NCBI GenBank assembly: GCA_017395045.1
Contig: JAFPWG010000012.1
Span: 62,001 to 126,000, forward strand
DNA from: Bacteroidales bacterium
GTDB lineage: Bacteria; Bacteroidota; Bacteroidia; Bacteroidales; UBA932
Direction of reading: 5' to 3'
DNA length: 64,000 nucleotides
Shown: positions 1-64,000 of the stretch, in pieces
Position numbering within the stretch: position 1 is the first letter of the stretch
Layout of the letters: each line of letters opens with the position of its first letter
The notes under the pieces: model-generated
Seen by the model: only the letters and a program-made list of their open reading frames with translations
The model's database searches: none
What the model was told of the DNA's origin: nothing
Program-made: the position numbers and the translations under genes

Positions 1-1743
1 CGGATCGGCCTTGATCACCTGGTCCACGGGACGTTCGGCGAAGGGCTTCGAGAGGTCTTTCGGCGTGGTGAAATGGTCGGCGTTCAGGTAGCGCTTGCCC
101 ACCGTGAAAAGATTCACCAGAACCAGGGCGCACACGGCGACCCCGGCGATGACCTTGCGCACCGGCTTGTCCTTGGGCAGGACGGCCCAGAGGAGAAGGC
201 CCCACGACACGGCGATCAGGATGAAGGAGACGAGGGCGTCCTGCCGCAGGAGGGCGATGCGGTCGGCCTGGAAAGCCTCCACCAGGACATCCTGCTGGCC
301 CGCATCAGAGGCCGCCGTAAAGTCGCCCGCGAGCGAAGGGATCAGCGCGAACAGGAGACACAGGCCGCCCGTAAGCGCGAAGGCGATGCCGCTCTTCTTC
401 AGGAAATTCTTCCGGTCCACGCCGCCCTTGACGATCCGGTCCAGGACCAGGAAACCCAGCACGGGCAGCGTCACCTGCAGGACAACGAGCGCCATGGACA
501 CCGTCCGGAACTTGTTATACAGCGGCAACACGTTGAAACACAGCTTGGTAAAAGCCATGAAATGGTTGCCCACGGCCATCAGGACCGCGAGGACGGTGCC
601 CGCCACGATCCACCATTTTTCCTTCCCCTTATACAGGAACAGGCCCAGAACGAAGAGGAACACCGTGATGGCTCCCATATACATCGGCCCGGCCGTGAAA
701 GGCTGGGGGCCCCAATACAAGGGAAGCGCCTTGGCGATTTCGCGCGTCCCGGACTGCCCCGCCCGCTTGAGGAGTTTGATGGTCTCCGACTTTGCCGGGT
801 CCACGGCCTGCGCCGAGGATCCGCCGTTGAAGTTCGGGATCATCAGGTTGGGCAGCTCCTCCCAGCCATAGGACCAGGAAGTCGCATAGTCCAGGTCCAG
901 GCCGCCGCCCTTGACGGCACCGTCCGTGGTCAGTTCCGAGCCGCCGCGCATGGTATTCGGGGTATATTTCGCCAAAGGCAGGAGCTTGTTCACGTTCGTG
1001 GCGATACCCACCCCGCCGACAACCAGCAGAAGGGCCGATGCAATGAAGAAACGGCCGAGACGGTCCTTGTGCTTCACCAGGATGTCGATGAACTCCACCA
1101 GCGCATACAGCATCACCAGGATGGCAAGATAATACGTAATCTGCTGATGGTTCGCCTTGATCTGCAGGCTCAGGGCCACGCCGAACAGGACGGCCCCCAG
1201 GATGGTCTTGAAGATCCAGCGGTCCTTCTTCTCCGTGCTGCGGTAGGTATAGACCAACGCGGCCAGCACCCAGGGGAAGAAGGCGATGGCCTGCATCTTC
1301 GTGTTATGCCCCACCTGGATGATCTGGAAATTGTATGAACAAAAGGCCACGGCGACGGCTCCGCCCAGGGCCAGCGGCCAGCTGATTCCCAGCGAGAGCA
1401 TCAGCAGGAACGCACCCAGGAGGGCGATGAACAGATAGGTTGCAGGCCGCTTGCCGGTCAGGAGCAGGTCGTAAACCGCCTGCGTGTAATCTCCGCCGTT
1501 CTGGGTGGAGATGGCCGTCGTGGGCATTCCCCCGAACATGGAATCCGTCCAGTACGTCGGGTCGTCCGGGTGTTCAAGATTCCACGCCGTCATCTCGCGC
1601 GACATCCCCAGATATCCTGATATGTCGCTCTGGTTCACGATCTTCCCGTCCAGCACCTGCGGCACGAATCCGTAACTGAGCGCCAGGAAAAAGGCGATGG
1701 CCCCGAGGGCGATCCCGATCTTCTTCAAGAGTTTCTTGTCCAT
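1..1743 (-). CDS. YfhO-family polytopic membrane protein (C-terminus beyond the window)
   Basis: Only the first 581 residues are present; the frame runs off the left edge with no stop. The ATG at 1743 sits three bases after the stop of the upstream glycosyltransferase gene, so the two are almost certainly co-transcribed. The product starts MDKKLLKKIG, followed by a hydrophobic segment, a soluble loop containing GKIVNQSDISGY and the pattern YWTDSMFGGMPT, and then many hydrophobic spans separated by short charged loops. That layout is typical of Bacteroidota proteins annotated as YfhO-family. In Bacillus, YfhO glycosylates lipoteichoic acid; the role in Bacteroidota is not established. Pairing with a glycosyltransferase suggests lipid-linked sugar transfer at the membrane, which is inference. 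The family call rests on recognition of the N-terminal pattern and topology, not on an alignment. Confidence 0.8.
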   Translation of the reverse strand, partial: MDKKLLKKIGIALGAIAFFLALSYGFVPQVLDGKIVNQSDISGYLGMSREMTAWNLEHPDDPTYWTDSMFGGMPTTAISTQNGGDYTQAVYDLLLTGKRPATYLFIALLGAFLLMLSLGISWPLALGGAVAVAFCSYNFQIIQVGHNTKMQAIAFFPWVLAALVYTYRSTEKKDRWIFKTILGAVLFGVALSLQIKANHQQITYYLAILVMLYALVEFIDILVKHKDRLGRFFIASALLLVVGGVGIATNVNKLLPLAKYTPNTMRGGSELTTDGAVKGGGLDLDYATSWSYGWEELPNLMIPNFNGGSSAQAVDPAKSETIKLLKRAGQSGTREIAKALPLYWGPQPFTAGPMYMGAITVFLFVLGLFLYKGKEKWWIVAGTVLAVLMAVGNHFMAFTKLCFNVLPLYNKFRTVSMALVVLQVTLPVLGFLVLDRIVKGGVDRKNFLKKSGIAFALTGGLCLLFALIPSLAGDFTAASDAGQQDVLVEAFQADRIALLRQDALVSFILIAVSWGLLLWAVLPKDKPVRKVIAGVAVCALVLVNLFTVGKRYLNADHFTTPKDLSKPFAERPVDQVIKADP

Positions 1744-1746
1744 AGT

Positions 1747-3078
1747 CTATTTGCTTTGGCCCGATACTTTGTCCAGCAGGGCGGCGAGTTCGCGGGTAAG
1801 GTTCCGGCGGGAGAAGCGGGTGATGTCCCCGGCCACGGGCGGCACGCCGCCGGCCCGGAACTGTTCCCACGCCTGGTCAAGGAAAGCGCGCATCGCAGGG
1901 GCATTGTCCCAGCCGGCCGTAATGCCGGCGCCCGTGTCGGCGAGGACGCGGGCCATGGCCCCGTCTTCCTGGCCGATGCCGAGGACCGGCCGCCGCGAAG
2001 CGAGATATTCGAACAGTTTCCCGGGAAGGATGGGCCGGTACTCCGGATCGTTGCGCAAGGGGAGCAGGAGGAAAGAGGCGGCCATCTGCTCGCGTACGGC
2101 AGCCAGATGGTCCCGGTAGCCCAGGTCCACGACGCAGTCCCGGAGCCCGGCCGCCGCGATGGCGTCGTACACCTCGCGGTCCACCTTGCCCACCAGTCTC
2201 AGGCGCAGGGCAGCCTGGAAAGACGCGTCCTCCCGCGCCTTGTCTCCCAGGACTTTCCAGAAAACGAGCGGATTGCCGTCGGCGGCCAACAGGCCCGTGT
2301 GGACGATGTTGAAGAAGCCGTCCGGGTCCACGGTCTGGTCAAAGTCACCGCCGTCGTAGCCATTGGTGATCATCGCCACGGGTGTGGACGTCTGCGCCTG
2401 GAACTCCTCCTGCACGAGCGGCGTGACGGCCAGCACGGTGGAGCATTCGTCCAGTACGGACTGTTCCATGGCACGGAGCCTCCGCCAAGTGCCTTTCGAC
2501 AGCGGCAGGTGCTTGAGATAATACATCCGGGTCCACGGGTCGCGGAAATCAGGGATCCACGGAATCCCCAGTTCCTTGTGCAGCCGCTGCCCGATCAGGT
2601 GCATCGAATGGGGCGGACCTGTCGTAACGATCACATCGACAGGATGTTCCGTCAAATACTTTTTCAGAAAACGCACGCTTGGGCGCACCCAGCCCACGCG
2701 GGGGTCGGGCACGAACACGTTGCCGCGGATCCACAGCGACAGGCGCTGCTTGAAAGTCTTGCGGCCGCTGGAGATTTCCGTGACGGCCCCGCCGGCGGCG
2801 CCCGCCGTGAGGGTTTTCATGTCCGTCGACGCCCCCTTGCCCATCAGCTTACGGTAGAGGTTGTAAGGCTCGGTGATAGGACGGCGGATGATTTCCGTCG
2901 TATGGGGGATTTCCCCCTCCAGGGTCCGGTCCACGGCTGTGTACTCCGGATTCTCGGGAGTATAGATGACCGGCTTCCAGCCCTCCTGGGGAAGGTATTT
3001 GGCGAACTTGACCCAGCGCTGCACGCCGGAACCTCCGGACGGCGGCCAGTAATAGGTGATGACGAGCACGCGTTTCAT
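1747..3078 (-). CDS. Glycosyltransferase, GT-B fold (GT4-like)
   Basis: This is a 443-residue protein. The N-terminus reads MKRVLVITYYWPPSGGSGVQR, a pattern common in Bacteroidota family 1/4 glycosyltransferases, with a glycine-rich loop after the first strand. The C-terminal half has the donor-binding type segment LPGKLFEYLASRRPVLGIG followed by ADTGAGI. Such enzymes move a sugar from a nucleotide donor to a lipid or glycan acceptor on the cytoplasmic side; the substrate cannot be read from the sequence. It is the first gene of a two-gene operon with the YfhO-family gene. The start at 3078 is supported by a TAACTTTG -7 element ending six bases upstream, so the message may be leaderless. It is divergent from mutS. 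Confidence 0.87.
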   Translation of the reverse strand: MKRVLVITYYWPPSGGSGVQRWVKFAKYLPQEGWKPVIYTPENPEYTAVDRTLEGEIPHTTEIIRRPITEPYNLYRKLMGKGASTDMKTLTAGAAGGAVTEISSGRKTFKQRLSLWIRGNVFVPDPRVGWVRPSVRFLKKYLTEHPVDVIVTTGPPHSMHLIGQRLHKELGIPWIPDFRDPWTRMYYLKHLPLSKGTWRRLRAMEQSVLDECSTVLAVTPLVQEEFQAQTSTPVAMITNGYDGGDFDQTVDPDGFFNIVHTGLLAADGNPLVFWKVLGDKAREDASFQAALRLRLVGKVDREVYDAIAAAGLRDCVVDLGYRDHLAAVREQMAASFLLLPLRNDPEYRPILPGKLFEYLASRRPVLGIGQEDGAMARVLADTGAGITAGWDNAPAMRAFLDQAWEQFRAGGVPPVAGDITRFSRRNLTRELAALLDKVSGQSK

Positions 3079-3084
3079 AACTCA

Positions 3085-3092
3085 CAAAGTTA
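3085..3092 (-). promoter_or_regulatory. -7 element of the glycosyltransferase/YfhO operon, six bases from the ATG
   Basis: On the minus strand this reads TAACTTTG, a full match to the Bacteroidota TAnnTTTG element. Only six bases separate it from the ATG at 3078, so transcription would start at or next to the start codon. I see no clear -33 TTTG at the expected distance. Confidence 0.6.
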
Positions 3093-3104
3093 ATAAAATT
3101 ATCG

Positions 3105-3112
3105 TATCTTTG
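3105..3112 (+). promoter_or_regulatory. -7 promoter element of mutS
   Basis: TATCTTTG fully matches TAnnTTTG. It lies 25 bases before the mutS ATG at 3138, which gives an ordinary short leader. It is back to back with the divergent glycosyltransferase promoter. Confidence 0.65.
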
Positions 3113-3137
3113 TATGATTCGAATTTAGCAGGACAGT

Positions 3138-5768
3138 ATGGCGAAAATAGCGGAAGACACCCCCCTGATCAGGCAGTTTTTCGAGGTGAAGGCACAGCAC
3201 CCCGAAGCGCTCCTGCTATACCGCGTGGGGGACTTCTACGAAACCTATTCGGACGACGCCGTCACGGCGTCCCGGGTGCTGGGGCTCGTGCAAACGAAGA
3301 AATCCAATGGTGACAAGGGGCCCATCCCCATGGCCGGATTCCCGCACCACGCCATCGAGAACTATCTCACCAAACTCGTCCGCGCCGGATTCAAAGTGGC
3401 CATTTGCGACCAGCTGGAGGATCCGAAGTTCGCCAAGAAACTCGTCAAGCGCGGGGTGACGGAAATCGTCACGCCGGGCATCTCCTTCGGCGAGAACATG
3501 CTGGAAATCAAGGAGAACAATTTCCTTTGCGGCCTGGCCTTCGAAAAGGACCAGTGCGGAGCCGCGTTCCTGGACGTGTCCACGGGACAGTTCCAGGTGG
3601 CGCAGGGCTCGCTCGATTATGTCGGCACGCTGCTGGGATCGCTCTCCCCGAAGGAACTCGTCGTTCCCCGCAGCTGCGAAAGGGGCGTGAAGGAACGCTT
3701 CGGCGACTATTATACCACCAGCCTGGACGAATGGGCCTTCGTGTATGACGCGGCCGTGGAGAAACTGAAACGGCAGCTCCGCGTGGACAGCCTGAAGGGC
3801 TTCGCCGTGGACACCATGCCCCTCGGGCTCTGTGCCGCCGGCGCCCTGATGGTTTACCTGGAGCAGACGCAGCACGTCGGACTCCGGAACATCTCCACGC
3901 TCAGCCGCATCGACGAGGCCAAGTGCGTGTGGATGGACCAGTTCACCCTCCGCAACCTGGAAGTTTTCCAGAGCGCGGCGGGGCGCGAAGGCGTGTCGCT
4001 GGTGGAAACCATCGACCGCTGCTCCTCGCCGATGGGCGCGCGCCTCCTGCGCAGCACCCTGGCGATGCCCATCCTGGACCGGAAAGAGCTGGAGGGCCGC
4101 TACGACGTCGTCCAGTATTTTATCGAGCATCCCGACGACCTGCTCCTGGTGCAGGAAGCGCTCGGCAAAATGGGCGACCTGGACCGCATCCTGGGGCGCA
4201 TCGCCAACGGGAAGGCCGCCCCTCGCGAGGTGCTGCAGCTCAGCCGCGGCCTCGCGCAGATGGCCCCGCTCCGGGAGCTTTGCTCCGGCAAGGGCTGCGA
4301 TGCGCTGGACAAGCTTGTCAAGGGCCTGGTCAACTGCGAGAAACTCCTGAAGGAAATCGTCTGGACCCTGGATCCCGATCCGGCCGCCCAGATCGGCAAG
4401 GGACCTGTCATCGCCGAGGGCGTGGACGAGCAGCTGGACGAACTCCGGGGACTCTCCGGCAGCGGCAAGGACTACCTCCTCCAGATGCAGCAGCGGGAGG
4501 CCGAACGCACCGGCATCCCCTCGTTGAAAATCGCTTACAACAACGTTTTCGGATACTATATCGAAGTCCGTAACACCTTTAGGGACAAGGTCCCGCCCGA
4601 GTGGATCCGCAAGCAGACGCTCGTGAGCGCCGAACGCTACATCACCGAGGAGCTGAAGGAATACGAGGAAAAGATCGTCACGGCCGAAAGCCGCATCTAC
4701 GAAATCGAGACGCGCATCTTCGCGACCCTCATCGCCCATATCCAGGACGGCATCACGGCCATCCAGAGGAACAGCCGCATCCTCGCGAAGCTGGACCTGC
4801 TCGCGGGTTTTGCCGAACAGGCAGCCGAGCGACATTACTGCCGGCCGGAAATCAATGATTCCCTGGTCCTTGACATCAAAGCCGGGCGCCATCCCGTCAT
4901 CGAGACGCTCATGAAGGCGGGCGAGCAGTATGTGCCCAATGACGTGTACCTAGACTCCAAGTCGCAGCAGATCATCATCCTGACGGGTCCCAACATGGCG
5001 GGTAAGTCCGCCCTCCTGCGGCAGACGGCCCTCATCGTCCTGATGGCGCAGACGGGGTCCTTCGTCCCCGCCGACGCAGCAAAGATCGGATACTTCGACA
5101 AGATATTCACCCGCGTGGGTGCGACGGACAACATCTCCCGCGGCGAGTCCACCTTCATGGTGGAGATGCTGGAGACAGCGATGATCCTCCACAACCTCAG
5201 CGCCCGCTCGCTGGTCCTCCTGGACGAAATCGGCCGGGGAACCTCCACCTACGACGGTATGTCCATCGCCCGCGGCATCGTAGAGTACATCCACGAATGC
5301 GGCAAGGGCGCGAAGACCCTCTTTGCCACGCATTATCACGAACTGAACGACCTGGAGGGCATTTTCCCGCGCGTGAAGAACTTCCATGTGACGGTCAAGG
5401 AAGTGGGGCGCGAAGTCATCTTCCTGCGCAAGATCAAGGAGGGCGGTTCGGCCCACAGCTTCGGTATCCACGTGGCCCGGATGGCGGGCATGCCCGCTCC
5501 GGTGCTGGAAAGCGCCGAGCGCACGCTGAAGGCCCTGGAGAACAGCCAGGCCCTGGAGCGCGCCGGCGCCCTCACTCCCGTCAAGCCGCACAACACCAAG
5601 GAAGGCCGCGTGGAAAAAGACGGCACCCTCCAACTGTCCATGTTCCAACTGGACGACCCCCTGCTGGAGTCCCTGAGGGACCGCCTCAAAGGCCTGGACC
5701 TCAACAACATGACCCCTCTCCAAGCCTTCGATGCCCTGCGGGCCATGAAAGACGAGCTGGGGGTTTAG
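3138..5768 (+). CDS. mutS: DNA mismatch repair ATPase MutS
   Basis: This 876-residue protein has the usual length for MutS1. The mismatch-reading motif GDFYE is at residues 31-35, with the Phe and Glu that contact the mispaired base. The connector, lever and clamp domains follow. The C-terminal ABC-type ATPase has Walker A GPNMAGKS near residue 617 and Walker B/signature DEIGRGTSTYDG near residue 697, then an ATHYHEL switch segment. It binds mismatches as a dimer and recruits MutL. No mutL is present in the window. Transcribed alone from its own promoter, it ends at a strong hairpin terminator before the convergent alkaline phosphatase gene. Confidence 0.98.
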   Translation: MAKIAEDTPLIRQFFEVKAQHPEALLLYRVGDFYETYSDDAVTASRVLGLVQTKKSNGDKGPIPMAGFPHHAIENYLTKLVRAGFKVAICDQLEDPKFAKKLVKRGVTEIVTPGISFGENMLEIKENNFLCGLAFEKDQCGAAFLDVSTGQFQVAQGSLDYVGTLLGSLSPKELVVPRSCERGVKERFGDYYTTSLDEWAFVYDAAVEKLKRQLRVDSLKGFAVDTMPLGLCAAGALMVYLEQTQHVGLRNISTLSRIDEAKCVWMDQFTLRNLEVFQSAAGREGVSLVETIDRCSSPMGARLLRSTLAMPILDRKELEGRYDVVQYFIEHPDDLLLVQEALGKMGDLDRILGRIANGKAAPREVLQLSRGLAQMAPLRELCSGKGCDALDKLVKGLVNCEKLLKEIVWTLDPDPAAQIGKGPVIAEGVDEQLDELRGLSGSGKDYLLQMQQREAERTGIPSLKIAYNNVFGYYIEVRNTFRDKVPPEWIRKQTLVSAERYITEELKEYEEKIVTAESRIYEIETRIFATLIAHIQDGITAIQRNSRILAKLDLLAGFAEQAAERHYCRPEINDSLVLDIKAGRHPVIETLMKAGEQYVPNDVYLDSKSQQIIILTGPNMAGKSALLRQTALIVLMAQTGSFVPADAAKIGYFDKIFTRVGATDNISRGESTFMVEMLETAMILHNLSARSLVLLDEIGRGTSTYDGMSIARGIVEYIHECGKGAKTLFATHYHELNDLEGIFPRVKNFHVTVKEVGREVIFLRKIKEGGSAHSFGIHVARMAGMPAPVLESAERTLKALENSQALERAGALTPVKPHNTKEGRVEKDGTLQLSMFQLDDPLLESLRDRLKGLDLNNMTPLQAFDALRAMKDELGV

Positions 5769-5810
5769 GAAAAAGCCGGAAAAAGATAACGTAGAATATT
5801 GATAAGATTT

Positions 5811-5842
5811 GGGGACGACTGTCTGTCGTCCCCTCTTTTTTA
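5811..5842 (+). terminator. Rho-independent terminator of mutS
   Basis: A perfect 9-bp stem, GGGGACGAC (5811-5819) with GTCGTCCCC (5825-5833), encloses a 5-base loop and is followed by TCTTTTTTA. It sits between the convergent mutS and alkaline phosphatase genes, and the T-run serves the plus strand. Confidence 0.88.
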
Positions 5843-7258
5843 TCAGTCCCGTTTGTAACCGGCCAGGGCGGCGATCGTCGGCGCGATCTCCGTGTTGTCC
5901 CGGATACCGACGAAGGCCTCCTGCCCTTTTCCTTTCACGTACAGGCCCACGGGAGAACCCGAGTGGGAGCCATAGCTCCATTGGTAACCAGCAGCCTTGT
6001 CCAGGTAAATCACCGCTTCGGATACCATCTTCGAATTCACAGAATAGAGGTTGACGGTTTCCAGGTTGCGGTTGCCACCCTTTCCGAAGGTCTGCTCATA
6101 GATGTCCTTCAGGCCGGCCTCGGACCTGGCACTCACGGGAACGCTGTCCCAAAGACCTAAATGCTTTGCAAAGAAGGCCTTGACCTGTTCCCAGGAGGGC
6201 GCCTTGTAGGGTTTGTCGTCCGGGAAGAACTCCTCGCGGAAGAGTTCGGTGAGCACGGATGCAGAGGCTTTCTGGGCGGCGAGCAATTCCGGATGCATCT
6301 CGTACTGACCTGCACCCAGCATCAGACCGCCGGTCTCATGGTCGGCCGTAATGACGATGAGCGTCTCGTCGGGATGTTTCTCATAGAAAGCAAGCACGAC
6401 GTCGATAGCGGACGCGAAGTCCGTCAGTTCCTGGAAGCAGGCGGCGGCGTCATCGCTGTGGCCGCCGTAATCGATCTTGCCACCCTCGATCATGAAGAAG
6501 AATCCTTTCTTGCCGAAACGGGCGTCCAGATAGTCGATCCCCGCCTGGACGAAGTCGGACAAGGTGGTGTCATCCTCCTTCCTGTCAATGGCATAGGGAA
6601 GGTCCACCTCGTCCTTGCCGCTCAGGCACAGGACGCGCCCCTCGACAGAAGCAACCCCGTCGAACGACGGTCCGTGGAGAACGGTGATGCCTGCTTCCCG
6701 GGCCAGGTTCTCAAAGTAAGCCCCGTCGTGACCGGTACCCTTTTCCGTGATGATTCCGGCACCGGCGGCAAAATCCACGGGCGTTTCAATATACTGGGTA
6801 ACGATGGTCTCGTAGTTGCGGCGCTTTTCCGTATGGGCCACGAAACAGGCCGGCGTAGCGTGGTTGATGCCCACGGATGTCGCGATGCCAACTCCGTATC
6901 CGGCAGCACGTGCCCAGTCCGCCACGGACGAGACAGCAACGGTGTCCGCATTCACGCCGATGGCGCTGTTATAGGTCTTCACCCCGCTGGAGAGGGCGGT
7001 CCCGCCGGCAGCGGAATCCGTAACCAGCGACGAGGACGACACGGTGGTGACGAAGCCCCGCACCGGGAAGTGGGCGAAATTGATTTCCTCCGGACCGTAG
7101 CCGGTTCCCTGGTTGTACAATTCGGTGCCAATCACCTCGTTGATGCCCATGCCGTCTCCGATCAGATAAAACACATACTTGACCTGCGGTTTCTGTCCAC
7201 AGGCGCTCAGTCCCAGCATCAAAGCCGTGACAATCAGGGTTTTCAGGGTCTGTTTCAT
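5843..7258 (-). CDS. Alkaline phosphatase, PhoA superfamily, lipoprotein
   Basis: This is a 471-residue protein. The N-terminal signal ends in LGLSAC, a lipobox, so it is probably lipid-anchored on the periplasmic side or at the cell surface. IGDGMG near residue 34 carries the first metal-binding Asp. VTDSAAGGTAL holds the phosphorylated Ser of the DSA motif. IEGGKIDYGGHSDD and TADHETGG supply further zinc ligands. This is the full PhoA-family metal set, so it should hydrolyse phosphomonoesters. It is the last gene of a minus-strand run, 28 bases after a sodium symporter gene. It may use the upstream thyA promoter, which would be an odd mixture of functions. Confidence 0.93.
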   Translation of the reverse strand: MKQTLKTLIVTALMLGLSACGQKPQVKYVFYLIGDGMGINEVIGTELYNQGTGYGPEEINFAHFPVRGFVTTVSSSSLVTDSAAGGTALSSGVKTYNSAIGVNADTVAVSSVADWARAAGYGVGIATSVGINHATPACFVAHTEKRRNYETIVTQYIETPVDFAAGAGIITEKGTGHDGAYFENLAREAGITVLHGPSFDGVASVEGRVLCLSGKDEVDLPYAIDRKEDDTTLSDFVQAGIDYLDARFGKKGFFFMIEGGKIDYGGHSDDAAACFQELTDFASAIDVVLAFYEKHPDETLIVITADHETGGLMLGAGQYEMHPELLAAQKASASVLTELFREEFFPDDKPYKAPSWEQVKAFFAKHLGLWDSVPVSARSEAGLKDIYEQTFGKGGNRNLETVNLYSVNSKMVSEAVIYLDKAAGYQWSYGSHSGSPVGLYVKGKGQEAFVGIRDNTEIAPTIAALAGYKRD

Positions 7259-7286
7259 TATCTTGTCATTTTAGTATGCATAAAAC

Positions 7287-8648
7287 CTACAGGACCAGGT
7301 TCGTCACGAATACGACGGCGATTCCCACGGGGGCGACATACCGGAGCAGGAACCACACGAAGTTGAACAGGCGGACGTTTCCCTTGAGAGTTCCTCCGTT
7401 CGTGAATTCGTCGAAAACGTCGGGGCGGGCCATTTTCCAGCCCACAAACAGAGTGAACAGCAGGCCGCCGGCCGGCAGGAGCCAGTCGGAGCACAGCTTG
7501 TCCAGGAAGTCGAAGATGCTGTTGCCCAGGAGCTTAACCTCCGCCAGCGGACCGAAGGAGAGGCTGCAGAGCACGCCCACCGTCCAGGCAAAGGCGGTGA
7601 TGGCCAGTACGGCTGTGGCTCGCTTGAGGCCCTTTTCCTCCGTCAGGTAAGCGACGCCCACCTCCATCATCGAGATGGCGGACGTCAGGGCCGCCACGAG
7701 GATGGTCAGGAAGAAGACGATGGCGATGGCTGCGCTGAGCCAGGGGGCGCCTGCTCCCATCTTGTTGAATATGAACGGCAAAGTGTCGAAGACCAGGCCG
7801 GGACCGGCGCCGGGGGCGATGCCCGCGGCGAATACGGCCGGCATCACGGCGAAGCCCGCCAGGATCGCGAACAACAGGTCGGAGACCGCCGTACCGACGC
7901 CAGACAGGAATATGTTCTCGTCCTTACGCATGTATGAGGCGTAAGTCAGGATAGTGCCGACGCCCAGGGAAAGCGAGAAGAAGGCCTGCCCCATCGCGGC
8001 TGCGACTGCGTGCGCATCGACCTTGGAGAAATCCGGTTTGACCAGGTAGGCGACGCCCTCCTTCGCCCCCGGAAGGGTGACGGAATAGATGGCGATGACG
8101 ACGATCAGCACGAACAGGACCGGCATCGTCACTTTGGTAAACCGCTCGATTCCCCGCTTGACCCCGGCCAGGACGATGCCCGCAACCAGGAGCATGAAGA
8201 TGGTATGGACCGCGATCGGCCCGCCCGAAGAAGAGATGAAGGCCCCGAAGAAGCCCTGGATACGCTCCGGCGGCGTGTTCGTAAAGTCCAGGCACACAGC
8301 CTTGTACAGGTATTCCACCGACCAGCCTCCCACGACGCTGTAATAGCTCAGGATGATAATAGGGGCGAAAACGGTCAGCAAGCCCAGCCACTTCCATCCC
8401 GTTCCGGGGGCAAGTTTCTCCATCGCCCCGAACGTGCCCTGGCGGCTGCGGCGGCCGATAATGGTTTCTGCAAAGAAAATGGGAAGCACCAGCACGAAAC
8501 TGGCGACCATGTACAGGATGATAAAAGCCGCGCCACCGTGCTCACCCACCATGTACGGGAAGCGCCAGATGTTCCCCAGGCCCACGGCCGATCCGGCCAT
8601 GGCCATGATCACCGCAAAGCGGCTGCCGAAATGTTCGCGCTCACTCAT
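7287..8648 (-). CDS. Sodium-dependent transporter, NSS/SNF family (second copy)
   Basis: A 453-residue protein if started at the ATG at 8648; an upstream in-frame start exists, but it lies inside the preceding gene. The ATG overlaps the upstream stop as ATGA, which supports this start and translational coupling. The TM1 signature GSAVGLGNIWRFPYMVGEHG is the unwound Na+/substrate-binding segment of LeuT-type transporters. About 11-12 hydrophobic segments follow, including the SYYSVVGGWSVEYL region of TM3. Substrates are usually amino acids or similar amines, but none can be assigned here. It is a paralogue of the gene directly upstream, with near-identical layout, so tandem duplication is likely. 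Confidence 0.93.
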   Translation of the reverse strand: MSEREHFGSRFAVIMAMAGSAVGLGNIWRFPYMVGEHGGAAFIILYMVASFVLVLPIFFAETIIGRRSRQGTFGAMEKLAPGTGWKWLGLLTVFAPIIILSYYSVVGGWSVEYLYKAVCLDFTNTPPERIQGFFGAFISSSGGPIAVHTIFMLLVAGIVLAGVKRGIERFTKVTMPVLFVLIVVIAIYSVTLPGAKEGVAYLVKPDFSKVDAHAVAAAMGQAFFSLSLGVGTILTYASYMRKDENIFLSGVGTAVSDLLFAILAGFAVMPAVFAAGIAPGAGPGLVFDTLPFIFNKMGAGAPWLSAAIAIVFFLTILVAALTSAISMMEVGVAYLTEEKGLKRATAVLAITAFAWTVGVLCSLSFGPLAEVKLLGNSIFDFLDKLCSDWLLPAGGLLFTLFVGWKMARPDVFDEFTNGGTLKGNVRLFNFVWFLLRYVAPVGIAVVFVTNLVL

Positions 8649-10003
8649 ATCAGATTGGAAACGAACAGGACGGCCACGCCCACGGGAGCAACGTAGCGGA
8701 TCAGGAAGTAGATAAAGCGGAAGCACTTGGCGTTCAGCTTCTTGGTGCCTCCGTTGGTGAATTCGTCAAAGACCTCGGGGCGTCCCATTTTCCAACCGAC
8801 GAACAAGACCACGAGCAGGCCGCCGAGGGTCAGGAGTACGTTCGACGCCACGGTGTCGGCAAAGTCGAAGATGCCCAGGCCCAGGACCTTGACGCCGGAG
8901 AGCGGACCGAAGGACAGGCTGCACAGCACGCCCGCAACGCCGGTGAGGACGAAGAGCAGGACGCAGGCTGCCCACCGCTTCATTCCCTTTTCTTCCGTCA
9001 GGTAGGCTACGCCCACCTCGATGAGGGAAACGGACGACGTAAGGGCCGCAAAGAGGATGGTCAGGAAGAACAGGATGGCCGCTATGGAGCTGATCCAGGG
9101 CATCTTCAGGCCCATTTCCGCGAAAATGTACGGGAGCGTGTCGAAGATGAGGCCGGGACCGCTGCCGGGCTGGATGCCGGCGGCGAATACGGCCGGCATG
9201 ATCGCAAGCCCGGCCAGAAGGGCGAACAGCAGGTCGGAAACCGCCGTCCCCACGCCGGAGACCAGCAGGTCCTCCTCCTTGCTCACATAGGAAGAATACG
9301 TGATGACGATGCCCATGCCCAGCGACAGGGAGTAGAAGGACTGCCCCAGCGCATCCAGGCATGTGCCCAGCGTAACCTTCGAAAAATCAGGTTTTAACAG
9401 ATAAGCCACTCCCTTCTGGGCTCCCGGAAGGGAAATGGAGTAAACTGTGATGACGACCACCAGAACGAAAAGCACCGGCAGGCACACCTTGCTGAATTTC
9501 TCAATGCCGGACTTCACGCCCAGGGCCACGATGGTAACCGTGGCAAGCAGGAAGACCAGATGGCAGGCGACCGGCGCCCACGTGCGCGAAATGAACTGTT
9601 CGAACGACCCGCTCAGCGCCTCGGGCGCATTGTGGACGAATTCCAGGCGGAGCGACTGGATCAGGTACTCCAGCGACCAGCCGCCCACGACACTGTAGTA
9701 GGAGACGATCCAAAGCGGGGTGAGCACCATCAGGAGCCCGGTCCACTTCCACTTGGTTCCGGGGGCCAGGCGCTCCATGGCGCCGCGGCAGTTCGCCCGG
9801 CTCCGGCGTCCGACGACGGATTCGGCAAAGAAAATGGGCAGGGAAATGACCAGGGTGGCGACGATGTAGATGACTACGAAGGCAGCCCCGCCGTTCTGTC
9901 CGACCAGGTACGGGAACCGCCAGAGGTTCCCCAGTCCGATGGCCGACCCGGCGAGCGCCATGATCACCGCCATCCGGCTGCCGAAATTCTCCCGCTCCTT
10001 CAT
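8645..10003 (-). CDS. Sodium-dependent transporter, NSS/SNF family (first copy)
   Basis: This 452-residue protein begins MKERENFGSRMAV and carries the TM1 motif GSAIGLGNLWRFPYLVG. The NGGAAF helix-break and SYYSVVGGWSLEYL segment match the downstream paralogue. The ATG overlaps the folA stop as ATGA and its own stop overlaps the next transporter start the same way, so three genes are coupled. The family couples Na+ entry to uptake of amino acids or related small molecules. C-terminal FDEFTNGGTK is shared with the paralogue. The link to thymidylate/folate genes may be only positional. Confidence 0.93.
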   Translation of the reverse strand: MKERENFGSRMAVIMALAGSAIGLGNLWRFPYLVGQNGGAAFVVIYIVATLVISLPIFFAESVVGRRSRANCRGAMERLAPGTKWKWTGLLMVLTPLWIVSYYSVVGGWSLEYLIQSLRLEFVHNAPEALSGSFEQFISRTWAPVACHLVFLLATVTIVALGVKSGIEKFSKVCLPVLFVLVVVITVYSISLPGAQKGVAYLLKPDFSKVTLGTCLDALGQSFYSLSLGMGIVITYSSYVSKEEDLLVSGVGTAVSDLLFALLAGLAIMPAVFAAGIQPGSGPGLIFDTLPYIFAEMGLKMPWISSIAAILFFLTILFAALTSSVSLIEVGVAYLTEEKGMKRWAACVLLFVLTGVAGVLCSLSFGPLSGVKVLGLGIFDFADTVASNVLLTLGGLLVVLFVGWKMGRPEVFDEFTNGGTKKLNAKCFRFIYFLIRYVAPVGVAVLFVSNLI

Positions 10004-10488
10004 TTCCGCTTGTAGATGACGAATTCGTAGGTGATGCCCGTGGCGGGATCCGTCTGCAAGTCGCTGCGGGACTCCTCCCTCCAGACCTCAGGGTCGATGA
10101 CGGGAAAGAAGGCGTCCGCATCCCCGGGTGCATCGTGTACGTGGGTAATATAAAGGGTGTCAACCACTTCCATCGCCTCGGCATAGGTATATGCCCCGCC
10201 GATGACGAAGGCCTTCTGCCCGCCGGCGGCGTCAAAGGCCTCCTCGAGACTCTGGACGACCGTCACCTCGGACGGAGCCTCCGGCCACGGAAAGAGGGAA
10301 ATGACGATGTTGTGGCGACGCGGCAGCGGGCGGCCGATGGACTGGAAGGTCATCCAGCCCATGATGACGGCATTCCCGGTGGTCTGCTCGCGGAAATACT
10401 TCATGTCGCCCGGAAGGTTCCACAACAGGGCGTTCTTGCGGCCGATGGCATAGTTTTCGGCCACGGCGACGATCAGGCACTTTTCCAT
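10000..10488 (-). CDS. folA: Dihydrofolate reductase
   Basis: This is a 162-residue chromosomal-type DHFR. The motif LLWNLPGDMKYFR contains Asp28, equivalent to the catalytic Asp27 of the E. coli enzyme. The NADPH-binding segments are VIMGWMTFQSIGRPLP and VIGGAYTY. It reduces dihydrofolate made by ThyA back to tetrahydrofolate, which explains why it starts three bases after the thyA stop. The 3' end overlaps the next gene by four bases. Nothing suggests a mobile resistance-type dfr gene: it sits in a thyA-folA pair of matching composition. Confidence 0.96.
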   Translation of the reverse strand: MEKCLIVAVAENYAIGRKNALLWNLPGDMKYFREQTTGNAVIMGWMTFQSIGRPLPRRHNIVISLFPWPEAPSEVTVVQSLEEAFDAAGGQKAFVIGGAYTYAEAMEVVDTLYITHVHDAPGDADAFFPVIDPEVWREESRSDLQTDPATGITYEFVIYKRK

Positions 10489-10491
10489 AAA

Positions 10492-11286
10492 TTATACGGC
10501 CACGGGGGCTTTGATGGCCGGCCACGGGTCGTAGCCTTCCAGGGTGAAATCTTCGTATTTGAAATCAAAGATGGACTTGACCTCCGGATTCAGCAGCATC
10601 CGCGGGAGCGGACGGGGCTCACGGGAGAGCTGCGTGGCCACCTGTTCGAAGTGGTTCCGGTAAATGTGCGTGTCGCCCGTGGTGTGAACGAACTCGCCGG
10701 GCTGCAGGCCGCACACCTGCGCAATCATCATCGTAAGAAGCGCATAGGATGCGATATTGAACGGGACGCCCAGGAACACGTCGGCGCTTCGCTGGTACAG
10801 CTGGCACGAGAGTTTTCCCTCCGCCACGTAGAACTGGAACAGGCAGTGGCAGGGCGGCAGCGCCATCTTTTCCACTTCCGCAGGATTCCAGGCGCTCACC
10901 AGCATCCTCCGGGAGTCCGGATTTCGCTTAATCATGTCGATAACCATCGATAATTGGTCGATGGCCCGTCCATTCGGAGCCGGCCAAGAGCGCCATTGGT
11001 GCCCGTAAACCGGGCCCAGGTCGCCGTTCTCGTCGGCCCATTCGTCCCAAATGGTCACGCCGTGGTCCTGGAGATACTTCACATTCGTGTCTCCGGCGAT
11101 GAACCAGAGCAGCTCATAGATAATGGATTTCAGGTGCACTTTCTTGGTGGTCAGGAGCGGGAAGCCCTCCGACAGGTCGAACCGCATCTGGTAGCCGAAC
11201 ACGCTCTGCGTCCCGGTGCCGGTGCGGTCCTCCTTCATCACGCCGTTCGCGCGGATATGTTTCAGCAGGTCCAGGTATTGTCTCAT
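10492..11286 (-). CDS. thyA: Thymidylate synthase
   Basis: With the ATG at 11286 the protein is 264 residues, the same as E. coli ThyA, and key residues keep E. coli numbering: Arg21 in RTGTGT and the nucleophile Cys146 in LPPCHC. The segments [17 protein letters not shown] and THIYRNH complete the family signature. A longer in-frame extension upstream would run through the galM promoter region and has no family similarity. A TATCTTTG element ends six bases before the chosen ATG, which supports the start. ThyA makes dTMP from dUMP with methylene-tetrahydrofolate. It is the first gene of the thyA-folA-symporter-symporter-phosphatase run. Confidence 0.97.
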
Positions 11287-11292
11287 GATAAG

Positions 11293-11300
11293 CAAAGATA
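11293..11300 (-). promoter_or_regulatory. -7 element of thyA, six bases from the ATG
   Basis: The minus strand reads TATCTTTG, then six bases, then the thyA ATG at 11286. This predicts a transcript with almost no leader. Confidence 0.6.
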
Positions 11301-11321
11301 CATATTTTCCGTATAAATCGT

Positions 11322-11329
11322 TATATTTG
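11322..11329 (+). promoter_or_regulatory. -7 element of galM
   Basis: TATATTTG matches TAnnTTTG, 27 bases before the galM ATG. It is divergent from the thyA promoter, about 20 bases away. Confidence 0.6.
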
Positions 11330-11356
11330 TCAGAAGGAAACAGACACTGAAACGAC

Positions 11357-12403
11357 ATGGAAATCACGAAAGAGCTTTGGGGCAAAGCCCCGGACGGAAA
11401 GGACATCTTCCGGTATACGTTAATGAACGCCTCCGGCGCATACGTACAGTTGGGCAGCGTGGGAGCTGCCATCGTCTCGATCGTCGTCCCCGACAAGGAC
11501 GGCAAGCTGGGGGACGTCGCCCTCGGCTACAACGACCCGCTGGCCTATTTCGGCGACGGCCCCTGCTCCGGAAAGATCCCCGGCCGATTTGCGAACCGCA
11601 TCGCCAAGGGGAAGTTCACCCTGGAAGGCGTCGAGTACACGCTCCCCATAAACAACGGCCCCAACCACCTCCACGGTGGCCCCAACGGATTCCAGAACCA
11701 CGTGTGGGACAGCAGGATAGAGGGAGACGCCGTAGAATTCATGTACTTCTCCGAAGACGGAGAGGCCGGCTATCCGGGCAACGTGAAAGCCATCGCCCAT
11801 TACGAGTGGAGCGAGGAGAACGAACTCAAGCTCATCCTCACGGCGGAAACCGACAAGACTACCGTCGTGAACCTGACGAACCACCTGTACCTGAACCTGG
11901 ACGGCGACGGCTCCGGAACCGTCCTGGACCACCTGCTGGAACTCAATGCATCCCAGTACCTTCCGACCGACCCGACGCAGATCCCGCTCGGAGAGCCCGC
12001 CGACGTGGCCGGCACGCCCATGGACTTTGTGGAGGCCAAGCCCATCGGCGCGGAAATCCATGCCGATTTCGAAGCCCTCAAGATCGGAAAGGGTTACGAC
12101 CATTGCTGGCTTATCGACGGAGCGATGCCCGGCCAACTGTCCACGGCCGCGGAGCTCTGGGGCCCGAAGTCGGGCCGGCACGTGGAAATCCTCACCACCC
12201 AGCCCGCCGTGCAGGTATATACCGGCAACTGGCTGAAAGGCAGCCCGGTAGGAAAGACCGGCCGAGAATACGAAGACTACGACGCCGTGGCCATCGAGTG
12301 CCAGCACACGCCGGACGCCCCCAACCAACCGGGCTTCCCCACGACGGTCCTCCACCCCGGAGAAGTCCTCGAGGAGGCGATCATCTGGGCCTTTACGGCC
12401 TAA
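11357..12403 (+). CDS. galM: Aldose 1-epimerase (mutarotase)
   Basis: This 348-residue protein interconverts alpha and beta anomers of galactose or glucose. Family landmarks are [25 protein letters not shown] with a substrate-binding His, [11 protein letters not shown] carrying the catalytic His, GYDHCWLID, and [13 protein letters not shown] carrying the catalytic Glu. There is no signal peptide, so it is cytoplasmic. galK lies elsewhere in the window (27.1-28.2 kb), so this is not a compact gal operon. Its stop codon overlaps that of the convergent thioredoxin-like gene in the four bases CTAA. Confidence 0.96.
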
Positions 12404-13362
12404 CCGTGGATGTTGGCCAGCGCCGTCAGGGCCCTTTCCTGCGGAGCGTCCTTCATCAGGACGGTCTTCGCCGCATCCAGCAGATAGATGGAAGGAATCG
12501 CGCGGACGTTGTAGAGAACGTCCGTGCGGATGGCGTAATTGTGGTCGTACCCGTTGATCCAATCGGTCGGGTAATCGGCAATGTGGGCCTTCCAGTCGTC
12601 GATTTCCTGGTCGATATACACATCAACCACCTTCAGGCGGCCGGAGGAAATCAGGTCTGAAATCTCCGGCGACGCCTTCATCTCCGCGGTGATTTCCTGA
12701 CAGGCGTTGCATCCCGGATTCGCGAAAATCAGGAGCACGTATTCCGCCTGGATTCCATAGAGAGTCCGGACGCGGCCGCGCGTATCCGTAAAGGAGAAAT
12801 CCGTCGCGGGCGTACCGACCCGGTTCAGCCGGCATTTCTGTGCATCCCAGCCGAAACCCGGTTTGAGGCCGTCGGCAACGAGGTCGGACGTGGCAAGCCG
12901 CTCCACGAACGGCAGGTACAGGTCTTCGCTTCGCACCGGGGAATTCGGGTCATACAGATAGCGGCTCGTCAGGCGCGTAAGCTCCTCATACACATTTGAT
13001 TCCGGATATTTTCTCTCGAACGCGTCCAGCCGGTCGTAGAAACGCTCGACAGCCCTGACCGCCTCCGGAAGGGGCCGCTGCTCCAGCAGGGTGATATACA
13101 TTCCGACCTGGGATTCCACATTCTCCAGCGTCACGCCGTTCACAAGGGTGGAATCACAGGCATACACCTGCGACGTATCCGTGAAGCGGTCCCAAAAATG
13201 AGACACGACATAGGACGCACTCTCTTCGGGATTATCTACCATCATCGGGACCTCCACCTGGGGAAAGTTCCGCGCGGCCGGCGCCTTAGAGACATCTTTC
13301 CCTCCCCGGGACCCGCAGGCGCAGAGCAGGAAGAGGGCAGTTGCAAGCAAACAGTTACGCAT
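12400..13362 (-). CDS. Thioredoxin-fold lipoprotein with DUF5106-like N-terminal domain
   Basis: This 320-residue protein has a signal ending FLLCAC, a lipobox, so it should be membrane-anchored and face the periplasm. Residues about 35-165 are a helical region resembling DUF5106, which in Bacteroidota precedes thioredoxin-like domains. Residues about 180-320 form a TlpA/thioredoxin-like domain with the redox pair in NPGCNACQE (CxxC) and a cis-Pro type segment VRAIPSIYLLD. A role in periplasmic disulfide reduction or exchange is likely; the partner is unknown. It is divergent from the HEXXH/barrel gene and convergent with galM. Confidence 0.82.
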   Translation of the reverse strand: MRNCLLATALFLLCACGSRGGKDVSKAPAARNFPQVEVPMMVDNPEESASYVVSHFWDRFTDTSQVYACDSTLVNGVTLENVESQVGMYITLLEQRPLPEAVRAVERFYDRLDAFERKYPESNVYEELTRLTSRYLYDPNSPVRSEDLYLPFVERLATSDLVADGLKPGFGWDAQKCRLNRVGTPATDFSFTDTRGRVRTLYGIQAEYVLLIFANPGCNACQEITAEMKASPEISDLISSGRLKVVDVYIDQEIDDWKAHIADYPTDWINGYDHNYAIRTDVLYNVRAIPSIYLLDAAKTVLMKDAPQERALTALANIHG

Positions 13363-13382
13363 TCTCTTTCGATAAGATTGTC

Positions 13383-13390
13383 CAAAAATA
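13383..13390 (-). promoter_or_regulatory. -7 element of the thioredoxin-fold lipoprotein gene
   Basis: On the minus strand this reads TATTTTTG, matching TAnnTTTG, 20 bases upstream of the ATG at 13362. Confidence 0.5.
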
Positions 13391-13403
13391 CGGAAAAAAT
13401 ATT

Positions 13404-13411
13404 TAGTTTTG
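13404..13411 (+). promoter_or_regulatory. -7 element of the HEXXH/barrel gene, seven bases from the ATG
   Basis: TAGTTTTG matches TAnnTTTG and ends seven bases before the ATG at 13419. A TTG at 13378 could be the -33 element. Confidence 0.55.
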
Positions 13412-13418
13412 TGGAACC

Positions 13419-16400
13419 ATGCGCAAGAAAAGCTTCATCCTCCTGCTTTCCTCCCTCCTCCTGGCCCTCGGCCCGGCCGCCTCGGCACAGTTCTACCAGA
13501 ACGGAGAAGACCCCTTCGGCCGCTGGGAAGAAACCGGGAACTCCCACTGGCGCATCATCTATCCCGTGGGAGCCGACTCCCTTGCGCAAAGCTATCTTTC
13601 CGCCCTGGAACGCTGGCGTCCCCTCGCGGGCGGAAGTATCGGCCTGACCCCTGTTTCGCTGCAGTGGGGAAAGATGCCTGTCGTTCTCCACACCCGGTAT
13701 CCCGTATCCAACGGTTCCGTCGCCTGGGCGCCCCGGCGCATGGACCTGAACACCCATCCGGAGCCTTACGGGGCCCTGCCCCTGTCCTGGATTACACAGC
13801 TCGCGGTCCACGAGTCCCGGCACGTCGCCCAGATGCAGCTGGCGTACCGGAAACCGTTCCGCTGGGTGAACGGCGTAATCGGCGAGATGTGGCCCGGCGC
13901 CGTGGCCGCGCTGTTTACCCCCCAGACCTTCCTGGAAGGCGATGCCGTGGTGGCGGAAACGGCCCTTACCCCCTCCGGACGCGGCCGAGAAGCCGATTTC
14001 CTGAACTATTACCACGTCGCCTTCGACAACGGAGACTGGCGGGACTGGTACAAATGGGTGTACGGCTCCTTCAAGTACGCGGGGCCGGACCATTATACGA
14101 CCGGCTACATGACCGTCGCCGGAATGCGCTATTTCTACGACAAGCCCGATTTCTCGGCGGCCTATTACGACTGGATCTGCCGGAAGCCCTTGCCCGTCGC
14201 CCCCCTGCAGCGCTATATGAAGACGCTTTCCGGAAAATCGTTCCGGAGCACCTACCGGGGCATTTTGGAGGGGTTCCACGACATCTGGACCGAAGAAGCC
14301 GACGCCCGCGGTCCCTTCATGGAAATGGAGCAGGTCACGAAAAAACACGCCTTTGCGACCGACTATTCGAGCGGCTCCTGGGTCGATGACGCCTATTTCG
14401 CCATCAAGGAAGGAAAGGACCTTGCGACCCGGCTGGTCCGCATCAACCAGGACGGCAAGGAGATCGACCTCGGCACCTTCTCCTCCAGGGCAAGTTCCCT
14501 CAACCCGGGCGAGCACTGCATCTATTGGAGCGAAACGCTGCCCGGCCGCCGCTGGACCCTGGACGGGGAGTCCGTCATCCGCTACGCGGGTCCGGACGGA
14601 CAGCGCCACGACCTCACGACCCGGGGCCGGCTGTACAATCCACAGCCCGGGCCGGGCGGAATCGCCGTCGTGGAATACCCGGTGAACGGGGGAAGCAACC
14701 TCGTGATTATCAGCGACCAGGACGGCCACATCCTCCAACGGACACCGGCCCCCGAGGGCATCCAGCTCTCCGACCCAGCCTGGGTGGGCGAAACCATCTA
14801 CAGCCTGGGCATCGACGACCGCGGCTGCGGCATCTGGCGGCTGGACGATGACGTCTGGACCTGTGTCCTGGAGCCCACGTACCAGTATATGGAGAACCTG
14901 GAAGGAGAGGACCACGTCCTGGATTTTGTCAGTGACCGGAACGGGGTGAAAGAGCTTTACCGGTACGACCCGGCAACCGGAAGGGCCTGGCAATTAACGA
15001 ATTCCCGCTATGGCGGAACGGATTATTTCTGGCATGGGGATACGCTTTGGTTCAATTCGATGACCCCGGAGGGCACCGCCATCTTCAAGGCGAAGGCCCC
15101 CGAACCCGTGGAAGTGGACATCCGGGCCGTGCATCGCTACCGCGTGGCGGAAAAACTGTCCGAACAGGAAAAGGCCTTCGCTTCCACCGAAGTTCCGGAT
15201 ACGGTCTTCTCCGCCCCGAAACCCTATCGGAAGGCCCTCCACCTGGTTCATTTCCACTCCTGGGCCCCCCTGTGGTTCGATTACGACAACATCTCCTCGC
15301 TGAGCGGAGACCTCAGTTATGACACCGCCTCTCCCGGCCTCATCGGCTTTTTCCAGAACAGCCTGGGGTCGGCATACGGAAACGTGGGATACGCTGCGCA
15401 TCCGGAAGAAGGAGGCCCCTGGCAGCACTCCGGACATCTGCAGTTCACTTATGCCGGACTGTATCCAATCCTGGAAGCCGACTTCCATATCTACGGCAGC
15501 GGCCTGGGCCAATATGCCTTCCAGCGACGCAGCCTCGACGGCGGAGGAACGTCCTACGCCGTCACGCGCGCCGAAACCGACGGACCTGCCTGGACCGCGT
15601 CCCTGTCGGCCTATATCCCGTTCCGCCATAACAAGAGCGGCATCCTGCGCGGCTGGGTGCCCAAGGTGACCTGGTCCCTATCCAACAGCCACTTCGAAAC
15701 CGGAGTCGTGGACCTCATCGGCCGCGGAGACTTCGTCAGCGGCGGGTATCACTTGTCCCTCAAGGAGATAACGCCGGCCGACAATGTCCTCATGCAGGCG
15801 GTCCGCGCTTCCGTCCGGGGCTATCTGATGCTTCCAACGGCGGACAGCCAGGTGTATCCGCGGCTGGGCATCGGCCTGGAGGCCGGCGGCAACCTTCGCC
15901 CCGGCCTGACGCACCGGTATTCCCCCACGTATTACGGATATGCTTACGCCTATCTGCCGGGAATCACCCGTACGCAGGGCCTACGGATGACATTGACCGG
16001 CCAGGCACAGGTTCCCACGGGCGCACCCTTCGGTGAAAACAGCGTCGTCATCTGGCCCCGCGGTTTCACCTCCGCCGACGGCCGCCAGATCGCCCAGCTC
16101 ACGGCCCGGCAGTTCAAACTGACGGCCGACTATGCCATCCCGATCTTTGTCGGAGACATTTCCCTGTTTTCTCCGGTCTTCTATATCAAGAACTTCCTGC
16201 TCATTCCCCACGTGGATTGGGCGACTTTCGAAGGCGTCCGCAAAATAGAAGGGAAAGAGACCAAATCCGTCTCTTCCAGCCTTATGAGCGCCGGAGCGGA
16301 CTTTACCGTGGAACTGGGCAACTTCCTCTGGGCGCCCTTCCCCTGCTCGGTCGGCGTATCCGCATCCTGGCTGGGCGGTCCTTATTTCAAGACCCTGTCC

Positions 16401-16463
16401 GAATCCGCCGATGGCGGCCGCAAGCCATACTCCATCGAACTCATCTTCAGCCTGGATATCTAG
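13419..16463 (+). CDS. Exported HEXXH-motif protein with propeller-like middle and C-terminal outer-membrane barrel (copy 1)
   Basis: This is a 1014-residue protein. A signal peptide ends about residue 23 (AASAQ). Residues about 35-260 form a helical domain with HESRH at 131-135 (an HEXXH zinc-protease motif) and LEGDAVVAE at 172-180, whose Glu could be the third ligand as in gluzincins. Residues about 300-590 contain repeated short motifs such as RLVRINQDGKEIDL, IISDQDGHIL and DFVSDRNGVKELYRYD, typical of TolB/DPP4-type propeller blades. Residues about 600-1014 alternate polar and aromatic strands and end in a hydrophobic strand (IELIFSLDI), like an outer-membrane barrel. It is a clear paralogue of the gene at 24032-27061. 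Protease activity and surface location are inference. I do not recognise a named family for the whole architecture. Confidence 0.75.
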   Translation: MRKKSFILLLSSLLLALGPAASAQFYQNGEDPFGRWEETGNSHWRIIYPVGADSLAQSYLSALERWRPLAGGSIGLTPVSLQWGKMPVVLHTRYPVSNGSVAWAPRRMDLNTHPEPYGALPLSWITQLAVHESRHVAQMQLAYRKPFRWVNGVIGEMWPGAVAALFTPQTFLEGDAVVAETALTPSGRGREADFLNYYHVAFDNGDWRDWYKWVYGSFKYAGPDHYTTGYMTVAGMRYFYDKPDFSAAYYDWICRKPLPVAPLQRYMKTLSGKSFRSTYRGILEGFHDIWTEEADARGPFMEMEQVTKKHAFATDYSSGSWVDDAYFAIKEGKDLATRLVRINQDGKEIDLGTFSSRASSLNPGEHCIYWSETLPGRRWTLDGESVIRYAGPDGQRHDLTTRGRLYNPQPGPGGIAVVEYPVNGGSNLVIISDQDGHILQRTPAPEGIQLSDPAWVGETIYSLGIDDRGCGIWRLDDDVWTCVLEPTYQYMENLEGEDHVLDFVSDRNGVKELYRYDPATGRAWQLTNSRYGGTDYFWHGDTLWFNSMTPEGTAIFKAKAPEPVEVDIRAVHRYRVAEKLSEQEKAFASTEVPDTVFSAPKPYRKALHLVHFHSWAPLWFDYDNISSLSGDLSYDTASPGLIGFFQNSLGSAYGNVGYAAHPEEGGPWQHSGHLQFTYAGLYPILEADFHIYGSGLGQYAFQRRSLDGGGTSYAVTRAETDGPAWTASLSAYIPFRHNKSGILRGWVPKVTWSLSNSHFETGVVDLIGRGDFVSGGYHLSLKEITPADNVLMQAVRASVRGYLMLPTADSQVYPRLGIGLEAGGNLRPGLTHRYSPTYYGYAYAYLPGITRTQGLRMTLTGQAQVPTGAPFGENSVVIWPRGFTSADGRQIAQLTARQFKLTADYAIPIFVGDISLFSPVFYIKNFLLIPHVDWATFEGVRKIEGKETKSVSSSLMSAGADFTVELGNFLWAPFPCSVGVSASWLGGPYFKTLSESADGGRKPYSIELIFSLDI

Positions 16464-16504
16464 TCAGAAAGTCATCTGCCTCCATCCAAAGGTCCCAAAT
16501 GGCA

Positions 16505-17062
16505 TCAGTCCGCGTACCATGTCCGGGGACAGAACTTGACAATATGGAATTGATTTGCCTCCCCGTCTTGTTCCCATGTTACCAGAACTTCTCCCTTATA
16601 ATGGCCGTATTCCTTGATTTCTTTAGAAGACTTCAAATACTGAAGGGAGCCGCGAACATGGGCGGCATATTGCTTTTGGGTGTCATTTTTACTGACCATC
16701 AAAGAGACATCACTGTCAAAAGTCGCAGATTCACCTACTTTTCCGGTTAGTTCTACTGGCTCCACCGCTATCGAAATCAGCGTCCCGGTATTGTCAAAAA
16801 AACGAAAATCCCACTGCAAACTGGTTGGCGTCAGGTCCTCAGAATAACACCTTGTCCCTTCAGGACCTGTTTGAAATGAACCGCCTTCCATTTTCACGTC
16901 TGCGGTAAAAGAGCTGTTGTGTATGTCAAAACTCATCGCCAGGGTCTCTTCCGTTCCATCTCCATCTTCCGGAATCAGAACAGGTTCTTCCTTTCCACGG
17001 CCGCAGGAAAGAACAGCCAAGGAAAGCATTGATAGTGACAAGAGTGTTTTCCAGGGAGTCAT
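16505..17062 (-). CDS. Putative lipoprotein of unknown function
   Basis: This 185-residue protein has a signal peptide ending LAVLSC, a lipobox. The mature part starts with an acidic linker (EDGDGTEET) and looks mostly beta-stranded. I recognise no domain. It is more AT-rich than the genes on its left, and it lies next to a decayed IS30 element, so it may have arrived with, or been left by, an insertion event. It is convergent with the HEXXH/barrel gene; no neighbour suggests a function. Confidence 0.6.
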   Translation of the reverse strand: MTPWKTLLSLSMLSLAVLSCGRGKEEPVLIPEDGDGTEETLAMSFDIHNSSFTADVKMEGGSFQTGPEGTRCYSEDLTPTSLQWDFRFFDNTGTLISIAVEPVELTGKVGESATFDSDVSLMVSKNDTQKQYAAHVRGSLQYLKSSKEIKEYGHYKGEVLVTWEQDGEANQFHIVKFCPRTWYAD

Positions 17063-17134
17063 AGCGTTATCATTTAAATGTGTTCATACCAGAAATGCGA
17101 CACTTCAAAAGTTAAAGTTAAATAATTGTTTACA

Positions 17135-17876
17135 TTATTCCAACGGTGTCCTGTAACCCAGTGACTTACGAGGCCTGTGGTTGAGTTTCCATTCTATTTC
17201 AGCAAGCATCTCGTCGGTCAGCTTGCTGAAGTCCGTTCCTTTCGGAATGTACTGGCGTATCAGCCCGTTCGTGTTTTCGTTTGCACCCCGCTCCCAAGAG
17301 TGGTATGGGCGTGCGAAGTAGAACTCGGCATCGAGTCCCTTCGCGATCTCCTTATGGCGGGCGAATTCCTTTCCGTTGTCAGCCGTTATCGTGTGTATTT
17401 TGTCCTTATAGGGTAGCAGCGCTTCGATTACCGTACTGGCCAGCTGGGTGGCTTCTTTCCCAGCAAGCCTGCGGATCAGCACCAGATGCGTGCACCTGTC
17501 GTTTGTCGTCATGATGCCAGATCCACCGGTAGATCGTCTCCGCACATACCATCTCTTCCCCCTTCAACCGGAACCGGCCGCAGATTTGCTCCGGACTGTA
17601 CTGGCCGTAGATGATGAAACGCCTTACCGTCCGCTTCATCTCGTCAGTGAACTTTAGGTAGTGTCGCCTGACCTTCATCCTCCTTTCGTACTTCTTTTGG
17701 GCCAGTTGCCATCGGTACCGATGGTAGCCACGCATATCGCAGTTCCTGCGAATCTCACGGCTCACCGTGCCTGCACTGACTCCAATCACTTCCCCTATCT
17801 CCCTCAGGCTCATCGGTGTTTGCAGCAACGCCTCAATCGTATATCGCTGCTCCCTTGTCAAATGCTTGTATCCCAT
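17135..17876 (-). pseudogene. IS30-family transposase, internally deleted and frameshifted
   Basis: The N-terminal part (17876 down to about 17517) begins MGYKHLTREQRYTIEALL and carries the IS30 helix-turn-helix (LREIGEVIGVSAGTVSREIRRN). The C-terminal part (about 17512 to 17135) begins TTNDRCTHLVLIRRL and holds the later DDE-type segments ITADNGKEFARH and SWERGANENTNGLIRQY. Between WIW and TNDRC the family normally has about 60-75 residues including the first catalytic Asp; here they are missing and the frame changes. The product ends at GYRTPLE and may also be slightly short. It cannot be an active transposase. Element ends were not defined: TGAAGTG-containing sequences flank it (near 17100 and 17933), but in the same orientation rather than inverted. 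Confidence 0.88.
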
Positions 17877-17956
17877 CCTCTGTCGCTTTTCTGGTTATGG
17901 CAGTAAAGATATACTGTCACGCTTCAAAGCGTTGCACTTCAGAGTAGAATCCAGCG

Positions 17957-17988
17957 TTTGCCGTTCCACGGAATTATTCCTATCTTTG
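17957..17988 (+). promoter_or_regulatory. Promoter of the SurA-like/OstA operon, six bases from the ATG
   Basis: TTTG (17957-17960) and TATCTTTG (17981-17988) are separated by 20 bases, the classic Bacteroidota -33/-7 arrangement. Only TAAGTT lies between the -7 element and the ATG at 17995, so the transcript should be nearly leaderless. The promoter lies just beyond the IS30 remnant. Confidence 0.72.
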
Positions 17989-17994
17989 TAAGTT

Positions 17995-18855
17995 ATGAAG
18001 AAAGGCCTTCTGCTCCTTGCGCTGCTCCTGAGCTCGTGCCAGCTGGTCCATCGGGTTTCCGACTCGGCGGCCGAACTGTTCGGCGACGAGGTCGTCGCCC
18101 GCGTGGGCGACCACAAGCTGTTCCGCTCCGAGCTGATGGAATACATCCCCGCCGGGGTGTCCTCCGAAGACAGCCTGGGGCTTGCGCAGCGGTACATCAA
18201 CGCCTGGGCCGAGGAACTGCTGTTTCTGGACATGGCGGAGTCGCGCCTCTCCAAGGAGGAGAAAGATGTGTCCAAGGAGCTGGAGGAATACCGCCGTACA
18301 CTGCTGAAATACCGCTATGAGGAACGGTACATCAACGAGCGGCTGGATACGCTCATTTCCGACGAGGAAGTGCGCAGGTACTACCAGGAGCATACGGACA
18401 AGTTCCTCGTGGACCGCCCCCTGCTGAAGGCGCGCTATATGGTCATTCCCGCCGATTCGCGCAGCCTGAGGACCATCAAGGGACTGATGTCGTCCGACGA
18501 TGCTGCCGAGACCCTTGCGGCGGACAGCCTGGCCTTCACGGCCGCGCTCCGCTACGTGGACAACTCCGACGCCTGGATGGACGCCATCCTTCTGGCGCGG
18601 GAACTGGGGACGGACGAGGTATCCATGATGAAGGCCCTGCGCGGCGGATTCATCGAACTGCCCGACGACAACGGCAACCTCCGGGTCGCCTATGTCGTGA
18701 AAATGGTACCCCAGGGGAGCCCCGCCCCGCTGGAATACTGTGAAGAACGCATCCGCGACATCATCCTCAGCGCCCGGAAACACGAATTGGTGACCGGTTT
18801 GGAACGGGACTTGCTGAATGATGCCCGGAACAAGGAAAAATTTGTGATTTATTGA
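17995..18855 (+). CDS. SurA-like periplasmic chaperone lipoprotein (no clear PPIase domain)
   Basis: This 286-residue protein has a signal with lipobox LSSC at residue 15, so it is lipid-anchored. VVARVGDHKLFRSELMEYIP and the following helical region resemble the N-terminal chaperone part of SurA/PrsA proteins. A parvulin domain with its usual HILL motif is not evident. It starts an operon, with the full SurA-type isomerase one base downstream and the OstA-like gene after that. A role in folding outer-membrane proteins or LPS transport parts fits the context but is inference. Confidence 0.72.
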   Translation: MKKGLLLLALLLSSCQLVHRVSDSAAELFGDEVVARVGDHKLFRSELMEYIPAGVSSEDSLGLAQRYINAWAEELLFLDMAESRLSKEEKDVSKELEEYRRTLLKYRYEERYINERLDTLISDEEVRRYYQEHTDKFLVDRPLLKARYMVIPADSRSLRTIKGLMSSDDAAETLAADSLAFTAALRYVDNSDAWMDAILLARELGTDEVSMMKALRGGFIELPDDNGNLRVAYVVKMVPQGSPAPLEYCEERIRDIILSARKHELVTGLERDLLNDARNKEKFVIY

Positions 18856-18856
18856 T

Positions 18857-20236
18857 ATGAAGCTTAGATTTATCGTCCTCGCGGCGGCCCTGCTTGCGTG
18901 TACGGCCCTTTTCGCCCAGAAGTATCAGGGCGGCCTCGTGGACAAGACCGTCGCCGTGGTGGGCAACGAGGCCATCCTTCTTTCGGACATCGAAAGCGAG
19001 GTGCACCAGATGCAGGCCCAGGGCCGTTCCTCCGACCGGGACATGCGCTGCGGCATCCTGGAGAACATGATGGAGGCCAAAATCTTCCTGATGCAGGCCC
19101 GCATCGACTCCCTGACCGTGAACTATGACATGGTGGACGGGGAACTGTCCAACCGGATCGACCAGTTCCGCACCTACCTGGGCGGAGACGAGGAAGTGGA
19201 GAAATACTTCGGAAAACCCCTGTTCCGGCTCCGCCAGGAATGGCGGCAGATGTTCGAGGACCAGAGCCTGATCCAGCAGGAACAGATGAACCTCGCGCAG
19301 GCCATCCCGGAGGTCACCCCCTATGATGTCCAGCACTTCCTGGACACCGTCGCGGTGGAGGACCTTCCGGTGGTTCCCATCAAGTACCAGCTCAGCCAGA
19401 TCTGCATCTATCCAGACCGGGAGGCGGCTGCCCTGGCCGTCAAGGAGCGTCTCCTTTCCCTCCGCGAACGCGTGATCAACGGCGAGAAGTTCGCCACCCT
19501 GGCCCGCATCTATTCCGAGGATCCCGGCAGCGCCCGCAAGGGCGGCGAGCTGGGCATGGCTTCCAAGTCCATCTTCTGGCCGGCGTTCTCCGACGCCGCC
19601 ATGGCCCTGCGCCCGGGTGTGATCTCCCAGATCGTGGAGACCCCGGACGGCTTCCATATCATCGAAGTCATCGAGAAGAAGGGCGACATGTTCAATGCCC
19701 GGCACATCCTTCTCAAGCCGCAATACACGGCCGAAGACCGCGAGAAAGCCTTCTCCCGGCTGGACAGCCTCCGCACCAAGATCCTGGACGACGAGATCAA
19801 GTTCTCCCTCGCCGCCCGCTTCTTCTCGGAAGACCCCGCCACCCGCACGAACGGCGGCCAGATGGCCGACCCGTCCACGGGTTCGTCCTATTTCGAGATC
19901 GACCAGCTCAAACCGGCCGACTATGCCGCCATCCGCGACCTCAAGGAAGGGGAAATCTCCGAGCCTGTGGAATCGACTGACAATGAGGGCTATCAGCAGG
20001 GCCGGCAGGGCAATACCGTGTACAAGGTCATCCGCGTGGACAAGATCGTTCCCGCCCACCCGGCATCCTTCCAGAACGACTATACCGAGCTGCAGGGGCG
20101 CGTCCGGTCGGAGCGCCAGATGCAGGCCATCGACGAATTCCTGGAGAAGAAGGTGAAGGATACCTACATCGTCATCGACCCGATGTACAGGGAGTGCGAT
20201 TTCTCCCGCTCTGTCTGGAAGGAAAAGTTCGAGTAG
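18857..20236 (+). CDS. SurA-type peptidyl-prolyl isomerase with two parvulin domains
   Basis: This 459-residue protein has a signal peptide ending ALFAQ near residue 21. The SurA N-terminal helical region (VDKTVAVVGNEAILLSDIE) begins near residue 29. The first parvulin-like domain covers about 175-278 and includes FATLARIYSEDPGSARKGGELG. The second covers about 283-390, with the canonical ARHILLKP and FSEDPATRTNGGQM. It should chaperone and isomerise outer-membrane proteins in the periplasm. It follows the SurA-like lipoprotein by one base and precedes the OstA-like gene by four, a typical envelope-biogenesis arrangement. Confidence 0.92.
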   Translation: MKLRFIVLAAALLACTALFAQKYQGGLVDKTVAVVGNEAILLSDIESEVHQMQAQGRSSDRDMRCGILENMMEAKIFLMQARIDSLTVNYDMVDGELSNRIDQFRTYLGGDEEVEKYFGKPLFRLRQEWRQMFEDQSLIQQEQMNLAQAIPEVTPYDVQHFLDTVAVEDLPVVPIKYQLSQICIYPDREAAALAVKERLLSLRERVINGEKFATLARIYSEDPGSARKGGELGMASKSIFWPAFSDAAMALRPGVISQIVETPDGFHIIEVIEKKGDMFNARHILLKPQYTAEDREKAFSRLDSLRTKILDDEIKFSLAARFFSEDPATRTNGGQMADPSTGSSYFEIDQLKPADYAAIRDLKEGEISEPVESTDNEGYQQGRQGNTVYKVIRVDKIVPAHPASFQNDYTELQGRVRSERQMQAIDEFLEKKVKDTYIVIDPMYRECDFSRSVWKEKFE

Positions 20237-20240
20237 GCCC

Positions 20241-22853
20241 ATGCGGAAACTGTTCCCATATCTGTTTGCTTCGCTGCTCCTCTGGGCCGCGACGGTGCCG
20301 GCGTGGGGACAGGAGCGGAAAGATTCGGTGGTCACCCTCGTGAGCGCCAAGTCGGCCCAGCTCATCGAACAGGGAGGACAGAGCTACCGCAAGGTCGTGG
20401 GCCCCGCCCGCTTCCTGCACAACAATACCTACCTGCTCTGCGATACGGCCCTTTGGAACGTCAGCACCAACATCATCGACGCCATCGGGCACGTGCAGAT
20501 CATCCAGGACCGCACGCGGCTGAGTTCCGGATCCCTCCAGTATGTGGTGGACGACAACCTGGCGAAGTTCCGCGGTGGTCTGGTCCAGCTGGAAGACAAG
20601 GACAAGAACACCCTCCGCACCCGGTATCTGGACTATAACACGAAGGACTCCGTCGCCATTTTCCAGAACGGCGCGGCCCTGCGGGACAAGGACGGCCAGA
20701 TCATCGAGAGCCTGTACGGCTCCTATGACTCCAAGGCGCAGCTGTTCGTTTTCAACGACCAGGTGAACATGTACATGGACACCACGTTCGTGAAAACGTC
20801 ACGCCTGGAATACCGCAGCGACCTGAATACCGCTTATTTCGGCTACGGGACCGACATGTGGCAGGACGACAACATGCTTTCGGCCAACGACGGCTGGTAT
20901 GACCGGAACCAGGAACTGTTCTTCTTCCGGCGGAACGTCCACATGCTCACTCGGAAACAGGAGACCTGGTCCGACACGCTCTACTACCATCGCGCACACA
21001 ACAACGTGGAACTGCTTGGGAAAGTGGAGGTTATGGACACTACACGGAACGTGTTCGCCCTCGCGGGACGGATGGAATATACCGATTCCATTTCGCGGGT
21101 GAAGATGACCCGCGACCCTGCCATCATGAGCATTTCCGACGAAGAAGGCAAGCGAGACACGCTGTATGTCGGGGCCGACACCCTGTTCTTCCGGGGTATC
21201 AAGCGCAACAAGGTGGATTCCCTCTGGAAGGTTGCCGCGGACAGGCGGCTCCAGGATCTTACGGGAGACCCGGTGACGCAATACCGCCGGAAAGCTGCTG
21301 AAGCGGCCGCCAAGGCGGCTGAGGAGGCGGCCGAGAAGGCCCGGAGCGAAGGCCTGCTGCCCCGAGGCGCCACGCCGCCGAAGGGCGGGAATCCTCCGCT
21401 GGGTGGGCCGCTGGAGAGCACTCCTCCCGGCGAGGGGCTTGCGCTGCCGGACACCCTGGACAAGAAACCCGAGCCCGTCGATTCGACCTTCGTTCCGCCC
21501 GTGGATTCCACACAGTTGTCCTTCGTGTGGGGCATCAACCACGTGAAATTGTACCGAAAGGACATGCAAATGTCCTGCGACTCGCTGGTTTACAATGACC
21601 TGGACTCCCTCGTGCGCCTGTACCGCGACCCGCTTGTGTTCAATGACGGAAACCGTCAGTACGCGGCGGACAGCATCTTCGTCGTCATCCGGAACCGGAT
21701 TGCCGAACGGGCGCGCCTGATGAACAACGCCTTCATCACCACGGAAGAGGCGCCGGAATGCTACGACCAGATCCGGGGCACCGAAATGATGGCCTACTTC
21801 GACAGTACGCGCACCCTCCAGCGGTTCGACGCCCTGGGCGGGGCCACCGCCCTGTTCTTCCTGAAGGAGAACGACGCCCTGGCCACGGTGAACAAAGTGG
21901 ATTCCAAGATGCTCTACGCCGTCTTCAAGGACGGATACGTGGACAAGATGTACTACTTCGACAACGCCAAGAACGACGCCTATCCGGTCGTACAACTGCC
22001 CAAGGATGAAAGGTACATGAAGGGGTTCCGCTGGAACCCGGAACGCAAACCCACGGGAAAGGAAGATATCACCCCGCTGGTACCGCGCGTGAGCCAGCGC
22101 ACCTCCTACCTGGCCCGGCCGCATGCGCAGTTCAAGGAGACGAACGTATATTTCCCCGGCCACATCAACAAGATCTACAAGGACATCGCCTACCGGGATT
22201 CGATGGAGGTGGTGCGCGCCCGGCAGCCCAAGGAGCAACCGAAGGCGGCAACGCCAAAGCCCGAAACCGCCGTTGCGCCGGAGGCCCCCGAGGCCGCTGT
22301 CTCTGATACGACCTCCGTCCCGCCCCCGTTAACGGAGAGGATGACAGAACCGGAAGCCCTCTCGGCAGCGGACGATTCCCTGCGGATACAGCTCGACTCC
22401 CTGGCGGGCCAGGAAATCCCCGTTTTCGACGATTCCTTGTCGATTACCACCGATTCTTCGTCGGTCACCCGCGAAATCATCGACCCCGCCCAGGTAGCAA
22501 AGGCGGCCGAGCAGGCGCGGAAGGCCGAAGAAAAACGCCTGAAAGAAGAAGCGCGTGCCCAGAAACGGGCCGAAAAGGAGGCTGTCGAAGCGGCAAAACG
22601 CGCCGAGCGGGAAGCCCGGTGGGCCGAAAAGGACCGGATCTACGAAGAGAAGCAGGCGGCCAAGGCGCAGAAGAAACTGGAAAAGGAACGCAAGCGCAAG
22701 CTGCGCGCCCTGCGCAAACTGGAAAAGAAGGCACAGAAGGAGCGCAAGGTTTTTGAGCGTTACCTGGAAAAGGAGCGCGCCCGTGCCAGGAAGCGGGCCG
22801 CCCGCGAAGCGGAAAAAGCCCGCAAGCAAAAGGAAAAAGACCAAACACACTGA
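20241..22853 (+). CDS. OstA-like LPS transport protein with long charged C-terminal tail
   Basis: This 870-residue protein has a signal peptide ending AWGQ near residue 24. Two OstA/LptA-type beta-jellyroll regions are recognisable, about 30-340 and 415-640, with repeated strand patterns such as ARFLHNNTYLLCDTALW and NHVKLYRKDMQMSCDSLVYN. These bind or conduct LPS across the periplasm in Lpt systems. The two are split by a low-complexity Ala/Lys/Glu then Pro/Gly linker (about 350-410). From about residue 748 the protein becomes an almost pure Lys/Arg/Glu/Ala stretch (such as AEEKRLKEEARAQKRAEKEA) to the end, a probable long helix. The tail could be a spacer across the periplasm or bind peptidoglycan or nucleic acid; none of this is shown by sequence. 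Confidence 0.88.
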   Translation: MRKLFPYLFASLLLWAATVPAWGQERKDSVVTLVSAKSAQLIEQGGQSYRKVVGPARFLHNNTYLLCDTALWNVSTNIIDAIGHVQIIQDRTRLSSGSLQYVVDDNLAKFRGGLVQLEDKDKNTLRTRYLDYNTKDSVAIFQNGAALRDKDGQIIESLYGSYDSKAQLFVFNDQVNMYMDTTFVKTSRLEYRSDLNTAYFGYGTDMWQDDNMLSANDGWYDRNQELFFFRRNVHMLTRKQETWSDTLYYHRAHNNVELLGKVEVMDTTRNVFALAGRMEYTDSISRVKMTRDPAIMSISDEEGKRDTLYVGADTLFFRGIKRNKVDSLWKVAADRRLQDLTGDPVTQYRRKAAEAAAKAAEEAAEKARSEGLLPRGATPPKGGNPPLGGPLESTPPGEGLALPDTLDKKPEPVDSTFVPPVDSTQLSFVWGINHVKLYRKDMQMSCDSLVYNDLDSLVRLYRDPLVFNDGNRQYAADSIFVVIRNRIAERARLMNNAFITTEEAPECYDQIRGTEMMAYFDSTRTLQRFDALGGATALFFLKENDALATVNKVDSKMLYAVFKDGYVDKMYYFDNAKNDAYPVVQLPKDERYMKGFRWNPERKPTGKEDITPLVPRVSQRTSYLARPHAQFKETNVYFPGHINKIYKDIAYRDSMEVVRARQPKEQPKAATPKPETAVAPEAPEAAVSDTTSVPPPLTERMTEPEALSAADDSLRIQLDSLAGQEIPVFDDSLSITTDSSSVTREIIDPAQVAKAAEQARKAEEKRLKEEARAQKRAEKEAVEAAKRAEREARWAEKDRIYEEKQAAKAQKKLEKERKRKLRALRKLEKKAQKERKVFERYLEKERARARKRAAREAEKARKQKEKDQTH

Positions 22854-22854
22854 T

Positions 22855-23418
22855 ATGAAAAGAATTCTCACCCTGGGCATCGCCCTGCTGGCAGCAGTGG
22901 CCGCCCTCGCGCAGGAAGCGCCGAAGAAGTTCGGCGTCAAGTCCGGCGAAATCACCACCCAAACCGACCTGATGGGCCAGAAGATGTCGGCAACCACCTA
23001 TTTTGACAACTACGGCACCCTGCAGTATTCCCGCACCAAGATGAGCATGATGGGCATGGACATCGACATGGGCACCCTTCAGCGCGACGGAAAGACTTAT
23101 ATGATCAACTACAGCGACAAGATCGTCCAGGAAATGCCCGCCCAGCAGGAGGTCAATTATATGGACCTCACCGACGAAGTGGTCGCCAAGAACAAGATCA
23201 AGGAAGTGGGCGAGGAAGAGGTCGCCGGCAAGCCCTGCAAGGTCTATACGATGGAAATCAGCCAGATGGGCCAGTCCGCCCGGGTCAAGGCCTACGTCTG
23301 GGAAGGTATCCCGATGAAGACCGTCACCAGCGCGATGGGCATGGACATCGTCGCCGAGGTCATCGAGGTCAAGGAAGGCGCAGTGGACGCCTCTCTCTTC
23401 GAAGTCCCGAAGTTCTAA
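22855..23418 (+). CDS. Small exported protein, DUF4412-like
   Basis: This 187-residue protein starts at 22855, one base after the OstA-like stop. Its signal peptide ends ALAQ near residue 20. The mature part has YFDNYGTLQYSRTKM, short Met-rich stretches (MSMMGMDIDMG), AGKPCKVYTME and a C-terminal SLFEVPKF. The layout resembles DUF4412-type periplasmic proteins that adopt a lipoprotein-carrier-like (LolA/LolB) fold; this is family-level recognition with moderate confidence. It is the last gene of the envelope operon, and its stop overlaps the convergent CpXC gene stop in CTAA. Confidence 0.72.
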   Translation: MKRILTLGIALLAAVAALAQEAPKKFGVKSGEITTQTDLMGQKMSATTYFDNYGTLQYSRTKMSMMGMDIDMGTLQRDGKTYMINYSDKIVQEMPAQQEVNYMDLTDEVVAKNKIKEVGEEEVAGKPCKVYTMEISQMGQSARVKAYVWEGIPMKTVTSAMGMDIVAEVIEVKEGAVDASLFEVPKF

Positions 23419-24032
23419 CGGAAATACTGTCCCAGCCAGGCAGCGTCCACGAGGGCGAAGCCCGGTGCGGGACGGACGGAAGGATTGCGCCCGAGGATTC
23501 CCCGGGCGTCTTCGTATACATTGAAGCCCACGTTCACGACCTTCATCTCCCCGTCCAGCGGGAAAGAGAAGACCAGATCGTGGTCGGGGCCCTCCACGCG
23601 GAAGAATTTCAGCGGAGCATCCAGGATCTCCGGCCGCTTCTGCTGGTCGGCCATTTCCATGCGCGTCACATACTTGCACATTTCCACGACGACGTCGTCC
23701 AGGCCGCAGGCGTGGATATTGACCTTTTCCACCAGGTCACCGGCTTCACGGACGAGACGCAGCGTGTAGCCCTCCAAATCCTTGACAGCGTCGGCTACAG
23801 CCTGGGGTGGAAGCGTGTCGCCGGGCAGAAGCCAGACCATCAGCCGCTCCGCCGGATCGTGATATAACGTCTCGAATTTCAAAAGGTTCCGGGCCCCGCA
23901 GCGGGGGCATTCCCACACAAACAGGGATCCGTCCCGGACCCGGGCCTTCAGGTCCGGGTCCTGGGCGGTATTGATGCTCGGATAGGAGGGAACTCCGTGG
24001 CTTTCGCCACAGCGGCTGCATATTACATTCAT
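23415..24032 (-). CDS. CpXC-domain zinc-binding protein
   Basis: This 205-residue protein has no signal peptide and should be cytoplasmic. CSRCGESH and WECPRCGARN give two Cys pairs, the second with the CPxC form that names the CpXC family; together they probably bind one zinc. The rest is an alpha/beta region with no catalytic motif I recognise. Its ATG overlaps the stop of the HEXXH/barrel gene (TGATG), so it is the third gene of a galK-HEXXH/barrel-CpXC operon. Function is unknown. Confidence 0.82.
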   Translation of the reverse strand: MNVICSRCGESHGVPSYPSINTAQDPDLKARVRDGSLFVWECPRCGARNLLKFETLYHDPAERLMVWLLPGDTLPPQAVADAVKDLEGYTLRLVREAGDLVEKVNIHACGLDDVVVEMCKYVTRMEMADQQKRPEILDAPLKFFRVEGPDHDLVFSFPLDGEMKVVNVGFNVYEDARGILGRNPSVRPAPGFALVDAAWLGQYFR

Positions 24033-27000
24033 CAGAGTTCAGTATTGAACACAGCCCCGATGTAGAAGGGCTTGAGGCCAGGGATCTGTTCTTGCAGGAA
24101 AGGGAAGGCAGAGCCGCCGCTATAGGCAAGCCGCGCTCCGATGCTGAAGTTGCCGGAAACAAGGACGAGGCGCTGGATATTCACCGCGATGTCCGCACCG
24201 GCGCTCCAGAGCAGGTTTCCGGGCATTTCGATACCGGCCGCCGGCTGGAGGAATGTGACATCGGCGAAGGGAACAACCTCGAAGTTCCTGAAATAGAAGA
24301 TGTTGCCAATGGCATAATCCATCGGGAAGATAGGCATGGCATAATCCAGGGAGACCCGTCCTGCCAGCGGGGAAGCGGTGAGAAGGAGCGCTTCGACCCG
24401 AGCGTTCTTGGCCAACCCGCGAGGCGCCGGAGGGCAGGGATCCGTGAACCAGGTGGAATAACGGTCCATCGAATAATGCCGCACGGCTCCGGAAATCTTC
24501 AGGCCATGCCACGGATGGAAGCCGGGAAGATAGGCATACACCTTCCCAAACTCCGACCAGTTGAAGTCGGTACTGGTCGCGCCCACCTCAAAACCGAAAC
24601 CCTTCGATGCCATCATCTGCGATCTGGCGGCCGGACGCAGGAAACTTCCGCGAAGGACGGCCGACGTTCGGTAGGCCGTCGAGCGGGATTTCCAGGTGAT
24701 TTTTCCGGGATAGGACTCATCTTCGGAATACCCTCCTTCCGCGGCGGGATCGACCTTGACCGGAAGGAAGGGGCCATACAGGTCGTCATTGCTGAGCGAC
24801 AGCGCAAGCGAAGGCTCGATCTTGCGTTCCCACCCGCCGGAGGAGAAGTCCAGCGGCAGGGATACGGATGCCATTCCTCCTACATACACCGTCCCATAGG
24901 GAGAGGAGTGGATGAACGTAGAGTCCTTCGCCGTGTCCCAATACGGGATCTGCAGGGCGGCGTCGCGGTCGCCCACGTCCAGCGCGAAGTCGAAGACAGG
25001 ATACAGGCCGCTGTACGACATCCGGAAGTGGGCGCCGACTCCCGGTGTCTTGTCCTCCGGGGAGGCCTTCCCGTGGAAAGACAGGCCGATGGATCCGCTC
25101 ACGGTGCCGAGACGGTTCGCGAAAATGCCGGTAGCACCCAGGGAGGCCGTCTGGAAATAGTAATCCCGGAAAGAGACGTTCGCGCGGCTGAGGTCCACAT
25201 AGACCGGGGCCCAGGAATGGAAATGGAACGCGTCTGAAATCTTCCGGAAAGGTTTTGCCGGAGTCATCTGTAGGGGTTCTTCCGGCAGGGAAGCCGCGAG
25301 CTGCGCTTCTTGGGCGGACAGGACTTCGGCGACAGGGTCGCGGTAAAGGTCCTTGAACTCGACCTTCCTCGGAACGCATTCCACCTGCGAAAGGAGCCGG
25401 CCTTCAGGCCTGAGGACCGAGGCATAGAGACGCCCGTCCGCGAAGAAAGGAGTTCCCAGGCCGTACTTCGTAACGGAAAGCTGCGTCATGGCCCCTGCGG
25501 AGAAGGTATAGGCTTCGCTGGTTCCCGTCCGGTCGCAGACCAGAAGGATCGTGTTCCCGTCCACGGCGGACAGGTCCTTGACCGTCACCGGCTGCGGTTC
25601 CAGCAGGGTTTCGGGACGGCCTCCGTCCCGGGGAACGAGATACAGGCCCGTCCCCTCTTCCGTAATGGCCGCAACGACCAGTCCGGCATCCTGGAAAACC
25701 GCTTCCGTGGGCTGAAATCCGTCCGGAGCCGCCCATCGGCGCAGGAGCTGTCCGTTCCGGGCGTCCAGGACGACGACGGCCGCCGATCCATCCGTCGGAT
25801 ACTCCACGGCGCAGAGGGAAAGACCGTCCGGAGAGAGCGCGGGGCTGAAATAACGCCCTTTGCGTACCAGGGAGCCCTTGTGCCCCGTCTTCGTGTCATA
25901 ATAACGGATCCGGGCGTCCTGCTTCAGGGTCCAGCGGACATCCGGAACGGCCTCGGACCAATAGACCCGCTGCAGCGGGGCCGACCAGGCCAGTTTCCCG
26001 TCGCCGCCGAAAGCCGTCAGGGTCTTCTCCTTCCCGTCCGGGCTTATCCGGACCAGGACCGCGGGATGGTCCATGCCGGCCTTTTCCGCATAGATGTCCC
26101 CGCCCGCCGGCACGGCGCCGGAATAGACCGTATAATGCCTGGGCAGGTCTACGTGCGGCTCCGTTTCGGAAAAAGGAGCGCGAAGGCTGTCGTTCCGGGC
26201 CCAGAGATTCCGGTAATTGCCCATCATCTCGTTCCAGGCGACCGGAAGCTTCTTTCCGGAAGCCTTTTTCGACGCCGTGTTCATTCCGGTGAAGATGCCG
26301 CCGAAAGTGGCGGTGATCCTCATGTAGTCCTCCATGAACGTCGGATCGTCATACAGGTAACGGAAACCGGCGATAGTCAGATAGCCCAGCCGGTAGATGT
26401 CCGGCGTATACCGCTTGATGGATCCGTAGCGCCACTGGTACCAGTTCCGGAGGTCGCCGGTATTGAAGAACATCCGCATCTCGCTCAGGAAATCGCCGCT
26501 GCGGCCGCGTCCGGCCCGGGTGAGGGCCGTCTCGGCCACCACGGCGTCGCCCTCCAGCAGGGAGGAATTCGGAACGGTGCCGATGAGGGTTTCCGGCAAC
26601 TCGCCGAACAAATAGTGGAAACCGGTCCAGAAGCCGGTCCGCATGTACTGCTTCTGGGCGACGTGCCGGCCTTCATGGATGGCCAGCAGCTTCGCCCAGG
26701 GGACCGGGGTCAGTCCGGAAACATCCGGAAGGGTGAAAATGTCCATCCGCCGGGGCGCCCACGCGACCATGCCGTTCGAAACTCCCGTATAGGGATGCAG
26801 GACGACGGGCATCGGCCGGAGGAACAATTCGTTCGGACGGAGACCGGCAGTCGCCGAAAGCGGGACGCTGTACTGTTGCAGCAGCGTCCCGTAAACGGTA
26901 GCCAGCGAGTCGAGCCCGCGCGGATAGATCAACTGATAGTCACGGGTCCGGAAGGAGGACCAGCGGAGGCGTCCGGGGTCGTTTCCCGTGGCTGAGGACT

Positions 27001-27061
27001 GCGCTTGCGCGCAAAAGGGCATGAGGACAGCCACAAGGGCCGCCAGGACGCGGCGCAGCAT
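24032..27061 (-). CDS. Exported HEXXH-motif protein with propeller-like middle and C-terminal outer-membrane barrel (copy 2)
   Basis: This is a 1009-residue protein from the ATG at 27061. That start is four bases after the galK stop and opens a good signal peptide (MLRRVLAALV to CAQAQ); an upstream extension would lie inside galK. HEGRH at 129-133 is the HEXXH motif and LLEGDAVVAE follows at 168-177. The stretch SNGMVAWAPRRMD is nearly identical in copy 1, as are GDAVVAETALT and the SGRGR/AGRGR region. Blade-like repeats occupy about 320-600 (VLVRISPDGKEKTL, LVCDRTGTSEAYTF). Barrel-like alternating strands run to the C-terminus. It is a paralogue of 13419-16463 with the same domain order. Operon position between galK and a CpXC protein gives no clear function. 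Confidence 0.75.
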   Translation of the reverse strand: MLRRVLAALVAVLMPFCAQAQSSATGNDPGRLRWSSFRTRDYQLIYPRGLDSLATVYGTLLQQYSVPLSATAGLRPNELFLRPMPVVLHPYTGVSNGMVAWAPRRMDIFTLPDVSGLTPVPWAKLLAIHEGRHVAQKQYMRTGFWTGFHYLFGELPETLIGTVPNSSLLEGDAVVAETALTRAGRGRSGDFLSEMRMFFNTGDLRNWYQWRYGSIKRYTPDIYRLGYLTIAGFRYLYDDPTFMEDYMRITATFGGIFTGMNTASKKASGKKLPVAWNEMMGNYRNLWARNDSLRAPFSETEPHVDLPRHYTVYSGAVPAGGDIYAEKAGMDHPAVLVRISPDGKEKTLTAFGGDGKLAWSAPLQRVYWSEAVPDVRWTLKQDARIRYYDTKTGHKGSLVRKGRYFSPALSPDGLSLCAVEYPTDGSAAVVVLDARNGQLLRRWAAPDGFQPTEAVFQDAGLVVAAITEEGTGLYLVPRDGGRPETLLEPQPVTVKDLSAVDGNTILLVCDRTGTSEAYTFSAGAMTQLSVTKYGLGTPFFADGRLYASVLRPEGRLLSQVECVPRKVEFKDLYRDPVAEVLSAQEAQLAASLPEEPLQMTPAKPFRKISDAFHFHSWAPVYVDLSRANVSFRDYYFQTASLGATGIFANRLGTVSGSIGLSFHGKASPEDKTPGVGAHFRMSYSGLYPVFDFALDVGDRDAALQIPYWDTAKDSTFIHSSPYGTVYVGGMASVSLPLDFSSGGWERKIEPSLALSLSNDDLYGPFLPVKVDPAAEGGYSEDESYPGKITWKSRSTAYRTSAVLRGSFLRPAARSQMMASKGFGFEVGATSTDFNWSEFGKVYAYLPGFHPWHGLKISGAVRHYSMDRYSTWFTDPCPPAPRGLAKNARVEALLLTASPLAGRVSLDYAMPIFPMDYAIGNIFYFRNFEVVPFADVTFLQPAAGIEMPGNLLWSAGADIAVNIQRLVLVSGNFSIGARLAYSGGSAFPFLQEQIPGLKPFYIGAVFNTEL

Positions 27062-27065
27062 GGAC

Positions 27066-28208
27066 TTACAGCTTGCGGGCGCCGTCGCTGATGACGACGT
27101 TGTACACCTTCGGAGCGTGTCCGAACTTCTCGGTGAACTGCATGATGGCAGCCTCGACGAAGTCCTTGTACAGTTCATCCTTCACCAGGTTGATGGTGCA
27201 GCCGCCGAATCCGCCGCCCATCACGCGGGAACCCGTCACGTCCATCTTGCGGGCCAGTTTGTTCAGGAAATCCAGCTCTTCGCAGGACACTTCGTACAGA
27301 CGGCTCATCCCGAAGTGGGTCTGGTACATCATCTCGCCCACGGTCTCGTAGTCGCCGCGTTCCAGGGCATCGCAGACGTCCAGGACGCGCTGGACTTCAC
27401 CGATCACGTACTCGGCACGGAGGAAGTCCTCCTCCGGAATCTCGGCGCGGACTTCGTCCAGCCACACGCGCTTGGCGTCGGAAAGGAACTCCACTTCCGG
27501 GTGGTTCTTGCGGATGGCGGCCGCGGCGTTCTCGCAGGAGGCGCGGCGCTTGTTATAGGCGCTGGAGGCCAGCTCATGCTTCACGCAAGAATCGATGAGG
27601 ACCAGGCGATAGCCCTCCGGATTGAACGGGAAGTATTTGTATTCCAGCGTTTTGCAATTCAGGCGAATCAACGACCCGGCCTTGCCGAAGATGGAGGCGA
27701 ACTGGTCCATGATGCCGCACATGACCCCGCAGTAGTTGTGCTCGGTGCTCTGGCCGATCTTCGCAAGTTCAAACTTGTCGATACCGTTGCCGAAGATATC
27801 GTTCAGGGCGAAGGCGTAGGTGCTCTCGAGGGCCGCGCTGGAGCTCAGGCCGGCGCCCAGGGGGACGTCGCCCGCGAACACGGTGTCGAATCCCTCCACC
27901 TTGCCGCCGCGCTTGACGGTTTCGCGGCACACGCCGAAAATGTAGCGCGCCCACTGCTGTTCGGGCTTGTCCGCCTCTTCGAGGCCGAACTCCACGAACT
28001 CGTCATAATCAAGGGAAAACGCCCGGACCTTCTGGGTTCCGTTCACCTTGATCTGGGCCATGATCCCGCAGTCGATGGCGCCCGGGAACACATAGCCGCC
28101 GTTATAGTCGGTATGCTCGCCGATGAGGTTGATGCGGCCGGCGGAGGCATAGAGGTCTCCTCCTTCCCCGAACAGGGTCTGGAACTTTTCCTGGATTCTT
28201 TCTTTCAT
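27066..28208 (-). CDS. galK: Galactokinase
   Basis: This 380-residue GHMP kinase phosphorylates alpha-galactose to galactose 1-phosphate with ATP. The galactokinase signature GRINLIGEHTDYNGG is at residues 24-38. The phosphate loop PLGAGLSSSAALE lies near 115-127, and the C-terminal GHMP motif reads MGGGFGGC. It is cytoplasmic. It leads a minus-strand operon with the HEXXH/barrel copy 2 and the CpXC gene. galM is 15 kb away and no galT or galE is present, so galactose genes are scattered. Confidence 0.97.
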   Translation of the reverse strand: MKERIQEKFQTLFGEGGDLYASAGRINLIGEHTDYNGGYVFPGAIDCGIMAQIKVNGTQKVRAFSLDYDEFVEFGLEEADKPEQQWARYIFGVCRETVKRGGKVEGFDTVFAGDVPLGAGLSSSAALESTYAFALNDIFGNGIDKFELAKIGQSTEHNYCGVMCGIMDQFASIFGKAGSLIRLNCKTLEYKYFPFNPEGYRLVLIDSCVKHELASSAYNKRRASCENAAAAIRKNHPEVEFLSDAKRVWLDEVRAEIPEEDFLRAEYVIGEVQRVLDVCDALERGDYETVGEMMYQTHFGMSRLYEVSCEELDFLNKLARKMDVTGSRVMGGGFGGCTINLVKDELYKDFVEAAIMQFTEKFGHAPKVYNVVISDGARKL

Positions 28209-28235
28209 ATCGGTGTTGTTTTTAGTGTCGATTTA

Positions 28236-28243
28236 CAAATATA
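28236..28243 (-). promoter_or_regulatory. -7 element of galK
   Basis: The minus strand reads TATATTTG, a full TAnnTTTG match, 27 bases before the galK ATG and just past the end of the nuclease gene. Confidence 0.6.
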
Positions 28244-28251
28244 ACGAAAAA

Positions 28252-29067
28252 TCAATGACGGCGGATTCCCCACACGGAGAAATCGTACGCGGATTCCGCA
28301 TCATCCTCGATATCGTCGGGCAGGGCGGGGTAGAAGTCGATGCCCGTGCGCTCCTCCAGTTCGTCGATGGACAAGGCGCAGTCGTACAGCCAGTAACGTT
28401 CCGCGTCGTTGCCCATGATAAAGGCGATGGACTGATAGCGGCGCCCGTCGTGGACCATCACCGCCTTGAAGAAAGCGTCCGGGACGACCACGTGGTCCTT
28501 GCCGATGGTCCCATATTTATTGTCTCCGATGATGGGCCCGGACACCACCCAGACTTTGCCGTATTTCCTGGCCCAGGTGCGCACCTGTTTCTCCAGGTAC
28601 TGCCAGTCCTTGTTGTTCAACTGCTCTTTCTGCGGGCAGATATTCATGAAATAGAAGGTTTCGGACAGGGCGTCGTCGTCCCAGAAGAAGTCCGCAGCGG
28701 GCGCCATATGCCCCTTCGTCCAACCTGAATTGGCATAATCCTCCCGCATTGCCTGCTTCCCGCGGAAGGACAGGTCCATCCCGAAGGTCTTGTCCATCCG
28801 GGAGGCGTTGCCGCTGGTTTCCTCGGCCGTCAGTTCATACGCAACCCAATCAGGGATAAGCGTTTCCGTATTGTAGGACGATACGAACCCCTGATAGCGG
28901 ACGATATGGTCGGCCGGATGCTGCGCCGGCAGCTCCAAAAGATCTCCGGTGTCCACGGGCGACACGAGCGGGCTCGACATGTTTTCCCGCCGCTGGTAGA
29001 GCATCCACGCCGCGAAGACCAGCAACAGCGCCACGGCCGACAGGATAGATTTCTGTTTCTTTTTCAT
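28252..29067 (-). CDS. Membrane-anchored DNA/RNA non-specific endonuclease
   Basis: This 271-residue protein has an N-terminal basic stretch then one hydrophobic span (about residues 9-24) with no clear cleavage site, so it is probably tethered facing the periplasm. The beta-beta-alpha-metal core reads GWTKGHMAPAADF; most family members have DRGH there, so the general-base His is kept but the Asp-Arg pair is Thr-Lys. FYFMNICPQKEQLNNKDW carries the Asn that binds magnesium. It should cut DNA and RNA. It is divergent from the blaI operon, with the palindrome at 29151-29169 between them. Confidence 0.88.
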   Translation of the reverse strand: MKKKQKSILSAVALLLVFAAWMLYQRRENMSSPLVSPVDTGDLLELPAQHPADHIVRYQGFVSSYNTETLIPDWVAYELTAEETSGNASRMDKTFGMDLSFRGKQAMREDYANSGWTKGHMAPAADFFWDDDALSETFYFMNICPQKEQLNNKDWQYLEKQVRTWARKYGKVWVVSGPIIGDNKYGTIGKDHVVVPDAFFKAVMVHDGRRYQSIAFIMGNDAERYWLYDCALSIDELEERTGIDFYPALPDDIEDDAESAYDFSVWGIRRH

Positions 29068-29150
29068 CTTCTTTCCTTTGGGTGCTAAGTTACGAATTTT
29101 TCCTGGTATACAGCGTTTTGGCCCACAAACTCCGAAAAAAACACGGAATG

Positions 29151-29169
29151 CTCCTAAAAAAATTAGGAG
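29151..29169. promoter_or_regulatory. 19-bp palindrome, candidate BlaI operator
   Basis: CTCCTAA (29151-29157) and TTAGGAG (29163-29169) form a perfect 7-bp inverted repeat around AAAAA. It covers the place where the -33 contact of the blaI promoter should be (the -7 element is at 29186). BlaI/MecI proteins bind dyads at their own promoters as dimers, so autoregulation is likely. The site could also affect the divergent nuclease gene. Binding itself is inference. Confidence 0.62.
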
Positions 29170-29185
29170 ATATGATTTTTTTGCC

Positions 29186-29193
29186 TATCTTTG
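29186..29193 (+). promoter_or_regulatory. -7 element of the blaI operon, four bases from the ATG
   Basis: TATCTTTG ends four bases (CACC) before the ATG at 29198, the shortest such gap in the window. Confidence 0.65.
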
Positions 29194-29197
29194 CACC

Positions 29198-29563
29198 ATG
29201 AAACAGAAACTGACAGCCAAGGAAGAGCAGCTCATGACCATTTTCTGGGAGCATGGCGACCTCTTCATCCGCGACCTGGTAGCGCTCCTGCCGGATCCGC
29301 GACCCCACTACAATACCGTGGCCACCCTGGTCAAGTTCCTGGAAGAGAAAGGCTTCCTGGAGCGCGAACCCCTGGCGAACACCTTCCGCTACCACGTGAA
29401 AATCTCCGAGAAGCAATATCGTGGGGAAACCGTGGGAGAAATGGTCGCCCAATACTATAACAATTCCTACGCGAGCCTGGTTTCGCAGTTCGTGGAGGAG
29501 GACCGTATGGACCTCCAGGAGCTGAAGGACCTCATCGCCCGGATCGAAAAGAACAAGAAATGA
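29198..29563 (+). CDS. BlaI/MecI/CopY-family transcriptional repressor
   Basis: This 121-residue protein begins MKQKLTAKEEQLMTIFWEHG, the usual BlaI-family opening, with a winged helix (residues about 5-75) that includes HYNTVATLVKFLEEKGFLER. The C-terminal helices should dimerise. A longer in-frame extension upstream is rejected because the promoter lies just before this ATG. In this family repression is relieved when a linked M56 protease triggers cleavage of the repressor. Here the M56 gene overlaps the stop (ATGA), so they form a regulatory pair. A palindrome sits in the promoter. Confidence 0.93.
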   Translation: MKQKLTAKEEQLMTIFWEHGDLFIRDLVALLPDPRPHYNTVATLVKFLEEKGFLEREPLANTFRYHVKISEKQYRGETVGEMVAQYYNNSYASLVSQFVEEDRMDLQELKDLIARIEKNKK

Positions 29564-30843
29564 CCCCGTTCCTGCTCTATATTGTGCGCGGCGGGCTCTA
29601 CCTGGGCCTGTTCTACGCTTTTTACCTGCTGGTAATGCGCCGGACCACGTTCTTCCGGCTGAACCGGACGGTCCTGCTGGTCGGGTCCTACCTGTGCCTT
29701 CTGCTTCCGGCCATCCGGATCAGGACGGCGACGGCCGCCGGCATCGCCACGGAGCTGACGATGGTTGCCGCCGGCACGGAAACGGCCGGAGAGACCCTCA
29801 GGGCCGCATTCCCCTGGAAAGAAGTCTTGCTGGCCATCTACCTTGCCGGTGTGGCGGCGACCCTGGCGCTTTTCCTGGTATCGGCCTGGAAGATGGGACG
29901 GTTGATCCGGAAGGGAGAACCCCAGGAGCGCGAGGGCTGTCGCCTGGTCCTGCTGGATGATAATATTCCCTCCTTCAGCTGGAGAAGGATAGTCGTCATG
30001 GGCCGAAAGGACATGCAGGAGAATCCCGCCATCTTCACGCACGAACAGATGCACGTACGGCACCGCCATTCACGGGACCTCCTCCTGTTCCTGCCTTTCC
30101 AGCTGCTATTCTGGTGGAATCCGCTGGTCTGGATCACCCGCGAGGAACTGCGCCTCCTGCACGAATACGAGGCCGACGAAAGCGTCATTCAAAAAGGCAT
30201 CGATGCTACCCAATATCAACTGCTTCTTGTGCGGAAAGCCGTGGGAGAACAACGTTTTACCCTGGCCAGCGGCTTCCAGCACGCCAAACTTAAAAACCGA
30301 ATCACCATGATGCTCAAACCCGACTCTTCCCGCTGGATGCGCTGGTCGTATCTGGCTCTCCTCCCCGTGCTGGCGGCTTTCATGTTCGCCTGCAACCCGG
30401 CCCAGAACACCGAAAAGACCCCGGCGGACACGCCGGAGGAGCTTTCTCCGACCACAGAGGCCGCTCCGGCCGCCTACCAGGTCACCGTCGTCGACGAACC
30501 GTCTGCCGTCTCCGACAAGGAGGCTGTCCCTTTCCAGCTCATCGAACAAAAACCTACTTTCAACGGCGGCGACGCCAACGATTTCTCCAGATGGGTGAAC
30601 GGACATCTCACGTACCCCGAAAAGGCCAAGGCTGACAAGGTCCAGGGTCGCGTGATCCTGCAGTTTACCGTCGATGCGGATGGCTCCGTCCGGGACGTCA
30701 AGGTGCTGAGGGGCGTCCGTGAAGACCTTGACGCCGAGGCTCTCCGGGTCGTTTCGGCCTCCCCGAAATGGACTCCGGGCATGCAGGGCGGCGAGCCCGT
30801 TCCAGTCATCTACACGTTCCCGATCATCTATCAGCTTGGATGA
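29560..30843 (+). CDS. BlaR1-like M56 metallopeptidase fused to a TonB C-terminal domain
   Basis: This 427-residue protein has hydrophobic spans near residues 5-25, 40-55 and 85-107, then the M56 zinc protease site FTHEQMHVRH (HEXXH, near 158) and the third-ligand segment LHEYEADESV (near 203). A further hydrophobic span lies near 266-283. After a Pro/Ala/Thr/Glu linker, residues about 335-427 form a TonB_C-type domain (KADKVQGRVILQFTVDADGSV, LRGVREDLDAEALRVV). There is no penicillin-binding sensor as in BlaR1, so the signal is not necessarily a beta-lactam. It overlaps blaI by four bases and the TPR gene by four, giving strict coupling. It probably senses envelope or TonB-linked state and inactivates BlaI; this is inference. 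Confidence 0.9.
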   Translation: MTPFLLYIVRGGLYLGLFYAFYLLVMRRTTFFRLNRTVLLVGSYLCLLLPAIRIRTATAAGIATELTMVAAGTETAGETLRAAFPWKEVLLAIYLAGVAATLALFLVSAWKMGRLIRKGEPQEREGCRLVLLDDNIPSFSWRRIVVMGRKDMQENPAIFTHEQMHVRHRHSRDLLLFLPFQLLFWWNPLVWITREELRLLHEYEADESVIQKGIDATQYQLLLVRKAVGEQRFTLASGFQHAKLKNRITMMLKPDSSRWMRWSYLALLPVLAAFMFACNPAQNTEKTPADTPEELSPTTEAAPAAYQVTVVDEPSAVSDKEAVPFQLIEQKPTFNGGDANDFSRWVNGHLTYPEKAKADKVQGRVILQFTVDADGSVRDVKVLRGVREDLDAEALRVVSASPKWTPGMQGGEPVPVIYTFPIIYQLG

Positions 30844-32030
30844 ACAGAGGCATCGTTCTATCGCTATGGCTCCTGGTCTGCGCCGCTTCCTTTTCGGTTT
30901 CTGCGCAGACCACCCATCGCGACTCCGTGCTGGCCGAGGCGCGGTATCTCAAGAGCATTTATCGAACGGACGACGCGATCGAAAAACTCTCGGCCCTGGT
31001 GCGGCCGGGCGCGATGGACGAAGGCGTGTTGGCGGAACTGGCCGATTGCCATTTTCAGAGCGGGGCCTACGAGGATGCTGCCGGGGCCTATTTCATGCTT
31101 TCGTCCTACGCTCCGGACAACATTCTTTACCAGATCCGGCTGATGCAGGCCTATTCCCGGCTGAAAGCCTATCCCCAGAGCATCCAGGCCGGACGGGCGG
31201 TCCTGCAGCGGGATTCCATCCCGGCGGTCCTGAGCTTCGTGGGAGACACCTTCCGGCAGCTGGAGCAGGCCGATTCGGCCCTTTGGTACTACCGCCGGTC
31301 CCTGGCCCTGAAGCCCGGAAACGAAGCGGTCCTTTCCAAGGCCGTGGGCCTTCTCATTGACAAAGAGGACTATGACGGGGCCATCGGCCTGAGCCGGCCG
31401 TTCTTGGCGGAAGACCCTGATAATATGACGATTGCACCGTTACAAGGGCTGGCCTTCTATCGGAAGGGCGATTACGAGACGGCGGCAAAGGTCTTCCAGC
31501 GGCAAGAAGACGCCGGCAACGACTCTTACCCCATCCATTACTATCTGGGGCAAAGCTATTGGCACACAAACGTGGTTTACCGGGCCGAGCGGGAACTGCT
31601 GGCCGCCTGGCAGATTGATTCCAGCGACGTGAACCTGGCCTATTCCATTGCCGCCGTGAAAATGGACGCCCTCCGGTATCCATTCGAGCAGGAAGCAGGG
31701 GTCTGGCTGGACAAGGCGCTGCAAATGCTGGAACCCGATCCGTCCATGATGTCCCGCATCCACCAGCAATACGGCCTGGCATATTACCGGAAAATGACGG
31801 CCTGGGACCAGGCAATCGAGCACTACAAGGAGGCCTACCGCTACAATCCCAAACTCATCTCGGCCCTCTCCACCATCGCCTACTGCTACCAGCAGAAGAA
31901 AGAGTACAAGACGGCCATCGAATGGTACGAGAAGTACCTGAAGGTCGCCCGCCCCGGCTCGAGGGGCTATGAGTTCGCCACCTCCAACCTGAAATACCTT
32001 CGCGCGGAGAAATTCATGGAAGAGCCTTGA
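30840..32030 (+). CDS. Exported TPR-repeat protein
   Basis: This is a 396-residue protein from the ATG at 30840, which overlaps the M56 stop as ATGA. A signal peptide ends SVSAQ near residue 23. The mature part is a run of tetratricopeptide repeats, the clearest being near the end (ALSTIAYCYQQKKEYKTAIEWYEKYL) with others such as DSALWYYRRSLALKPGNEAVL. TPR arrays usually hold protein complexes together. As the third gene of the blaI-M56 operon it may be a partner of the M56/TonB protein in the periplasm. No enzyme motif is seen. Confidence 0.87.
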   Translation: MNRGIVLSLWLLVCAASFSVSAQTTHRDSVLAEARYLKSIYRTDDAIEKLSALVRPGAMDEGVLAELADCHFQSGAYEDAAGAYFMLSSYAPDNILYQIRLMQAYSRLKAYPQSIQAGRAVLQRDSIPAVLSFVGDTFRQLEQADSALWYYRRSLALKPGNEAVLSKAVGLLIDKEDYDGAIGLSRPFLAEDPDNMTIAPLQGLAFYRKGDYETAAKVFQRQEDAGNDSYPIHYYLGQSYWHTNVVYRAERELLAAWQIDSSDVNLAYSIAAVKMDALRYPFEQEAGVWLDKALQMLEPDPSMMSRIHQQYGLAYYRKMTAWDQAIEHYKEAYRYNPKLISALSTIAYCYQQKKEYKTAIEWYEKYLKVARPGSRGYEFATSNLKYLRAEKFMEEP

Positions 32031-32085
32031 GGTTTTGCTGTATCAATAATCATCTGCCTTTCCGTGTGCCTTGGCGCCCGTGGCG

Positions 32086-32493
32086 TCAAAAAACCGTATT
32101 CATCAGTTCTTTTCCCAGACGATGCAGGGCCGTTTCTATTTTGAGGACCTGCTTTTTCCGGGGTTTGGTGTACCCGTGCAGATAAGACCAGAGTTGTTTC
32201 GGGTGAATCCCCGCCAAATGTCCCAGCGCCGTTGGCGTAATGATTCCCGAATAGTATTCCAACATCGTCCTCACCTCCCAATGGGTCACGAACTCAAAGT
32301 CCTCATCCAGCCAGTCCGGATAAATAATCGCCCTTTCGCGACCATCCTCCTTGGTGAGGCGAAGCGTCTCTTCCGGTTCTTCCTTCGCTTTTGCCGCCGT
32401 GCCGCCCATCCCGAACAGCGCGGGGTGGTCATTGCAATAGGCACTGAATGTCCCGTCCTGCGCACGGCAAATGGTTATGTCAACCTTTTTCAT
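32086..32493 (-). CDS. HicB-family antitoxin-like protein
   Basis: This is a 135-residue protein. The N-terminal part (MKKVDITICRAQDGTFSAYC) resembles the HicB degraded RNase H fold, and TAAKAKEEPEETLRL fits the helix that follows. The C-terminal part (GHLAGIHPKQLWSYLHGYTKPRKKQVLKIE) looks like a helix-turn-helix. HicB neutralises the HicA mRNA interferase and represses the operon. The adjoining hicA is broken, so this is now an orphan antitoxin. The locus is more AT-rich than its flanks, which suggests acquisition. Confidence 0.8.
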   Translation of the reverse strand: MKKVDITICRAQDGTFSAYCNDHPALFGMGGTAAKAKEEPEETLRLTKEDGRERAIIYPDWLDEDFEFVTHWEVRTMLEYYSGIITPTALGHLAGIHPKQLWSYLHGYTKPRKKQVLKIETALHRLGKELMNTVF

Positions 32494-32586
32494 CGATTCC
32501 CAGATCTTTTAGTATTCTCTTCGCAAAAGCATTCGGTATCTCCTTCCCTTGTGGAAAGTGATTTGATGGAGTTCTGTTACTTTCAT
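32480..32586 (-). pseudogene. hicA toxin remnant
   Basis: An ATG at 32586 opens MKVTELHQITF, like a HicA start, but this frame soon stops. In another frame the DNA encodes NHFPQGKEIPNAFAKRILKDLGIDEKG and stops at 32480, inside the hicB start, exactly as a HicA C-terminus would. The middle, including the GSH segment with the catalytic His, is missing. The toxin gene therefore appears to have lost an internal piece and its frame. Confidence 0.65.
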
Positions 32587-32595
32587 AGAACGCCG

Positions 32596-33561
32596 CTATA
32601 AATATAGATTATTTTCTATTGAAAGACCAACCTCCAGCAGGATGGGCAGATGGTCGGAGACGCCGCCGACATGGCGGGGGCCGGTATAGGTGCGGAGCGG
32701 TTTTTCGCCGGAATGCGCCGTGTCGCGCGCGAGAAGGAAGGGAATACGCAAGATCCGCATGCCGGAGTACGGGGCCAGGGCCGGGGATACATAGAAATGG
32801 TCGATGAGGTCCCACTTGCCGTCATACTTGATTGTCCCCAAACCCCGTCTTTGCAGGCCCAGGTGCTTCGGTAACAACGCCGGCTCCAAAAGCCGGAAAA
32901 CGGGATTGTCGGGCGTGTCGTTGAAATCTCCCCCGGCGACGATCCGGTCGATGCCGAGGGCAGCGAGCGAATCTGCCAGGAACCGCAGCCTTTCGACCGC
33001 GATGCGCCGCCGCGGTTCCGATTCAGCCACTCCTCCGTATTTTGAAGGATGGTGGTTCACCAGAACGGCGAACACCGTGGAGTCCCTCTGGAACACACAC
33101 AGAAGGATATCGCGGGTTGTCATCACCGTGTCCCGGGCATACAGGTGGCAGGGTTTGGAATCCAGAAGCTCCAACCGGGAAGACCGGTACAGCAAGGCAA
33201 CGTCGATTCCCCGCCGGTCGGGGGAATCAAAATGCACATACTTGTAGTCCAGTTTCCGAAGTGCGGTCTTCTGCAGCAGCTGCCGCAAGACAAACGCATT
33301 CTCAACCTCTTCCAGGCCGATGATGTCCGGTGGCCGCCCCGTCTCCTGTTCCACCCATAACAGCGCCTTTGCAAAGGCATTCGCCTTCGCTTGGAACCGC
33401 TTCCAGGACCAACGGCGCTCACCCCCTGCCGAAAACTCCCCGTCCGAAACCGTCGTGGAATCGTTCCGCCAGTCGAAGAAGTTCTCTACGTTCCAGCACA
33501 ATATGGACAGGCTGTCTCCCGGAGACAAGAACAACCAGATTAACAGAAACAACGTTCTCAT
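32596..33561 (-). CDS. Endonuclease/exonuclease/phosphatase-family protein
   Basis: This 321-residue protein has a short hydrophobic N-terminus (RTLFLLIWLFLSPG) that may be a signal peptide. The EEP fold motifs appear in order: SILCWNVENFF, IIGLEEVEN with the metal-binding Glu, RRGIDVALLYR, VNHHPSKYGG, GGDFNDTPDN and GVSDHLPILLE with the catalytic Asp-His. Such proteins are metal-dependent phosphodiesterases or nucleases; a secreted nuclease is plausible. Upstream on the minus strand, TAACTTGG (one mismatch to TAnnTTTG) lies four bases from the ATG. Confidence 0.88.
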   Translation of the reverse strand: MRTLFLLIWLFLSPGDSLSILCWNVENFFDWRNDSTTVSDGEFSAGGERRWSWKRFQAKANAFAKALLWVEQETGRPPDIIGLEEVENAFVLRQLLQKTALRKLDYKYVHFDSPDRRGIDVALLYRSSRLELLDSKPCHLYARDTVMTTRDILLCVFQRDSTVFAVLVNHHPSKYGGVAESEPRRRIAVERLRFLADSLAALGIDRIVAGGDFNDTPDNPVFRLLEPALLPKHLGLQRRGLGTIKYDGKWDLIDHFYVSPALAPYSGMRILRIPFLLARDTAHSGEKPLRTYTGPRHVGGVSDHLPILLEVGLSIENNLYL

Positions 33562-33640
33562 ATGCCCAAGTTAAGACAGGATGCCGCTCCCCGGGGCAAG
33601 AAACGTAAAAATGTGGCGAATTATTCCCGGTTGTTTCAAA

Positions 33641-33681
33641 TAAAAAAAATAACGCCACCCTACAAACGTAGAATGGCGTTA
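33641..33681 (-). terminator. Rho-independent terminator after ychF
   Basis: On the minus strand TAACGCCA pairs with TGGCGTTA (33650-33657 with 33674-33681), with an inner CTAC/GTAG pairing, and is followed by a run of eight T (33642-33649). It ends the ppiD-ychF transcript ahead of the EEP nuclease gene. Confidence 0.88.
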
Positions 33682-33699
33682 ACCGTTGCTCTTCGGAGC

Positions 33700-34803
33700 C
33701 TAGACGTTGAAGAGGAAGTGCATGATGTCTCCGTCCTGGACGACATAGTCCTTGCCTTCGATGCCCATCTTGCCGGCGGCACGGACGGCTGCTTCGGTCT
33801 TGTAGTGCACGAAGTCGTCGTACTTGATGACTTCCGCGCGGATGAATCCGCGCTCGAAGTCAGTGTGGATGACGCCGGCGGCGCGGGGCGCCTTGTCGCC
33901 CACGCGGATGGTCCAGGCGCGGCACTCGTCGGCGCCGGCCGTAAAGAAGGTCTGCAAGCCCAGGAGACGATAGGCGCCCTGGATCAGGCGGACGACGCCG
34001 GACTCTTCCAGGCCCATTTCTTCGAGAAACATCTGACGGTCCTCATATTCTTCAATCTCCGCGATTTCCGCTTCGGTCTTGGCGGCGATGACCAGGATTT
34101 CGGCCTGTTCGTCGGCCACGGCGGCGCGGACCGCATCGACATACGCATTGCCCGTGGCGGCGGATGCCTCGTCCACATTGCAAACGTACATGACTGGCTT
34201 GTTCGTCAGCAGGTACAGGTCGTGCGCCATCTGCTCTTCTTCGGCATTCTCGGGAACGACCGTCCGGCAGGATTTGCCCTGGAGCAGGACCTCGCGATAC
34301 CGCAGGAGCAGCGCCAGGAGTTTCTTCGCCTCTTTGTCACCACCCGTGGTAGCCTGCTTCTCCACCTTTTTGATGCGGTTTTCGACCGTCTCCAAGTCCT
34401 TGATCTGCAGTTCAGTATCTACGACTTCCTTGTCACGGACCGGATCCACGGAACCGTCCACATGGACAATGTTTCCGTCGTCGAAACAACGAAGCACGTG
34501 CAGGATGGCGTCGGTTTCCCGGATGTTGGCAAGGAACTGGTTGCCCAGCCCCTCCCCCTTGGAGGCCCCCTTCACCAGGCCCGCAATGTCCACGATTTCC
34601 ACCGTGGCGGGAATCGTCCTCTTGGGCTGGCAGATTTCCGTCAGCACCTCCAGGCGCTTGTCGGGCACATTGGTGGACCCCACATTCGGATCGATGGTGC
34701 AGAAGGGGAAATTCGCGCTCTGCGCCTTGCCGGAGCTGACGCAGTTAAACAAAGTGGACTTCCCAACGTTGGGAAGTCCCACTATTCCACATTTCAAAGC
34801 CAT
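33700..34803 (-). CDS. ychF: Obg-like ATPase YchF
   Basis: This 367-residue P-loop protein has G1 GLPNVGKSTLF at residues 9-19, the switch region DIAGLVKGASKGEGLGN, and a G4 position of the altered type that makes YchF prefer ATP. A coiled-coil insertion (residues about 125-190) and a C-terminal TGS domain (FERGFIRAEVIKYDDF) follow. It is linked to ribosome and stress functions. The start lies three bases after the ppiD stop, so they are co-transcribed, and a strong terminator follows the stop. Confidence 0.97.
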   Translation of the reverse strand: MALKCGIVGLPNVGKSTLFNCVSSGKAQSANFPFCTIDPNVGSTNVPDKRLEVLTEICQPKRTIPATVEIVDIAGLVKGASKGEGLGNQFLANIRETDAILHVLRCFDDGNIVHVDGSVDPVRDKEVVDTELQIKDLETVENRIKKVEKQATTGGDKEAKKLLALLLRYREVLLQGKSCRTVVPENAEEEQMAHDLYLLTNKPVMYVCNVDEASAATGNAYVDAVRAAVADEQAEILVIAAKTEAEIAEIEEYEDRQMFLEEMGLEESGVVRLIQGAYRLLGLQTFFTAGADECRAWTIRVGDKAPRAAGVIHTDFERGFIRAEVIKYDDFVHYKTEAAVRAAGKMGIEGKDYVVQDGDIMHFLFNV

Positions 34804-34806
34804 AGA

Positions 34807-36876
34807 CTAGAAGAATCTGGCCCGGTTGTCCTTGACCCCGGCGTCGTCCATCATCACGGGAACGAGCATCTGGACGCCGTAATTCAGGATCTGGGCGTTG
34901 GCGTTCTTGGCGTCGCTCTCGGTGTAGAAGGAACCGGTTTCGCGGCCGAGAACCTTGAACAGATACACGCCGTAGGAGCCCGCCACCGGACCGGAAATCT
35001 CGCCTTCCTTGGCGGAAGCGATGGCACCGACGAACTTCGGATCCAGGCTGCGGGCGGACATCGCGGCGAAGGCGACGTCGTTCTGCGTGCTCACGGTGGT
35101 TCCGAGCTTCTCGGCGATGGCCTCCAGGTCGGTCATGCCGGCAATCTCAGCGGCAACCTCGCCCTGACGCTTTTCGGCGTACTTGTCAGCATAAAGCTGA
35201 TTCTTGATGGAGTTGGACACCTCGGCGACCGGGGCGATTCCTTCCTTATGGGCATCCTTGACGGCGACCACGAAGAAGTAGTTGTTGTCCACGGTGATGA
35301 TGTTCGAAACCTTGCCCGGCTTGTTGTCGAAAGCCCAGCGGGTGACCTCCTTGGCGTGGCCGATGGAACCGTAGGTGTCCGTGGCCTCGTTGATGGTCAG
35401 GTTGTGGGAGTACGTGCCGATGGAGTCGCAGGCAGCGCGATAGTTCGCAAGTTTGCCGGCGGACAGGGTGGCAAGACGGTTGGCGTCGTTGTAGTACTTG
35501 TTGAAGGTCTCCTTGCTGGGAACGGCCTCCTTCTGGAACACGGCCACCTGCTTGAAGAGGGCGGGATCGGAAGCCTCGGTCACCTCCACCACGTGGGTGG
35601 AATTGGTGGACTGGAGGACGAACGGCTGGCCCACCTTCGCGGTGAAGAGAGCGTCGAATCCGGCAGGCAGGTAGGAAACGGTCGCCTGGGAGACGGACCC
35701 CACCTTTCCGAACTCGCCGTCGGCGGCGGAGTTGCGGTCCAGGGAGAACTCATTGGCCAGGGCGGAGAAGTCGCCACCCTTCTTGAGCTCGTTCAGCAGG
35801 CTGTCGGCCAGGTGCTGGCCGTCGGCGTTGGCCGGGAACATCATGTGACGGAAGGTGACAGTCTCCGGCATCGTGGCGGAAGCCATGATGCGGCCGGCGA
35901 CGAAGGTGTTGCCCTGCGTATACATCGGGGAAACGCCGGTGGCGTTCTCGGCGACGAAGGCGTCCAGGTCGGCATTGACGGCCTTGAGGTCACCCGCCTT
36001 GTACCAGCGGTCGCTCCACTGGACATCGGAATTGCGCTGCAGGAAAGCGCGGACGTTGTCGACCACGCCGAACTCCTCGTACTGCTTCACGAAGTCGTCG
36101 TTCGTCGCGGAAATGTCCTCGGCGGAAGGAACAACCTGGAACACGGCATATTCAATGTCGCGCGTGGCCTCCGTCTTGAAGAACTTCTTGTGATTGTTGT
36201 AGTAGTCGACGATCTCCTTGTCGGAGACGACCACGGTGCTGTCCATCGCAAAGCTGAAGGGAACCATCACGAATTCCACGTCGGCGGTGGTGTTGTTGTC
36301 GGCGATGGAACGGTTCACCTGGATGGCGTTCTCGATGTTGGAGTTCGCAAACAGGGTGTTGTACTTGTTGTAGTACTGGGAAGTCAGGACGGACTCCTGG
36401 AGATAGTCCCAGATGAGCTTGGCGTTCGGATCCTCATCCTTTTCCTGAAGGAACGCGAGGAACTGCTCGGATTCCGGGAACAGGGAAGAGACGACCGGGG
36501 AGACGTTCTCGCCGTTCAGCAGGTCCTTGAGTTCGGCCTTGCCCACGGTGATGCCGGCGGCCTGGGCGTTCTTGATGAACAGGTTCTGGTCCACGAAATG
36601 CTGCCAGGCGGCATCGCGAACCTGCTTCTGCTGCTGCTCGTTGGAAGAAGAGTTGCCGGAGAGGATTTCGCTGATGCGGGAATAACGGTCGGTCGCTTCC
36701 TGGAAATCGGTATAGGAGACGGACTTGTCGCCCACCTTGCCGACGTCATACTTGGAGGAAACGGACTGAACCGTCTGGATAATCTGGCTCGGGTCGATGA
36801 TGAACAGGAGGAGCGGGAGGGCAACCAGGATGGAAAGCACGATGCCCCAGCCGCGAAGTTTCTCTAAAACTGCCAT
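34807..36876 (-). CDS. PpiD-type membrane-anchored peptidyl-prolyl isomerase/chaperone
   Basis: This 689-residue protein has a short cytoplasmic N-terminus, a single membrane span (about residues 11-27, IVLSILVALPLLLFIID) and a large periplasmic part. The SurA-type N-terminal chaperone region includes VGKVGDKSVSYTDFQEATDR. A parvulin domain near residues 340-440 has TFRHMMFPANADGQHL and FSALANEFSLDRNSAADGEFG. A second isomerase-like repeat follows towards the end. PpiD helps exported proteins fold after the Sec channel. It follows lptC with a 77-base gap and precedes ychF by three bases. Confidence 0.93.
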   Translation of the reverse strand: MAVLEKLRGWGIVLSILVALPLLLFIIDPSQIIQTVQSVSSKYDVGKVGDKSVSYTDFQEATDRYSRISEILSGNSSSNEQQQKQVRDAAWQHFVDQNLFIKNAQAAGITVGKAELKDLLNGENVSPVVSSLFPESEQFLAFLQEKDEDPNAKLIWDYLQESVLTSQYYNKYNTLFANSNIENAIQVNRSIADNNTTADVEFVMVPFSFAMDSTVVVSDKEIVDYYNNHKKFFKTEATRDIEYAVFQVVPSAEDISATNDDFVKQYEEFGVVDNVRAFLQRNSDVQWSDRWYKAGDLKAVNADLDAFVAENATGVSPMYTQGNTFVAGRIMASATMPETVTFRHMMFPANADGQHLADSLLNELKKGGDFSALANEFSLDRNSAADGEFGKVGSVSQATVSYLPAGFDALFTAKVGQPFVLQSTNSTHVVEVTEASDPALFKQVAVFQKEAVPSKETFNKYYNDANRLATLSAGKLANYRAACDSIGTYSHNLTINEATDTYGSIGHAKEVTRWAFDNKPGKVSNIITVDNNYFFVVAVKDAHKEGIAPVAEVSNSIKNQLYADKYAEKRQGEVAAEIAGMTDLEAIAEKLGTTVSTQNDVAFAAMSARSLDPKFVGAIASAKEGEISGPVAGSYGVYLFKVLGRETGSFYTESDAKNANAQILNYGVQMLVPVMMDDAGVKDNRARFF

Positions 36877-36953
36877 TTTATGTTCTAATTTTTAAATATT
36901 TCTTCAAAATTCAGTCAAGGGTGCGAATTTAGTGATTTTCTTTCAATTCACCA

Positions 36954-37766
36954 CTATTTTTTTCGCGGGGAGGGCCTTTTCGTCGTATTTTTGGAAGTTT
37001 TTGCGCGCCCCCTCGAGGTTCTGGGGGTGGTTTTGGTCGCTTTGGTCTTCTTGGTACCCTCCTGCTTCACCGCCGGCGGAGCGGCGGGTTTCGCCTGGCG
37101 GGCTTCCCGTGCGATCTGGGCCGCCCGGGCCCGGGCCACGCTGGCCGGCGGGAACGGGCCGATGAAATTGACTGAATCCAGTACGACCTTGGTGGAATCC
37201 TGCTCCACCACGCCGTAACTGTTGAAGGGACGCTGGATGATGGCGTTGCGCGCCATCTCGTCGGACCTCATCCCGAAGCCCTGCATGAAACCGGAAGGAG
37301 AGTACATCTTGATGTAGCAGTCGGTCCAGATTTCCTTGGCTTTCTGGTCCCAGTAGAGGGTGTCGGTCTCCATCGTCTCCTGTTTGACGATGTTCCGGAC
37401 CACGACACTGCCGAATACCGACCATTTTTCGTCCTTCCCGTCCTTCCGGTAGTCGTGACGGGCCTTCCGGGCCTTGATGGTGGTTTCCAGCGACCCGTTT
37501 TCGGCATAACCGTACACGGACATTCCTTCCGGGAACAGGTCGACGGACATTGTATCCCGGTCATATACCTCCATTACAGGGGCCTCCACGCGCATTTTCA
37601 GCAATCCGTTCTCCGTCTGGATGAAGAACATGCTGTCCACCCGCTGGAGCGGCGTTTCCGACAGGTCCAGTTTCTCGGCTTCCGACAGGTTTCCCTTACA
37701 GGAAAAGACGACGAAAGCAACCGCCAGCGCGGTTGCCGTCGTCGTCAATATGCGGATGCGGGCCAC
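36954..37766 (-). CDS. lptC: LptC-like LPS export protein with basic C-terminal tail
   Basis: This 270-residue protein uses a GTG start at 37766, three bases after the TPR gene stop and behind an AGAAG stretch. The N-terminus has a lipobox-like VVFSC near residue 23, so it may be lipid-anchored rather than spanned by a helix. The LptC jellyroll shows in MFFIQTENGLLKMRVEAP, ETTIKARKARHDYR and WTDCYIKMYSPSGFMQGFG. From about residue 205 the chain becomes Ala/Lys/Arg/Pro/Thr rich and ends KRPSPRKK. It should pass LPS from the inner-membrane transporter to the OstA-like protein. The tail is not part of the usual fold. Confidence 0.85.
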   Translation of the reverse strand: MARIRILTTTATALAVAFVVFSCKGNLSEAEKLDLSETPLQRVDSMFFIQTENGLLKMRVEAPVMEVYDRDTMSVDLFPEGMSVYGYAENGSLETTIKARKARHDYRKDGKDEKWSVFGSVVVRNIVKQETMETDTLYWDQKAKEIWTDCYIKMYSPSGFMQGFGMRSDEMARNAIIQRPFNSYGVVEQDSTKVVLDSVNFIGPFPPASVARARAAQIAREARQAKPAAPPAVKQEGTKKTKATKTTPRTSRGRAKTSKNTTKRPSPRKK

Positions 37767-37769
37767 TTC

Positions 37770-39107
37770 TTACCGGGTGCGGACCGTCGTGGTGGTGGTC
37801 ATACCGCTGCAGGAGACCGTGTAGATCTGGCCCTTGCTCAGGTCGTACATGAAGATCTCGCTGGCTTCCGGATAGTAGATGCTCACCTTTCCGATGGCGG
37901 AACGGGCGTCGTCCGCAAGGCTGCTGTCGGCGGCCATCGCCTTCTGATAGTAGTCGGTGGCGGCCCAGTAGCGGGCGTACTTGTTCACGTCGCCGCCGCA
38001 GGAAGCGGAGGACCAGAGGTTACCCATGATCATGTAGGCCTTGCCGGCATAGCCGTTGTCCAGGCGGACCGCCTTTCCGGCGGCGTCGAAGGCGCGGCTG
38101 CGCATGTTGTTCGCATAGCAGAAGCGGGCGAGTTCATACAGGTACTGGGCATCCAGGATGTCGTCGGACTCATCGTAGTCGATGGCCTCTTCCAGGTACT
38201 TGCAGGCGTCGGCCACGTTGCCGCGGGCGGCATTCAGCTTGAACAGGCCATAGGCACTCTTGTAGGACGGATCGTTCTTGTGCATCTGGGTCACGGCCTT
38301 GAAATAGAGGTCGTTGTTGGCGCAGTCGTCGGCGCTGTTCATCAGCTTCACGATGTTGGTGATGACCGCCATGTTGTTCGGATCGGCCTCGAAGCGCGGC
38401 GTGAAGATAGCGATGAGGTTGTCGCAGGACGCAACCTTGCTGTCAGCGAAGACGCTCTCGATGGTCGCCTTGGTCTTGAGGTTGTCCTCGGCCTCGGCGT
38501 CGTTCTTGGCGGTGGCGCCGTTGATGGCCTCGGTCACCTTGTCATACATGTTGATCACGTCGTCCGCCTGGAGCTTGCCTTCGCGATACAGGTTGATGGC
38601 CGCCTGGAGGTTGTTCACCAGGAGACCGCCCTTGGTCTCGCTGCCCAGTTCGTTGATGATCGCCGGGAGGTTGTCATACAGGTACTGGGAATTCTCGCTG
38701 CGGAAGTTGATCATATACTGACCCTTGTTGTTCAGGATCGTGGCCTTCTGGTCCACGCCCTTCGGGGTGCGCGGATAGAACTGGAGACGCTGGTCCTGCA
38801 GGGTGAGCAGGGTGTCCACCAGGGCGTTGAAATAGGTGGCGTTTTTCCGGTTCTTGCCGATTTCACGGTTGATGAGGGTGGAACCGTGGACGAACAGGTT
38901 CTGCGAAGCCGTGGCCGGGCAGATCGCGTAAGCCTTCCTCCAGTTCGGGAGGGCGGAATCATAGTTCTTCTGCTTGTAATACTCCTGATAGTAGGAGAGA
39001 TACTTGATGCACTCTGCACTGTCGGCGCCGTACTTGCCCTGGGCAGAAGCATTCTGGCCCACGAAGGCTGCCATGGCAGCGAGAAGGATGAAGGTCAACT
39101 TTTTCAT
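37770..39107 (-). CDS. Exported TPR-type protein of the coaX-lptC-ppiD cluster
   Basis: This 445-residue protein has a signal peptide ending NASAQ near residue 23. The mature chain is helical with TPR-like repeats: YYKQKNYDSALPNWRKAYAI near the start and GNVADACKYLEEAIDYDESDD with further repeats after about 290. It ends with a Cys/Thr-rich SCSGMTTTTTVRTR. It lies between the outer-membrane protein and lptC genes, a neighbourhood common in Bacteroidota, so a role in envelope assembly is plausible but unproven. Confidence 0.85.
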   Translation of the reverse strand: MKKLTFILLAAMAAFVGQNASAQGKYGADSAECIKYLSYYQEYYKQKNYDSALPNWRKAYAICPATASQNLFVHGSTLINREIGKNRKNATYFNALVDTLLTLQDQRLQFYPRTPKGVDQKATILNNKGQYMINFRSENSQYLYDNLPAIINELGSETKGGLLVNNLQAAINLYREGKLQADDVINMYDKVTEAINGATAKNDAEAEDNLKTKATIESVFADSKVASCDNLIAIFTPRFEADPNNMAVITNIVKLMNSADDCANNDLYFKAVTQMHKNDPSYKSAYGLFKLNAARGNVADACKYLEEAIDYDESDDILDAQYLYELARFCYANNMRSRAFDAAGKAVRLDNGYAGKAYMIMGNLWSSASCGGDVNKYARYWAATDYYQKAMAADSSLADDARSAIGKVSIYYPEASEIFMYDLSKGQIYTVSCSGMTTTTTVRTR

Positions 39108-39140
39108 ATCGTTAGAATTTTGTATTGTTTCACATGCATT

Positions 39141-40445
39141 CTACTGGTACTGCGGCTTCCGGAACCAGATGTCGAAAATGTTGAATCCGACGTGGAAACC
39201 GACGTAATTCTCTTTCACGAACGCGGTTCCGAAACCCCTTTGACCCAGGTCTAATGCAAAGGTAATGCCGTTGTAGCCCTGGAAAACCGGAATCGTCATG
39301 CCGAGGGTGATTCCGGCCGCCGCCAGATTCTGTCCGTCCACCTGGTAATAGGACTGGTCCCAATAGGCTCCGAACCGGTAGGTACAGCGTTTCAGATAGT
39401 AACGGATATCGTTGCGGTTCGGGGTAATCTCGAACCCCGCCCTTACCGACTGGGCGACGGAAGACTTGAAGGAATAGGTACCGTTGTTCCGGAATCCACG
39501 GACGGCGTCGAAGTTGCTGCCGGACCAGTCGCTCCGGAGGTAATCCACTTCCATGGACCATCGGTCTCCCTGGTTATAAGCCAGTCCGAAGCCCATCTCG
39601 TCAGCGATGGAAATGTGGTCTTCCTTCAAATCGTGGCTGCCCAGGTTCATTTCGGAGATCGAACTGTATTCGACGGCCTGTCCGGAAATGTTCGCCTTGA
39701 GCCGGTAGGTTGCACCCAAGGTGAATCTTCCCGCCCTGCCGACGGGCTGCTCGTACTGGAGGCCGAATTTGGCCGTATGTGCCCGCAGCTGGAGGGTATC
39801 CCCCATGGCCTGCGTCCGATAACTTGCATCGCCGAACGAACTGGTGGAATACTTGCTGATGTTTCCGAACATCAGGTTGTACTGGGCTCCCAGGGAAAGC
39901 CGGTTCCAAAGGAGGACGGAGGCTCCCGCAAAGAACTGGTTCAGCCCGCCGTCGCCGGCCGCGGAATAAGCGCGGTTACCGGTATAGCCGATGCTCTGGT
40001 CTCCGCTGGAAATCTTGTCCACATAGGACATCGAGAAGCCGGTGTCGCTGAAAGGCTGGACGCCGATCATGAAGGCGGTCTTCCTCCACATCGGGAAGGA
40101 AATGACGAAATCGTGGAGGTTGAAGACGGGTTTCGCTCCCTTCAGGTCGCCCTGGCGGAACAGGGAGGCTTTTCCATACAGGCCGAAATCGGCCATGAAG
40201 GACAGGGAATCGCGGGCGGTGATGGAAGCGGGATTCATCGTATTGACGAAGCGCCGGTTGCGCGTGGCGACGCCCACGCCGCCCATCGAGGCGTTGAAGG
40301 CGGAACCCGCCGGATGAAGGTCGCCGATTCCGTACACGGAATAAGGCGAATACCCCGTATATGTCCCATTCTGAGCATGCAACGGCAGCCCCGCCAGCAG
40401 CAGGACAGCCACGATCCACACCCTATCTATCAATCTTCTTGACAT
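39141..40445 (-). CDS. FadL-like outer-membrane beta-barrel protein
   Basis: This 434-residue protein has a signal peptide ending LPLHAQ near residue 25. The early segment NTMNPASITARDSLSFMADF resembles the FadL-family N-terminus. The rest is alternating-residue beta strands rich in Tyr and Gly, ending with hydrophobic strands near YVGFHVGFNIFDIWF. Its start lies inside the 3' end of coaX (23-base overlap), so translation is probably coupled. The family transports hydrophobic compounds or acts in envelope biogenesis; the exact role is unknown. Confidence 0.82.
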   Translation of the reverse strand: MSRRLIDRVWIVAVLLLAGLPLHAQNGTYTGYSPYSVYGIGDLHPAGSAFNASMGGVGVATRNRRFVNTMNPASITARDSLSFMADFGLYGKASLFRQGDLKGAKPVFNLHDFVISFPMWRKTAFMIGVQPFSDTGFSMSYVDKISSGDQSIGYTGNRAYSAAGDGGLNQFFAGASVLLWNRLSLGAQYNLMFGNISKYSTSSFGDASYRTQAMGDTLQLRAHTAKFGLQYEQPVGRAGRFTLGATYRLKANISGQAVEYSSISEMNLGSHDLKEDHISIADEMGFGLAYNQGDRWSMEVDYLRSDWSGSNFDAVRGFRNNGTYSFKSSVAQSVRAGFEITPNRNDIRYYLKRCTYRFGAYWDQSYYQVDGQNLAAAGITLGMTIPVFQGYNGITFALDLGQRGFGTAFVKENYVGFHVGFNIFDIWFRKPQYQ

Positions 40446-41151
40446 ACTCGTCAGCCATTAATGCCAACCCCATCATCACGAGGTTACAAATTACAAAGAT
40501 GGAACTTTTCATCCGTTTTGCAAAATAATTCGCGTCGCCGCCGGTAAATACGGCGATGTTCTCCGGACGCAGTCCAAGGTACCCTTCAATTTCAAATTGT
40601 ATGCCTGAAACGACGCCGCTTTCCAGCGAAGAGGTCTCGGATGTACCCAAAACTTCGCAGGTTTCCGGCGTGTTCACCAGGGGCAGGGCGCGGGAGTAGC
40701 GGTTGAGCGCCTTGAACCGCGTGCGGCAGCCGAGGGACACGTTTCCGCCCACATACATTCCGTCCTTGTCCGTGAAATCGACGCTCAGGGTGGTACCGAA
40801 ATCCACGATGGTACACCCCATTCCACGGAACAGGTAACGTGCCGCGACGACGGAAGCTGCACGGTCATAGGAAAGGTAAGCCGGAAGTCCGTGACTGAGA
40901 AGAAGTTCCCTATGGTCCTTATCGAGAAGAAGGAAGTGTTTGCACTCCTGCGAAAGGAGTTGCCGGTCAGATTCCGAAAGCGGATAAACCGAACAAACCA
41001 CCATCACGAGCGGCTTTTCCTTCCGGGTGAGGGAAAGGGTGAAATCCATCCATTTCTCCCCCTGGTAACGGAAGGTTTTCCCGAGGGTCATCCCGTCGGA
41101 CCAGGCCGCCTTCAGCGCGGTGTTTCCTATTTCGACCAGTAAATTGGACAT
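40423..41151 (-). CDS. coaX: Type III pantothenate kinase
   Basis: With the ATG at 41151 the protein is 242 residues, a normal length for CoaX. A TACATTTG element six bases upstream supports this start; the longer open frame would run into mfd. ASKHA-fold motifs are LLVEIGNTALKAAWSDG (phosphate 1), DRAASVVAARYLF, IVDFGTTLSVDF and GGNVSLGCRTRF, with IAVFTGGDANYF towards the end. It makes 4'-phosphopantothenate, the first step of CoA synthesis, and needs a monovalent cation. It leads the minus-strand coaX-OMP-TPR-lptC run. Confidence 0.95.
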   Translation of the reverse strand: MSNLLVEIGNTALKAAWSDGMTLGKTFRYQGEKWMDFTLSLTRKEKPLVMVVCSVYPLSESDRQLLSQECKHFLLLDKDHRELLLSHGLPAYLSYDRAASVVAARYLFRGMGCTIVDFGTTLSVDFTDKDGMYVGGNVSLGCRTRFKALNRYSRALPLVNTPETCEVLGTSETSSLESGVVSGIQFEIEGYLGLRPENIAVFTGGDANYFAKRMKSSIFVICNLVMMGLALMADEYVKKIDR

Positions 41152-41157
41152 AGTCTG

Positions 41158-41189
41158 CAAATGTAGCAATAATCCGGGGTTATTGCAAC
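41158..41189 (-). promoter_or_regulatory. Promoter of coaX, six bases from the ATG
   Basis: The minus strand has TACATTTG (41158-41165), then six bases, then the ATG. GTTG at 41186-41189 is at the expected -33 distance and lies in the last bases of mfd. Confidence 0.65.
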
Positions 41190-44100
41190 TTGCGGAGGTT
41201 CTGGAGGGCTTTTTCCAGGGAATCCACCCCGCGGGAAACGGTCCTGAGTTTTCCGTTGTCCTGGTTGATCCGGAACAGGGTGTCGTTCGCATTCACGCGG
41301 TCGAGCACGTTTTCGAACTGTTTGGACTGATAGTATCCCGACATCGGGTTGGAAACGAAGAACATGATTTGCATCCCGTTCTTGATAATGACCTTTTCAA
41401 AGCCGGTCTTCGCGCCCAAATTCCTGATCTTCACCACGGTCAGCAGGTTCTTCACCTCCTGCGGAAGCGCGCCGAAACGGTCTTCCAGCTGGCGGCCCAG
41501 GCGGTCGATTTCCCGGTCGTCGGTGAGTCCGTCGAGCTGCTTGTAAATCCGGATCTTCTCCGCAGTAACGTCAATGTATTCGTCCGGAATCAAAGCCGGC
41601 TGGTCGGTTTCCACCGCACAATCTTCCACATACGCCTCCCGCGCCTGTTTCGTGGACAGGCCGGTTTCCACACCCAATTCCTCCATCGCTTCGGACAGGA
41701 TCTTCTGGTAGGTTTCAAAGCCCATGTCGGTAATGAAACCGCTCTGTTCCGCGCCCAGCAGGTTTCCGGCGCCGCGGATATCCAGGTCCTGCATCGCGAT
41801 GTTGAATCCGCTTCCCAGGTCGGAGAACTCTTCGATGGCCTTCAGGCGCCGGCGCGCATCTTCGGTGATGGATACCAGCGGCGGTACGACCAGATAGCAG
41901 AAGGCCTTCCGGTTGGAACGGCCTACCCTGCCGCGAAGCTGATGCAAGTCGCTCAGGCCGATGTTCTGCGCCTGGTTGATGATGATGGTGTTCGCATTCG
42001 GGATATCCAGTCCGTTTTCGATGATGGTGGTGCAAAGGAGCATGTCATAATCTCCCCGGATGAACTCCAACATCTTGTTTTCCAGCTGTTTCGGTTCCAT
42101 CTGTCCGTGTGCCACGCAGATTTTCATGTCCGGCACGAGACGGTGGAGGATATCGTGGATGGCAGGGAGTTCCTCCACCTTGTTGTGCAGGAAGAATATC
42201 TGGCCTCCCCGGTTCAGTTCATAGCCGATGATGCTCTTGATTTCCTGCTCGTCGAACAGGATGATTTCCGTCTGGATGGGAATCCGGTTCGGCGGCGGCG
42301 TATTGATGATGGAAAGGTCGCGCGCACCCAGGAGGGAGAACTGAAGGGTTCTCGGAATCGGTGTGGCCGTCAAGGTCAATGTATCCACGGATGCCCGCAG
42401 ATGGCGGAGTTTCTCCTTGGCCGATACTCCGAACTTCTGCTCTTCGTCGATGACCAGTAAACCCAAATCCTTGAATTCGAATCCGGCACCCAGGACTTTA
42501 TGGGTACCTATCAATATATCTATATTCCCTTCCTTCAGGCGTTTCTTAATGTCGGTGATTTCCTTGACCGTACGGAGACGGCTCACATATTCCACCGTGC
42601 AGGGGAGGTTTTTCAGCCGCGCCTTGAACGTCTCGAAATGCTGCAGGGCCAGAATGGTTGTCGGCACCAGGACAGCCACCTGTTTGGAATCACACACGGC
42701 CTTGAAGGCTGCGCGGATGGCTACCTCCGTCTTTCCGAATCCCACATCGCCGCATACGAGGCGGTCCATCGGGCAGTTATCTTCCATATCCAGCTTGACC
42801 GCCTTGGTCGCCTTTTCCTGATCCGGCGTATCCTCATACATGAAGGACGATTCCAACTCTTCCTGCAGGTACGTATCGGCCGAGAAGGCAAATCCCTTGG
42901 ACGCACGCCTGCGCGCATACAGTTGGATGAGTTCCTTGGCAATGTCCTTCACGCGGGATTTCGCCGTGGACTTCATCGTGGCCCAGGCCTTGGATCCGAG
43001 TTTGTTGATGCGGGGCATCTCCCCTTCCTTGGACCGGAAACGGGAAATCTTATGAAGGGCATGGACTGAAACGAAGACAACGTCGCTGTCCCTGTACATC
43101 AGTTTCACCACCTCGTGGACCCGTCCCTTGTCATCGGTCATCTTCACAAGACCGCCGAATACCCCTACGCCATGGTCGATATGGACGATGTAATCGCCGA
43201 TGTTGAAGGAACTCAAGTCATTCAGCGTCAGTTGTTCCGACTTTTCCACGGTCCGGCGCATCCGCACCCGGTGGAAACGGTCGAAAATTTCGTGGTCGGA
43301 ATAGCAGCAGACCCTTTCCTCGTGGTCGATAAATCCGGCGTGGATGTTCTTCCCTTTGACAAACGAAGGAAGGACGGCGTGTTCCTCCTGCAGCATGATG
43401 GAACGGAGACGTTCCAGCTGGGATTCCTTTTCACCGTATATGTAAACCTTGTATCCTCCTTCGATCCGGTTGCGGATATCGGAAAGGAGCAGTTCGAAGT
43501 TCTTGTTGAAAACCGGCTGCGGCGTGATGGAGAATGCGATATTCTCCACTCCCTGGTTCAGCAGGGGAATATCCAGGAAAACATGACGGAAGGAAGTCAG
43601 CTGCGGAAAGAATTCCCTGTCCTTGTACATATCGGACGAATCCAGCCAGACCGTGGAATCCTTCTTTAAAAAGGACAGGATACTGACCCCTTCATCGTTA
43701 TTTCCGTCCGCAACGATATTGGGATAGATTTCGGCCTGGTCCACGGTTTCCAGAGACAGCTGGGTATTGCAGTCGAAAACATGGACTTTCTCCACTTCAT
43801 CACCGAAGAAAGACAGCCTGTAAGGGTGGTCCAGCGAATAGGAGAATATGTCGATAACTGCGCCGCGAATGGCGTACTGACCAGGGGCCGATACGAAATC
43901 TACCCTTTCAAATCCCTGTAATCCAAGCGTTTCCCGAAGACCATCGTAAGAAACGGTATCTCCCGTCCTGATGGTCAGGAGCGCACTGGCAATCTTGTTC
44001 TTATCCGGAACCTTTTCTTCCAGCGCTTCCGGATACGTGACGACGAACAGCGGTCCTTCTCCGGGTTCGATAATCTTTCCGACCGCCGCCGTCCGTTGGA

Positions 44101-44371
44101 CTCCCAAAGATGATTTATAGTTGCTCCGTTCCACTGCGCCACCACTGTCCGGAAGGAAGAATACGCAGTCTCCTTCTACCAGATTATAAAGGTCCGCGCT
44201 GCAGTATTCAGCCGCTTCCCGGGTAGGAAGGACGATCAGATGGGTTCCTTTTCCCGCTGCCTGGGATAATACGAACCAACGTGCAGACAAGAATAGCCCG
44301 CTGCAGAACGTTTCCTTGGAAGAATCCATCCTGCGGCGGAGCAAGGCTGTCGATTTTTGGCTTATCAACAT
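41180..44371 (-). CDS. mfd: Transcription-repair coupling factor Mfd
   Basis: This is a 1063-residue protein with the ATG at 44371; a TTG nine bases further up and an ATG at 44329 are alternatives. The N-terminal UvrB-like region is somewhat shorter than usual. The RNA-polymerase-interacting CarD-like domain includes FNIGDYIVHIDHGVGVFGGL. The translocase has Walker A GDVGFGKTEVAIRAAF, the DEEQ box VIDEEQKFGV, TATPIPRTLQFSLLG, and helicase motif VI in QLRGRVGRSNRKAF. A C-terminal TRCF domain follows. Mfd removes RNA polymerase stalled at lesions and brings in UvrA. It is divergent from ruvB across the DnaA-box-like cluster. Confidence 0.96.
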   Translation of the reverse strand: MLISQKSTALLRRRMDSSKETFCSGLFLSARWFVLSQAAGKGTHLIVLPTREAAEYCSADLYNLVEGDCVFFLPDSGGAVERSNYKSSLGVQRTAAVGKIIEPGEGPLFVVTYPEALEEKVPDKNKIASALLTIRTGDTVSYDGLRETLGLQGFERVDFVSAPGQYAIRGAVIDIFSYSLDHPYRLSFFGDEVEKVHVFDCNTQLSLETVDQAEIYPNIVADGNNDEGVSILSFLKKDSTVWLDSSDMYKDREFFPQLTSFRHVFLDIPLLNQGVENIAFSITPQPVFNKNFELLLSDIRNRIEGGYKVYIYGEKESQLERLRSIMLQEEHAVLPSFVKGKNIHAGFIDHEERVCCYSDHEIFDRFHRVRMRRTVEKSEQLTLNDLSSFNIGDYIVHIDHGVGVFGGLVKMTDDKGRVHEVVKLMYRDSDVVFVSVHALHKISRFRSKEGEMPRINKLGSKAWATMKSTAKSRVKDIAKELIQLYARRRASKGFAFSADTYLQEELESSFMYEDTPDQEKATKAVKLDMEDNCPMDRLVCGDVGFGKTEVAIRAAFKAVCDSKQVAVLVPTTILALQHFETFKARLKNLPCTVEYVSRLRTVKEITDIKKRLKEGNIDILIGTHKVLGAGFEFKDLGLLVIDEEQKFGVSAKEKLRHLRASVDTLTLTATPIPRTLQFSLLGARDLSIINTPPPNRIPIQTEIILFDEQEIKSIIGYELNRGGQIFFLHNKVEELPAIHDILHRLVPDMKICVAHGQMEPKQLENKMLEFIRGDYDMLLCTTIIENGLDIPNANTIIINQAQNIGLSDLHQLRGRVGRSNRKAFCYLVVPPLVSITEDARRRLKAIEEFSDLGSGFNIAMQDLDIRGAGNLLGAEQSGFITDMGFETYQKILSEAMEELGVETGLSTKQAREAYVEDCAVETDQPALIPDEYIDVTAEKIRIYKQLDGLTDDREIDRLGRQLEDRFGALPQEVKNLLTVVKIRNLGAKTGFEKVIIKNGMQIMFFVSNPMSGYYQSKQFENVLDRVNANDTLFRINQDNGKLRTVSRGVDSLEKALQNLRKLQ

Positions 44372-44615
44372 TCCGCTCAAAAAAGCTGTTGAAAAGCTGT
44401 TGATAACCCTGTTGATGGAATGGTGGAAAACTTTCCACTTTTTTTCCGGACGGTTTTTCCACAGGTTCCCAACACGGGAATACCCGGTTTATCAACAGTT
44501 TTCAAAGCACTCAATCTAATGATTCCCAGTTATTTCCTGCTAGTTTTCAACAAATTGACAGGAATAACAACATCATTAAAAATCAAATAATAAAAACTAT
44601 ATTTGTAACTGAAAA
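44362..44615. other. DnaA-box-like cluster with AT-rich flank (candidate replication origin or DnaA-controlled site)
   Basis: Six nonamers fit TT(A/T)TC(A/C)ACA: TTATCAACA at 44362 and 44489, its reverse complement at 44398-44406, TTTTCCACA at 44455, TTTTCAACA at 44544, and its complement at 44387-44395. Weaker relatives are at 44410 and 44422. The DnaA consensus is TTATNCACA, so each has one or two mismatches. An A/T-rich stretch (about 44560-44612) follows, as a DNA-unwinding element would. Genes diverge from here for about 12 kb leftward and 15 kb rightward. The repeats are seen; origin function is inference. Confidence 0.5.
44598..44605 (+). promoter_or_regulatory. -7 element of ruvB
   Basis: TATATTTG matches TAnnTTTG, 25 bases before the ruvB ATG, inside the AT-rich end of the DnaA-box-like region. 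Confidence 0.6.
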
Positions 44616-44630
44616 GACCGGACCCGACTT

Positions 44631-45671
44631 ATGAGCGAATTCGACCCGCACAGCACAACCGACCGCAAAGATAGTGAATTGGACGGAATAATCAGGCCCC
44701 AGGAACTGGATGATTTCACCGGACAGCGCGAAATCGTCTCCAACCTGGAGATCTATATCAAAGCCGCCAAGATGCGCGGCGAGGCCCTGGACCATACCCT
44801 GTTCCATGGGCCTCCCGGCCTGGGAAAGACCACCCTGGCGCATATCATCGCCAATGAAATGGGGGTGAACATGAAGGTGACGAGCGGTCCGGTCCTGGAT
44901 AAGCCCGGCGACCTGGCGGGCCTGCTGACGTCCCTTGAGAAGGGGGATGTGCTTTTCATCGATGAAATCCATCGGCTTTCCCCGGAAGTGGAGGAATACC
45001 TGTATTCCGCGATGGAGGATTATGTGATCGACATCATGATCGACAAGGGACCGGGTGCGCGCAGTGTCCGGATCTCGCTGAATCCTTTCACTCTGGTGGG
45101 GGCGACGACCCGAAGCGGCCTGCTGACAGCTCCGCTCCGGGCCCGGTTCGGAATTACCTGTCCGCTGGAATATTATGATACAGAGGACCTTCGGAAGATC
45201 GTGATCCGCAGTGCCACCATCCTGAATCTGGAGATTGACGGAGACGCGGCGCTCGAAATCGCCCTCCGGAGCCGGGGAACCGCCCGGATTGCCAATGCGC
45301 TCCTCAAGCGGGTGCGCGACTTTGCGCAGGTGCTCGGCGACGGACGTATCGACCTGGAAATCGCGCGGTTCGCCCTGAACAAGCTCAAGATCGACAAGCG
45401 CGGTCTTGATTCCGTGGACAACAAGATTCTCCGTACGCTCATCACCACCTTCAAGGGCGGCCCGGTAGGAGTAGGTACGCTGGCAACCTCCATTTCCGAA
45501 GATGCCGGCACCCTGGAAGAGGTGTATGAACCCTTCCTGATCAAGGAAGGATTTCTGATCCGTACCCAGCGCGGTCGTGTAGCCACTGACTTGGCTTACA
45601 AGCACTTGGGGATGGAATCCTACCTTTCCCAACGGAAGTATAATCCGGACGATAACGGGACACTGTTTTGA
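44631..45671 (+). CDS. ruvB: Holliday junction branch migration ATPase RuvB
   Basis: This 346-residue AAA+ motor has Walker [11 protein letters not shown] near residues 60-69, Walker B DEIHRL, the sensor stretch [11 protein letters not shown] and the arginine-finger region [10 protein letters not shown] winged-helix C-terminal domain ends with [13 protein letters not shown]. It drives branch migration with RuvA, which is not in the window. The ATG at 44631 has a TATATTTG element 25 bases upstream. It is followed by a non-coding stretch with an inverted repeat before the next gene. Confidence 0.98.
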
Positions 45672-45714
45672 TTGTGGCACGCAAATATTTGGTTTTCAAT
45701 CATTTGAATAGGTA

Positions 45715-45740
45715 TCCCCTGTGATTCCTGTTACAGGGGA
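45715..45740. repeat. Inverted repeat between ruvB and the Ntn-hydrolase gene
   Basis: TCCCCTGT (45715-45722) and ACAGGGGA (45733-45740) form a perfect 8-bp stem around ten bases. No T-run follows on the plus strand, so it is not a clear terminator. It could be an operator or a structure at the end of the ruvB message. It lies 21 bases before the next ATG. Confidence 0.6.
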
Positions 45741-45761
45741 ACACATATTAAAGTTTTGAGA

Positions 45762-46553
45762 ATGAAGAGATTAGCTGCCACTTTTTTAGGGCTTCTTGCG
45801 TGGATGGTTCCGGCGCTGTGCTGCACGTCGGTGATTATCAGCGGCAAGATGCGGGAAGACGGGAAACCGGTAATGATGAAGAACCGGGATACGGACCATA
45901 AGAGCAATGATATCAAGTGGTTTCAGGGTGAGAAGTATCATTTCATCGGTCTGGTGAATACAGACGTTCCGCTGTTGCCGGAGGTATGGGCCGGAATGAA
46001 CAGTGCCGGGTTCTGCATCATGAACACGGCGACGTACGACTTGAAAGAGGACGACATTCCGTCGGAGCAGATGGACAGGGAGGGTTTCCTGATGTACCGG
46101 GCGCTGGAAATCTGCGCGACCGTGGAGGATTTCGAGCATTTCATCGACACGCTTTCCAAGCCGATGGGGGTGGAAGCCAACTTCGGCGTAATCGATGCCC
46201 AGGGAGGAGCCGTTTATTACGAGATTGACAACTGGAAAATCCGGGCAAAGTATGATGTCAATGAGGAACCGACTGGTTATCGGGTAGTTACAAACTTTAC
46301 CTGGTCAGGACGGGAGGCGGACAGAAAAGGAGTCGAGCGTTATGAGAAAGCCTGCAGTCTGCTGGAGGAAACCTGTATTCCCATCTCGCAATGGGACCAC
46401 GATTTCCTGATCAACAAGATTTCCCGTTCCGGGGCTCCGATCCTTCGTCCCATCACGACCGCTTCCATTGTTTTCGAGGGAGGAGTGATGTGGGCGTCGC
46501 TGGGGCAGCCGGACAAGAATCCGTATAAACCTTATACGATTATTCCCGATTAG
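45762..46553 (+). CDS. Exported Ntn-hydrolase, choloylglycine/penicillin-acylase-like (C45/C59 type)
   Basis: This is a 263-residue protein from the ATG at 45762; a TTG two codons upstream is less likely. A signal peptide (MKRLAATFLGLLAWMVPALC) leads directly to Cys21-Thr22-Ser23, which would become the N-terminal nucleophile after cleavage. The motifs that follow, GKPVMMKNRDTD, GMNSAGFCIMNTA and GVIDAQGGAVYYEID, match Ntn amidases that cleave bile-salt, penicillin or acyl-amino-acid amide bonds. The substrate is unknown. The adjoining Cys20 makes a lipobox-like reading possible as well. It stands alone between ruvB and frdA. Confidence 0.78.
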   Translation: MKRLAATFLGLLAWMVPALCCTSVIISGKMREDGKPVMMKNRDTDHKSNDIKWFQGEKYHFIGLVNTDVPLLPEVWAGMNSAGFCIMNTATYDLKEDDIPSEQMDREGFLMYRALEICATVEDFEHFIDTLSKPMGVEANFGVIDAQGGAVYYEIDNWKIRAKYDVNEEPTGYRVVTNFTWSGREADRKGVERYEKACSLLEETCIPISQWDHDFLINKISRSGAPILRPITTASIVFEGGVMWASLGQPDKNPYKPYTIIPD

Positions 46554-46565
46554 TCCTATTTCTGT

Positions 46566-46596
46566 TTTGATTATTCCTAAATTATAGGTAAAATTG
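46566..46596 (+). promoter_or_regulatory. Promoter of frdAB
   Basis: TTTG (46566-46569) and TAAAATTG (46589-46596, one mismatch to TAnnTTTG) are at near-standard spacing, 39 bases before frdA. The whole gap between genes is only 82 bases. Confidence 0.45.
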
Positions 46597-46635
46597 CAAG
46601 TTGATTGGAAAACTTAACAATAATTCTTAACCAAT

Positions 46636-48585
46636 ATGGCCGATACTAAACTTATCTCCAAGATTCCGGAAGGGCCGCTCGCCGAGAAATGGTCTAAGCG
46701 TAAGGCTGAAATCCGGATCGTATCTCCCAACAACAAGCGGAAACTCGAGGTGATCGTCGTGGGTACGGGCCTTGGCGGAGCATCCGCAGCCGCCTCTCTG
46801 GGCGAGCTCGGTTACAACGTCAAGATTTTCTGCATCTCCGATTCTCCGCGCCGTGCGCATTCCATTGCCGCCCAGGGCGGTATCAATGCGGCAAAGAACT
46901 ACCAGAACGACAACGACTCGATCTACCGTCTGTTCTACGATACCATCAAGGGTGGTGACTACCGCAGCCGGGAGGCTAACGTGTATCGTCTTGCCGAGGT
47001 AAGTGCAGCGATTATCGACCAGTGCGTCGCTCAGGGTGTTCCGTTCGCCCGCGAGTATGGCGGTTACCTTGCAAACCGTTCCTTCGGCGGCGTGCAGGTG
47101 AGCCGTACTTTCTATGCCCGCGGACAAACCGGACAGCAGCTGCTTCTTGGTGCCTATGCCGCTCTGAATAAGGAAATTGCGGCGGGTACCGTGAAGAGCT
47201 ATCCGCGCCACGAGATGCTGGACCTGGTGATTATCAACGGTCAGGCGAAGGGTATCATTGCCCGTAATCTCGTGACCGGTGAAATCGAGCGTTTCGGCGC
47301 GCACGCCGTGGTTCTCGCCACCGGTGGTTATGGAAATGCTTATTTCCTTTCCACGAACGCGATGAATTCCAACGGTTCCGCCGCGATGCAGGCTTACCGC
47401 AAGGGCGCTTTCTTCGCCAACCCTTGCTTCGCGCAGATCCATCCTACCTGCATCCCGGTTCACGGTGAACAGCAGTGCAAACTTACCCTGATGTCGGAAT
47501 CCCTCCGAAATGACGGCCGCATCTGGGTACCGAACAACATGGAAGATGTGATAAAGCTCCGCAAGCACGAAATCAAGCCTTCCCAGATTCCCGAGGAGCG
47601 CCGCGACTACTATCTGGAGCGCCGCTATCCGGCTTTCGGAAACTTGGTTCCGCGTGACGTCGCTTCCCGCGCCGCCAAGGAGCGCTGCGACGCTGGCTAC
47701 GGCGTGAACGAGACCGGCCTGGCCGTGTTCCTGGATTTTGCCGATGCCATCAAACGTCTTGGACATCAGCGGGTTGAGGAGCGCTATGGCAACCTCTTCC
47801 AAATGTATGAGAAGATTACTTCCTCTTCTCCTTGGGAGGAGCCGATGATGATTTATCCGGCTATCCACTATACCATGGGCGGTCTCTGGGTGGACTACGA
47901 TCTCCAGACCACCATCCCGGGTCTGTATGCCATCGGCGAAGCAAACTTCTCCGACCACGGTGGAAACCGTCTGGGCGCCTCCGCCCTCATGCAGGGCCTG
48001 GCCGACGGTTACTTCATCCTTCCGTATACCATCGGCGATTATCTGTCCCATAAGTTCGCGGAGCCGAAGACCGATATCAACGCTCCTGAATTCGCCGAGG
48101 CCGAAAAGAACGTCCTCGACCGGATCCAGAAGATATTTGCGGTCAAGGGTACCGAAACGGTGGACAGCATCCACAAGAAACTCGGCCACATCATGTGGGA
48201 GTATGTGGGCATGGCCCGCAATGAGGCCGGCCTGAAGAAGGCCATCGAGGAAATCGGCGAACTCCGGAAGGAATTCTGGAAGACCGTCCGTGTTCCCGGA
48301 ACGAACGAGGAATTCAACCAGGAACTGGAGAAAGCCCTCCGTCTGGTGGACTTCTTCGACATCGGCGAGCTGATGGCCCGTGACGCTCTCAACCGCAAGG
48401 AATCCTGCGGCGGCCATTTCCGCGAGGAAATGCAGACGGAGGAAGGCGAGACCAAGCGTGACGACGAGAACTTCATGTATGTAGGTGCCTGGGAATACAA
48501 GGGCGAGGGTGTGGAACCGGAACTCCACAAGGAACCGCTCAAGTATGAGAACATCAAGATTGCGACCCGTAACTATAAAGACTAA
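46636..48585 (+). CDS. frdA: Fumarate reductase/succinate dehydrogenase flavoprotein subunit
   Basis: This is a 649-residue protein. The FAD-binding motif [10 protein letters not shown] lies near residue 40, and HSIAAQGG near residue 75 carries the His that binds FAD covalently. The active-site segments [13 protein letters not shown] and [12 protein letters not shown] and the C-terminal [19 protein letters not shown] are present. The sequence is of the type paired with a di-haem cytochrome b in Bacteroidota and Wolinella. It interconverts fumarate and succinate, usually the last step of anaerobic electron transport here. The cytochrome b gene expected just upstream is absent. Gly codons are often GGT, suggesting high expression. 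Confidence 0.96.
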
Positions 48586-48593
48586 CGACGATT

Positions 48594-49337
48594 ATGGAAT
48601 ATAACGTGAAAGTGTGGCGTCAGAAGAACGCCAAGGCCAAGGGTCACTTCGAGACCTATCATGTCACGGACGTGGAGGAGGATGCATCCTTCCTCGAGAT
48701 GCTGGACATCCTGAATGACCAGCTCATCCGCAAGGGTGTGGAACCCATCGCCTTTGACCACGACTGCCGCGAGGGTATCTGCGGTGCCTGTTCCCTGTAT
48801 GTGGACGGCCGCGCCCACGGTCCGGACGATCAGGTAACTACCTGTCAGTTGTTTATGCGCCATTTCAAGCCGGGTGCCACCATCACCGTGGAACCTTGGC
48901 GGAGCGCTGCCTTCCCGGTGATCAAGGATTTGGTTGTGGACCGTCAGGCCTTCGACAAGATCCTGCAGGCCGGCGGTTTCGTTTCCGTACGGACCGGTGC
49001 TGCGCAGGATGCGAATACCATCCTCATTCCGCACGATGATGCCGAACTGTCCATGGATGCCGCCGCCTGCGTCGGTTGCGGTGCCTGCGTTGCAACCTGT
49101 AAGAATGGTTCTGCAATGCTGTTCGTGGCCGCTCGCGTGAGTTCCCTGGCACTGTTGCCGCAGGGTAAGCCGGAGGCTGCCCGTCGCGCCCGCGCCATGG
49201 TAGCCAAGATGGATGAACTCGGATTCGGTAACTGTACGAACACCCGCGCCTGCGAGATGGAGTGTCCGAAGCACGTCACCATCGACCATATCGCCCGCCT
49301 GAACCGTGAATATTTGAAAGCACGCTTCAGCGAGTAG
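48594..49337 (+). CDS. frdB: Fumarate reductase/succinate dehydrogenase iron-sulfur subunit
   Basis: This is a 247-residue protein. The plant-type [2Fe-2S] site is CREGICGAC near residues 58-66 with a further Cys in QVTTC. The C-terminal [4Fe-4S] and [3Fe-4S] ligands are [11 protein letters not shown] and [14 protein letters not shown]. It passes electrons between the membrane quinol site and FrdA. It follows frdA by eight bases and ends before a good hairpin terminator. No membrane subunit follows. Confidence 0.96.
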
Positions 49338-49363
49338 GAAACGCGGATATATATATAAATATT

Positions 49364-49397
49364 AGCGGTCATCCGGCATGGGTGACCGTTAATTTTT
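49364..49397 (+). terminator. Terminator of frdAB
   Basis: Positions 49364-49374 pair with 49380-49390 (11 pairs, two of them G-T) around a GGCAT loop, followed by TAATTTTT... an AT-rich T-run. Confidence 0.78.
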
Positions 49398-49683
49398 AAC
49401 TTTATTAAAAAAATTTATAAGTTTTAATTTTAAAGGAAAAATATTTGATTTCTGATAAATTTTCAATATATTGTGCGAAAAATCGACTTAAACTATTTTT
49501 GGACAAGGAAAAAACGGTATATAATTGTCATTTGCAACGCGAAGAGGGTATTTGCAAAATTGAAATATGTTTTCAATCTTTGCACCTAAATCGTCGTTGC
49601 AAAACGGCTGGTTAGTTGTGTATTAAGGTACAAAGAAGAGTAATTTTTTGTACAATATAATGTTTAACCAAAGATTCATGCTT
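49398..49683 (+). promoter_or_regulatory. AT-rich non-coding region with SusC operon promoter and leader
   Basis: The 346-base gap between frdB and susC holds the frd terminator, then about 150 bases of AT-rich DNA with no gene. A promoter follows: TTTG at 49551-49554 and AATCTTTG at 49575-49582 (first base of TAnnTTTG differs), with the standard 24-base offset. The leader is about 100 bases, much longer than others in the window, and contains a stem-loop near its end. Confidence 0.6.
49628..49653 (+). promoter_or_regulatory. Stem-loop in the susC leader
   Basis: GTACAAA (49628-49634) and TTTGTAC (49647-49653) form a 7-bp stem with a 12-base loop, six bases before an in-frame ATG at 49660 and 30 before the preferred ATG. 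It could affect translation of SusC. Confidence 0.5.
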
Positions 49684-52600
49684 ATGAAAAAAATTCATGT
49701 TTTTTTCACTGTCATGGCATTACTGGCTCTGTCCATCTCGGCCGCCGCACAGAACATCACTGTGAGGGGTACCGTGAAGGATACGGCCGGTGAAGGAATC
49801 GTGGGTGCCAACCTCATCTTGAAGGGCAACCGCACGGTTTATACCATGACGGACATCTCGGGTGCGTTCTCCTTGAATGTTCCTGCGAACGGTGTCCTGG
49901 AGGTGCTCTGTATGGGATATCAGGGACAGGATGTCCCCGTATCCGGCCGCACCAACATCGACATCGTACTCTTGGACGACAGCCAGCTCCTGGACGAGAC
50001 CATCGTCGTGGCCTATGGTACGGCCACCAAGAGCTCCTTTACGGGATCGGCTGCAGTCGTTGACAATGAAACGATTGAAAAGAAAATCGCTACCAGCGTA
50101 ACGAGCGCCCTCGCTGGTACAACCCCTGGTGTGCAGATCACCAGTTCCAGCGGTGACCCGGCAGGCGGCGGTGGAAATACGATCCGCGTCCGTGGTATCG
50201 GTTCCATGTCCGCTTCCAACAGTCCGCTCATCGTCGTGGACGGTGTTCCTTATGATGGTTCCATCTCTGACATCAACCCGCAGGACGTCGAGTCCATGTC
50301 CGTCCTGAAGGATGCTGCCGCTTCCGCCATTTATGGTCACCGCGGTGCGAACGGTGTCGTGATCATCACCACCAAGAAGGGTCAGGCCGGTGACGCGCAG
50401 ATCAAGTTCGATGCACGTTTCGGTGTCAATACCCGCCTCATCCCCCAGTACGATGTTATCACCGAACCCGGACAGTACTACGAGACCTTCTTCCAGAGAC
50501 TGTACAACCAGTACTATTATGCTGGTCACTCCATTCCCGAGAGCTACGCTTATGCAAACAAGTATCTCTTCGATGAGCAGAACGGCGGTCTGGGTTATCT
50601 GGTGTATACCGTTCCTGAAGGCGAGAGCCTCATCGGTACCAATTTCAAGCTGAATCCGAACGCCAAACTCGGTTATTCCGATGGTGAGTTCTACTATATT
50701 CCGGATGACTGGTACAAGGAAGCTTTCCACAACGCCTATCGTCAGGAATACAACGTCTCCGCTTCGGGCGGTGCGAACCGTTTCAACTACTACGCTTCCG
50801 TCGGTTACCTGCAGAATTCGGGTATTGTGAACAACTCCGACTATCAGCGTTATACCGGCCGTATCAATGCCGAATATCAGGCCAAGTCCTGGATGAGATT
50901 CATCACTTCGATGAATTTCTCCCACACTTACGCCCAGCAGGCAGACTGGAGCGACAGCTACGGTTCCTCCGGCAACCTGTTCTACATCGCCAACATGATC
51001 GGTCCTATCTATCCGCTGTATGTCCGTAAAGTGGACGAGAAGGGTAATCCGTACCTTTATCAGGAAAATGGTCGTCAGATCTACGATTCCAACAACACGA
51101 ACCAGAAGCGTCCTTCCATCGTCGGTAATGCCATCCGTGACAACGAGTATGACAACACCTACGCATATGCTGACGTGCTGACCGGCAAGTTCGGAACCAT
51201 CCTTACTCCGCTTCCGGGTCTGTCCCTGACCGCAAATGTCGGTTTCACCTCCGACAATACCCGCACCAGTTCCCTCGGCAGCCAGTTCGCCGGTTCCTCC
51301 GGTACGGATGGTTACGTGGGCGTGAGCCACAGCCGCATGTGGACGGTGAACCAGCAGTATCTTGCCGAATACAAGATCGACTTTGCCGAACTGCACAACA
51401 TCGACGTGCTCGCCGGTTATGAGAATTACAATCTGACGTCCCAGAGCCTGAGCGGCAGCAACTATCACCTGTTCAACCCGTTCGTGGGTGAATTGAGCAA
51501 CGCGAAGGGTACCGGTTCCATGGTGAGTGCAAGTTCCTACACCAACCGCTATGCCACCCAGGGCTTCCTGAGCCGCGTGCAGTATGACTTTGACGGTCGT
51601 GTCTTCGCTTCCGCTTCCTATCGTCGCGACGCTTCCTCCCGCTTTGCGGACGGTCATCGCTGGGGTAACTTCGGTTCCGCCGGTGCCGCCTGGCTCATCA
51701 GCAAGGAATCCTGGTTCAACGTTCCCTATGTGGACATGCTCAAACTCAAGGTGAGCTATGGTGTCCAGGGTAACGACAACATCGGTGGTTACTATCCGTA
51801 CTCCGACCAGTATTCCACCTCTTGGAATGAAGCTGACGGCTACAGCGACAAGAAGACCTATGTCGGTAACGAGAACCTGACGTGGGAAACCTCCAAGTCC
51901 TTCAATATCGGTGTGGATTTCGAAACATTCAACAACTACCTGAACGGTAGCGTCGAATGGTTCGCCCGCAAGACCGAAGACCTCCTGTACAACAAGAACG
52001 TTCCGCAGAGTGCCGGTAACCCGGTCGGAACCATTCCGGTGAATGTGGGTTCCATCCTGAACCGCGGTATCGAGGTCTCCCTGGACGGTTCCATCCTCCG
52101 TCGCCGCAACATCAACTGGACCTGGAACCTGAACCTGAGCCACTATATCAACAAGGTGCTTGAACTGGATGAGAGCGTCTCCGAAGACGGTATCCGTTCC
52201 GGTAACCGTATCATCAAGGTGGGCGGTTCCATCTATGAGGCTTACATGTACAAGTTTGCGGGTGTGGATCCCGAAACCGGTGAAGGTCAGTACTACGGTG
52301 AATTCCTGAAGGAAGACGGTTCTTATGTGCCCCGTCCTACCCAGAAGCAGATTGACGACGACCTGCTCGAGACAAAGGTGGTCAAGAAGTTCTCCCAGGC
52401 CAGCCAGTATGACCTGGGCAGCGTGCTCCCCGACCTGTTCGGTGGCTTCGGCACGACCCTGAACGCTTATGGCTTCGACCTGAGCGCCCAGTTCTCCTTC
52501 CAGCTCGGTGGTAAGTACTATGACGGTACCTATCAGTCCCTGATGTGGACCCAGGACCAGACCGGTAACGCCTGGCACAAGGATATCCTCAAGGCTTGGA

Positions 52601-52935
52601 CTCCTGAGAACAAGGACTCCCAGATCCCTCGCAACGACGGCGATGTCCAGGTGGCCCAGTCCGCCCTCGACCGCTTCATCGTGAGTGCTTCCTACCTCAG
52701 CGTCAACAACGTTACGCTTGGTTATACGCTTCCTTCCACCTGGGTCAAGAAGATCGGCCTGAGCAACCTCCGCATCTATGTTGCCGGCGACAACCTGGCC
52801 GTCCTTACCGCCCGTAAGGGTATTGACCCGCGCTTCTCCATGGGCCTTGGTTCCATGACTTCCGGTACCGGTCTGAACAGCGGTTACTATTCCGCCATGC
52901 GGAACATCACCGCCGGTGTCACCCTCACCTTCTAA
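49684..52935 (+). CDS. SusC/RagA-family TonB-dependent outer-membrane transporter
   Basis: This is a 1083-residue protein from the ATG at 49684, which opens a good signal peptide (MKKIHVFFTVMALLAL to SAAAQ); an ATG at 49660 in frame is possible. A carboxypeptidase-D-like domain follows (VRGTVKDTAGEGIVGANLIL, MTDISGAFSLNVP). The plug carries the SusC signature SPLIVVDGVPYDG and VESMSVLKDAAASAIYGHRG...GVVIITTKKG. The rest is a large barrel ending AGVTLTF. There is no N-terminal STN domain, so it should not signal to an anti-sigma factor. It forms a lidded importer with the next gene's SusD. No glycoside hydrolase lies nearby. Confidence 0.96.
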   Translation: MKKIHVFFTVMALLALSISAAAQNITVRGTVKDTAGEGIVGANLILKGNRTVYTMTDISGAFSLNVPANGVLEVLCMGYQGQDVPVSGRTNIDIVLLDDSQLLDETIVVAYGTATKSSFTGSAAVVDNETIEKKIATSVTSALAGTTPGVQITSSSGDPAGGGGNTIRVRGIGSMSASNSPLIVVDGVPYDGSISDINPQDVESMSVLKDAAASAIYGHRGANGVVIITTKKGQAGDAQIKFDARFGVNTRLIPQYDVITEPGQYYETFFQRLYNQYYYAGHSIPESYAYANKYLFDEQNGGLGYLVYTVPEGESLIGTNFKLNPNAKLGYSDGEFYYIPDDWYKEAFHNAYRQEYNVSASGGANRFNYYASVGYLQNSGIVNNSDYQRYTGRINAEYQAKSWMRFITSMNFSHTYAQQADWSDSYGSSGNLFYIANMIGPIYPLYVRKVDEKGNPYLYQENGRQIYDSNNTNQKRPSIVGNAIRDNEYDNTYAYADVLTGKFGTILTPLPGLSLTANVGFTSDNTRTSSLGSQFAGSSGTDGYVGVSHSRMWTVNQQYLAEYKIDFAELHNIDVLAGYENYNLTSQSLSGSNYHLFNPFVGELSNAKGTGSMVSASSYTNRYATQGFLSRVQYDFDGRVFASASYRRDASSRFADGHRWGNFGSAGAAWLISKESWFNVPYVDMLKLKVSYGVQGNDNIGGYYPYSDQYSTSWNEADGYSDKKTYVGNENLTWETSKSFNIGVDFETFNNYLNGSVEWFARKTEDLLYNKNVPQSAGNPVGTIPVNVGSILNRGIEVSLDGSILRRRNINWTWNLNLSHYINKVLELDESVSEDGIRSGNRIIKVGGSIYEAYMYKFAGVDPETGEGQYYGEFLKEDGSYVPRPTQKQIDDDLLETKVVKKFSQASQYDLGSVLPDLFGGFGTTLNAYGFDLSAQFSFQLGGKYYDGTYQSLMWTQDQTGNAWHKDILKAWTPENKDSQIPRNDGDVQVAQSALDRFIVSASYLSVNNVTLGYTLPSTWVKKIGLSNLRIYVAGDNLAVLTARKGIDPRFSMGLGSMTSGTGLNSGYYSAMRNITAGVTLTF

Positions 52936-52953
52936 TATAAACCGTTCACGAAA

Positions 52954-54591
52954 ATGAAACTAACAAGATATATTCCGGTTTTATTTGCGGGACTCGTTCT
53001 GGCGGCTTGCACCGACATGAATGAAATCAAGCCCCAGAGCGGCACGATGCTGGCCAGCCAGAAGCAGGAAACCATCGCTGCTGTTCCTTCCCGCGCATCC
53101 GCTTCCTTCGCCGGCCTTTTCCGGCCGCTCGGAAACCCCAACTACTTCGGATATGGTACTCCGGATGATTACGGCGTGCTGATGATGCTCTTCTGCAATG
53201 ACCTGGAGAGTGCCGACGCTACGGCTTCGGATAACAACTACAACTGGTTCTCGGTGTGTGGCGAATATTCTTCCCGTACGGCCTCTTACCGTAATCCGAT
53301 GATCCGTTACCGTACCCCGTACATGATCATTGCCAACGCAAACGACTTCCTTGCCGGCTTCCCTGAGGATGTTACCGAAGAGTCCAGCCTGCATATGATT
53401 GGTCAGGCCAAGGCCCTCCGCGCCTATGCTTACATGCTGCTGGCTTCCGACTTCCAGTTCTGCTATGTAGGTCACGAACAGGATCCTGCCGTGCCGATCA
53501 GTTCGCCGGATATCGAGGACCCGACCCACAATCCCCGGGCTACGATGGAACAGATCTACACAATCGTCATGGACGATCTCGATTCCGCCGTGGAATGCCT
53601 GGAAGGCTATGAGCGTCCGACCAAGAAGTACATCGACCAGAATGTTGCCTATGGTCTCCGCGCCCGTGCCAACCTGAATATGGGTAAGTATGCCGAGGCT
53701 GCCGCCGATGCCGAGAAGGCTGCCGCCGGTTATGAGCCGGCCTCCGTCGAAGAGGTAAGCAAGCCTTCCTTCCAGGATATCAGTGAGCACAACTGGCTCT
53801 GGGGTTACGACATGACCGCCGACGAGGCGAAGGCATTCCGTTATGCCACCACCTCTTCCTGGCTCCGTTCCTTCTCTGCCTGGGCATACGCTGCCGGTAC
53901 CGCCACCTACACCTGCATCAACAAGATCCTGTACGACAAGATTCCCGAATCCGATGTCCGCAAGGGATGGTGGGTGAACGCAGATCTTTATTCTCCGCTC
54001 CTCGACGGTCTTACCTGGGATGCCGGTGAAGCCGGTTCCGCTTCCGGTCAGGCCATTGCCGACTTCGAGTATGACGACAAGCTGGCCTTCCAGCCTTATA
54101 CCAACGTGAAATTCGGCTGCACCCCGATCGGTACCACCGACAACGCCGAAGATATGCCGCTTATGCGCGTGGAGGAGATGATTCTGATCCAGGCCGAAGC
54201 TTATGCCAAGAGCGGCAACGAGCAGAAGGGTCGCCAGATCCTCGAGAACTTCGTGAAGACCTATCGTGATCCTCAGTATTCCGCCTCCGCCGGTGGCCGC
54301 AGCTTCGCTGACGAAGTGTGGTTCCAGCGTCGTGTCGAGCTCTGGGGTGAGGGTTTCGGTATCCACGATACCAAGCGCCTGAACAAGCCGATGGTTCGCT
54401 TCCTTGGCACCGCCGAGAGCACGAACGTCTCCCCGGCCTTCCGTTACAACATTGCCGCCGACGACGGCTGGCTGAACATGCGTTTCAACAATGGTGAACT
54501 GAACACCAACTTCAGCGTGGTGGACAACACGGGTGGCGACCTGCCCAAGATGGACCAGAATCCTACCCTGCGTGACGGTGTTACTGACTAA
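52954..54591 (+). CDS. SusD/RagB-family surface substrate-binding lipoprotein
   Basis: This is a 545-residue protein with lipobox LAAC at Cys19. It has the SusD helical fold with TPR-like units: MIGQAKALRAYAYMLLASDF is the typical conserved helix after the N-terminal part, and MRVEEMILIQAEAYAKSG and WFQRRVELWGEGFGIHDTKRLN are the C-terminal family motifs. SusD forms the lid of the SusC channel and captures ligand at the cell surface. It lies 18 bases after SusC, in the same operon. Confidence 0.95.
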   Translation: MKLTRYIPVLFAGLVLAACTDMNEIKPQSGTMLASQKQETIAAVPSRASASFAGLFRPLGNPNYFGYGTPDDYGVLMMLFCNDLESADATASDNNYNWFSVCGEYSSRTASYRNPMIRYRTPYMIIANANDFLAGFPEDVTEESSLHMIGQAKALRAYAYMLLASDFQFCYVGHEQDPAVPISSPDIEDPTHNPRATMEQIYTIVMDDLDSAVECLEGYERPTKKYIDQNVAYGLRARANLNMGKYAEAAADAEKAAAGYEPASVEEVSKPSFQDISEHNWLWGYDMTADEAKAFRYATTSSWLRSFSAWAYAAGTATYTCINKILYDKIPESDVRKGWWVNADLYSPLLDGLTWDAGEAGSASGQAIADFEYDDKLAFQPYTNVKFGCTPIGTTDNAEDMPLMRVEEMILIQAEAYAKSGNEQKGRQILENFVKTYRDPQYSASAGGRSFADEVWFQRRVELWGEGFGIHDTKRLNKPMVRFLGTAESTNVSPAFRYNIAADDGWLNMRFNNGELNTNFSVVDNTGGDLPKMDQNPTLRDGVTD

Positions 54592-54612
54592 TACTTAACA
54601 GAAACACGTAAT

Positions 54613-56973
54613 ATGAAAAAGTATATTAATATCTTGTTTGCAGCTACCGTAGCCGCTTTCGCCGTGCTCTCCTGCTCCACCAAGGAAAAGGATCCCTTTA
54701 CTCCCGGCGATCCGGAAGAGAACGGTTGCTACGGTGTCTACTTCCCGGCTCAGGATGCCAGCGGAAGCCATATCTACAGTCCGGTCCAGGATCCAGTTAT
54801 CGAAATTAAGGTAGCCCGCAAGAACACCAGCGGAAACATCACGGTTCCCGTGGTTACCGAGTTCTCCGAGGACGGTATCTTCAAGCTGGAGCCCGTTACT
54901 TTTGCTGACGGCCAGGCCGAAACGACATTCAACGTTTCCTTCCCTACCGCCAAGGAGGGTACGAACTACACTGCCAGTATCTATATTACGGATAATCAGT
55001 ATGCTGCCAAGTATTCTGACCAGGCTATGGGTATCGACTTCTCCGTTATGCGCGTTGAGATGAAGGACTTCATGCAGGAAGATGGTAAAGAGAAGGCGAA
55101 AGTTACTTTCTCCGATCCTGCTTTCTTTGAAGAAATTCATGATGTCTATATCCAGTATTACGAGGTTGATGGTGTCCGTTATTGCGAAACCGTCGGGGGA
55201 ACGACCGTTTACTCCGGAAATGAACTTGACGGAGAAGGCCCTTGGGGAACCGATGTTCAGCTTAAATTCAAGTGGTACACCAACAAGAAGGTTACCGTGA
55301 AAGACGTTGAATACGACTGGATTGAAGTAGAAGCGTCTCCTACCGGTTTCACCAGCGGCGGCAACCCGATCTACATGGGAGACTATTTCCACATGCGTGC
55401 CGACATGGGCTTGAGCAATGGAGATTATAAGGATTCCTATGACAGGTATACCAATGGATCTGACGGCTACAACCCTAGCTACTATGATGGACACGGCGGA
55501 TTTATCTTCAACGCTGCCTATTGGATTCACACGACCACCAGCTGGTATGGTTACAAGGATGAAACGCCTCTTGCCATCGCCGAAGGTTATGTTCGCGTAG
55601 ATTATGGTCTGAAACTTAGTGCCGACTATTCGGATGAAGGTGTCACGCCGATCTATGTGCAGGCCGGAGTCGACATCGATCAGATCAAGTATGCCATCTA
55701 CGAGGGAGAGCTTAATTCCGCCCAGCTTGCCAGCAAGCTCGAGGGAATCAAAGCCGGAACCGAAGAGGTGGAAACCTTCTCTGACTTTGAATTGGACGAG
55801 GAAGAAGAAGTGAAGTACGCTACCCTTGGGGTTGAGCTTGAAAAGACCGGCAACTATACGTTCGTGGCCGTTGCCTATGACGAGAAGGGTGAGGCACAGA
55901 CCGACGCCTCGATTACATTCCGCTACATTTCCGCGGAGGATTCCGAGGAATACGCCGTGGATCTCAATGTCTTCACCGAGGATACCCCTGCGCGCTACAG
56001 GGAACTCCACAAGTATGATTCCTTCGCGGTCGGCATCTACGGTTCCGGCCTGACGGACGTCCATATGGGCATCTTCACAGAGGAAGATATTGAAGAATAC
56101 GGAGAGGAGACCCTCTTTGCCGCCGTGAAGGCCGACGATGGTGACGAGCCGCAGTTCACCCTTTCCGCTGAGGATGTTGAAAAGATCAATGCCGCCGGCG
56201 GTCTGTATGACGTCGTTGACGGCCTCAAGGGCAAGACAGTATACTATGTCATCGTCTGGGCGACCAACGGCAACCTGGACGCCTTCGCCTACGATTATTA
56301 CGAGACAGACCCGCTTCCGTATGTCTGGAACAGCATTGGTACCGGAACGCTCACCGACGGCTTCTTTACCTCCCTGTTTAACGGCAAGGATGACTATACG
56401 GTTGCCTGCGACTTCTATCAGGAAGCCAGCGATCCCGGTCTCTATATGATTACCGGTTTCCAGCAGGAACTCTCCGCTGCCTTCTTTGGTATGTCCAAGG
56501 AAGATATGGCCCCTTATGAGAATGGCAATTGGAAGAACGCAGAGGTTGTCATTGATGCACACGATCCGAATGCTGTGTTCATTTCAACACAGGATTACGG
56601 CGTGCTGGTGAACAGTAATTATGGTTGGATACAGATTCAAACCGACAAATCCGGTAAACTGGCCGATGGTGTCCTGACGTTCCCGGCAAAGGAGATGTAT
56701 GTGTATCTGGGAGGCTGGTACTATGCAAACAATGAGGGGAACTTCAAGCTTGTTTTCCCGAGTGAAGCTGCACCGGCTCCGGCACCGACGGCCTTGCCTG
56801 CAAGCGCGCAGAAGCCGACCGATGCAACGCTGTCTTCCAGTGCCGTGCGCTGGAACAAGCCCGTCGTGAAATACGAGCGTGACCCTCAGCCCCGCGCTGC
56901 GAAGGTGACCGTTTCCCACAAGAAACAGGAAAAGGTTTCCGGCATTTCCCAGCCTGTCGACTTGCTCAAGTAA
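54613..56973 (+). CDS. Surface lipoprotein of the SusCD operon, function unknown
   Basis: This is a 786-residue protein with lipobox AVLSC at Cys21 and an early acidic stretch after the anchor, as in surface-exported Bacteroidota lipoproteins (SKEKD-like motif here STKEKDPF). Repeated beta-sandwich patterns are visible, for example VTFADGQAETTFNVSFP, similar to Calx-beta-type repeats. There are acidic runs near residues 395-402 (DELEEEE-like) and a Pro/Ala linker APAPAPTALPAS near 720. No enzyme motif is seen. By position it fills the SusE/SusF slot, so it probably binds the ligand. A weak hairpin follows. Confidence 0.8.
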   Translation: MKKYINILFAATVAAFAVLSCSTKEKDPFTPGDPEENGCYGVYFPAQDASGSHIYSPVQDPVIEIKVARKNTSGNITVPVVTEFSEDGIFKLEPVTFADGQAETTFNVSFPTAKEGTNYTASIYITDNQYAAKYSDQAMGIDFSVMRVEMKDFMQEDGKEKAKVTFSDPAFFEEIHDVYIQYYEVDGVRYCETVGGTTVYSGNELDGEGPWGTDVQLKFKWYTNKKVTVKDVEYDWIEVEASPTGFTSGGNPIYMGDYFHMRADMGLSNGDYKDSYDRYTNGSDGYNPSYYDGHGGFIFNAAYWIHTTTSWYGYKDETPLAIAEGYVRVDYGLKLSADYSDEGVTPIYVQAGVDIDQIKYAIYEGELNSAQLASKLEGIKAGTEEVETFSDFELDEEEEVKYATLGVELEKTGNYTFVAVAYDEKGEAQTDASITFRYISAEDSEEYAVDLNVFTEDTPARYRELHKYDSFAVGIYGSGLTDVHMGIFTEEDIEEYGEETLFAAVKADDGDEPQFTLSAEDVEKINAAGGLYDVVDGLKGKTVYYVIVWATNGNLDAFAYDYYETDPLPYVWNSIGTGTLTDGFFTSLFNGKDDYTVACDFYQEASDPGLYMITGFQQELSAAFFGMSKEDMAPYENGNWKNAEVVIDAHDPNAVFISTQDYGVLVNSNYGWIQIQTDKSGKLADGVLTFPAKEMYVYLGGWYYANNEGNFKLVFPSEAAPAPAPTALPASAQKPTDATLSSSAVRWNKPVVKYERDPQPRAAKVTVSHKKQEKVSGISQPVDLLK

Positions 56974-57002
56974 CGCCGACCATCTTTAACCTGACAATGA
57001 GA

Positions 57003-57022
57003 CCCGGCGCTTTGTCGCCGGG
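57003..57022 (+). terminator. Hairpin after the SusC-SusD-lipoprotein genes
   Basis: CCCGGCG (57003-57009) pairs with CGCCGGG (57016-57022) around six bases. The run after it (CCTCTTGTC) is only weakly T-rich, so it may be a partial terminator that lowers expression of the protease genes downstream. Confidence 0.6.
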
Positions 57023-57046
57023 CCTCTTGTCAATAAAAGAAATGTG

Positions 57047-59077
57047 ATGAGAAATCACCGTTTTTTCTTTATTGCCGCCTCCTTGGCCGCCATTCTGACC
57101 TCCTGCCGACAGGACCCGTTGCCGTCCGTTGTGACCGTCCCCGGTTCCGCACGGACGAAAGTGGTGTGCCTGGGTGATGAATGGGAAACGTCTTCTTTCC
57201 TGGTAAAATTAGCATCCCGGCCTTCCGATGTGCAACTGGCCGAATTACAGCAGGAGGGAGTCCTGTCCGTGGAACCGCTTTTCAAGTCGTTTTCCGGAAA
57301 GGAAGACCTTGAACGGCAATTCGGCCTGGACCGCTGGTTCGTGGTGAACCTGAAGGAAGACGCATCCCTGGATGACGCCATCTTACGTACCGCATCCCTG
57401 GAGCAGGTGGCCGTCGTCGAGTATAATGTGCTGGCAACCAAGGCATCGGACTGCAAGGTTTATCCTGCCGTCGAGCAGTATCCCACCCGGGCCACCGCGG
57501 ACAAGTTCAACGATCCGATGCTGATGGACCAGTGGCATTATAACAACCAGGGAAGCAAGGCTTATTCCACCAATATCGCAAAGGGGGCCGACATCAACGT
57601 GAAGGATGTCTGGTCCGGCCTTTCCTGCGGCGACCCTGGTATTATCGTCGCCGTCGTGGACGAAGGCGTGAAGTATGACCATCCCGACCTGAAGGACAAT
57701 ATGTGGGTGAACCCGGGAGAAACACCGAACAACGGAATCGATGATGACAATAACGGTTATGTGGACGATGTTTACGGGTACAATTTCAATGCAAATGGTC
57801 CGATTTCATGGTCGGAACGGTACTATGACGAGCAGCGTCGCCAGTGGGTAGGTGATTCCGGTCACGGAACGCATTGCGCCGGTACCATTGCTGCCGTCAA
57901 CAATAACAGCAGGGGCGTTGCCGGCGTTGCCGGAGGGTCCGGTTCCAAGGATGGATGCCGGATCATGAGCTGCCAGATCTTCTCGGGCGCAGGGGGAGGC
58001 ACGGCCAAAACGGTATCCAACGCCATCAAGTACGCCGCGGACATGGGTGCTTCCATTATCTCCTGTTCCTATGGCTATTCTTCCGCATTCTCCTCCGACA
58101 ATGCCTACAAACGTGCTGTTGGAACGGCGGAAATCGATGCTATCCATTATTTCGAGGCTTCAGACAACAATCCTGTCCTGGATGGAAACATCGCCATTTT
58201 TGCGGCGGGAAACGAAAACCACGGATACGCCCATTATCCCGGAGCGTTCTATGACATTATCAGCGTGTCCTCTTTCGGACCTGATTACCTGCCGGCATAC
58301 TATACCAATTATGGACCCGGCTGCAATATCGCTGCTCCGGGCGGTGAATATTATCACGGCGTTGGCGAAAAATCGATGGTACTGTCCACGGTTCCGAAAG
58401 AAATCTATGGTGAAGATTATGGTTACATGCAGGGCACTTCGATGGCCTGTCCGCATGTGAGCGGTGTTGTCGCCTTGGCGCTGTCTTATGCGAAGCAGCA
58501 GGGCAAGACGTTCTCCCGCGATGAATTCAAGCGGATGATCCTCGCTTCGGTGAGCGACATCGACCAGCGGATCGGTGCCACCAAAGAAAAGGCCCTGAGC
58601 GGATATTCCTCTTTCAGCATGGCTCCGTACTATCATCAGATGGGGACCGGCGCCATCGACGCCTGGCGCCTGATGATGCACATCGAAGGCCTTCCCACGC
58701 TCACGTCCCAGATTGGACGCGAGCAGTGGATTGACCTTTCTTCTGCTTTCGGGACGGCTTCCGTGAGCCTGACTTACCTGAAGGTGGAGGTTCCTGAATC
58801 GGCGGTGACGTCGATGGGCCTGCAGAAGGTTTCTCCCACCAATGCGGACAAATATCCGGCAGTGGTGGATGAGAACGGCTATGCATACGTCCAGTTCGGA
58901 CGCCTGTATGTGCACCCGACGGCGATTGGTTCCGGCAAGATTACTATCACCGCCGTGGGCGGTGGTGACCATGTGGGAGGAGGAAACAATCCTCCCGGAG
59001 GCATGGAACTGACCCAAAGTATTTCCCTCATCGCCCGCGAAGCGGACGGTGGCAACGGTACGGGAGGATGGTTATGA
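57047..59077 (+). CDS. Subtilisin-like S8 serine protease, lipoprotein
   Basis: This is a 676-residue protein from the ATG at 57047; a GTG one codon earlier is possible. The signal ends LTSC (Cys20), so it is lipid-anchored. A propeptide-like domain (about 45-135, FLVKLASRPSDVQLAEL) precedes the protease. Catalytic Asp is in VVDEGVKYDHPDL near 204, His in GDSGHGTHCAG near 272, Ser in MQGTSMACPHVSG near 464; all three are present. A beta domain and a Gly-rich tail (GGNNPPGG, GGNGTGGWL) follow. It lies 73 bases after the SusCD lipoprotein. It would supply peptides to the transporter if expressed with it. Confidence 0.93.
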   Translation: MRNHRFFFIAASLAAILTSCRQDPLPSVVTVPGSARTKVVCLGDEWETSSFLVKLASRPSDVQLAELQQEGVLSVEPLFKSFSGKEDLERQFGLDRWFVVNLKEDASLDDAILRTASLEQVAVVEYNVLATKASDCKVYPAVEQYPTRATADKFNDPMLMDQWHYNNQGSKAYSTNIAKGADINVKDVWSGLSCGDPGIIVAVVDEGVKYDHPDLKDNMWVNPGETPNNGIDDDNNGYVDDVYGYNFNANGPISWSERYYDEQRRQWVGDSGHGTHCAGTIAAVNNNSRGVAGVAGGSGSKDGCRIMSCQIFSGAGGGTAKTVSNAIKYAADMGASIISCSYGYSSAFSSDNAYKRAVGTAEIDAIHYFEASDNNPVLDGNIAIFAAGNENHGYAHYPGAFYDIISVSSFGPDYLPAYYTNYGPGCNIAAPGGEYYHGVGEKSMVLSTVPKEIYGEDYGYMQGTSMACPHVSGVVALALSYAKQQGKTFSRDEFKRMILASVSDIDQRIGATKEKALSGYSSFSMAPYYHQMGTGAIDAWRLMMHIEGLPTLTSQIGREQWIDLSSAFGTASVSLTYLKVEVPESAVTSMGLQKVSPTNADKYPAVVDENGYAYVQFGRLYVHPTAIGSGKITITAVGGGDHVGGGNNPPGGMELTQSISLIAREADGGNGTGGWL

Positions 59078-59499
59078 TGAAGAAGATCCTGTTTGTACTG
59101 GCATCCCTCGCCGTTTTGGCCGGATGCCACCGGAATGAGCCGGAAGACCTGAATCCGGCTGTCGACGTGACGGGCTCCTGGGAGCTTTCCGCCGTGACCA
59201 CGCGGGCCATGGTGGGCGGCGAGCAGGTAAGCGTCTATCTCGTCTTTTCCGCGTCCGGGTCCTTTGACCTGTACCAGAAGATCGGAGAAGGACGATATAC
59301 CCATTTCACCGGGACCTATTCCATGAACAAGGACGAAAAACTCCTTTCCGGCACCTATGCGGACGGAACCAAATGGGGCCCTTACGAGGCTGCCCTGGAG
59401 GGAACGACGCTGTCGCTCAACCTGCCGGGTGGAAAGGAAGTGGATTCCTATAAAAAGATAGACGCGGTTCCCGAGTCGGTGACCGGAAACGTTTATTGA
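59074..59499 (+). CDS. Small lipocalin-like lipoprotein
   Basis: About 141 residues. Three in-frame ATGs (59068, 59074, 59077) are possible; 59074 overlaps the protease stop as ATGA. The signal ends LAVLAGC, a lipobox. The mature part has VTGSWELSAVT, FSASGSFDLYQ, GTYSMNKDEKLLSGTYADG, which fits the lipocalin-like/DUF5004-type barrels of Bacteroidota lipoproteins. No enzyme motif. It is coupled to the S8 protease gene and may be an accessory or inhibitor-like partner; the function is unknown. Confidence 0.72.
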   Translation: MMKKILFVLASLAVLAGCHRNEPEDLNPAVDVTGSWELSAVTTRAMVGGEQVSVYLVFSASGSFDLYQKIGEGRYTHFTGTYSMNKDEKLLSGTYADGTKWGPYEAALEGTTLSLNLPGGKEVDSYKKIDAVPESVTGNVY

Positions 59500-59509
59500 C
59501 GGGAATCCC

Positions 59510-61192
59510 CTATTCCACTTCGAACGTAAACTCGCGGCTGACGGGCTTTCCGTCGGCCGCGAATCCTTTTGCCACGACCCTGAAACGGCCGGAGTAGCCC
59601 GGAGCACGGAACTCCAGGCGGTAGTCGGACTGCGCCTCCAGCTTCATGGCCGGATGCCAGTACAGCAGCTGGCGGAGGTCTGGACCGTCACCTTCGGGGA
59701 CGGCGCCGCCGTAGGCCACCGGATAGGCGACCCCCTGGAAATCGAGGACCCGGACGTTAGCCGGGAACTGGAGGGCGGTGACGTAGTTCTTCTTGGTGAT
59801 GAAATTTACGAGACCGTTGTACACGAGCGCTCCGCAGGCAAAGGGCTGACGGTAGATGTCGATGTCTTCCAGCAGCATCGCGTCGAAGGAGACAAGAGCG
59901 TCCAGGTTGCTCAGGAGCACGCCGTCCATCATGACCAGAATGTAGTCGGAGCGAATCGTCCGGGCATTGGCGGCGTCGGTGTAAAACAGTTCGAGAGACC
60001 ATTGTCCGTTCCGGTTTTTCAGAAGGCGGAGTTCGGGGAGGATCTCCACCACGATTTCCTGTACGGACGGAAAGCGGGTATAGTCATCCAGGTGATAGCG
60101 GCGGTAGGACAGGCCGTCCAACAGCAGGTCTTTCCGGTGGGTCATGAAGGTCGTGAGGGTGTCGATGCGGAGGTTCTTCTCCGCCCGCAGGGCTGCTTTC
60201 CGGGCCGTCAGGGCCTCTTTCTGGGCGGGGCTCAGGACCAGGTTCGGGATTCCTTCCGCCTCGGGACGGATGAAGGGGCTTTCGAAGTCGATATAACCTT
60301 CGCGGCGGTCCAGCTGGGAGACCTCGCAGACGATTTCCCGGTTGCCGTAGATGTTGGAGGTGTAGAATGACACCCGGTCGTCGCCTTCGGTACGGCCGAT
60401 GTACAGGTTCGAAGGAGCGCCGGCCGAAGAAAGCGTGGCCACCGACTGGTCTTCGGGGTTCTGGATCCGGGTTCCGCGAATCCGGGCGGAAATGACTTCG
60501 CCGTCATATTCAGGAATGCCGCGGGCGCCGGGACGGAGCCGTATGGATGTCGGGAGAGCCTTCCGGAAGTCTTCCAAGTCGTTTTCAGGTGTCGGCGGGA
60601 CCAGGTCGTCGTGATAGACGGAGAGGGACAGGTCGGCGGCGACGCCTTCGTTGTGAAGGATCAGGGAGACGGGAGCACCGCGGCGCTGGCGGGCGGCCAT
60701 CGACAGTTCCACGGCCCCTTCCCGGGCCGCAGCCGGCGTCTCCAGCCGCTCATAGGTCCCGGCGTCCATCAGGTCCACTCCGTTGGAGATCCTGGCGGTA
60801 GACGTGGTGTTGAAGACGGAAAGGAGGCGGGACCCGGCCTGCCAGGGCGCCCCTTCCTCTTCGGCGTTGACGGCCGTGTAGGCGACGAGGCGGTAATTCC
60901 CCGTCGGCGTGGTCACGGGAATCCGGAAGGAACCGGCCCCACGACCCTCCAAAAGGCCTATTTTGGCCGTAGCGGCCGTTCCGTCCGTCGAAACGAGTTC
61001 CAGGTAGGCAACGGCGCTTTGGTTCGAATACCGGCCGTTTTCGTCCAGGCAGAACAGCGAGCACCAGACGGCGTCTCCGGCGATATAGACGGCCCGGTCC
61101 GTGGAAACATAGATGCGCTCGACGGGGGCGCCCGCCGCCCGGGCCGACAATGCGGCGGCCAGGGAAAGGATTATCAGTAGAAATCGTTTCAT
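59510..61192 (-). CDS. Exported MG2-like protein with a TonB-plug-like C-terminal segment
   Basis: This is a 560-residue protein. A signal peptide ends about residue 20 (SARAAGA). VERIYVSTDRAVYIAGDAVW is the opening seen in macroglobulin MG2-like domains of Bacteroidota surface proteins. Further beta domains follow. Residues about 405-470 (YILVMMDGVLL, LLEDIDIYR, GALVYNGLVNFITKKN) look like a TonB-receptor plug although there is no barrel. Its ATG overlaps the DUF4249 stop (ATGA), and the TonB receptor lies upstream. It may dock with that receptor. Function is unknown. Confidence 0.75.
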   Translation of the reverse strand: MKRFLLIILSLAAALSARAAGAPVERIYVSTDRAVYIAGDAVWCSLFCLDENGRYSNQSAVAYLELVSTDGTAATAKIGLLEGRGAGSFRIPVTTPTGNYRLVAYTAVNAEEEGAPWQAGSRLLSVFNTTSTARISNGVDLMDAGTYERLETPAAAREGAVELSMAARQRRGAPVSLILHNEGVAADLSLSVYHDDLVPPTPENDLEDFRKALPTSIRLRPGARGIPEYDGEVISARIRGTRIQNPEDQSVATLSSAGAPSNLYIGRTEGDDRVSFYTSNIYGNREIVCEVSQLDRREGYIDFESPFIRPEAEGIPNLVLSPAQKEALTARKAALRAEKNLRIDTLTTFMTHRKDLLLDGLSYRRYHLDDYTRFPSVQEIVVEILPELRLLKNRNGQWSLELFYTDAANARTIRSDYILVMMDGVLLSNLDALVSFDAMLLEDIDIYRQPFACGALVYNGLVNFITKKNYVTALQFPANVRVLDFQGVAYPVAYGGAVPEGDGPDLRQLLYWHPAMKLEAQSDYRLEFRAPGYSGRFRVVAKGFAADGKPVSREFTFEVE

Positions 61193-62361
61193 TGTTCTTT
61201 CCAGAAATCAGGTTCTTCCTTTGTTCCGCCGGCGGCGACGCAGTCGTAACAGCGCATCGGGCCCCAGCCATATAGCCTCTCCAGGTCGTCCTCGGTGCTG
61301 TGGTTCGGATTTTCCGCCAGCGGCAGGAATCCGGCGTAGTAATAGTTGGGATAGAGGTCCTGGGTGATGAAGGACAGGGCGCCGATTTCCGGCCTGACGA
61401 GGATATGGTAGCGGCTGTCCAAGAACGCCCGCTTGCTGGTGACCCGGGAAGCCGTTATGTAACCGAGGACCCGGCGTTCGGGGTCGGTTTCGCAGCGGAG
61501 GTTGCCCGGGAGTTCTCCGGGGTTCGGGGTGAAGAGGTCCCCGCTGCCGTCGGAAGTCTCGTCCAGATGGCTCAGGTACTGGTACGTCTTCTTGGAAATG
61601 GTCCGGGCCTTTACGTTCACGCAGTATTTCTTGTGGTTCCGGTTGTCGGAGCGATAGAAGGAGAAGAGCGGATACGCGGTGACCCCGTTGCTCCCCATCC
61701 CGGTGAAGTCCAAGGGATAGGTGATGTGGTTGTCGGAACTTCTCCAGCACCAGTAATTCTCCTGCCGGGGCGGATTCATGGGAATGACGACCGTCCAGGA
61801 GGCGGTATCGACGACGTATTCCAGCGTATATTCCGCGTGGAACTCCCACGTCTCGTCATAGGATAGGGCGACATACCCGGTTGCCTCAGGACCACCGTCC
61901 AGAGAGACGCAGACATAAACGGACCGGTCGTTCGGGGTGAAGACGATATCCTTGATTTCCGGTCCCTGGAGAGCCTGGGACCAGTCGCTGGAATACAGGG
62001 CATCGTAAATCTCGATACACACGCGGAACTCCTTGTCGGCCGGCGCCTTTTCCGTGTCGATGGCGAACACCGGTTGAGAGGTTTCGGCGAGGTGCCCTTC
62101 ATAGATGCCTCCGTCACTGTCTTCCACCCAGACGTGGGCGGCGGCTTGTTCCGCGGTCATGCCGGAAGGCAAGTCAGAGTGCCGGGATCCGGAATGAATG
62201 GATTCCATGGTTCCCAGGCGGACGAGGGTCGTCCCGCCGACGAGGATGTCGCCTTCAACCACCAGGATCCCCTTCGGCGCTTCGCCCAGATCCGGGTCAA
62301 ACGGGTAGATACAGGCCGTCGCACAGAACAGGAGGGCCGCCATATGCAGTAGTTTTCTCAT
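61189..62361 (-). CDS. DUF4249-family lipoprotein
   Basis: This is a 390-residue protein with a lipobox-like CATAC at Cys17. CIYPFDPDLGEAPKGILVVEGDILVGG is a typical DUF4249 opening (basic signal, Cys, then a strand motif); the family is nearly always encoded beside a TonB-dependent receptor, as here. Many Cys and Tyr in the C-terminal part (GWGPMRCYDCVAAGG) fit the family. It probably helps the receptor bind or pass its ligand; the ligand is unknown. Its ATG overlaps the receptor stop (TGATG) and its stop overlaps the next start. Confidence 0.88.
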   Translation of the reverse strand: MRKLLHMAALLFCATACIYPFDPDLGEAPKGILVVEGDILVGGTTLVRLGTMESIHSGSRHSDLPSGMTAEQAAAHVWVEDSDGGIYEGHLAETSQPVFAIDTEKAPADKEFRVCIEIYDALYSSDWSQALQGPEIKDIVFTPNDRSVYVCVSLDGGPEATGYVALSYDETWEFHAEYTLEYVVDTASWTVVIPMNPPRQENYWCWRSSDNHITYPLDFTGMGSNGVTAYPLFSFYRSDNRNHKKYCVNVKARTISKKTYQYLSHLDETSDGSGDLFTPNPGELPGNLRCETDPERRVLGYITASRVTSKRAFLDSRYHILVRPEIGALSFITQDLYPNYYYAGFLPLAENPNHSTEDDLERLYGWGPMRCYDCVAAGGTKEEPDFWKEQ

Positions 62362-64000
62362 CAGAACAGGATGTTGAGGTTGATGTACGGAATCTGGGTG
62401 GCGAAGACCGACAGCATATAGCCTTGCGTCTTCCCGGACATGTCGGGCCGGAAGAAGACGGAATAAGGGTTCTTGCGCCCGGTGACGTTATAGACGCCCA
62501 GGGTGATGGTCGTGTGCAGGATCGCTTTCAGGTAGTGGCCCGGGTCGATGTTGAAGGCGACGTCGGCGCGGAAGTAATCCGGAATCCGGAAAGCGTTTCT
62601 CTCCGAGTAGGCCAGCCGGTATTTTCCGCCGAAATAGTATGCGCCGACCGGCACGGTGACCGGACGGCCTGTGGAGTAGTCGATGTTCACGGAGAAACTG
62701 TAGCGGTGCGTAAGGGCGAAATTGCCCACGAACTTGAGCTCGTGTGGCTTGTCGTAAGGGGCGTTGTACCAGTTGCCTCCGGCGATGGTCTCGTTGCCGC
62801 GGTCCTGCATTTCTTTCAGGAGCGCGCGGGAATAGCTGTAGGAAAGCCAGCCCGTGATCTTGCCGGTCGTCTTCTTCAGCATCAGCTCCACGCCGTAGGA
62901 GCGTCCCTTCACGGGAAGGAGGTCTTGGGCGAGATCCGGATTCATGGACAGGGTTGCGCCGGCCTTGTAGTCCAGGGCCTGGTAGGTTTCTTTATAGTAG
63001 GTTTCCGCCGAGAAGTCAATACCGGTGTTCAGTTCGGTCCAGTAGGCTCCCGCGGCGCCCTGCCAGCCCCAGGTGGGCTTGATGTCGGCGTCGCTGAGCT
63101 TCCAGGTGTCCATCGGCGAAACGGCCGACGTGTTGGAAATCAGGTGGATATACTGCGTCAGCGAATTCACGCCCGCCTTGAAGGAAAGGTTCTCCAGCGG
63201 GGAATACTTGCCGGACAGGCGGACCTCCGGGGCGCCGTACATCTTTTTGCCGTTGAGGGAATAGAATCCCGACATCCGGAGTCCGCCCTCGAGCGAGAGC
63301 ACATCCGAGGCTTTCCATGAATCGGAAACATAGGCGGCCGGTTCCAGGGCATATTCGCGGTCCAGGCTGCGGGCCTTGACCTCCGAGAAATCCCCGAAAG
63401 GAGTCATGATGCCGGGGTCCAGGGCGTAGCCGGTCAGGTGGACGCCGTAGGAAAGGGTGTTCGCCTCGCCCAGGGGGCGTTTCCGGTTCACCCGGAAGAA
63501 ACCCTGGCGGATGTAGGTGTCCAGGTCGTAGGCGCCGAACTCCCACATATGGGCCGAGATGCGGTTGGTGTACCGGTCGTAGCCGGCGCTGACCTGCAGG
63601 GAACCGTCGTCGGCGGTCCGGTGCTTCCAGGCCAGGGATCCGTTGATGTTGCCGTACCGGAAGGTCGTGTCCCCGCCAAAGGAGAAGCGGTCCGTGGCGA
63701 AATAACCGTAGGCCTGGAGGGTGTTGTCCGGGTCGATCCGATGGGTGATGCCCAGGTTGGCATCGGTGAAACCGGCGGAGCCGCCCGAATAGGCGCTGTT
63801 CTCCGGCAGGAGGTTCAGAATCCAGTTGGAATAGGTGGTGCGGGCTCCCAGGATGACCGAGGTCTTCCCCTTGCTCAGAGGACCTTCCAGGTGCAGGCGG
63901 CTGGTCAGGAGGCCGATGCCGGCGGACCCTTTCCATTTCTGCATGTCGCCGTCCTTGGTCCCGACGCTCAGGACGGAGGAGACTCGTCCGCCGTATTCGG
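62361..64000 (-). CDS. TonB-dependent outer-membrane receptor (N-terminus beyond the window)
   Basis: The last 546 residues are present; the frame is open to the right edge, so the signal peptide, any carboxypeptidase-D-like domain and most of the plug lie outside. The first visible part, EYGGRVSSVLSVGTKDGD, is the plug-to-barrel join of DUF4249-linked receptors. After that come about 20 barrel strands with Tyr/Gly alternation, ending in the classic C-terminal Phe (INLNILF). It imports an unknown ligand using TonB energy. It is the first visible gene of a three-gene coupled operon. Confidence 0.92.
   Translation of the reverse strand, partial: EYGGRVSSVLSVGTKDGDMQKWKGSAGIGLLTSRLHLEGPLSKGKTSVILGARTTYSNWILNLLPENSAYSGGSAGFTDANLGITHRIDPDNTLQAYGYFATDRFSFGGDTTFRYGNINGSLAWKHRTADDGSLQVSAGYDRYTNRISAHMWEFGAYDLDTYIRQGFFRVNRKRPLGEANTLSYGVHLTGYALDPGIMTPFGDFSEVKARSLDREYALEPAAYVSDSWKASDVLSLEGGLRMSGFYSLNGKKMYGAPEVRLSGKYSPLENLSFKAGVNSLTQYIHLISNTSAVSPMDTWKLSDADIKPTWGWQGAAGAYWTELNTGIDFSAETYYKETYQALDYKAGATLSMNPDLAQDLLPVKGRSYGVELMLKKTTGKITGWLSYSYSRALLKEMQDRGNETIAGGNWYNAPYDKPHELKFVGNFALTHRYSFSVNIDYSTGRPVTVPVGAYYFGGKYRLAYSERNAFRIPDYFRADVAFNIDPGHYLKAILHTTITLGVYNVTGRKNPYSVFFRPDMSGKTQGYMLSVFATQIPYINLNILF

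Follow-up and report, generated by a model that had tools for sequence, protein, structure and literature searches.

Sigma-A-type promoter elements lying against start codons suggest leaderless or nearly leaderless mRNAs in a Bacteroidales bacterium

The ribosomes of Bacteroidota have been reported, in the available part of the source, not to recognise Shine-Dalgarno sequences (PMC10783764), and how they choose start codons is a question touched by a set of promoter elements in the 64,000-nt window, i.e. the whole stretch of host DNA analysed here. In this window the initial annotation had described six TAnnTTTG elements placed 4–7 nt before start codons and a one-mismatch version at the EEP nuclease gene, next to a group of genes with ordinary leaders, and had proposed a leaderless mode of initiation for the former. 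All six near sites are present, with gaps of 6, 6, 7, 6, 4 and 6 nt, and the EEP nuclease element as well as the five leadered distances were found as described (Table 1). Five of the six near elements match the stricter form TAHHTTTG, the exception being the HEXXH/barrel gene, whose element has a third-position G disfavoured by the revised consensus and is the weakest of the six. The elements before the glycosyltransferase and mutS genes stand back to back, spaced 12 nt. In total, the window contains 23 TAnnTTTG matches versus 13.3 expected, a number reached in 2 of 100 shuffles. At the protein level, the ThyA family model aligns over its positions 1–264 with residues 1–264 of the window thyA product, and the blaI-type repressor matches Penicillinase_R over residues 5–117; the HEXXH/barrel protein and the first protein of the SurA-like operon gave no Pfam match.

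Table 1. Near and leadered -7 elements in the window and the genes behind them (gap in nt between element and start codon)
Class	Element	Position	Strand	Gap	Gene and start
Near, -7	TAACTTTG	3085..3092	-	6	glycosyltransferase (Glyco_transf_4 match), ATG 3078-3076
Near, -7	TATCTTTG	11293..11300	-	6	thyA, ATG 11286-11284
Near, -7-like	TAGTTTTG	13404..13411	+	7	HEXXH/barrel gene, 13419
Near, -7	TATCTTTG	17981..17988	+	6	first gene of SurA-like operon, 17995
Near, -7	TATCTTTG	29186..29193	+	4	blaI-type repressor, 29198
Near, one-mismatch -7	TAACTTGG	33566..33573	-	4	EEP nuclease (Exo_endo_phos_3 match), ATG 33561-33559
Near, -7	TACATTTG	41158..41165	-	6	coaX (type III pantothenate kinase), ATG 41151-41149
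Leadered, -7		3105..3112	+	25	mutS (as named in the initial annotation), 3138
Leadered, -7		11322..11329	+	27	presumably galM (from its translation), 11357
Leadered, -7		13383..13390	-	20	thioredoxin-like gene, 13362
Leadered, -7		28236..28243	-	27	galK, 28208
Leadered, -7		44598..44605	+	25	presumably ruvB (from its translation), 44631

A genome-wide scan of element-to-start distances had been proposed beforehand as the check. We sampled 864 kb of the host genome, with genes called by a coding-potential caller of our own that is blind to promoters. From 683 called genes, 33 with no usable start or with <120 nt upstream were dropped, as were 310 of the remaining 650 with intergenic space below 40 nt (among them coaX, with just 31 nt), so that exact TAHHTTTG was scored before 340 genes with at least 40 nt of intergenic DNA. 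The scan revealed a peak at gaps 4–9 (31 elements; hereafter "near"), an empty zone at gaps 10–14 (0 elements), and a separate hump at gaps 15–40 (87 elements; "leadered"). Of the 120 exact elements lying no more than 40 nt from a start, 31 (about a quarter) are thus near, and 222 of the 340 genes have an exact element of neither class. The clustering suggested by the initial annotation is confirmed, but not its narrowness around 6, as the counts at gaps 4, 5, 6, 7, 8 and 9 are 5, 3, 7, 7, 6 and 3, respectively. A chance origin of the near elements was rejected on the basis of the window shuffles, of the gap 4–8 count (28 observed versus a mean of 0.76 and a maximum of 5 in 200 dinucleotide shuffles), and of the whole host genome, where TANNTTTGN{3,8}ATG occurs 199 times and the reversed pattern 38 times; in such raw pattern counts the near peak is visible without any gene calls. 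We also asked whether divergent gene pairs tend to combine a near with a leadered element and found 23 mixed, 3 near-near and 16 leadered-leadered pairs, which is close to independence.

Near elements resemble promoters beyond the -7 motif. The base profiles of 64 near and 135 leadered elements over -40..-1 correlate with r = 0.84 (500 jittered controls: mean 0.19, maximum 0.47), and the AT-rich upstream pattern of leadered promoters is also borne by the near ones. A -33 TTG shows no clear enrichment (9/31 near, 28/87 leadered, 8/40 in the coding control); this element is likewise weak in Flavobacterium johnsoniae, according to the available part of PMC6847099. T occupies -1 in 47 of 64 near-element genes and in 67 of 134 leadered ones, an excess that fits a pyrimidine-A start step. 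In genome G000, TA...T peaks at gaps 6–10, but TAnnTTTG at gaps 4–8 also scores as TA...T, shifted outward by two bases, and may account for part of this peak; TANAAT gave no peak. A difference in predicted folding of the initial 40 nt between near and leadered genes was looked for but not found (p 0.39). As a separate observation, near-class genes more often have a purine at -3 (52/64 versus 78/134), a feature that is dispensable for a strictly leaderless message and counts against the leaderless reading.

We consider it very probable, judging from the DNA, that near TAnnTTTG elements are genuine Bacteroidota sigma-A -7 elements that give predicted leaders of 0–5 nt and leaderless translation. 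The prediction of such leaders, which are very likely at near-element genes, rests on the two-class spacing, the shuffles, the shared upstream profile and ten family-anchored starts; spacing, void, profile, anchored starts and lineage distribution can all be read directly from the genomes. RNA polymerase would start about 5–6 nt downstream of the near element and place the mRNA 5' end 0–5 nt before the start codon, where a 5'-terminal AUG would be recognised by ribosomes carrying initiator tRNA, i.e. by the leaderless route; other host genes would use the same promoter type with leaders of about 10–35 nt. Many F. johnsoniae start sites lie 4–5 nt past the -7 G (PMC6847099, in the part available), and with this spacing only gaps 4–5 (8/31 genes) would be strictly leaderless, gaps 6–9 giving leaders of 1–5 nt. 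The proposed leaderless mode is supported, though better worded as a predicted leader of 0–5 nt, and the 5' ends of many host mRNAs probably coincide, or nearly coincide, with the start codon.

The same spacing could arise if start codons had been mis-called and the true starts lay downstream, behind ordinary leaders. Our self-made caller did mis-start at least one gene, the EEP nuclease, placed at 33354 instead of 33561, but it ignores promoters, and the peak persists in the raw pattern counts. Moreover, in ten near-class proteins chosen as recognisable (LepA, UvrB, ThyA, PolA, MurI, IspF, GreA, FolP, CoaX and RlmN, the GreA match being slightly under its cut-offs) the family model begins at residue 1–9 of the called protein, and at residue 1–4 in eight of them. 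Start codons of the 64 near-element genes are 62 ATG and 2 GTG. With the family models agreeing with the ten chosen starts, mis-calling was rejected as a general cause, and we regard it as barely credible. It is somewhat less improbable, yet still quite unlikely, that near TAnnTTTG serves translation initiation, as a form of the AT-rich patch centred near -13 that has been reported for Bacteroidales start regions (PMC3155529, in its available part), with the mRNA starting further upstream. The exact motif is, however, enriched beyond dinucleotide composition, as the shuffles above demonstrate, and two further results led us to reject a translation enhancer as the main explanation: the leadered-promoter profile extends upstream of the near elements, and another exact -7 at gap 15–100 is present in just 1 of 31 near-element genes (with one further gene at gap 107).

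Near elements could also be real but secondary promoters, the main transcripts being leadered and arising further upstream, at promoters that match the consensus less well or depend on other sigma factors. We scored only exact -7 matches, and the many genes with neither class leave room for such promoters, but 10 of the 31 near-element genes have just 41–70 nt of intergenic space, and among 21 near-class lepA and uvrB genes of congeners only one (lepA of G006) additionally carries a leadered element at a distance of up to 60 nt. To this explanation, too, we assign only a slim chance. Those two genes were sought genome by genome because BLAST of host genes against fetched stretches recovered only a small number of near-gene orthologues that could be used (within the family, 4 near, 1 leadered, 6 unmarked and 4 in operons; 1 near in G027 of family f4). 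The thyA orthologues L042 and L048 retain gap 6, but thyA is little informative, as many orthologues lie directly behind another gene. Congener lepA and uvrB genes mostly have the element at gap 4–9 or 16–22; five lepA genes outside the genus were classed "none". If only the homologous ATG is counted, 2 of 22 lepA genes, with gaps of 12 and 14, fall inside the void. Three lepA orthologues with the homologous ATG at gaps 12, 14 and 15 possess another ATG in the same frame, two codons further upstream, at gaps 6, 8 and 9, respectively, in line with the expectation that start calling can be affected.

The two-class shape recurs in relatives: counts at gaps 4–9/10–14/15–40 are 14/0/20 in congener G009 and 15/1/24 in sister-genus genome G091, unlike 6/4/45 in G027. 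For host, G009 and G091 pooled, 1 of 86 sites at gaps 4–19 lies at 10–14 (P = 4e-13 under a crude uniform model). By the criterion used, the near peak is present in 17 of the 24 nearest congeners (absent in 7), in 0 of 8 further congeners, in some sister genera and in none of the 16 other families sampled from the order, with one genome apiece, and it recurs elsewhere in the phylum. The habit does belong to this lineage, as the initial annotation implied, yet more patchily than it was worded; we regard it as lineage-specific but patchy. Leaders of about 5–9 nt appear to be avoided, as if they exceeded the leaderless limit yet fell below the leadered minimum, although the void may also have a promoter-side cause. 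We tentatively suggest, at slightly less than an even chance for the three parts jointly, a two-state initiation in which promoters stand either leaderless-close or at least ~10 nt further back with 5–9 nt leaders forbidden, in which orthologous genes jump between the states among congeners, and in which several Bacteroidota lineages have independently come to use the leaderless state more widely, because abandoning the leader costs little in a phylum that has given up Shine-Dalgarno pairing. Our caution is due to the two lepA sites in the void, unless their upstream ATG is chosen, and to the failure of all eight further congeners by the peak criterion.

If these predictions hold, the host beside congeners and sister genera without the habit offers a natural comparison of both routes on the same genes, and the void directly predicts the shortest usable leader. 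The three lepA cases suggest that starts may be misplaced by gene callers built on the assumption of a leader.

Among known systems, as described in the available parts of the cited papers, leaderless genes of Actinobacteria and Deinococcus-Thermus carry TANNNT about 10–12 nt upstream of their starts (Zheng et al. 2011, PMC3160421; Mycobacterium, PMC4633059). As in the host, their promoters abut the start codon, a considerable fraction of genes is involved, starts are ATG or GTG, and orthologues keep the arrangement in part, but the host element is the Bacteroidota TAnnTTTG. In the survey of Zheng et al., leaderless genes occur in a single one of 37 Bacteroidetes/Chlorobi genomes (2.4%). Flavobacterium and Bacteroides have sigma-A (sigma-ABfr) promoters with the same -7 consensus and AT-rich upstream pattern as the host, but, in the portions available, their mapped transcripts are mainly leadered (F. 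johnsoniae, 87% of mapped leaders >10 nt; F. psychrophilum, 5.5% leaderless; B. thetaiotaomicron, ~3.7% of leaders <10 nt; PMC6847099, PMC9723704, PMC7366714), in contrast to the quarter of exact host elements that are near by sequence. The predicted variant in the host would be leaderless initiation driven by the sigma-A promoter of Bacteroidota. Family f40, from another class of the phylum, likewise has an excess of promoter-like elements a few nt upstream of ATG (8 genomes, pooled P/V 3.1). In the one f40 genome sampled (G239) this signal is broader than in the host, with 15 TANNNT at gap 5–7 of which TAnnTTTG makes up just a part, and it is thus closer to the Actinobacteria/Deinococcus kind.

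Distances between -7 elements and start codons, expressed as the gap separating the last G of TAnnTTTG (or of the stricter TAHHTTTG) from the start codon, were collected from 864 kb of the host genome (2.67 Mb in 42 contigs, including the window), namely from the window and 40 other stretches. Genes were called by a codon-model script blind to promoters, and of 650 usable genes the 340 with at least 40 nt of upstream intergenic DNA were retained. The initial annotation had noticed very short gaps at several genes of the window and had proposed a genome-wide distance scan, which in this 864 kb sample reveals a peak at gaps 4–9 (the near class; 5, 3, 7, 7, 6 and 3 exact TAHHTTTG elements at gaps 4, 5, 6, 7, 8 and 9), followed by a void at gaps 10–14 (no elements) and a leadered class of 87 elements at gaps 15–40. 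Gaps 4–8 hold 28 elements versus 0.76 in 200 dinucleotide shuffles (maximum 5), and without gene calls the pattern TANNTTTGN{3,8}ATG occurs 199 times in the whole host genome, versus 38 times for the reversed pattern. The near class makes up 31 of the 120 exact elements at gaps 0–40 and 31 of the 150 at gaps 0–100.

All near and leadered elements first described in the window were recovered, including that of the EEP nuclease, TAACTTGG. Pfam or NCBIfam matches back the names glycosyltransferase, blaI, coaX, thyA, galK, thioredoxin-like and EEP (an Exo_endo_phos_3 match), neither the HEXXH protein nor the protein encoded first in the SurA-like operon matched a Pfam family, galM and ruvB are presumed from their translations, and mutS is the name given in the initial annotation.

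-7 elements and back-to-back pairs of -7 elements in the window
Feature	Positions	Gap (nt)	Spacer (nt)
Near, glycosyltransferase	3085-3092	6	
Near, thyA	11293-11300	6	
Near, HEXXH protein	13404-13411	7	
Near, SurA-like operon	17981-17988	6	
Near, blaI	29186-29193	4	
Near, coaX	41158-41165	6	
Near, EEP nuclease		4	
Leadered, mutS		25	
Leadered, galM		27	
Leadered, thioredoxin-like		20	
Leadered, galK		27	
Leadered, ruvB		25	
Back-to-back pair	3085-3112		12
Back-to-back pair	11293-11329		21
Back-to-back pair	13383-13411		13

Start codons were checked for ten near-class proteins, hand-picked for recognisable N-termini, against NCBIfam models: the model match starts at residue 1 of ThyA, 2 of LepA and UvrB, 3 of CoaX, PolA and GreA, 4 of MurI, 2–4 of IspF, 7 of FolP and 9 of RlmN, with GreA scoring slightly below the cut-offs and CoaX above the cut-off with a broader model only. 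The gene caller is imperfect, as it placed the start of the EEP nuclease too far downstream.

Several features of the near elements were compared with those of leadered promoters, using a pool from the host, a congener (G009), a sister genus (G091) and 17 thyA loci. The base profiles of the 40 nt preceding 64 near and 135 leadered elements correlate with r = 0.84, whereas near windows jittered by 4–14 nt gave a mean r of 0.19 (maximum 0.47, 500 trials); AT content of the same windows is 0.64 and 0.65, versus 0.54 in other intergenic windows. In the host sample, enrichment of a -33 TTG, scored in both classes, is not clear in either. A second exact -7 element at gap 15–100 precedes 1 of the 31 near genes of the host, and another near gene has one at gap 107. 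At position -1, near-class genes have T more often (47/64) than leadered (67/134) or other genes (144/402), which is consistent with transcription starting from the A of ATG. They also more often have a purine at -3 (52/64 versus 78/134 leadered), an excess that this reading does not require.

In Flavobacterium johnsoniae many start sites lie 4–5 nt beyond the -7 G (PMC6847099). With this spacing, gaps 4–9 predict leaders of 0–5 nt and gaps of at least 15 predict leaders of at least 10 nt; the void would correspond to leaders of about 5–9 nt. Messages with 0–5 nt leaders would most likely be initiated through 5'-AUG recognition, and those of 5–9 nt would probably suit neither route. Shine-Dalgarno use is reported as absent in Bacteroidota (PMC10783764), in which case loss of the leader would cost little. 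Leaderless genes are well established in other phyla (PMC3160421, PMC4633059), and Bacteroidota with mapped transcripts are reported as mostly leadered (PMC6847099, PMC9723704, PMC7366714). Among the matches listed from the open-access PMC literature, titles and abstract openings contain no report of a leaderless-rich Bacteroidales lineage.

The same shape of distribution was found in gene-called samples of G009, G091 and the thyA loci (14/0/20, 15/1/24 and 4/0/4 elements at gaps 4–9/10–14/15–40), unlike in G027 from another family, f4 (6/4/45). Pooling the host, G009 and G091 leaves 1 of 86 elements at gap 10–14 (P 4e-13 if gaps 4–19 are crudely modelled as uniform), while in G027 departure from uniformity is absent (p 0.24). 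Samples of G239 (family f40) and G052 (genus g29 of the host family) are too small for this comparison.

Whole-genome counts of TANNTTTG followed by ATG were made at gaps 4–7 (P), 10–13 (V, the valley) and 21–24 (L, leadered), and a genome was taken to pass if P/V > 1.4 and p < 1e-4; background is lower in GC-rich genomes, so P/V is more sensitive there. The host has P 147, V 55 and L 145, and 17 of its 24 nearest congeners pass (median P/V 2.52). A further, separate set of 99 genomes from the host family, the host among them, contains 32 that pass: 8/8 in genus g37, 8/9 in g30, 5/8 in g31 and in g22, 3/9 in g20, 1/3 in g28, 1/1 in g18 and, in the host's genus, the host only. The 8 other congeners in this set all fail (P/V 1.17–1.64), thus the near-promoter habit is patchy within the genus. 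Genera g25, g35 and g36 are flat in P versus V. In g29 (G052, G070) 434 TANNTTTG-ATG occurrences at gaps 10–13 exceed 285 at gaps 4–7, the opposite of several sister genera; the 69 kb fetched are too little to explain this excess. Other families of the order, at one genome each, give 0/16 (median P/V 1.08), and the phylum sample gives 16/197 (f40 8/8, f26 2/2, f19 2/7, f21 1/18, f22 1/5, f23 1/1, f24 1/1). The background-subtracted share, (P-V)/((P-V)+(L-V)), is 0.51 in the host, 0.53 in the pooled 24 nearest congeners, 0.32 in the 8 further ones, 0.69 in g37 and 0.09 in the 16 other families. By pattern count, all 8 genomes of f40 have an excess of promoter-like elements just upstream of ATG; in G239 (stretches L141-L147, L168-L176) the signal is broader, with 15 TANNNT at gap 5–7, of which TAnnTTTG is a part. 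We infer the genus name of the host from its ThyA, which shares at most 90% identity with Bacteroidales MAGs (several from ruminants) and 87% with Candidatus Cryptobacteroides faecavium.

Orthologues of two near-class genes were followed individually. Of 25 congeners, counting the host, 22 have a readable lepA: its gap is 5–9 in 11 and 19–21 in 7, and 4 have no exact element. In G009 (L216), G022 (L211) and G023 (L210) the homologous ATG lies at gap 12, 15 and 14, and another ATG in the same frame, two codons further upstream, lies at 6, 9 and 8. These three were counted as near by the upstream ATG, which the promoter-blind caller also picked in G009 and which was our choice in G022 and G023; their lepA starts may need moving upstream. 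In G007 the downstream ATG at gap 19 was kept, an upstream one giving gap 13. By the homologous ATG alone, 2 of 22 genes fall at gap 10–14, and since all our choices steer clear of the void, lepA is no independent proof of it. uvrB, found in 24 of 25 congeners, has gap 4–8 in 10, 16–22 in 5 and 42 in 1, with 8 unmarked. Across 14 other families, lepA counts as near in 3 (at gaps 5, 6 and 7), leadered in 6 (25–49) and unmarked in 5, and across 12, uvrB is near in 0, leadered in 3 and unmarked in 9 (near versus rest, genus versus other families: p = 0.085 for lepA, p = 0.008 for uvrB). Thus some genes of other families in the order also show the near state, which is more frequent in the host genus.

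Divergent genes throughout the host genome often have back-to-back -7 elements (CAAAnnTA-N-TAnnTTTG), whose spacers cluster near 12, 22, 32 and 43 nt. For 62 pairs with spacers of 5–50 nt the best period is ~9.9 nt, and 0 of 5000 uniform draws were equally strong. A similar spacer pattern is seen by eye in G027.
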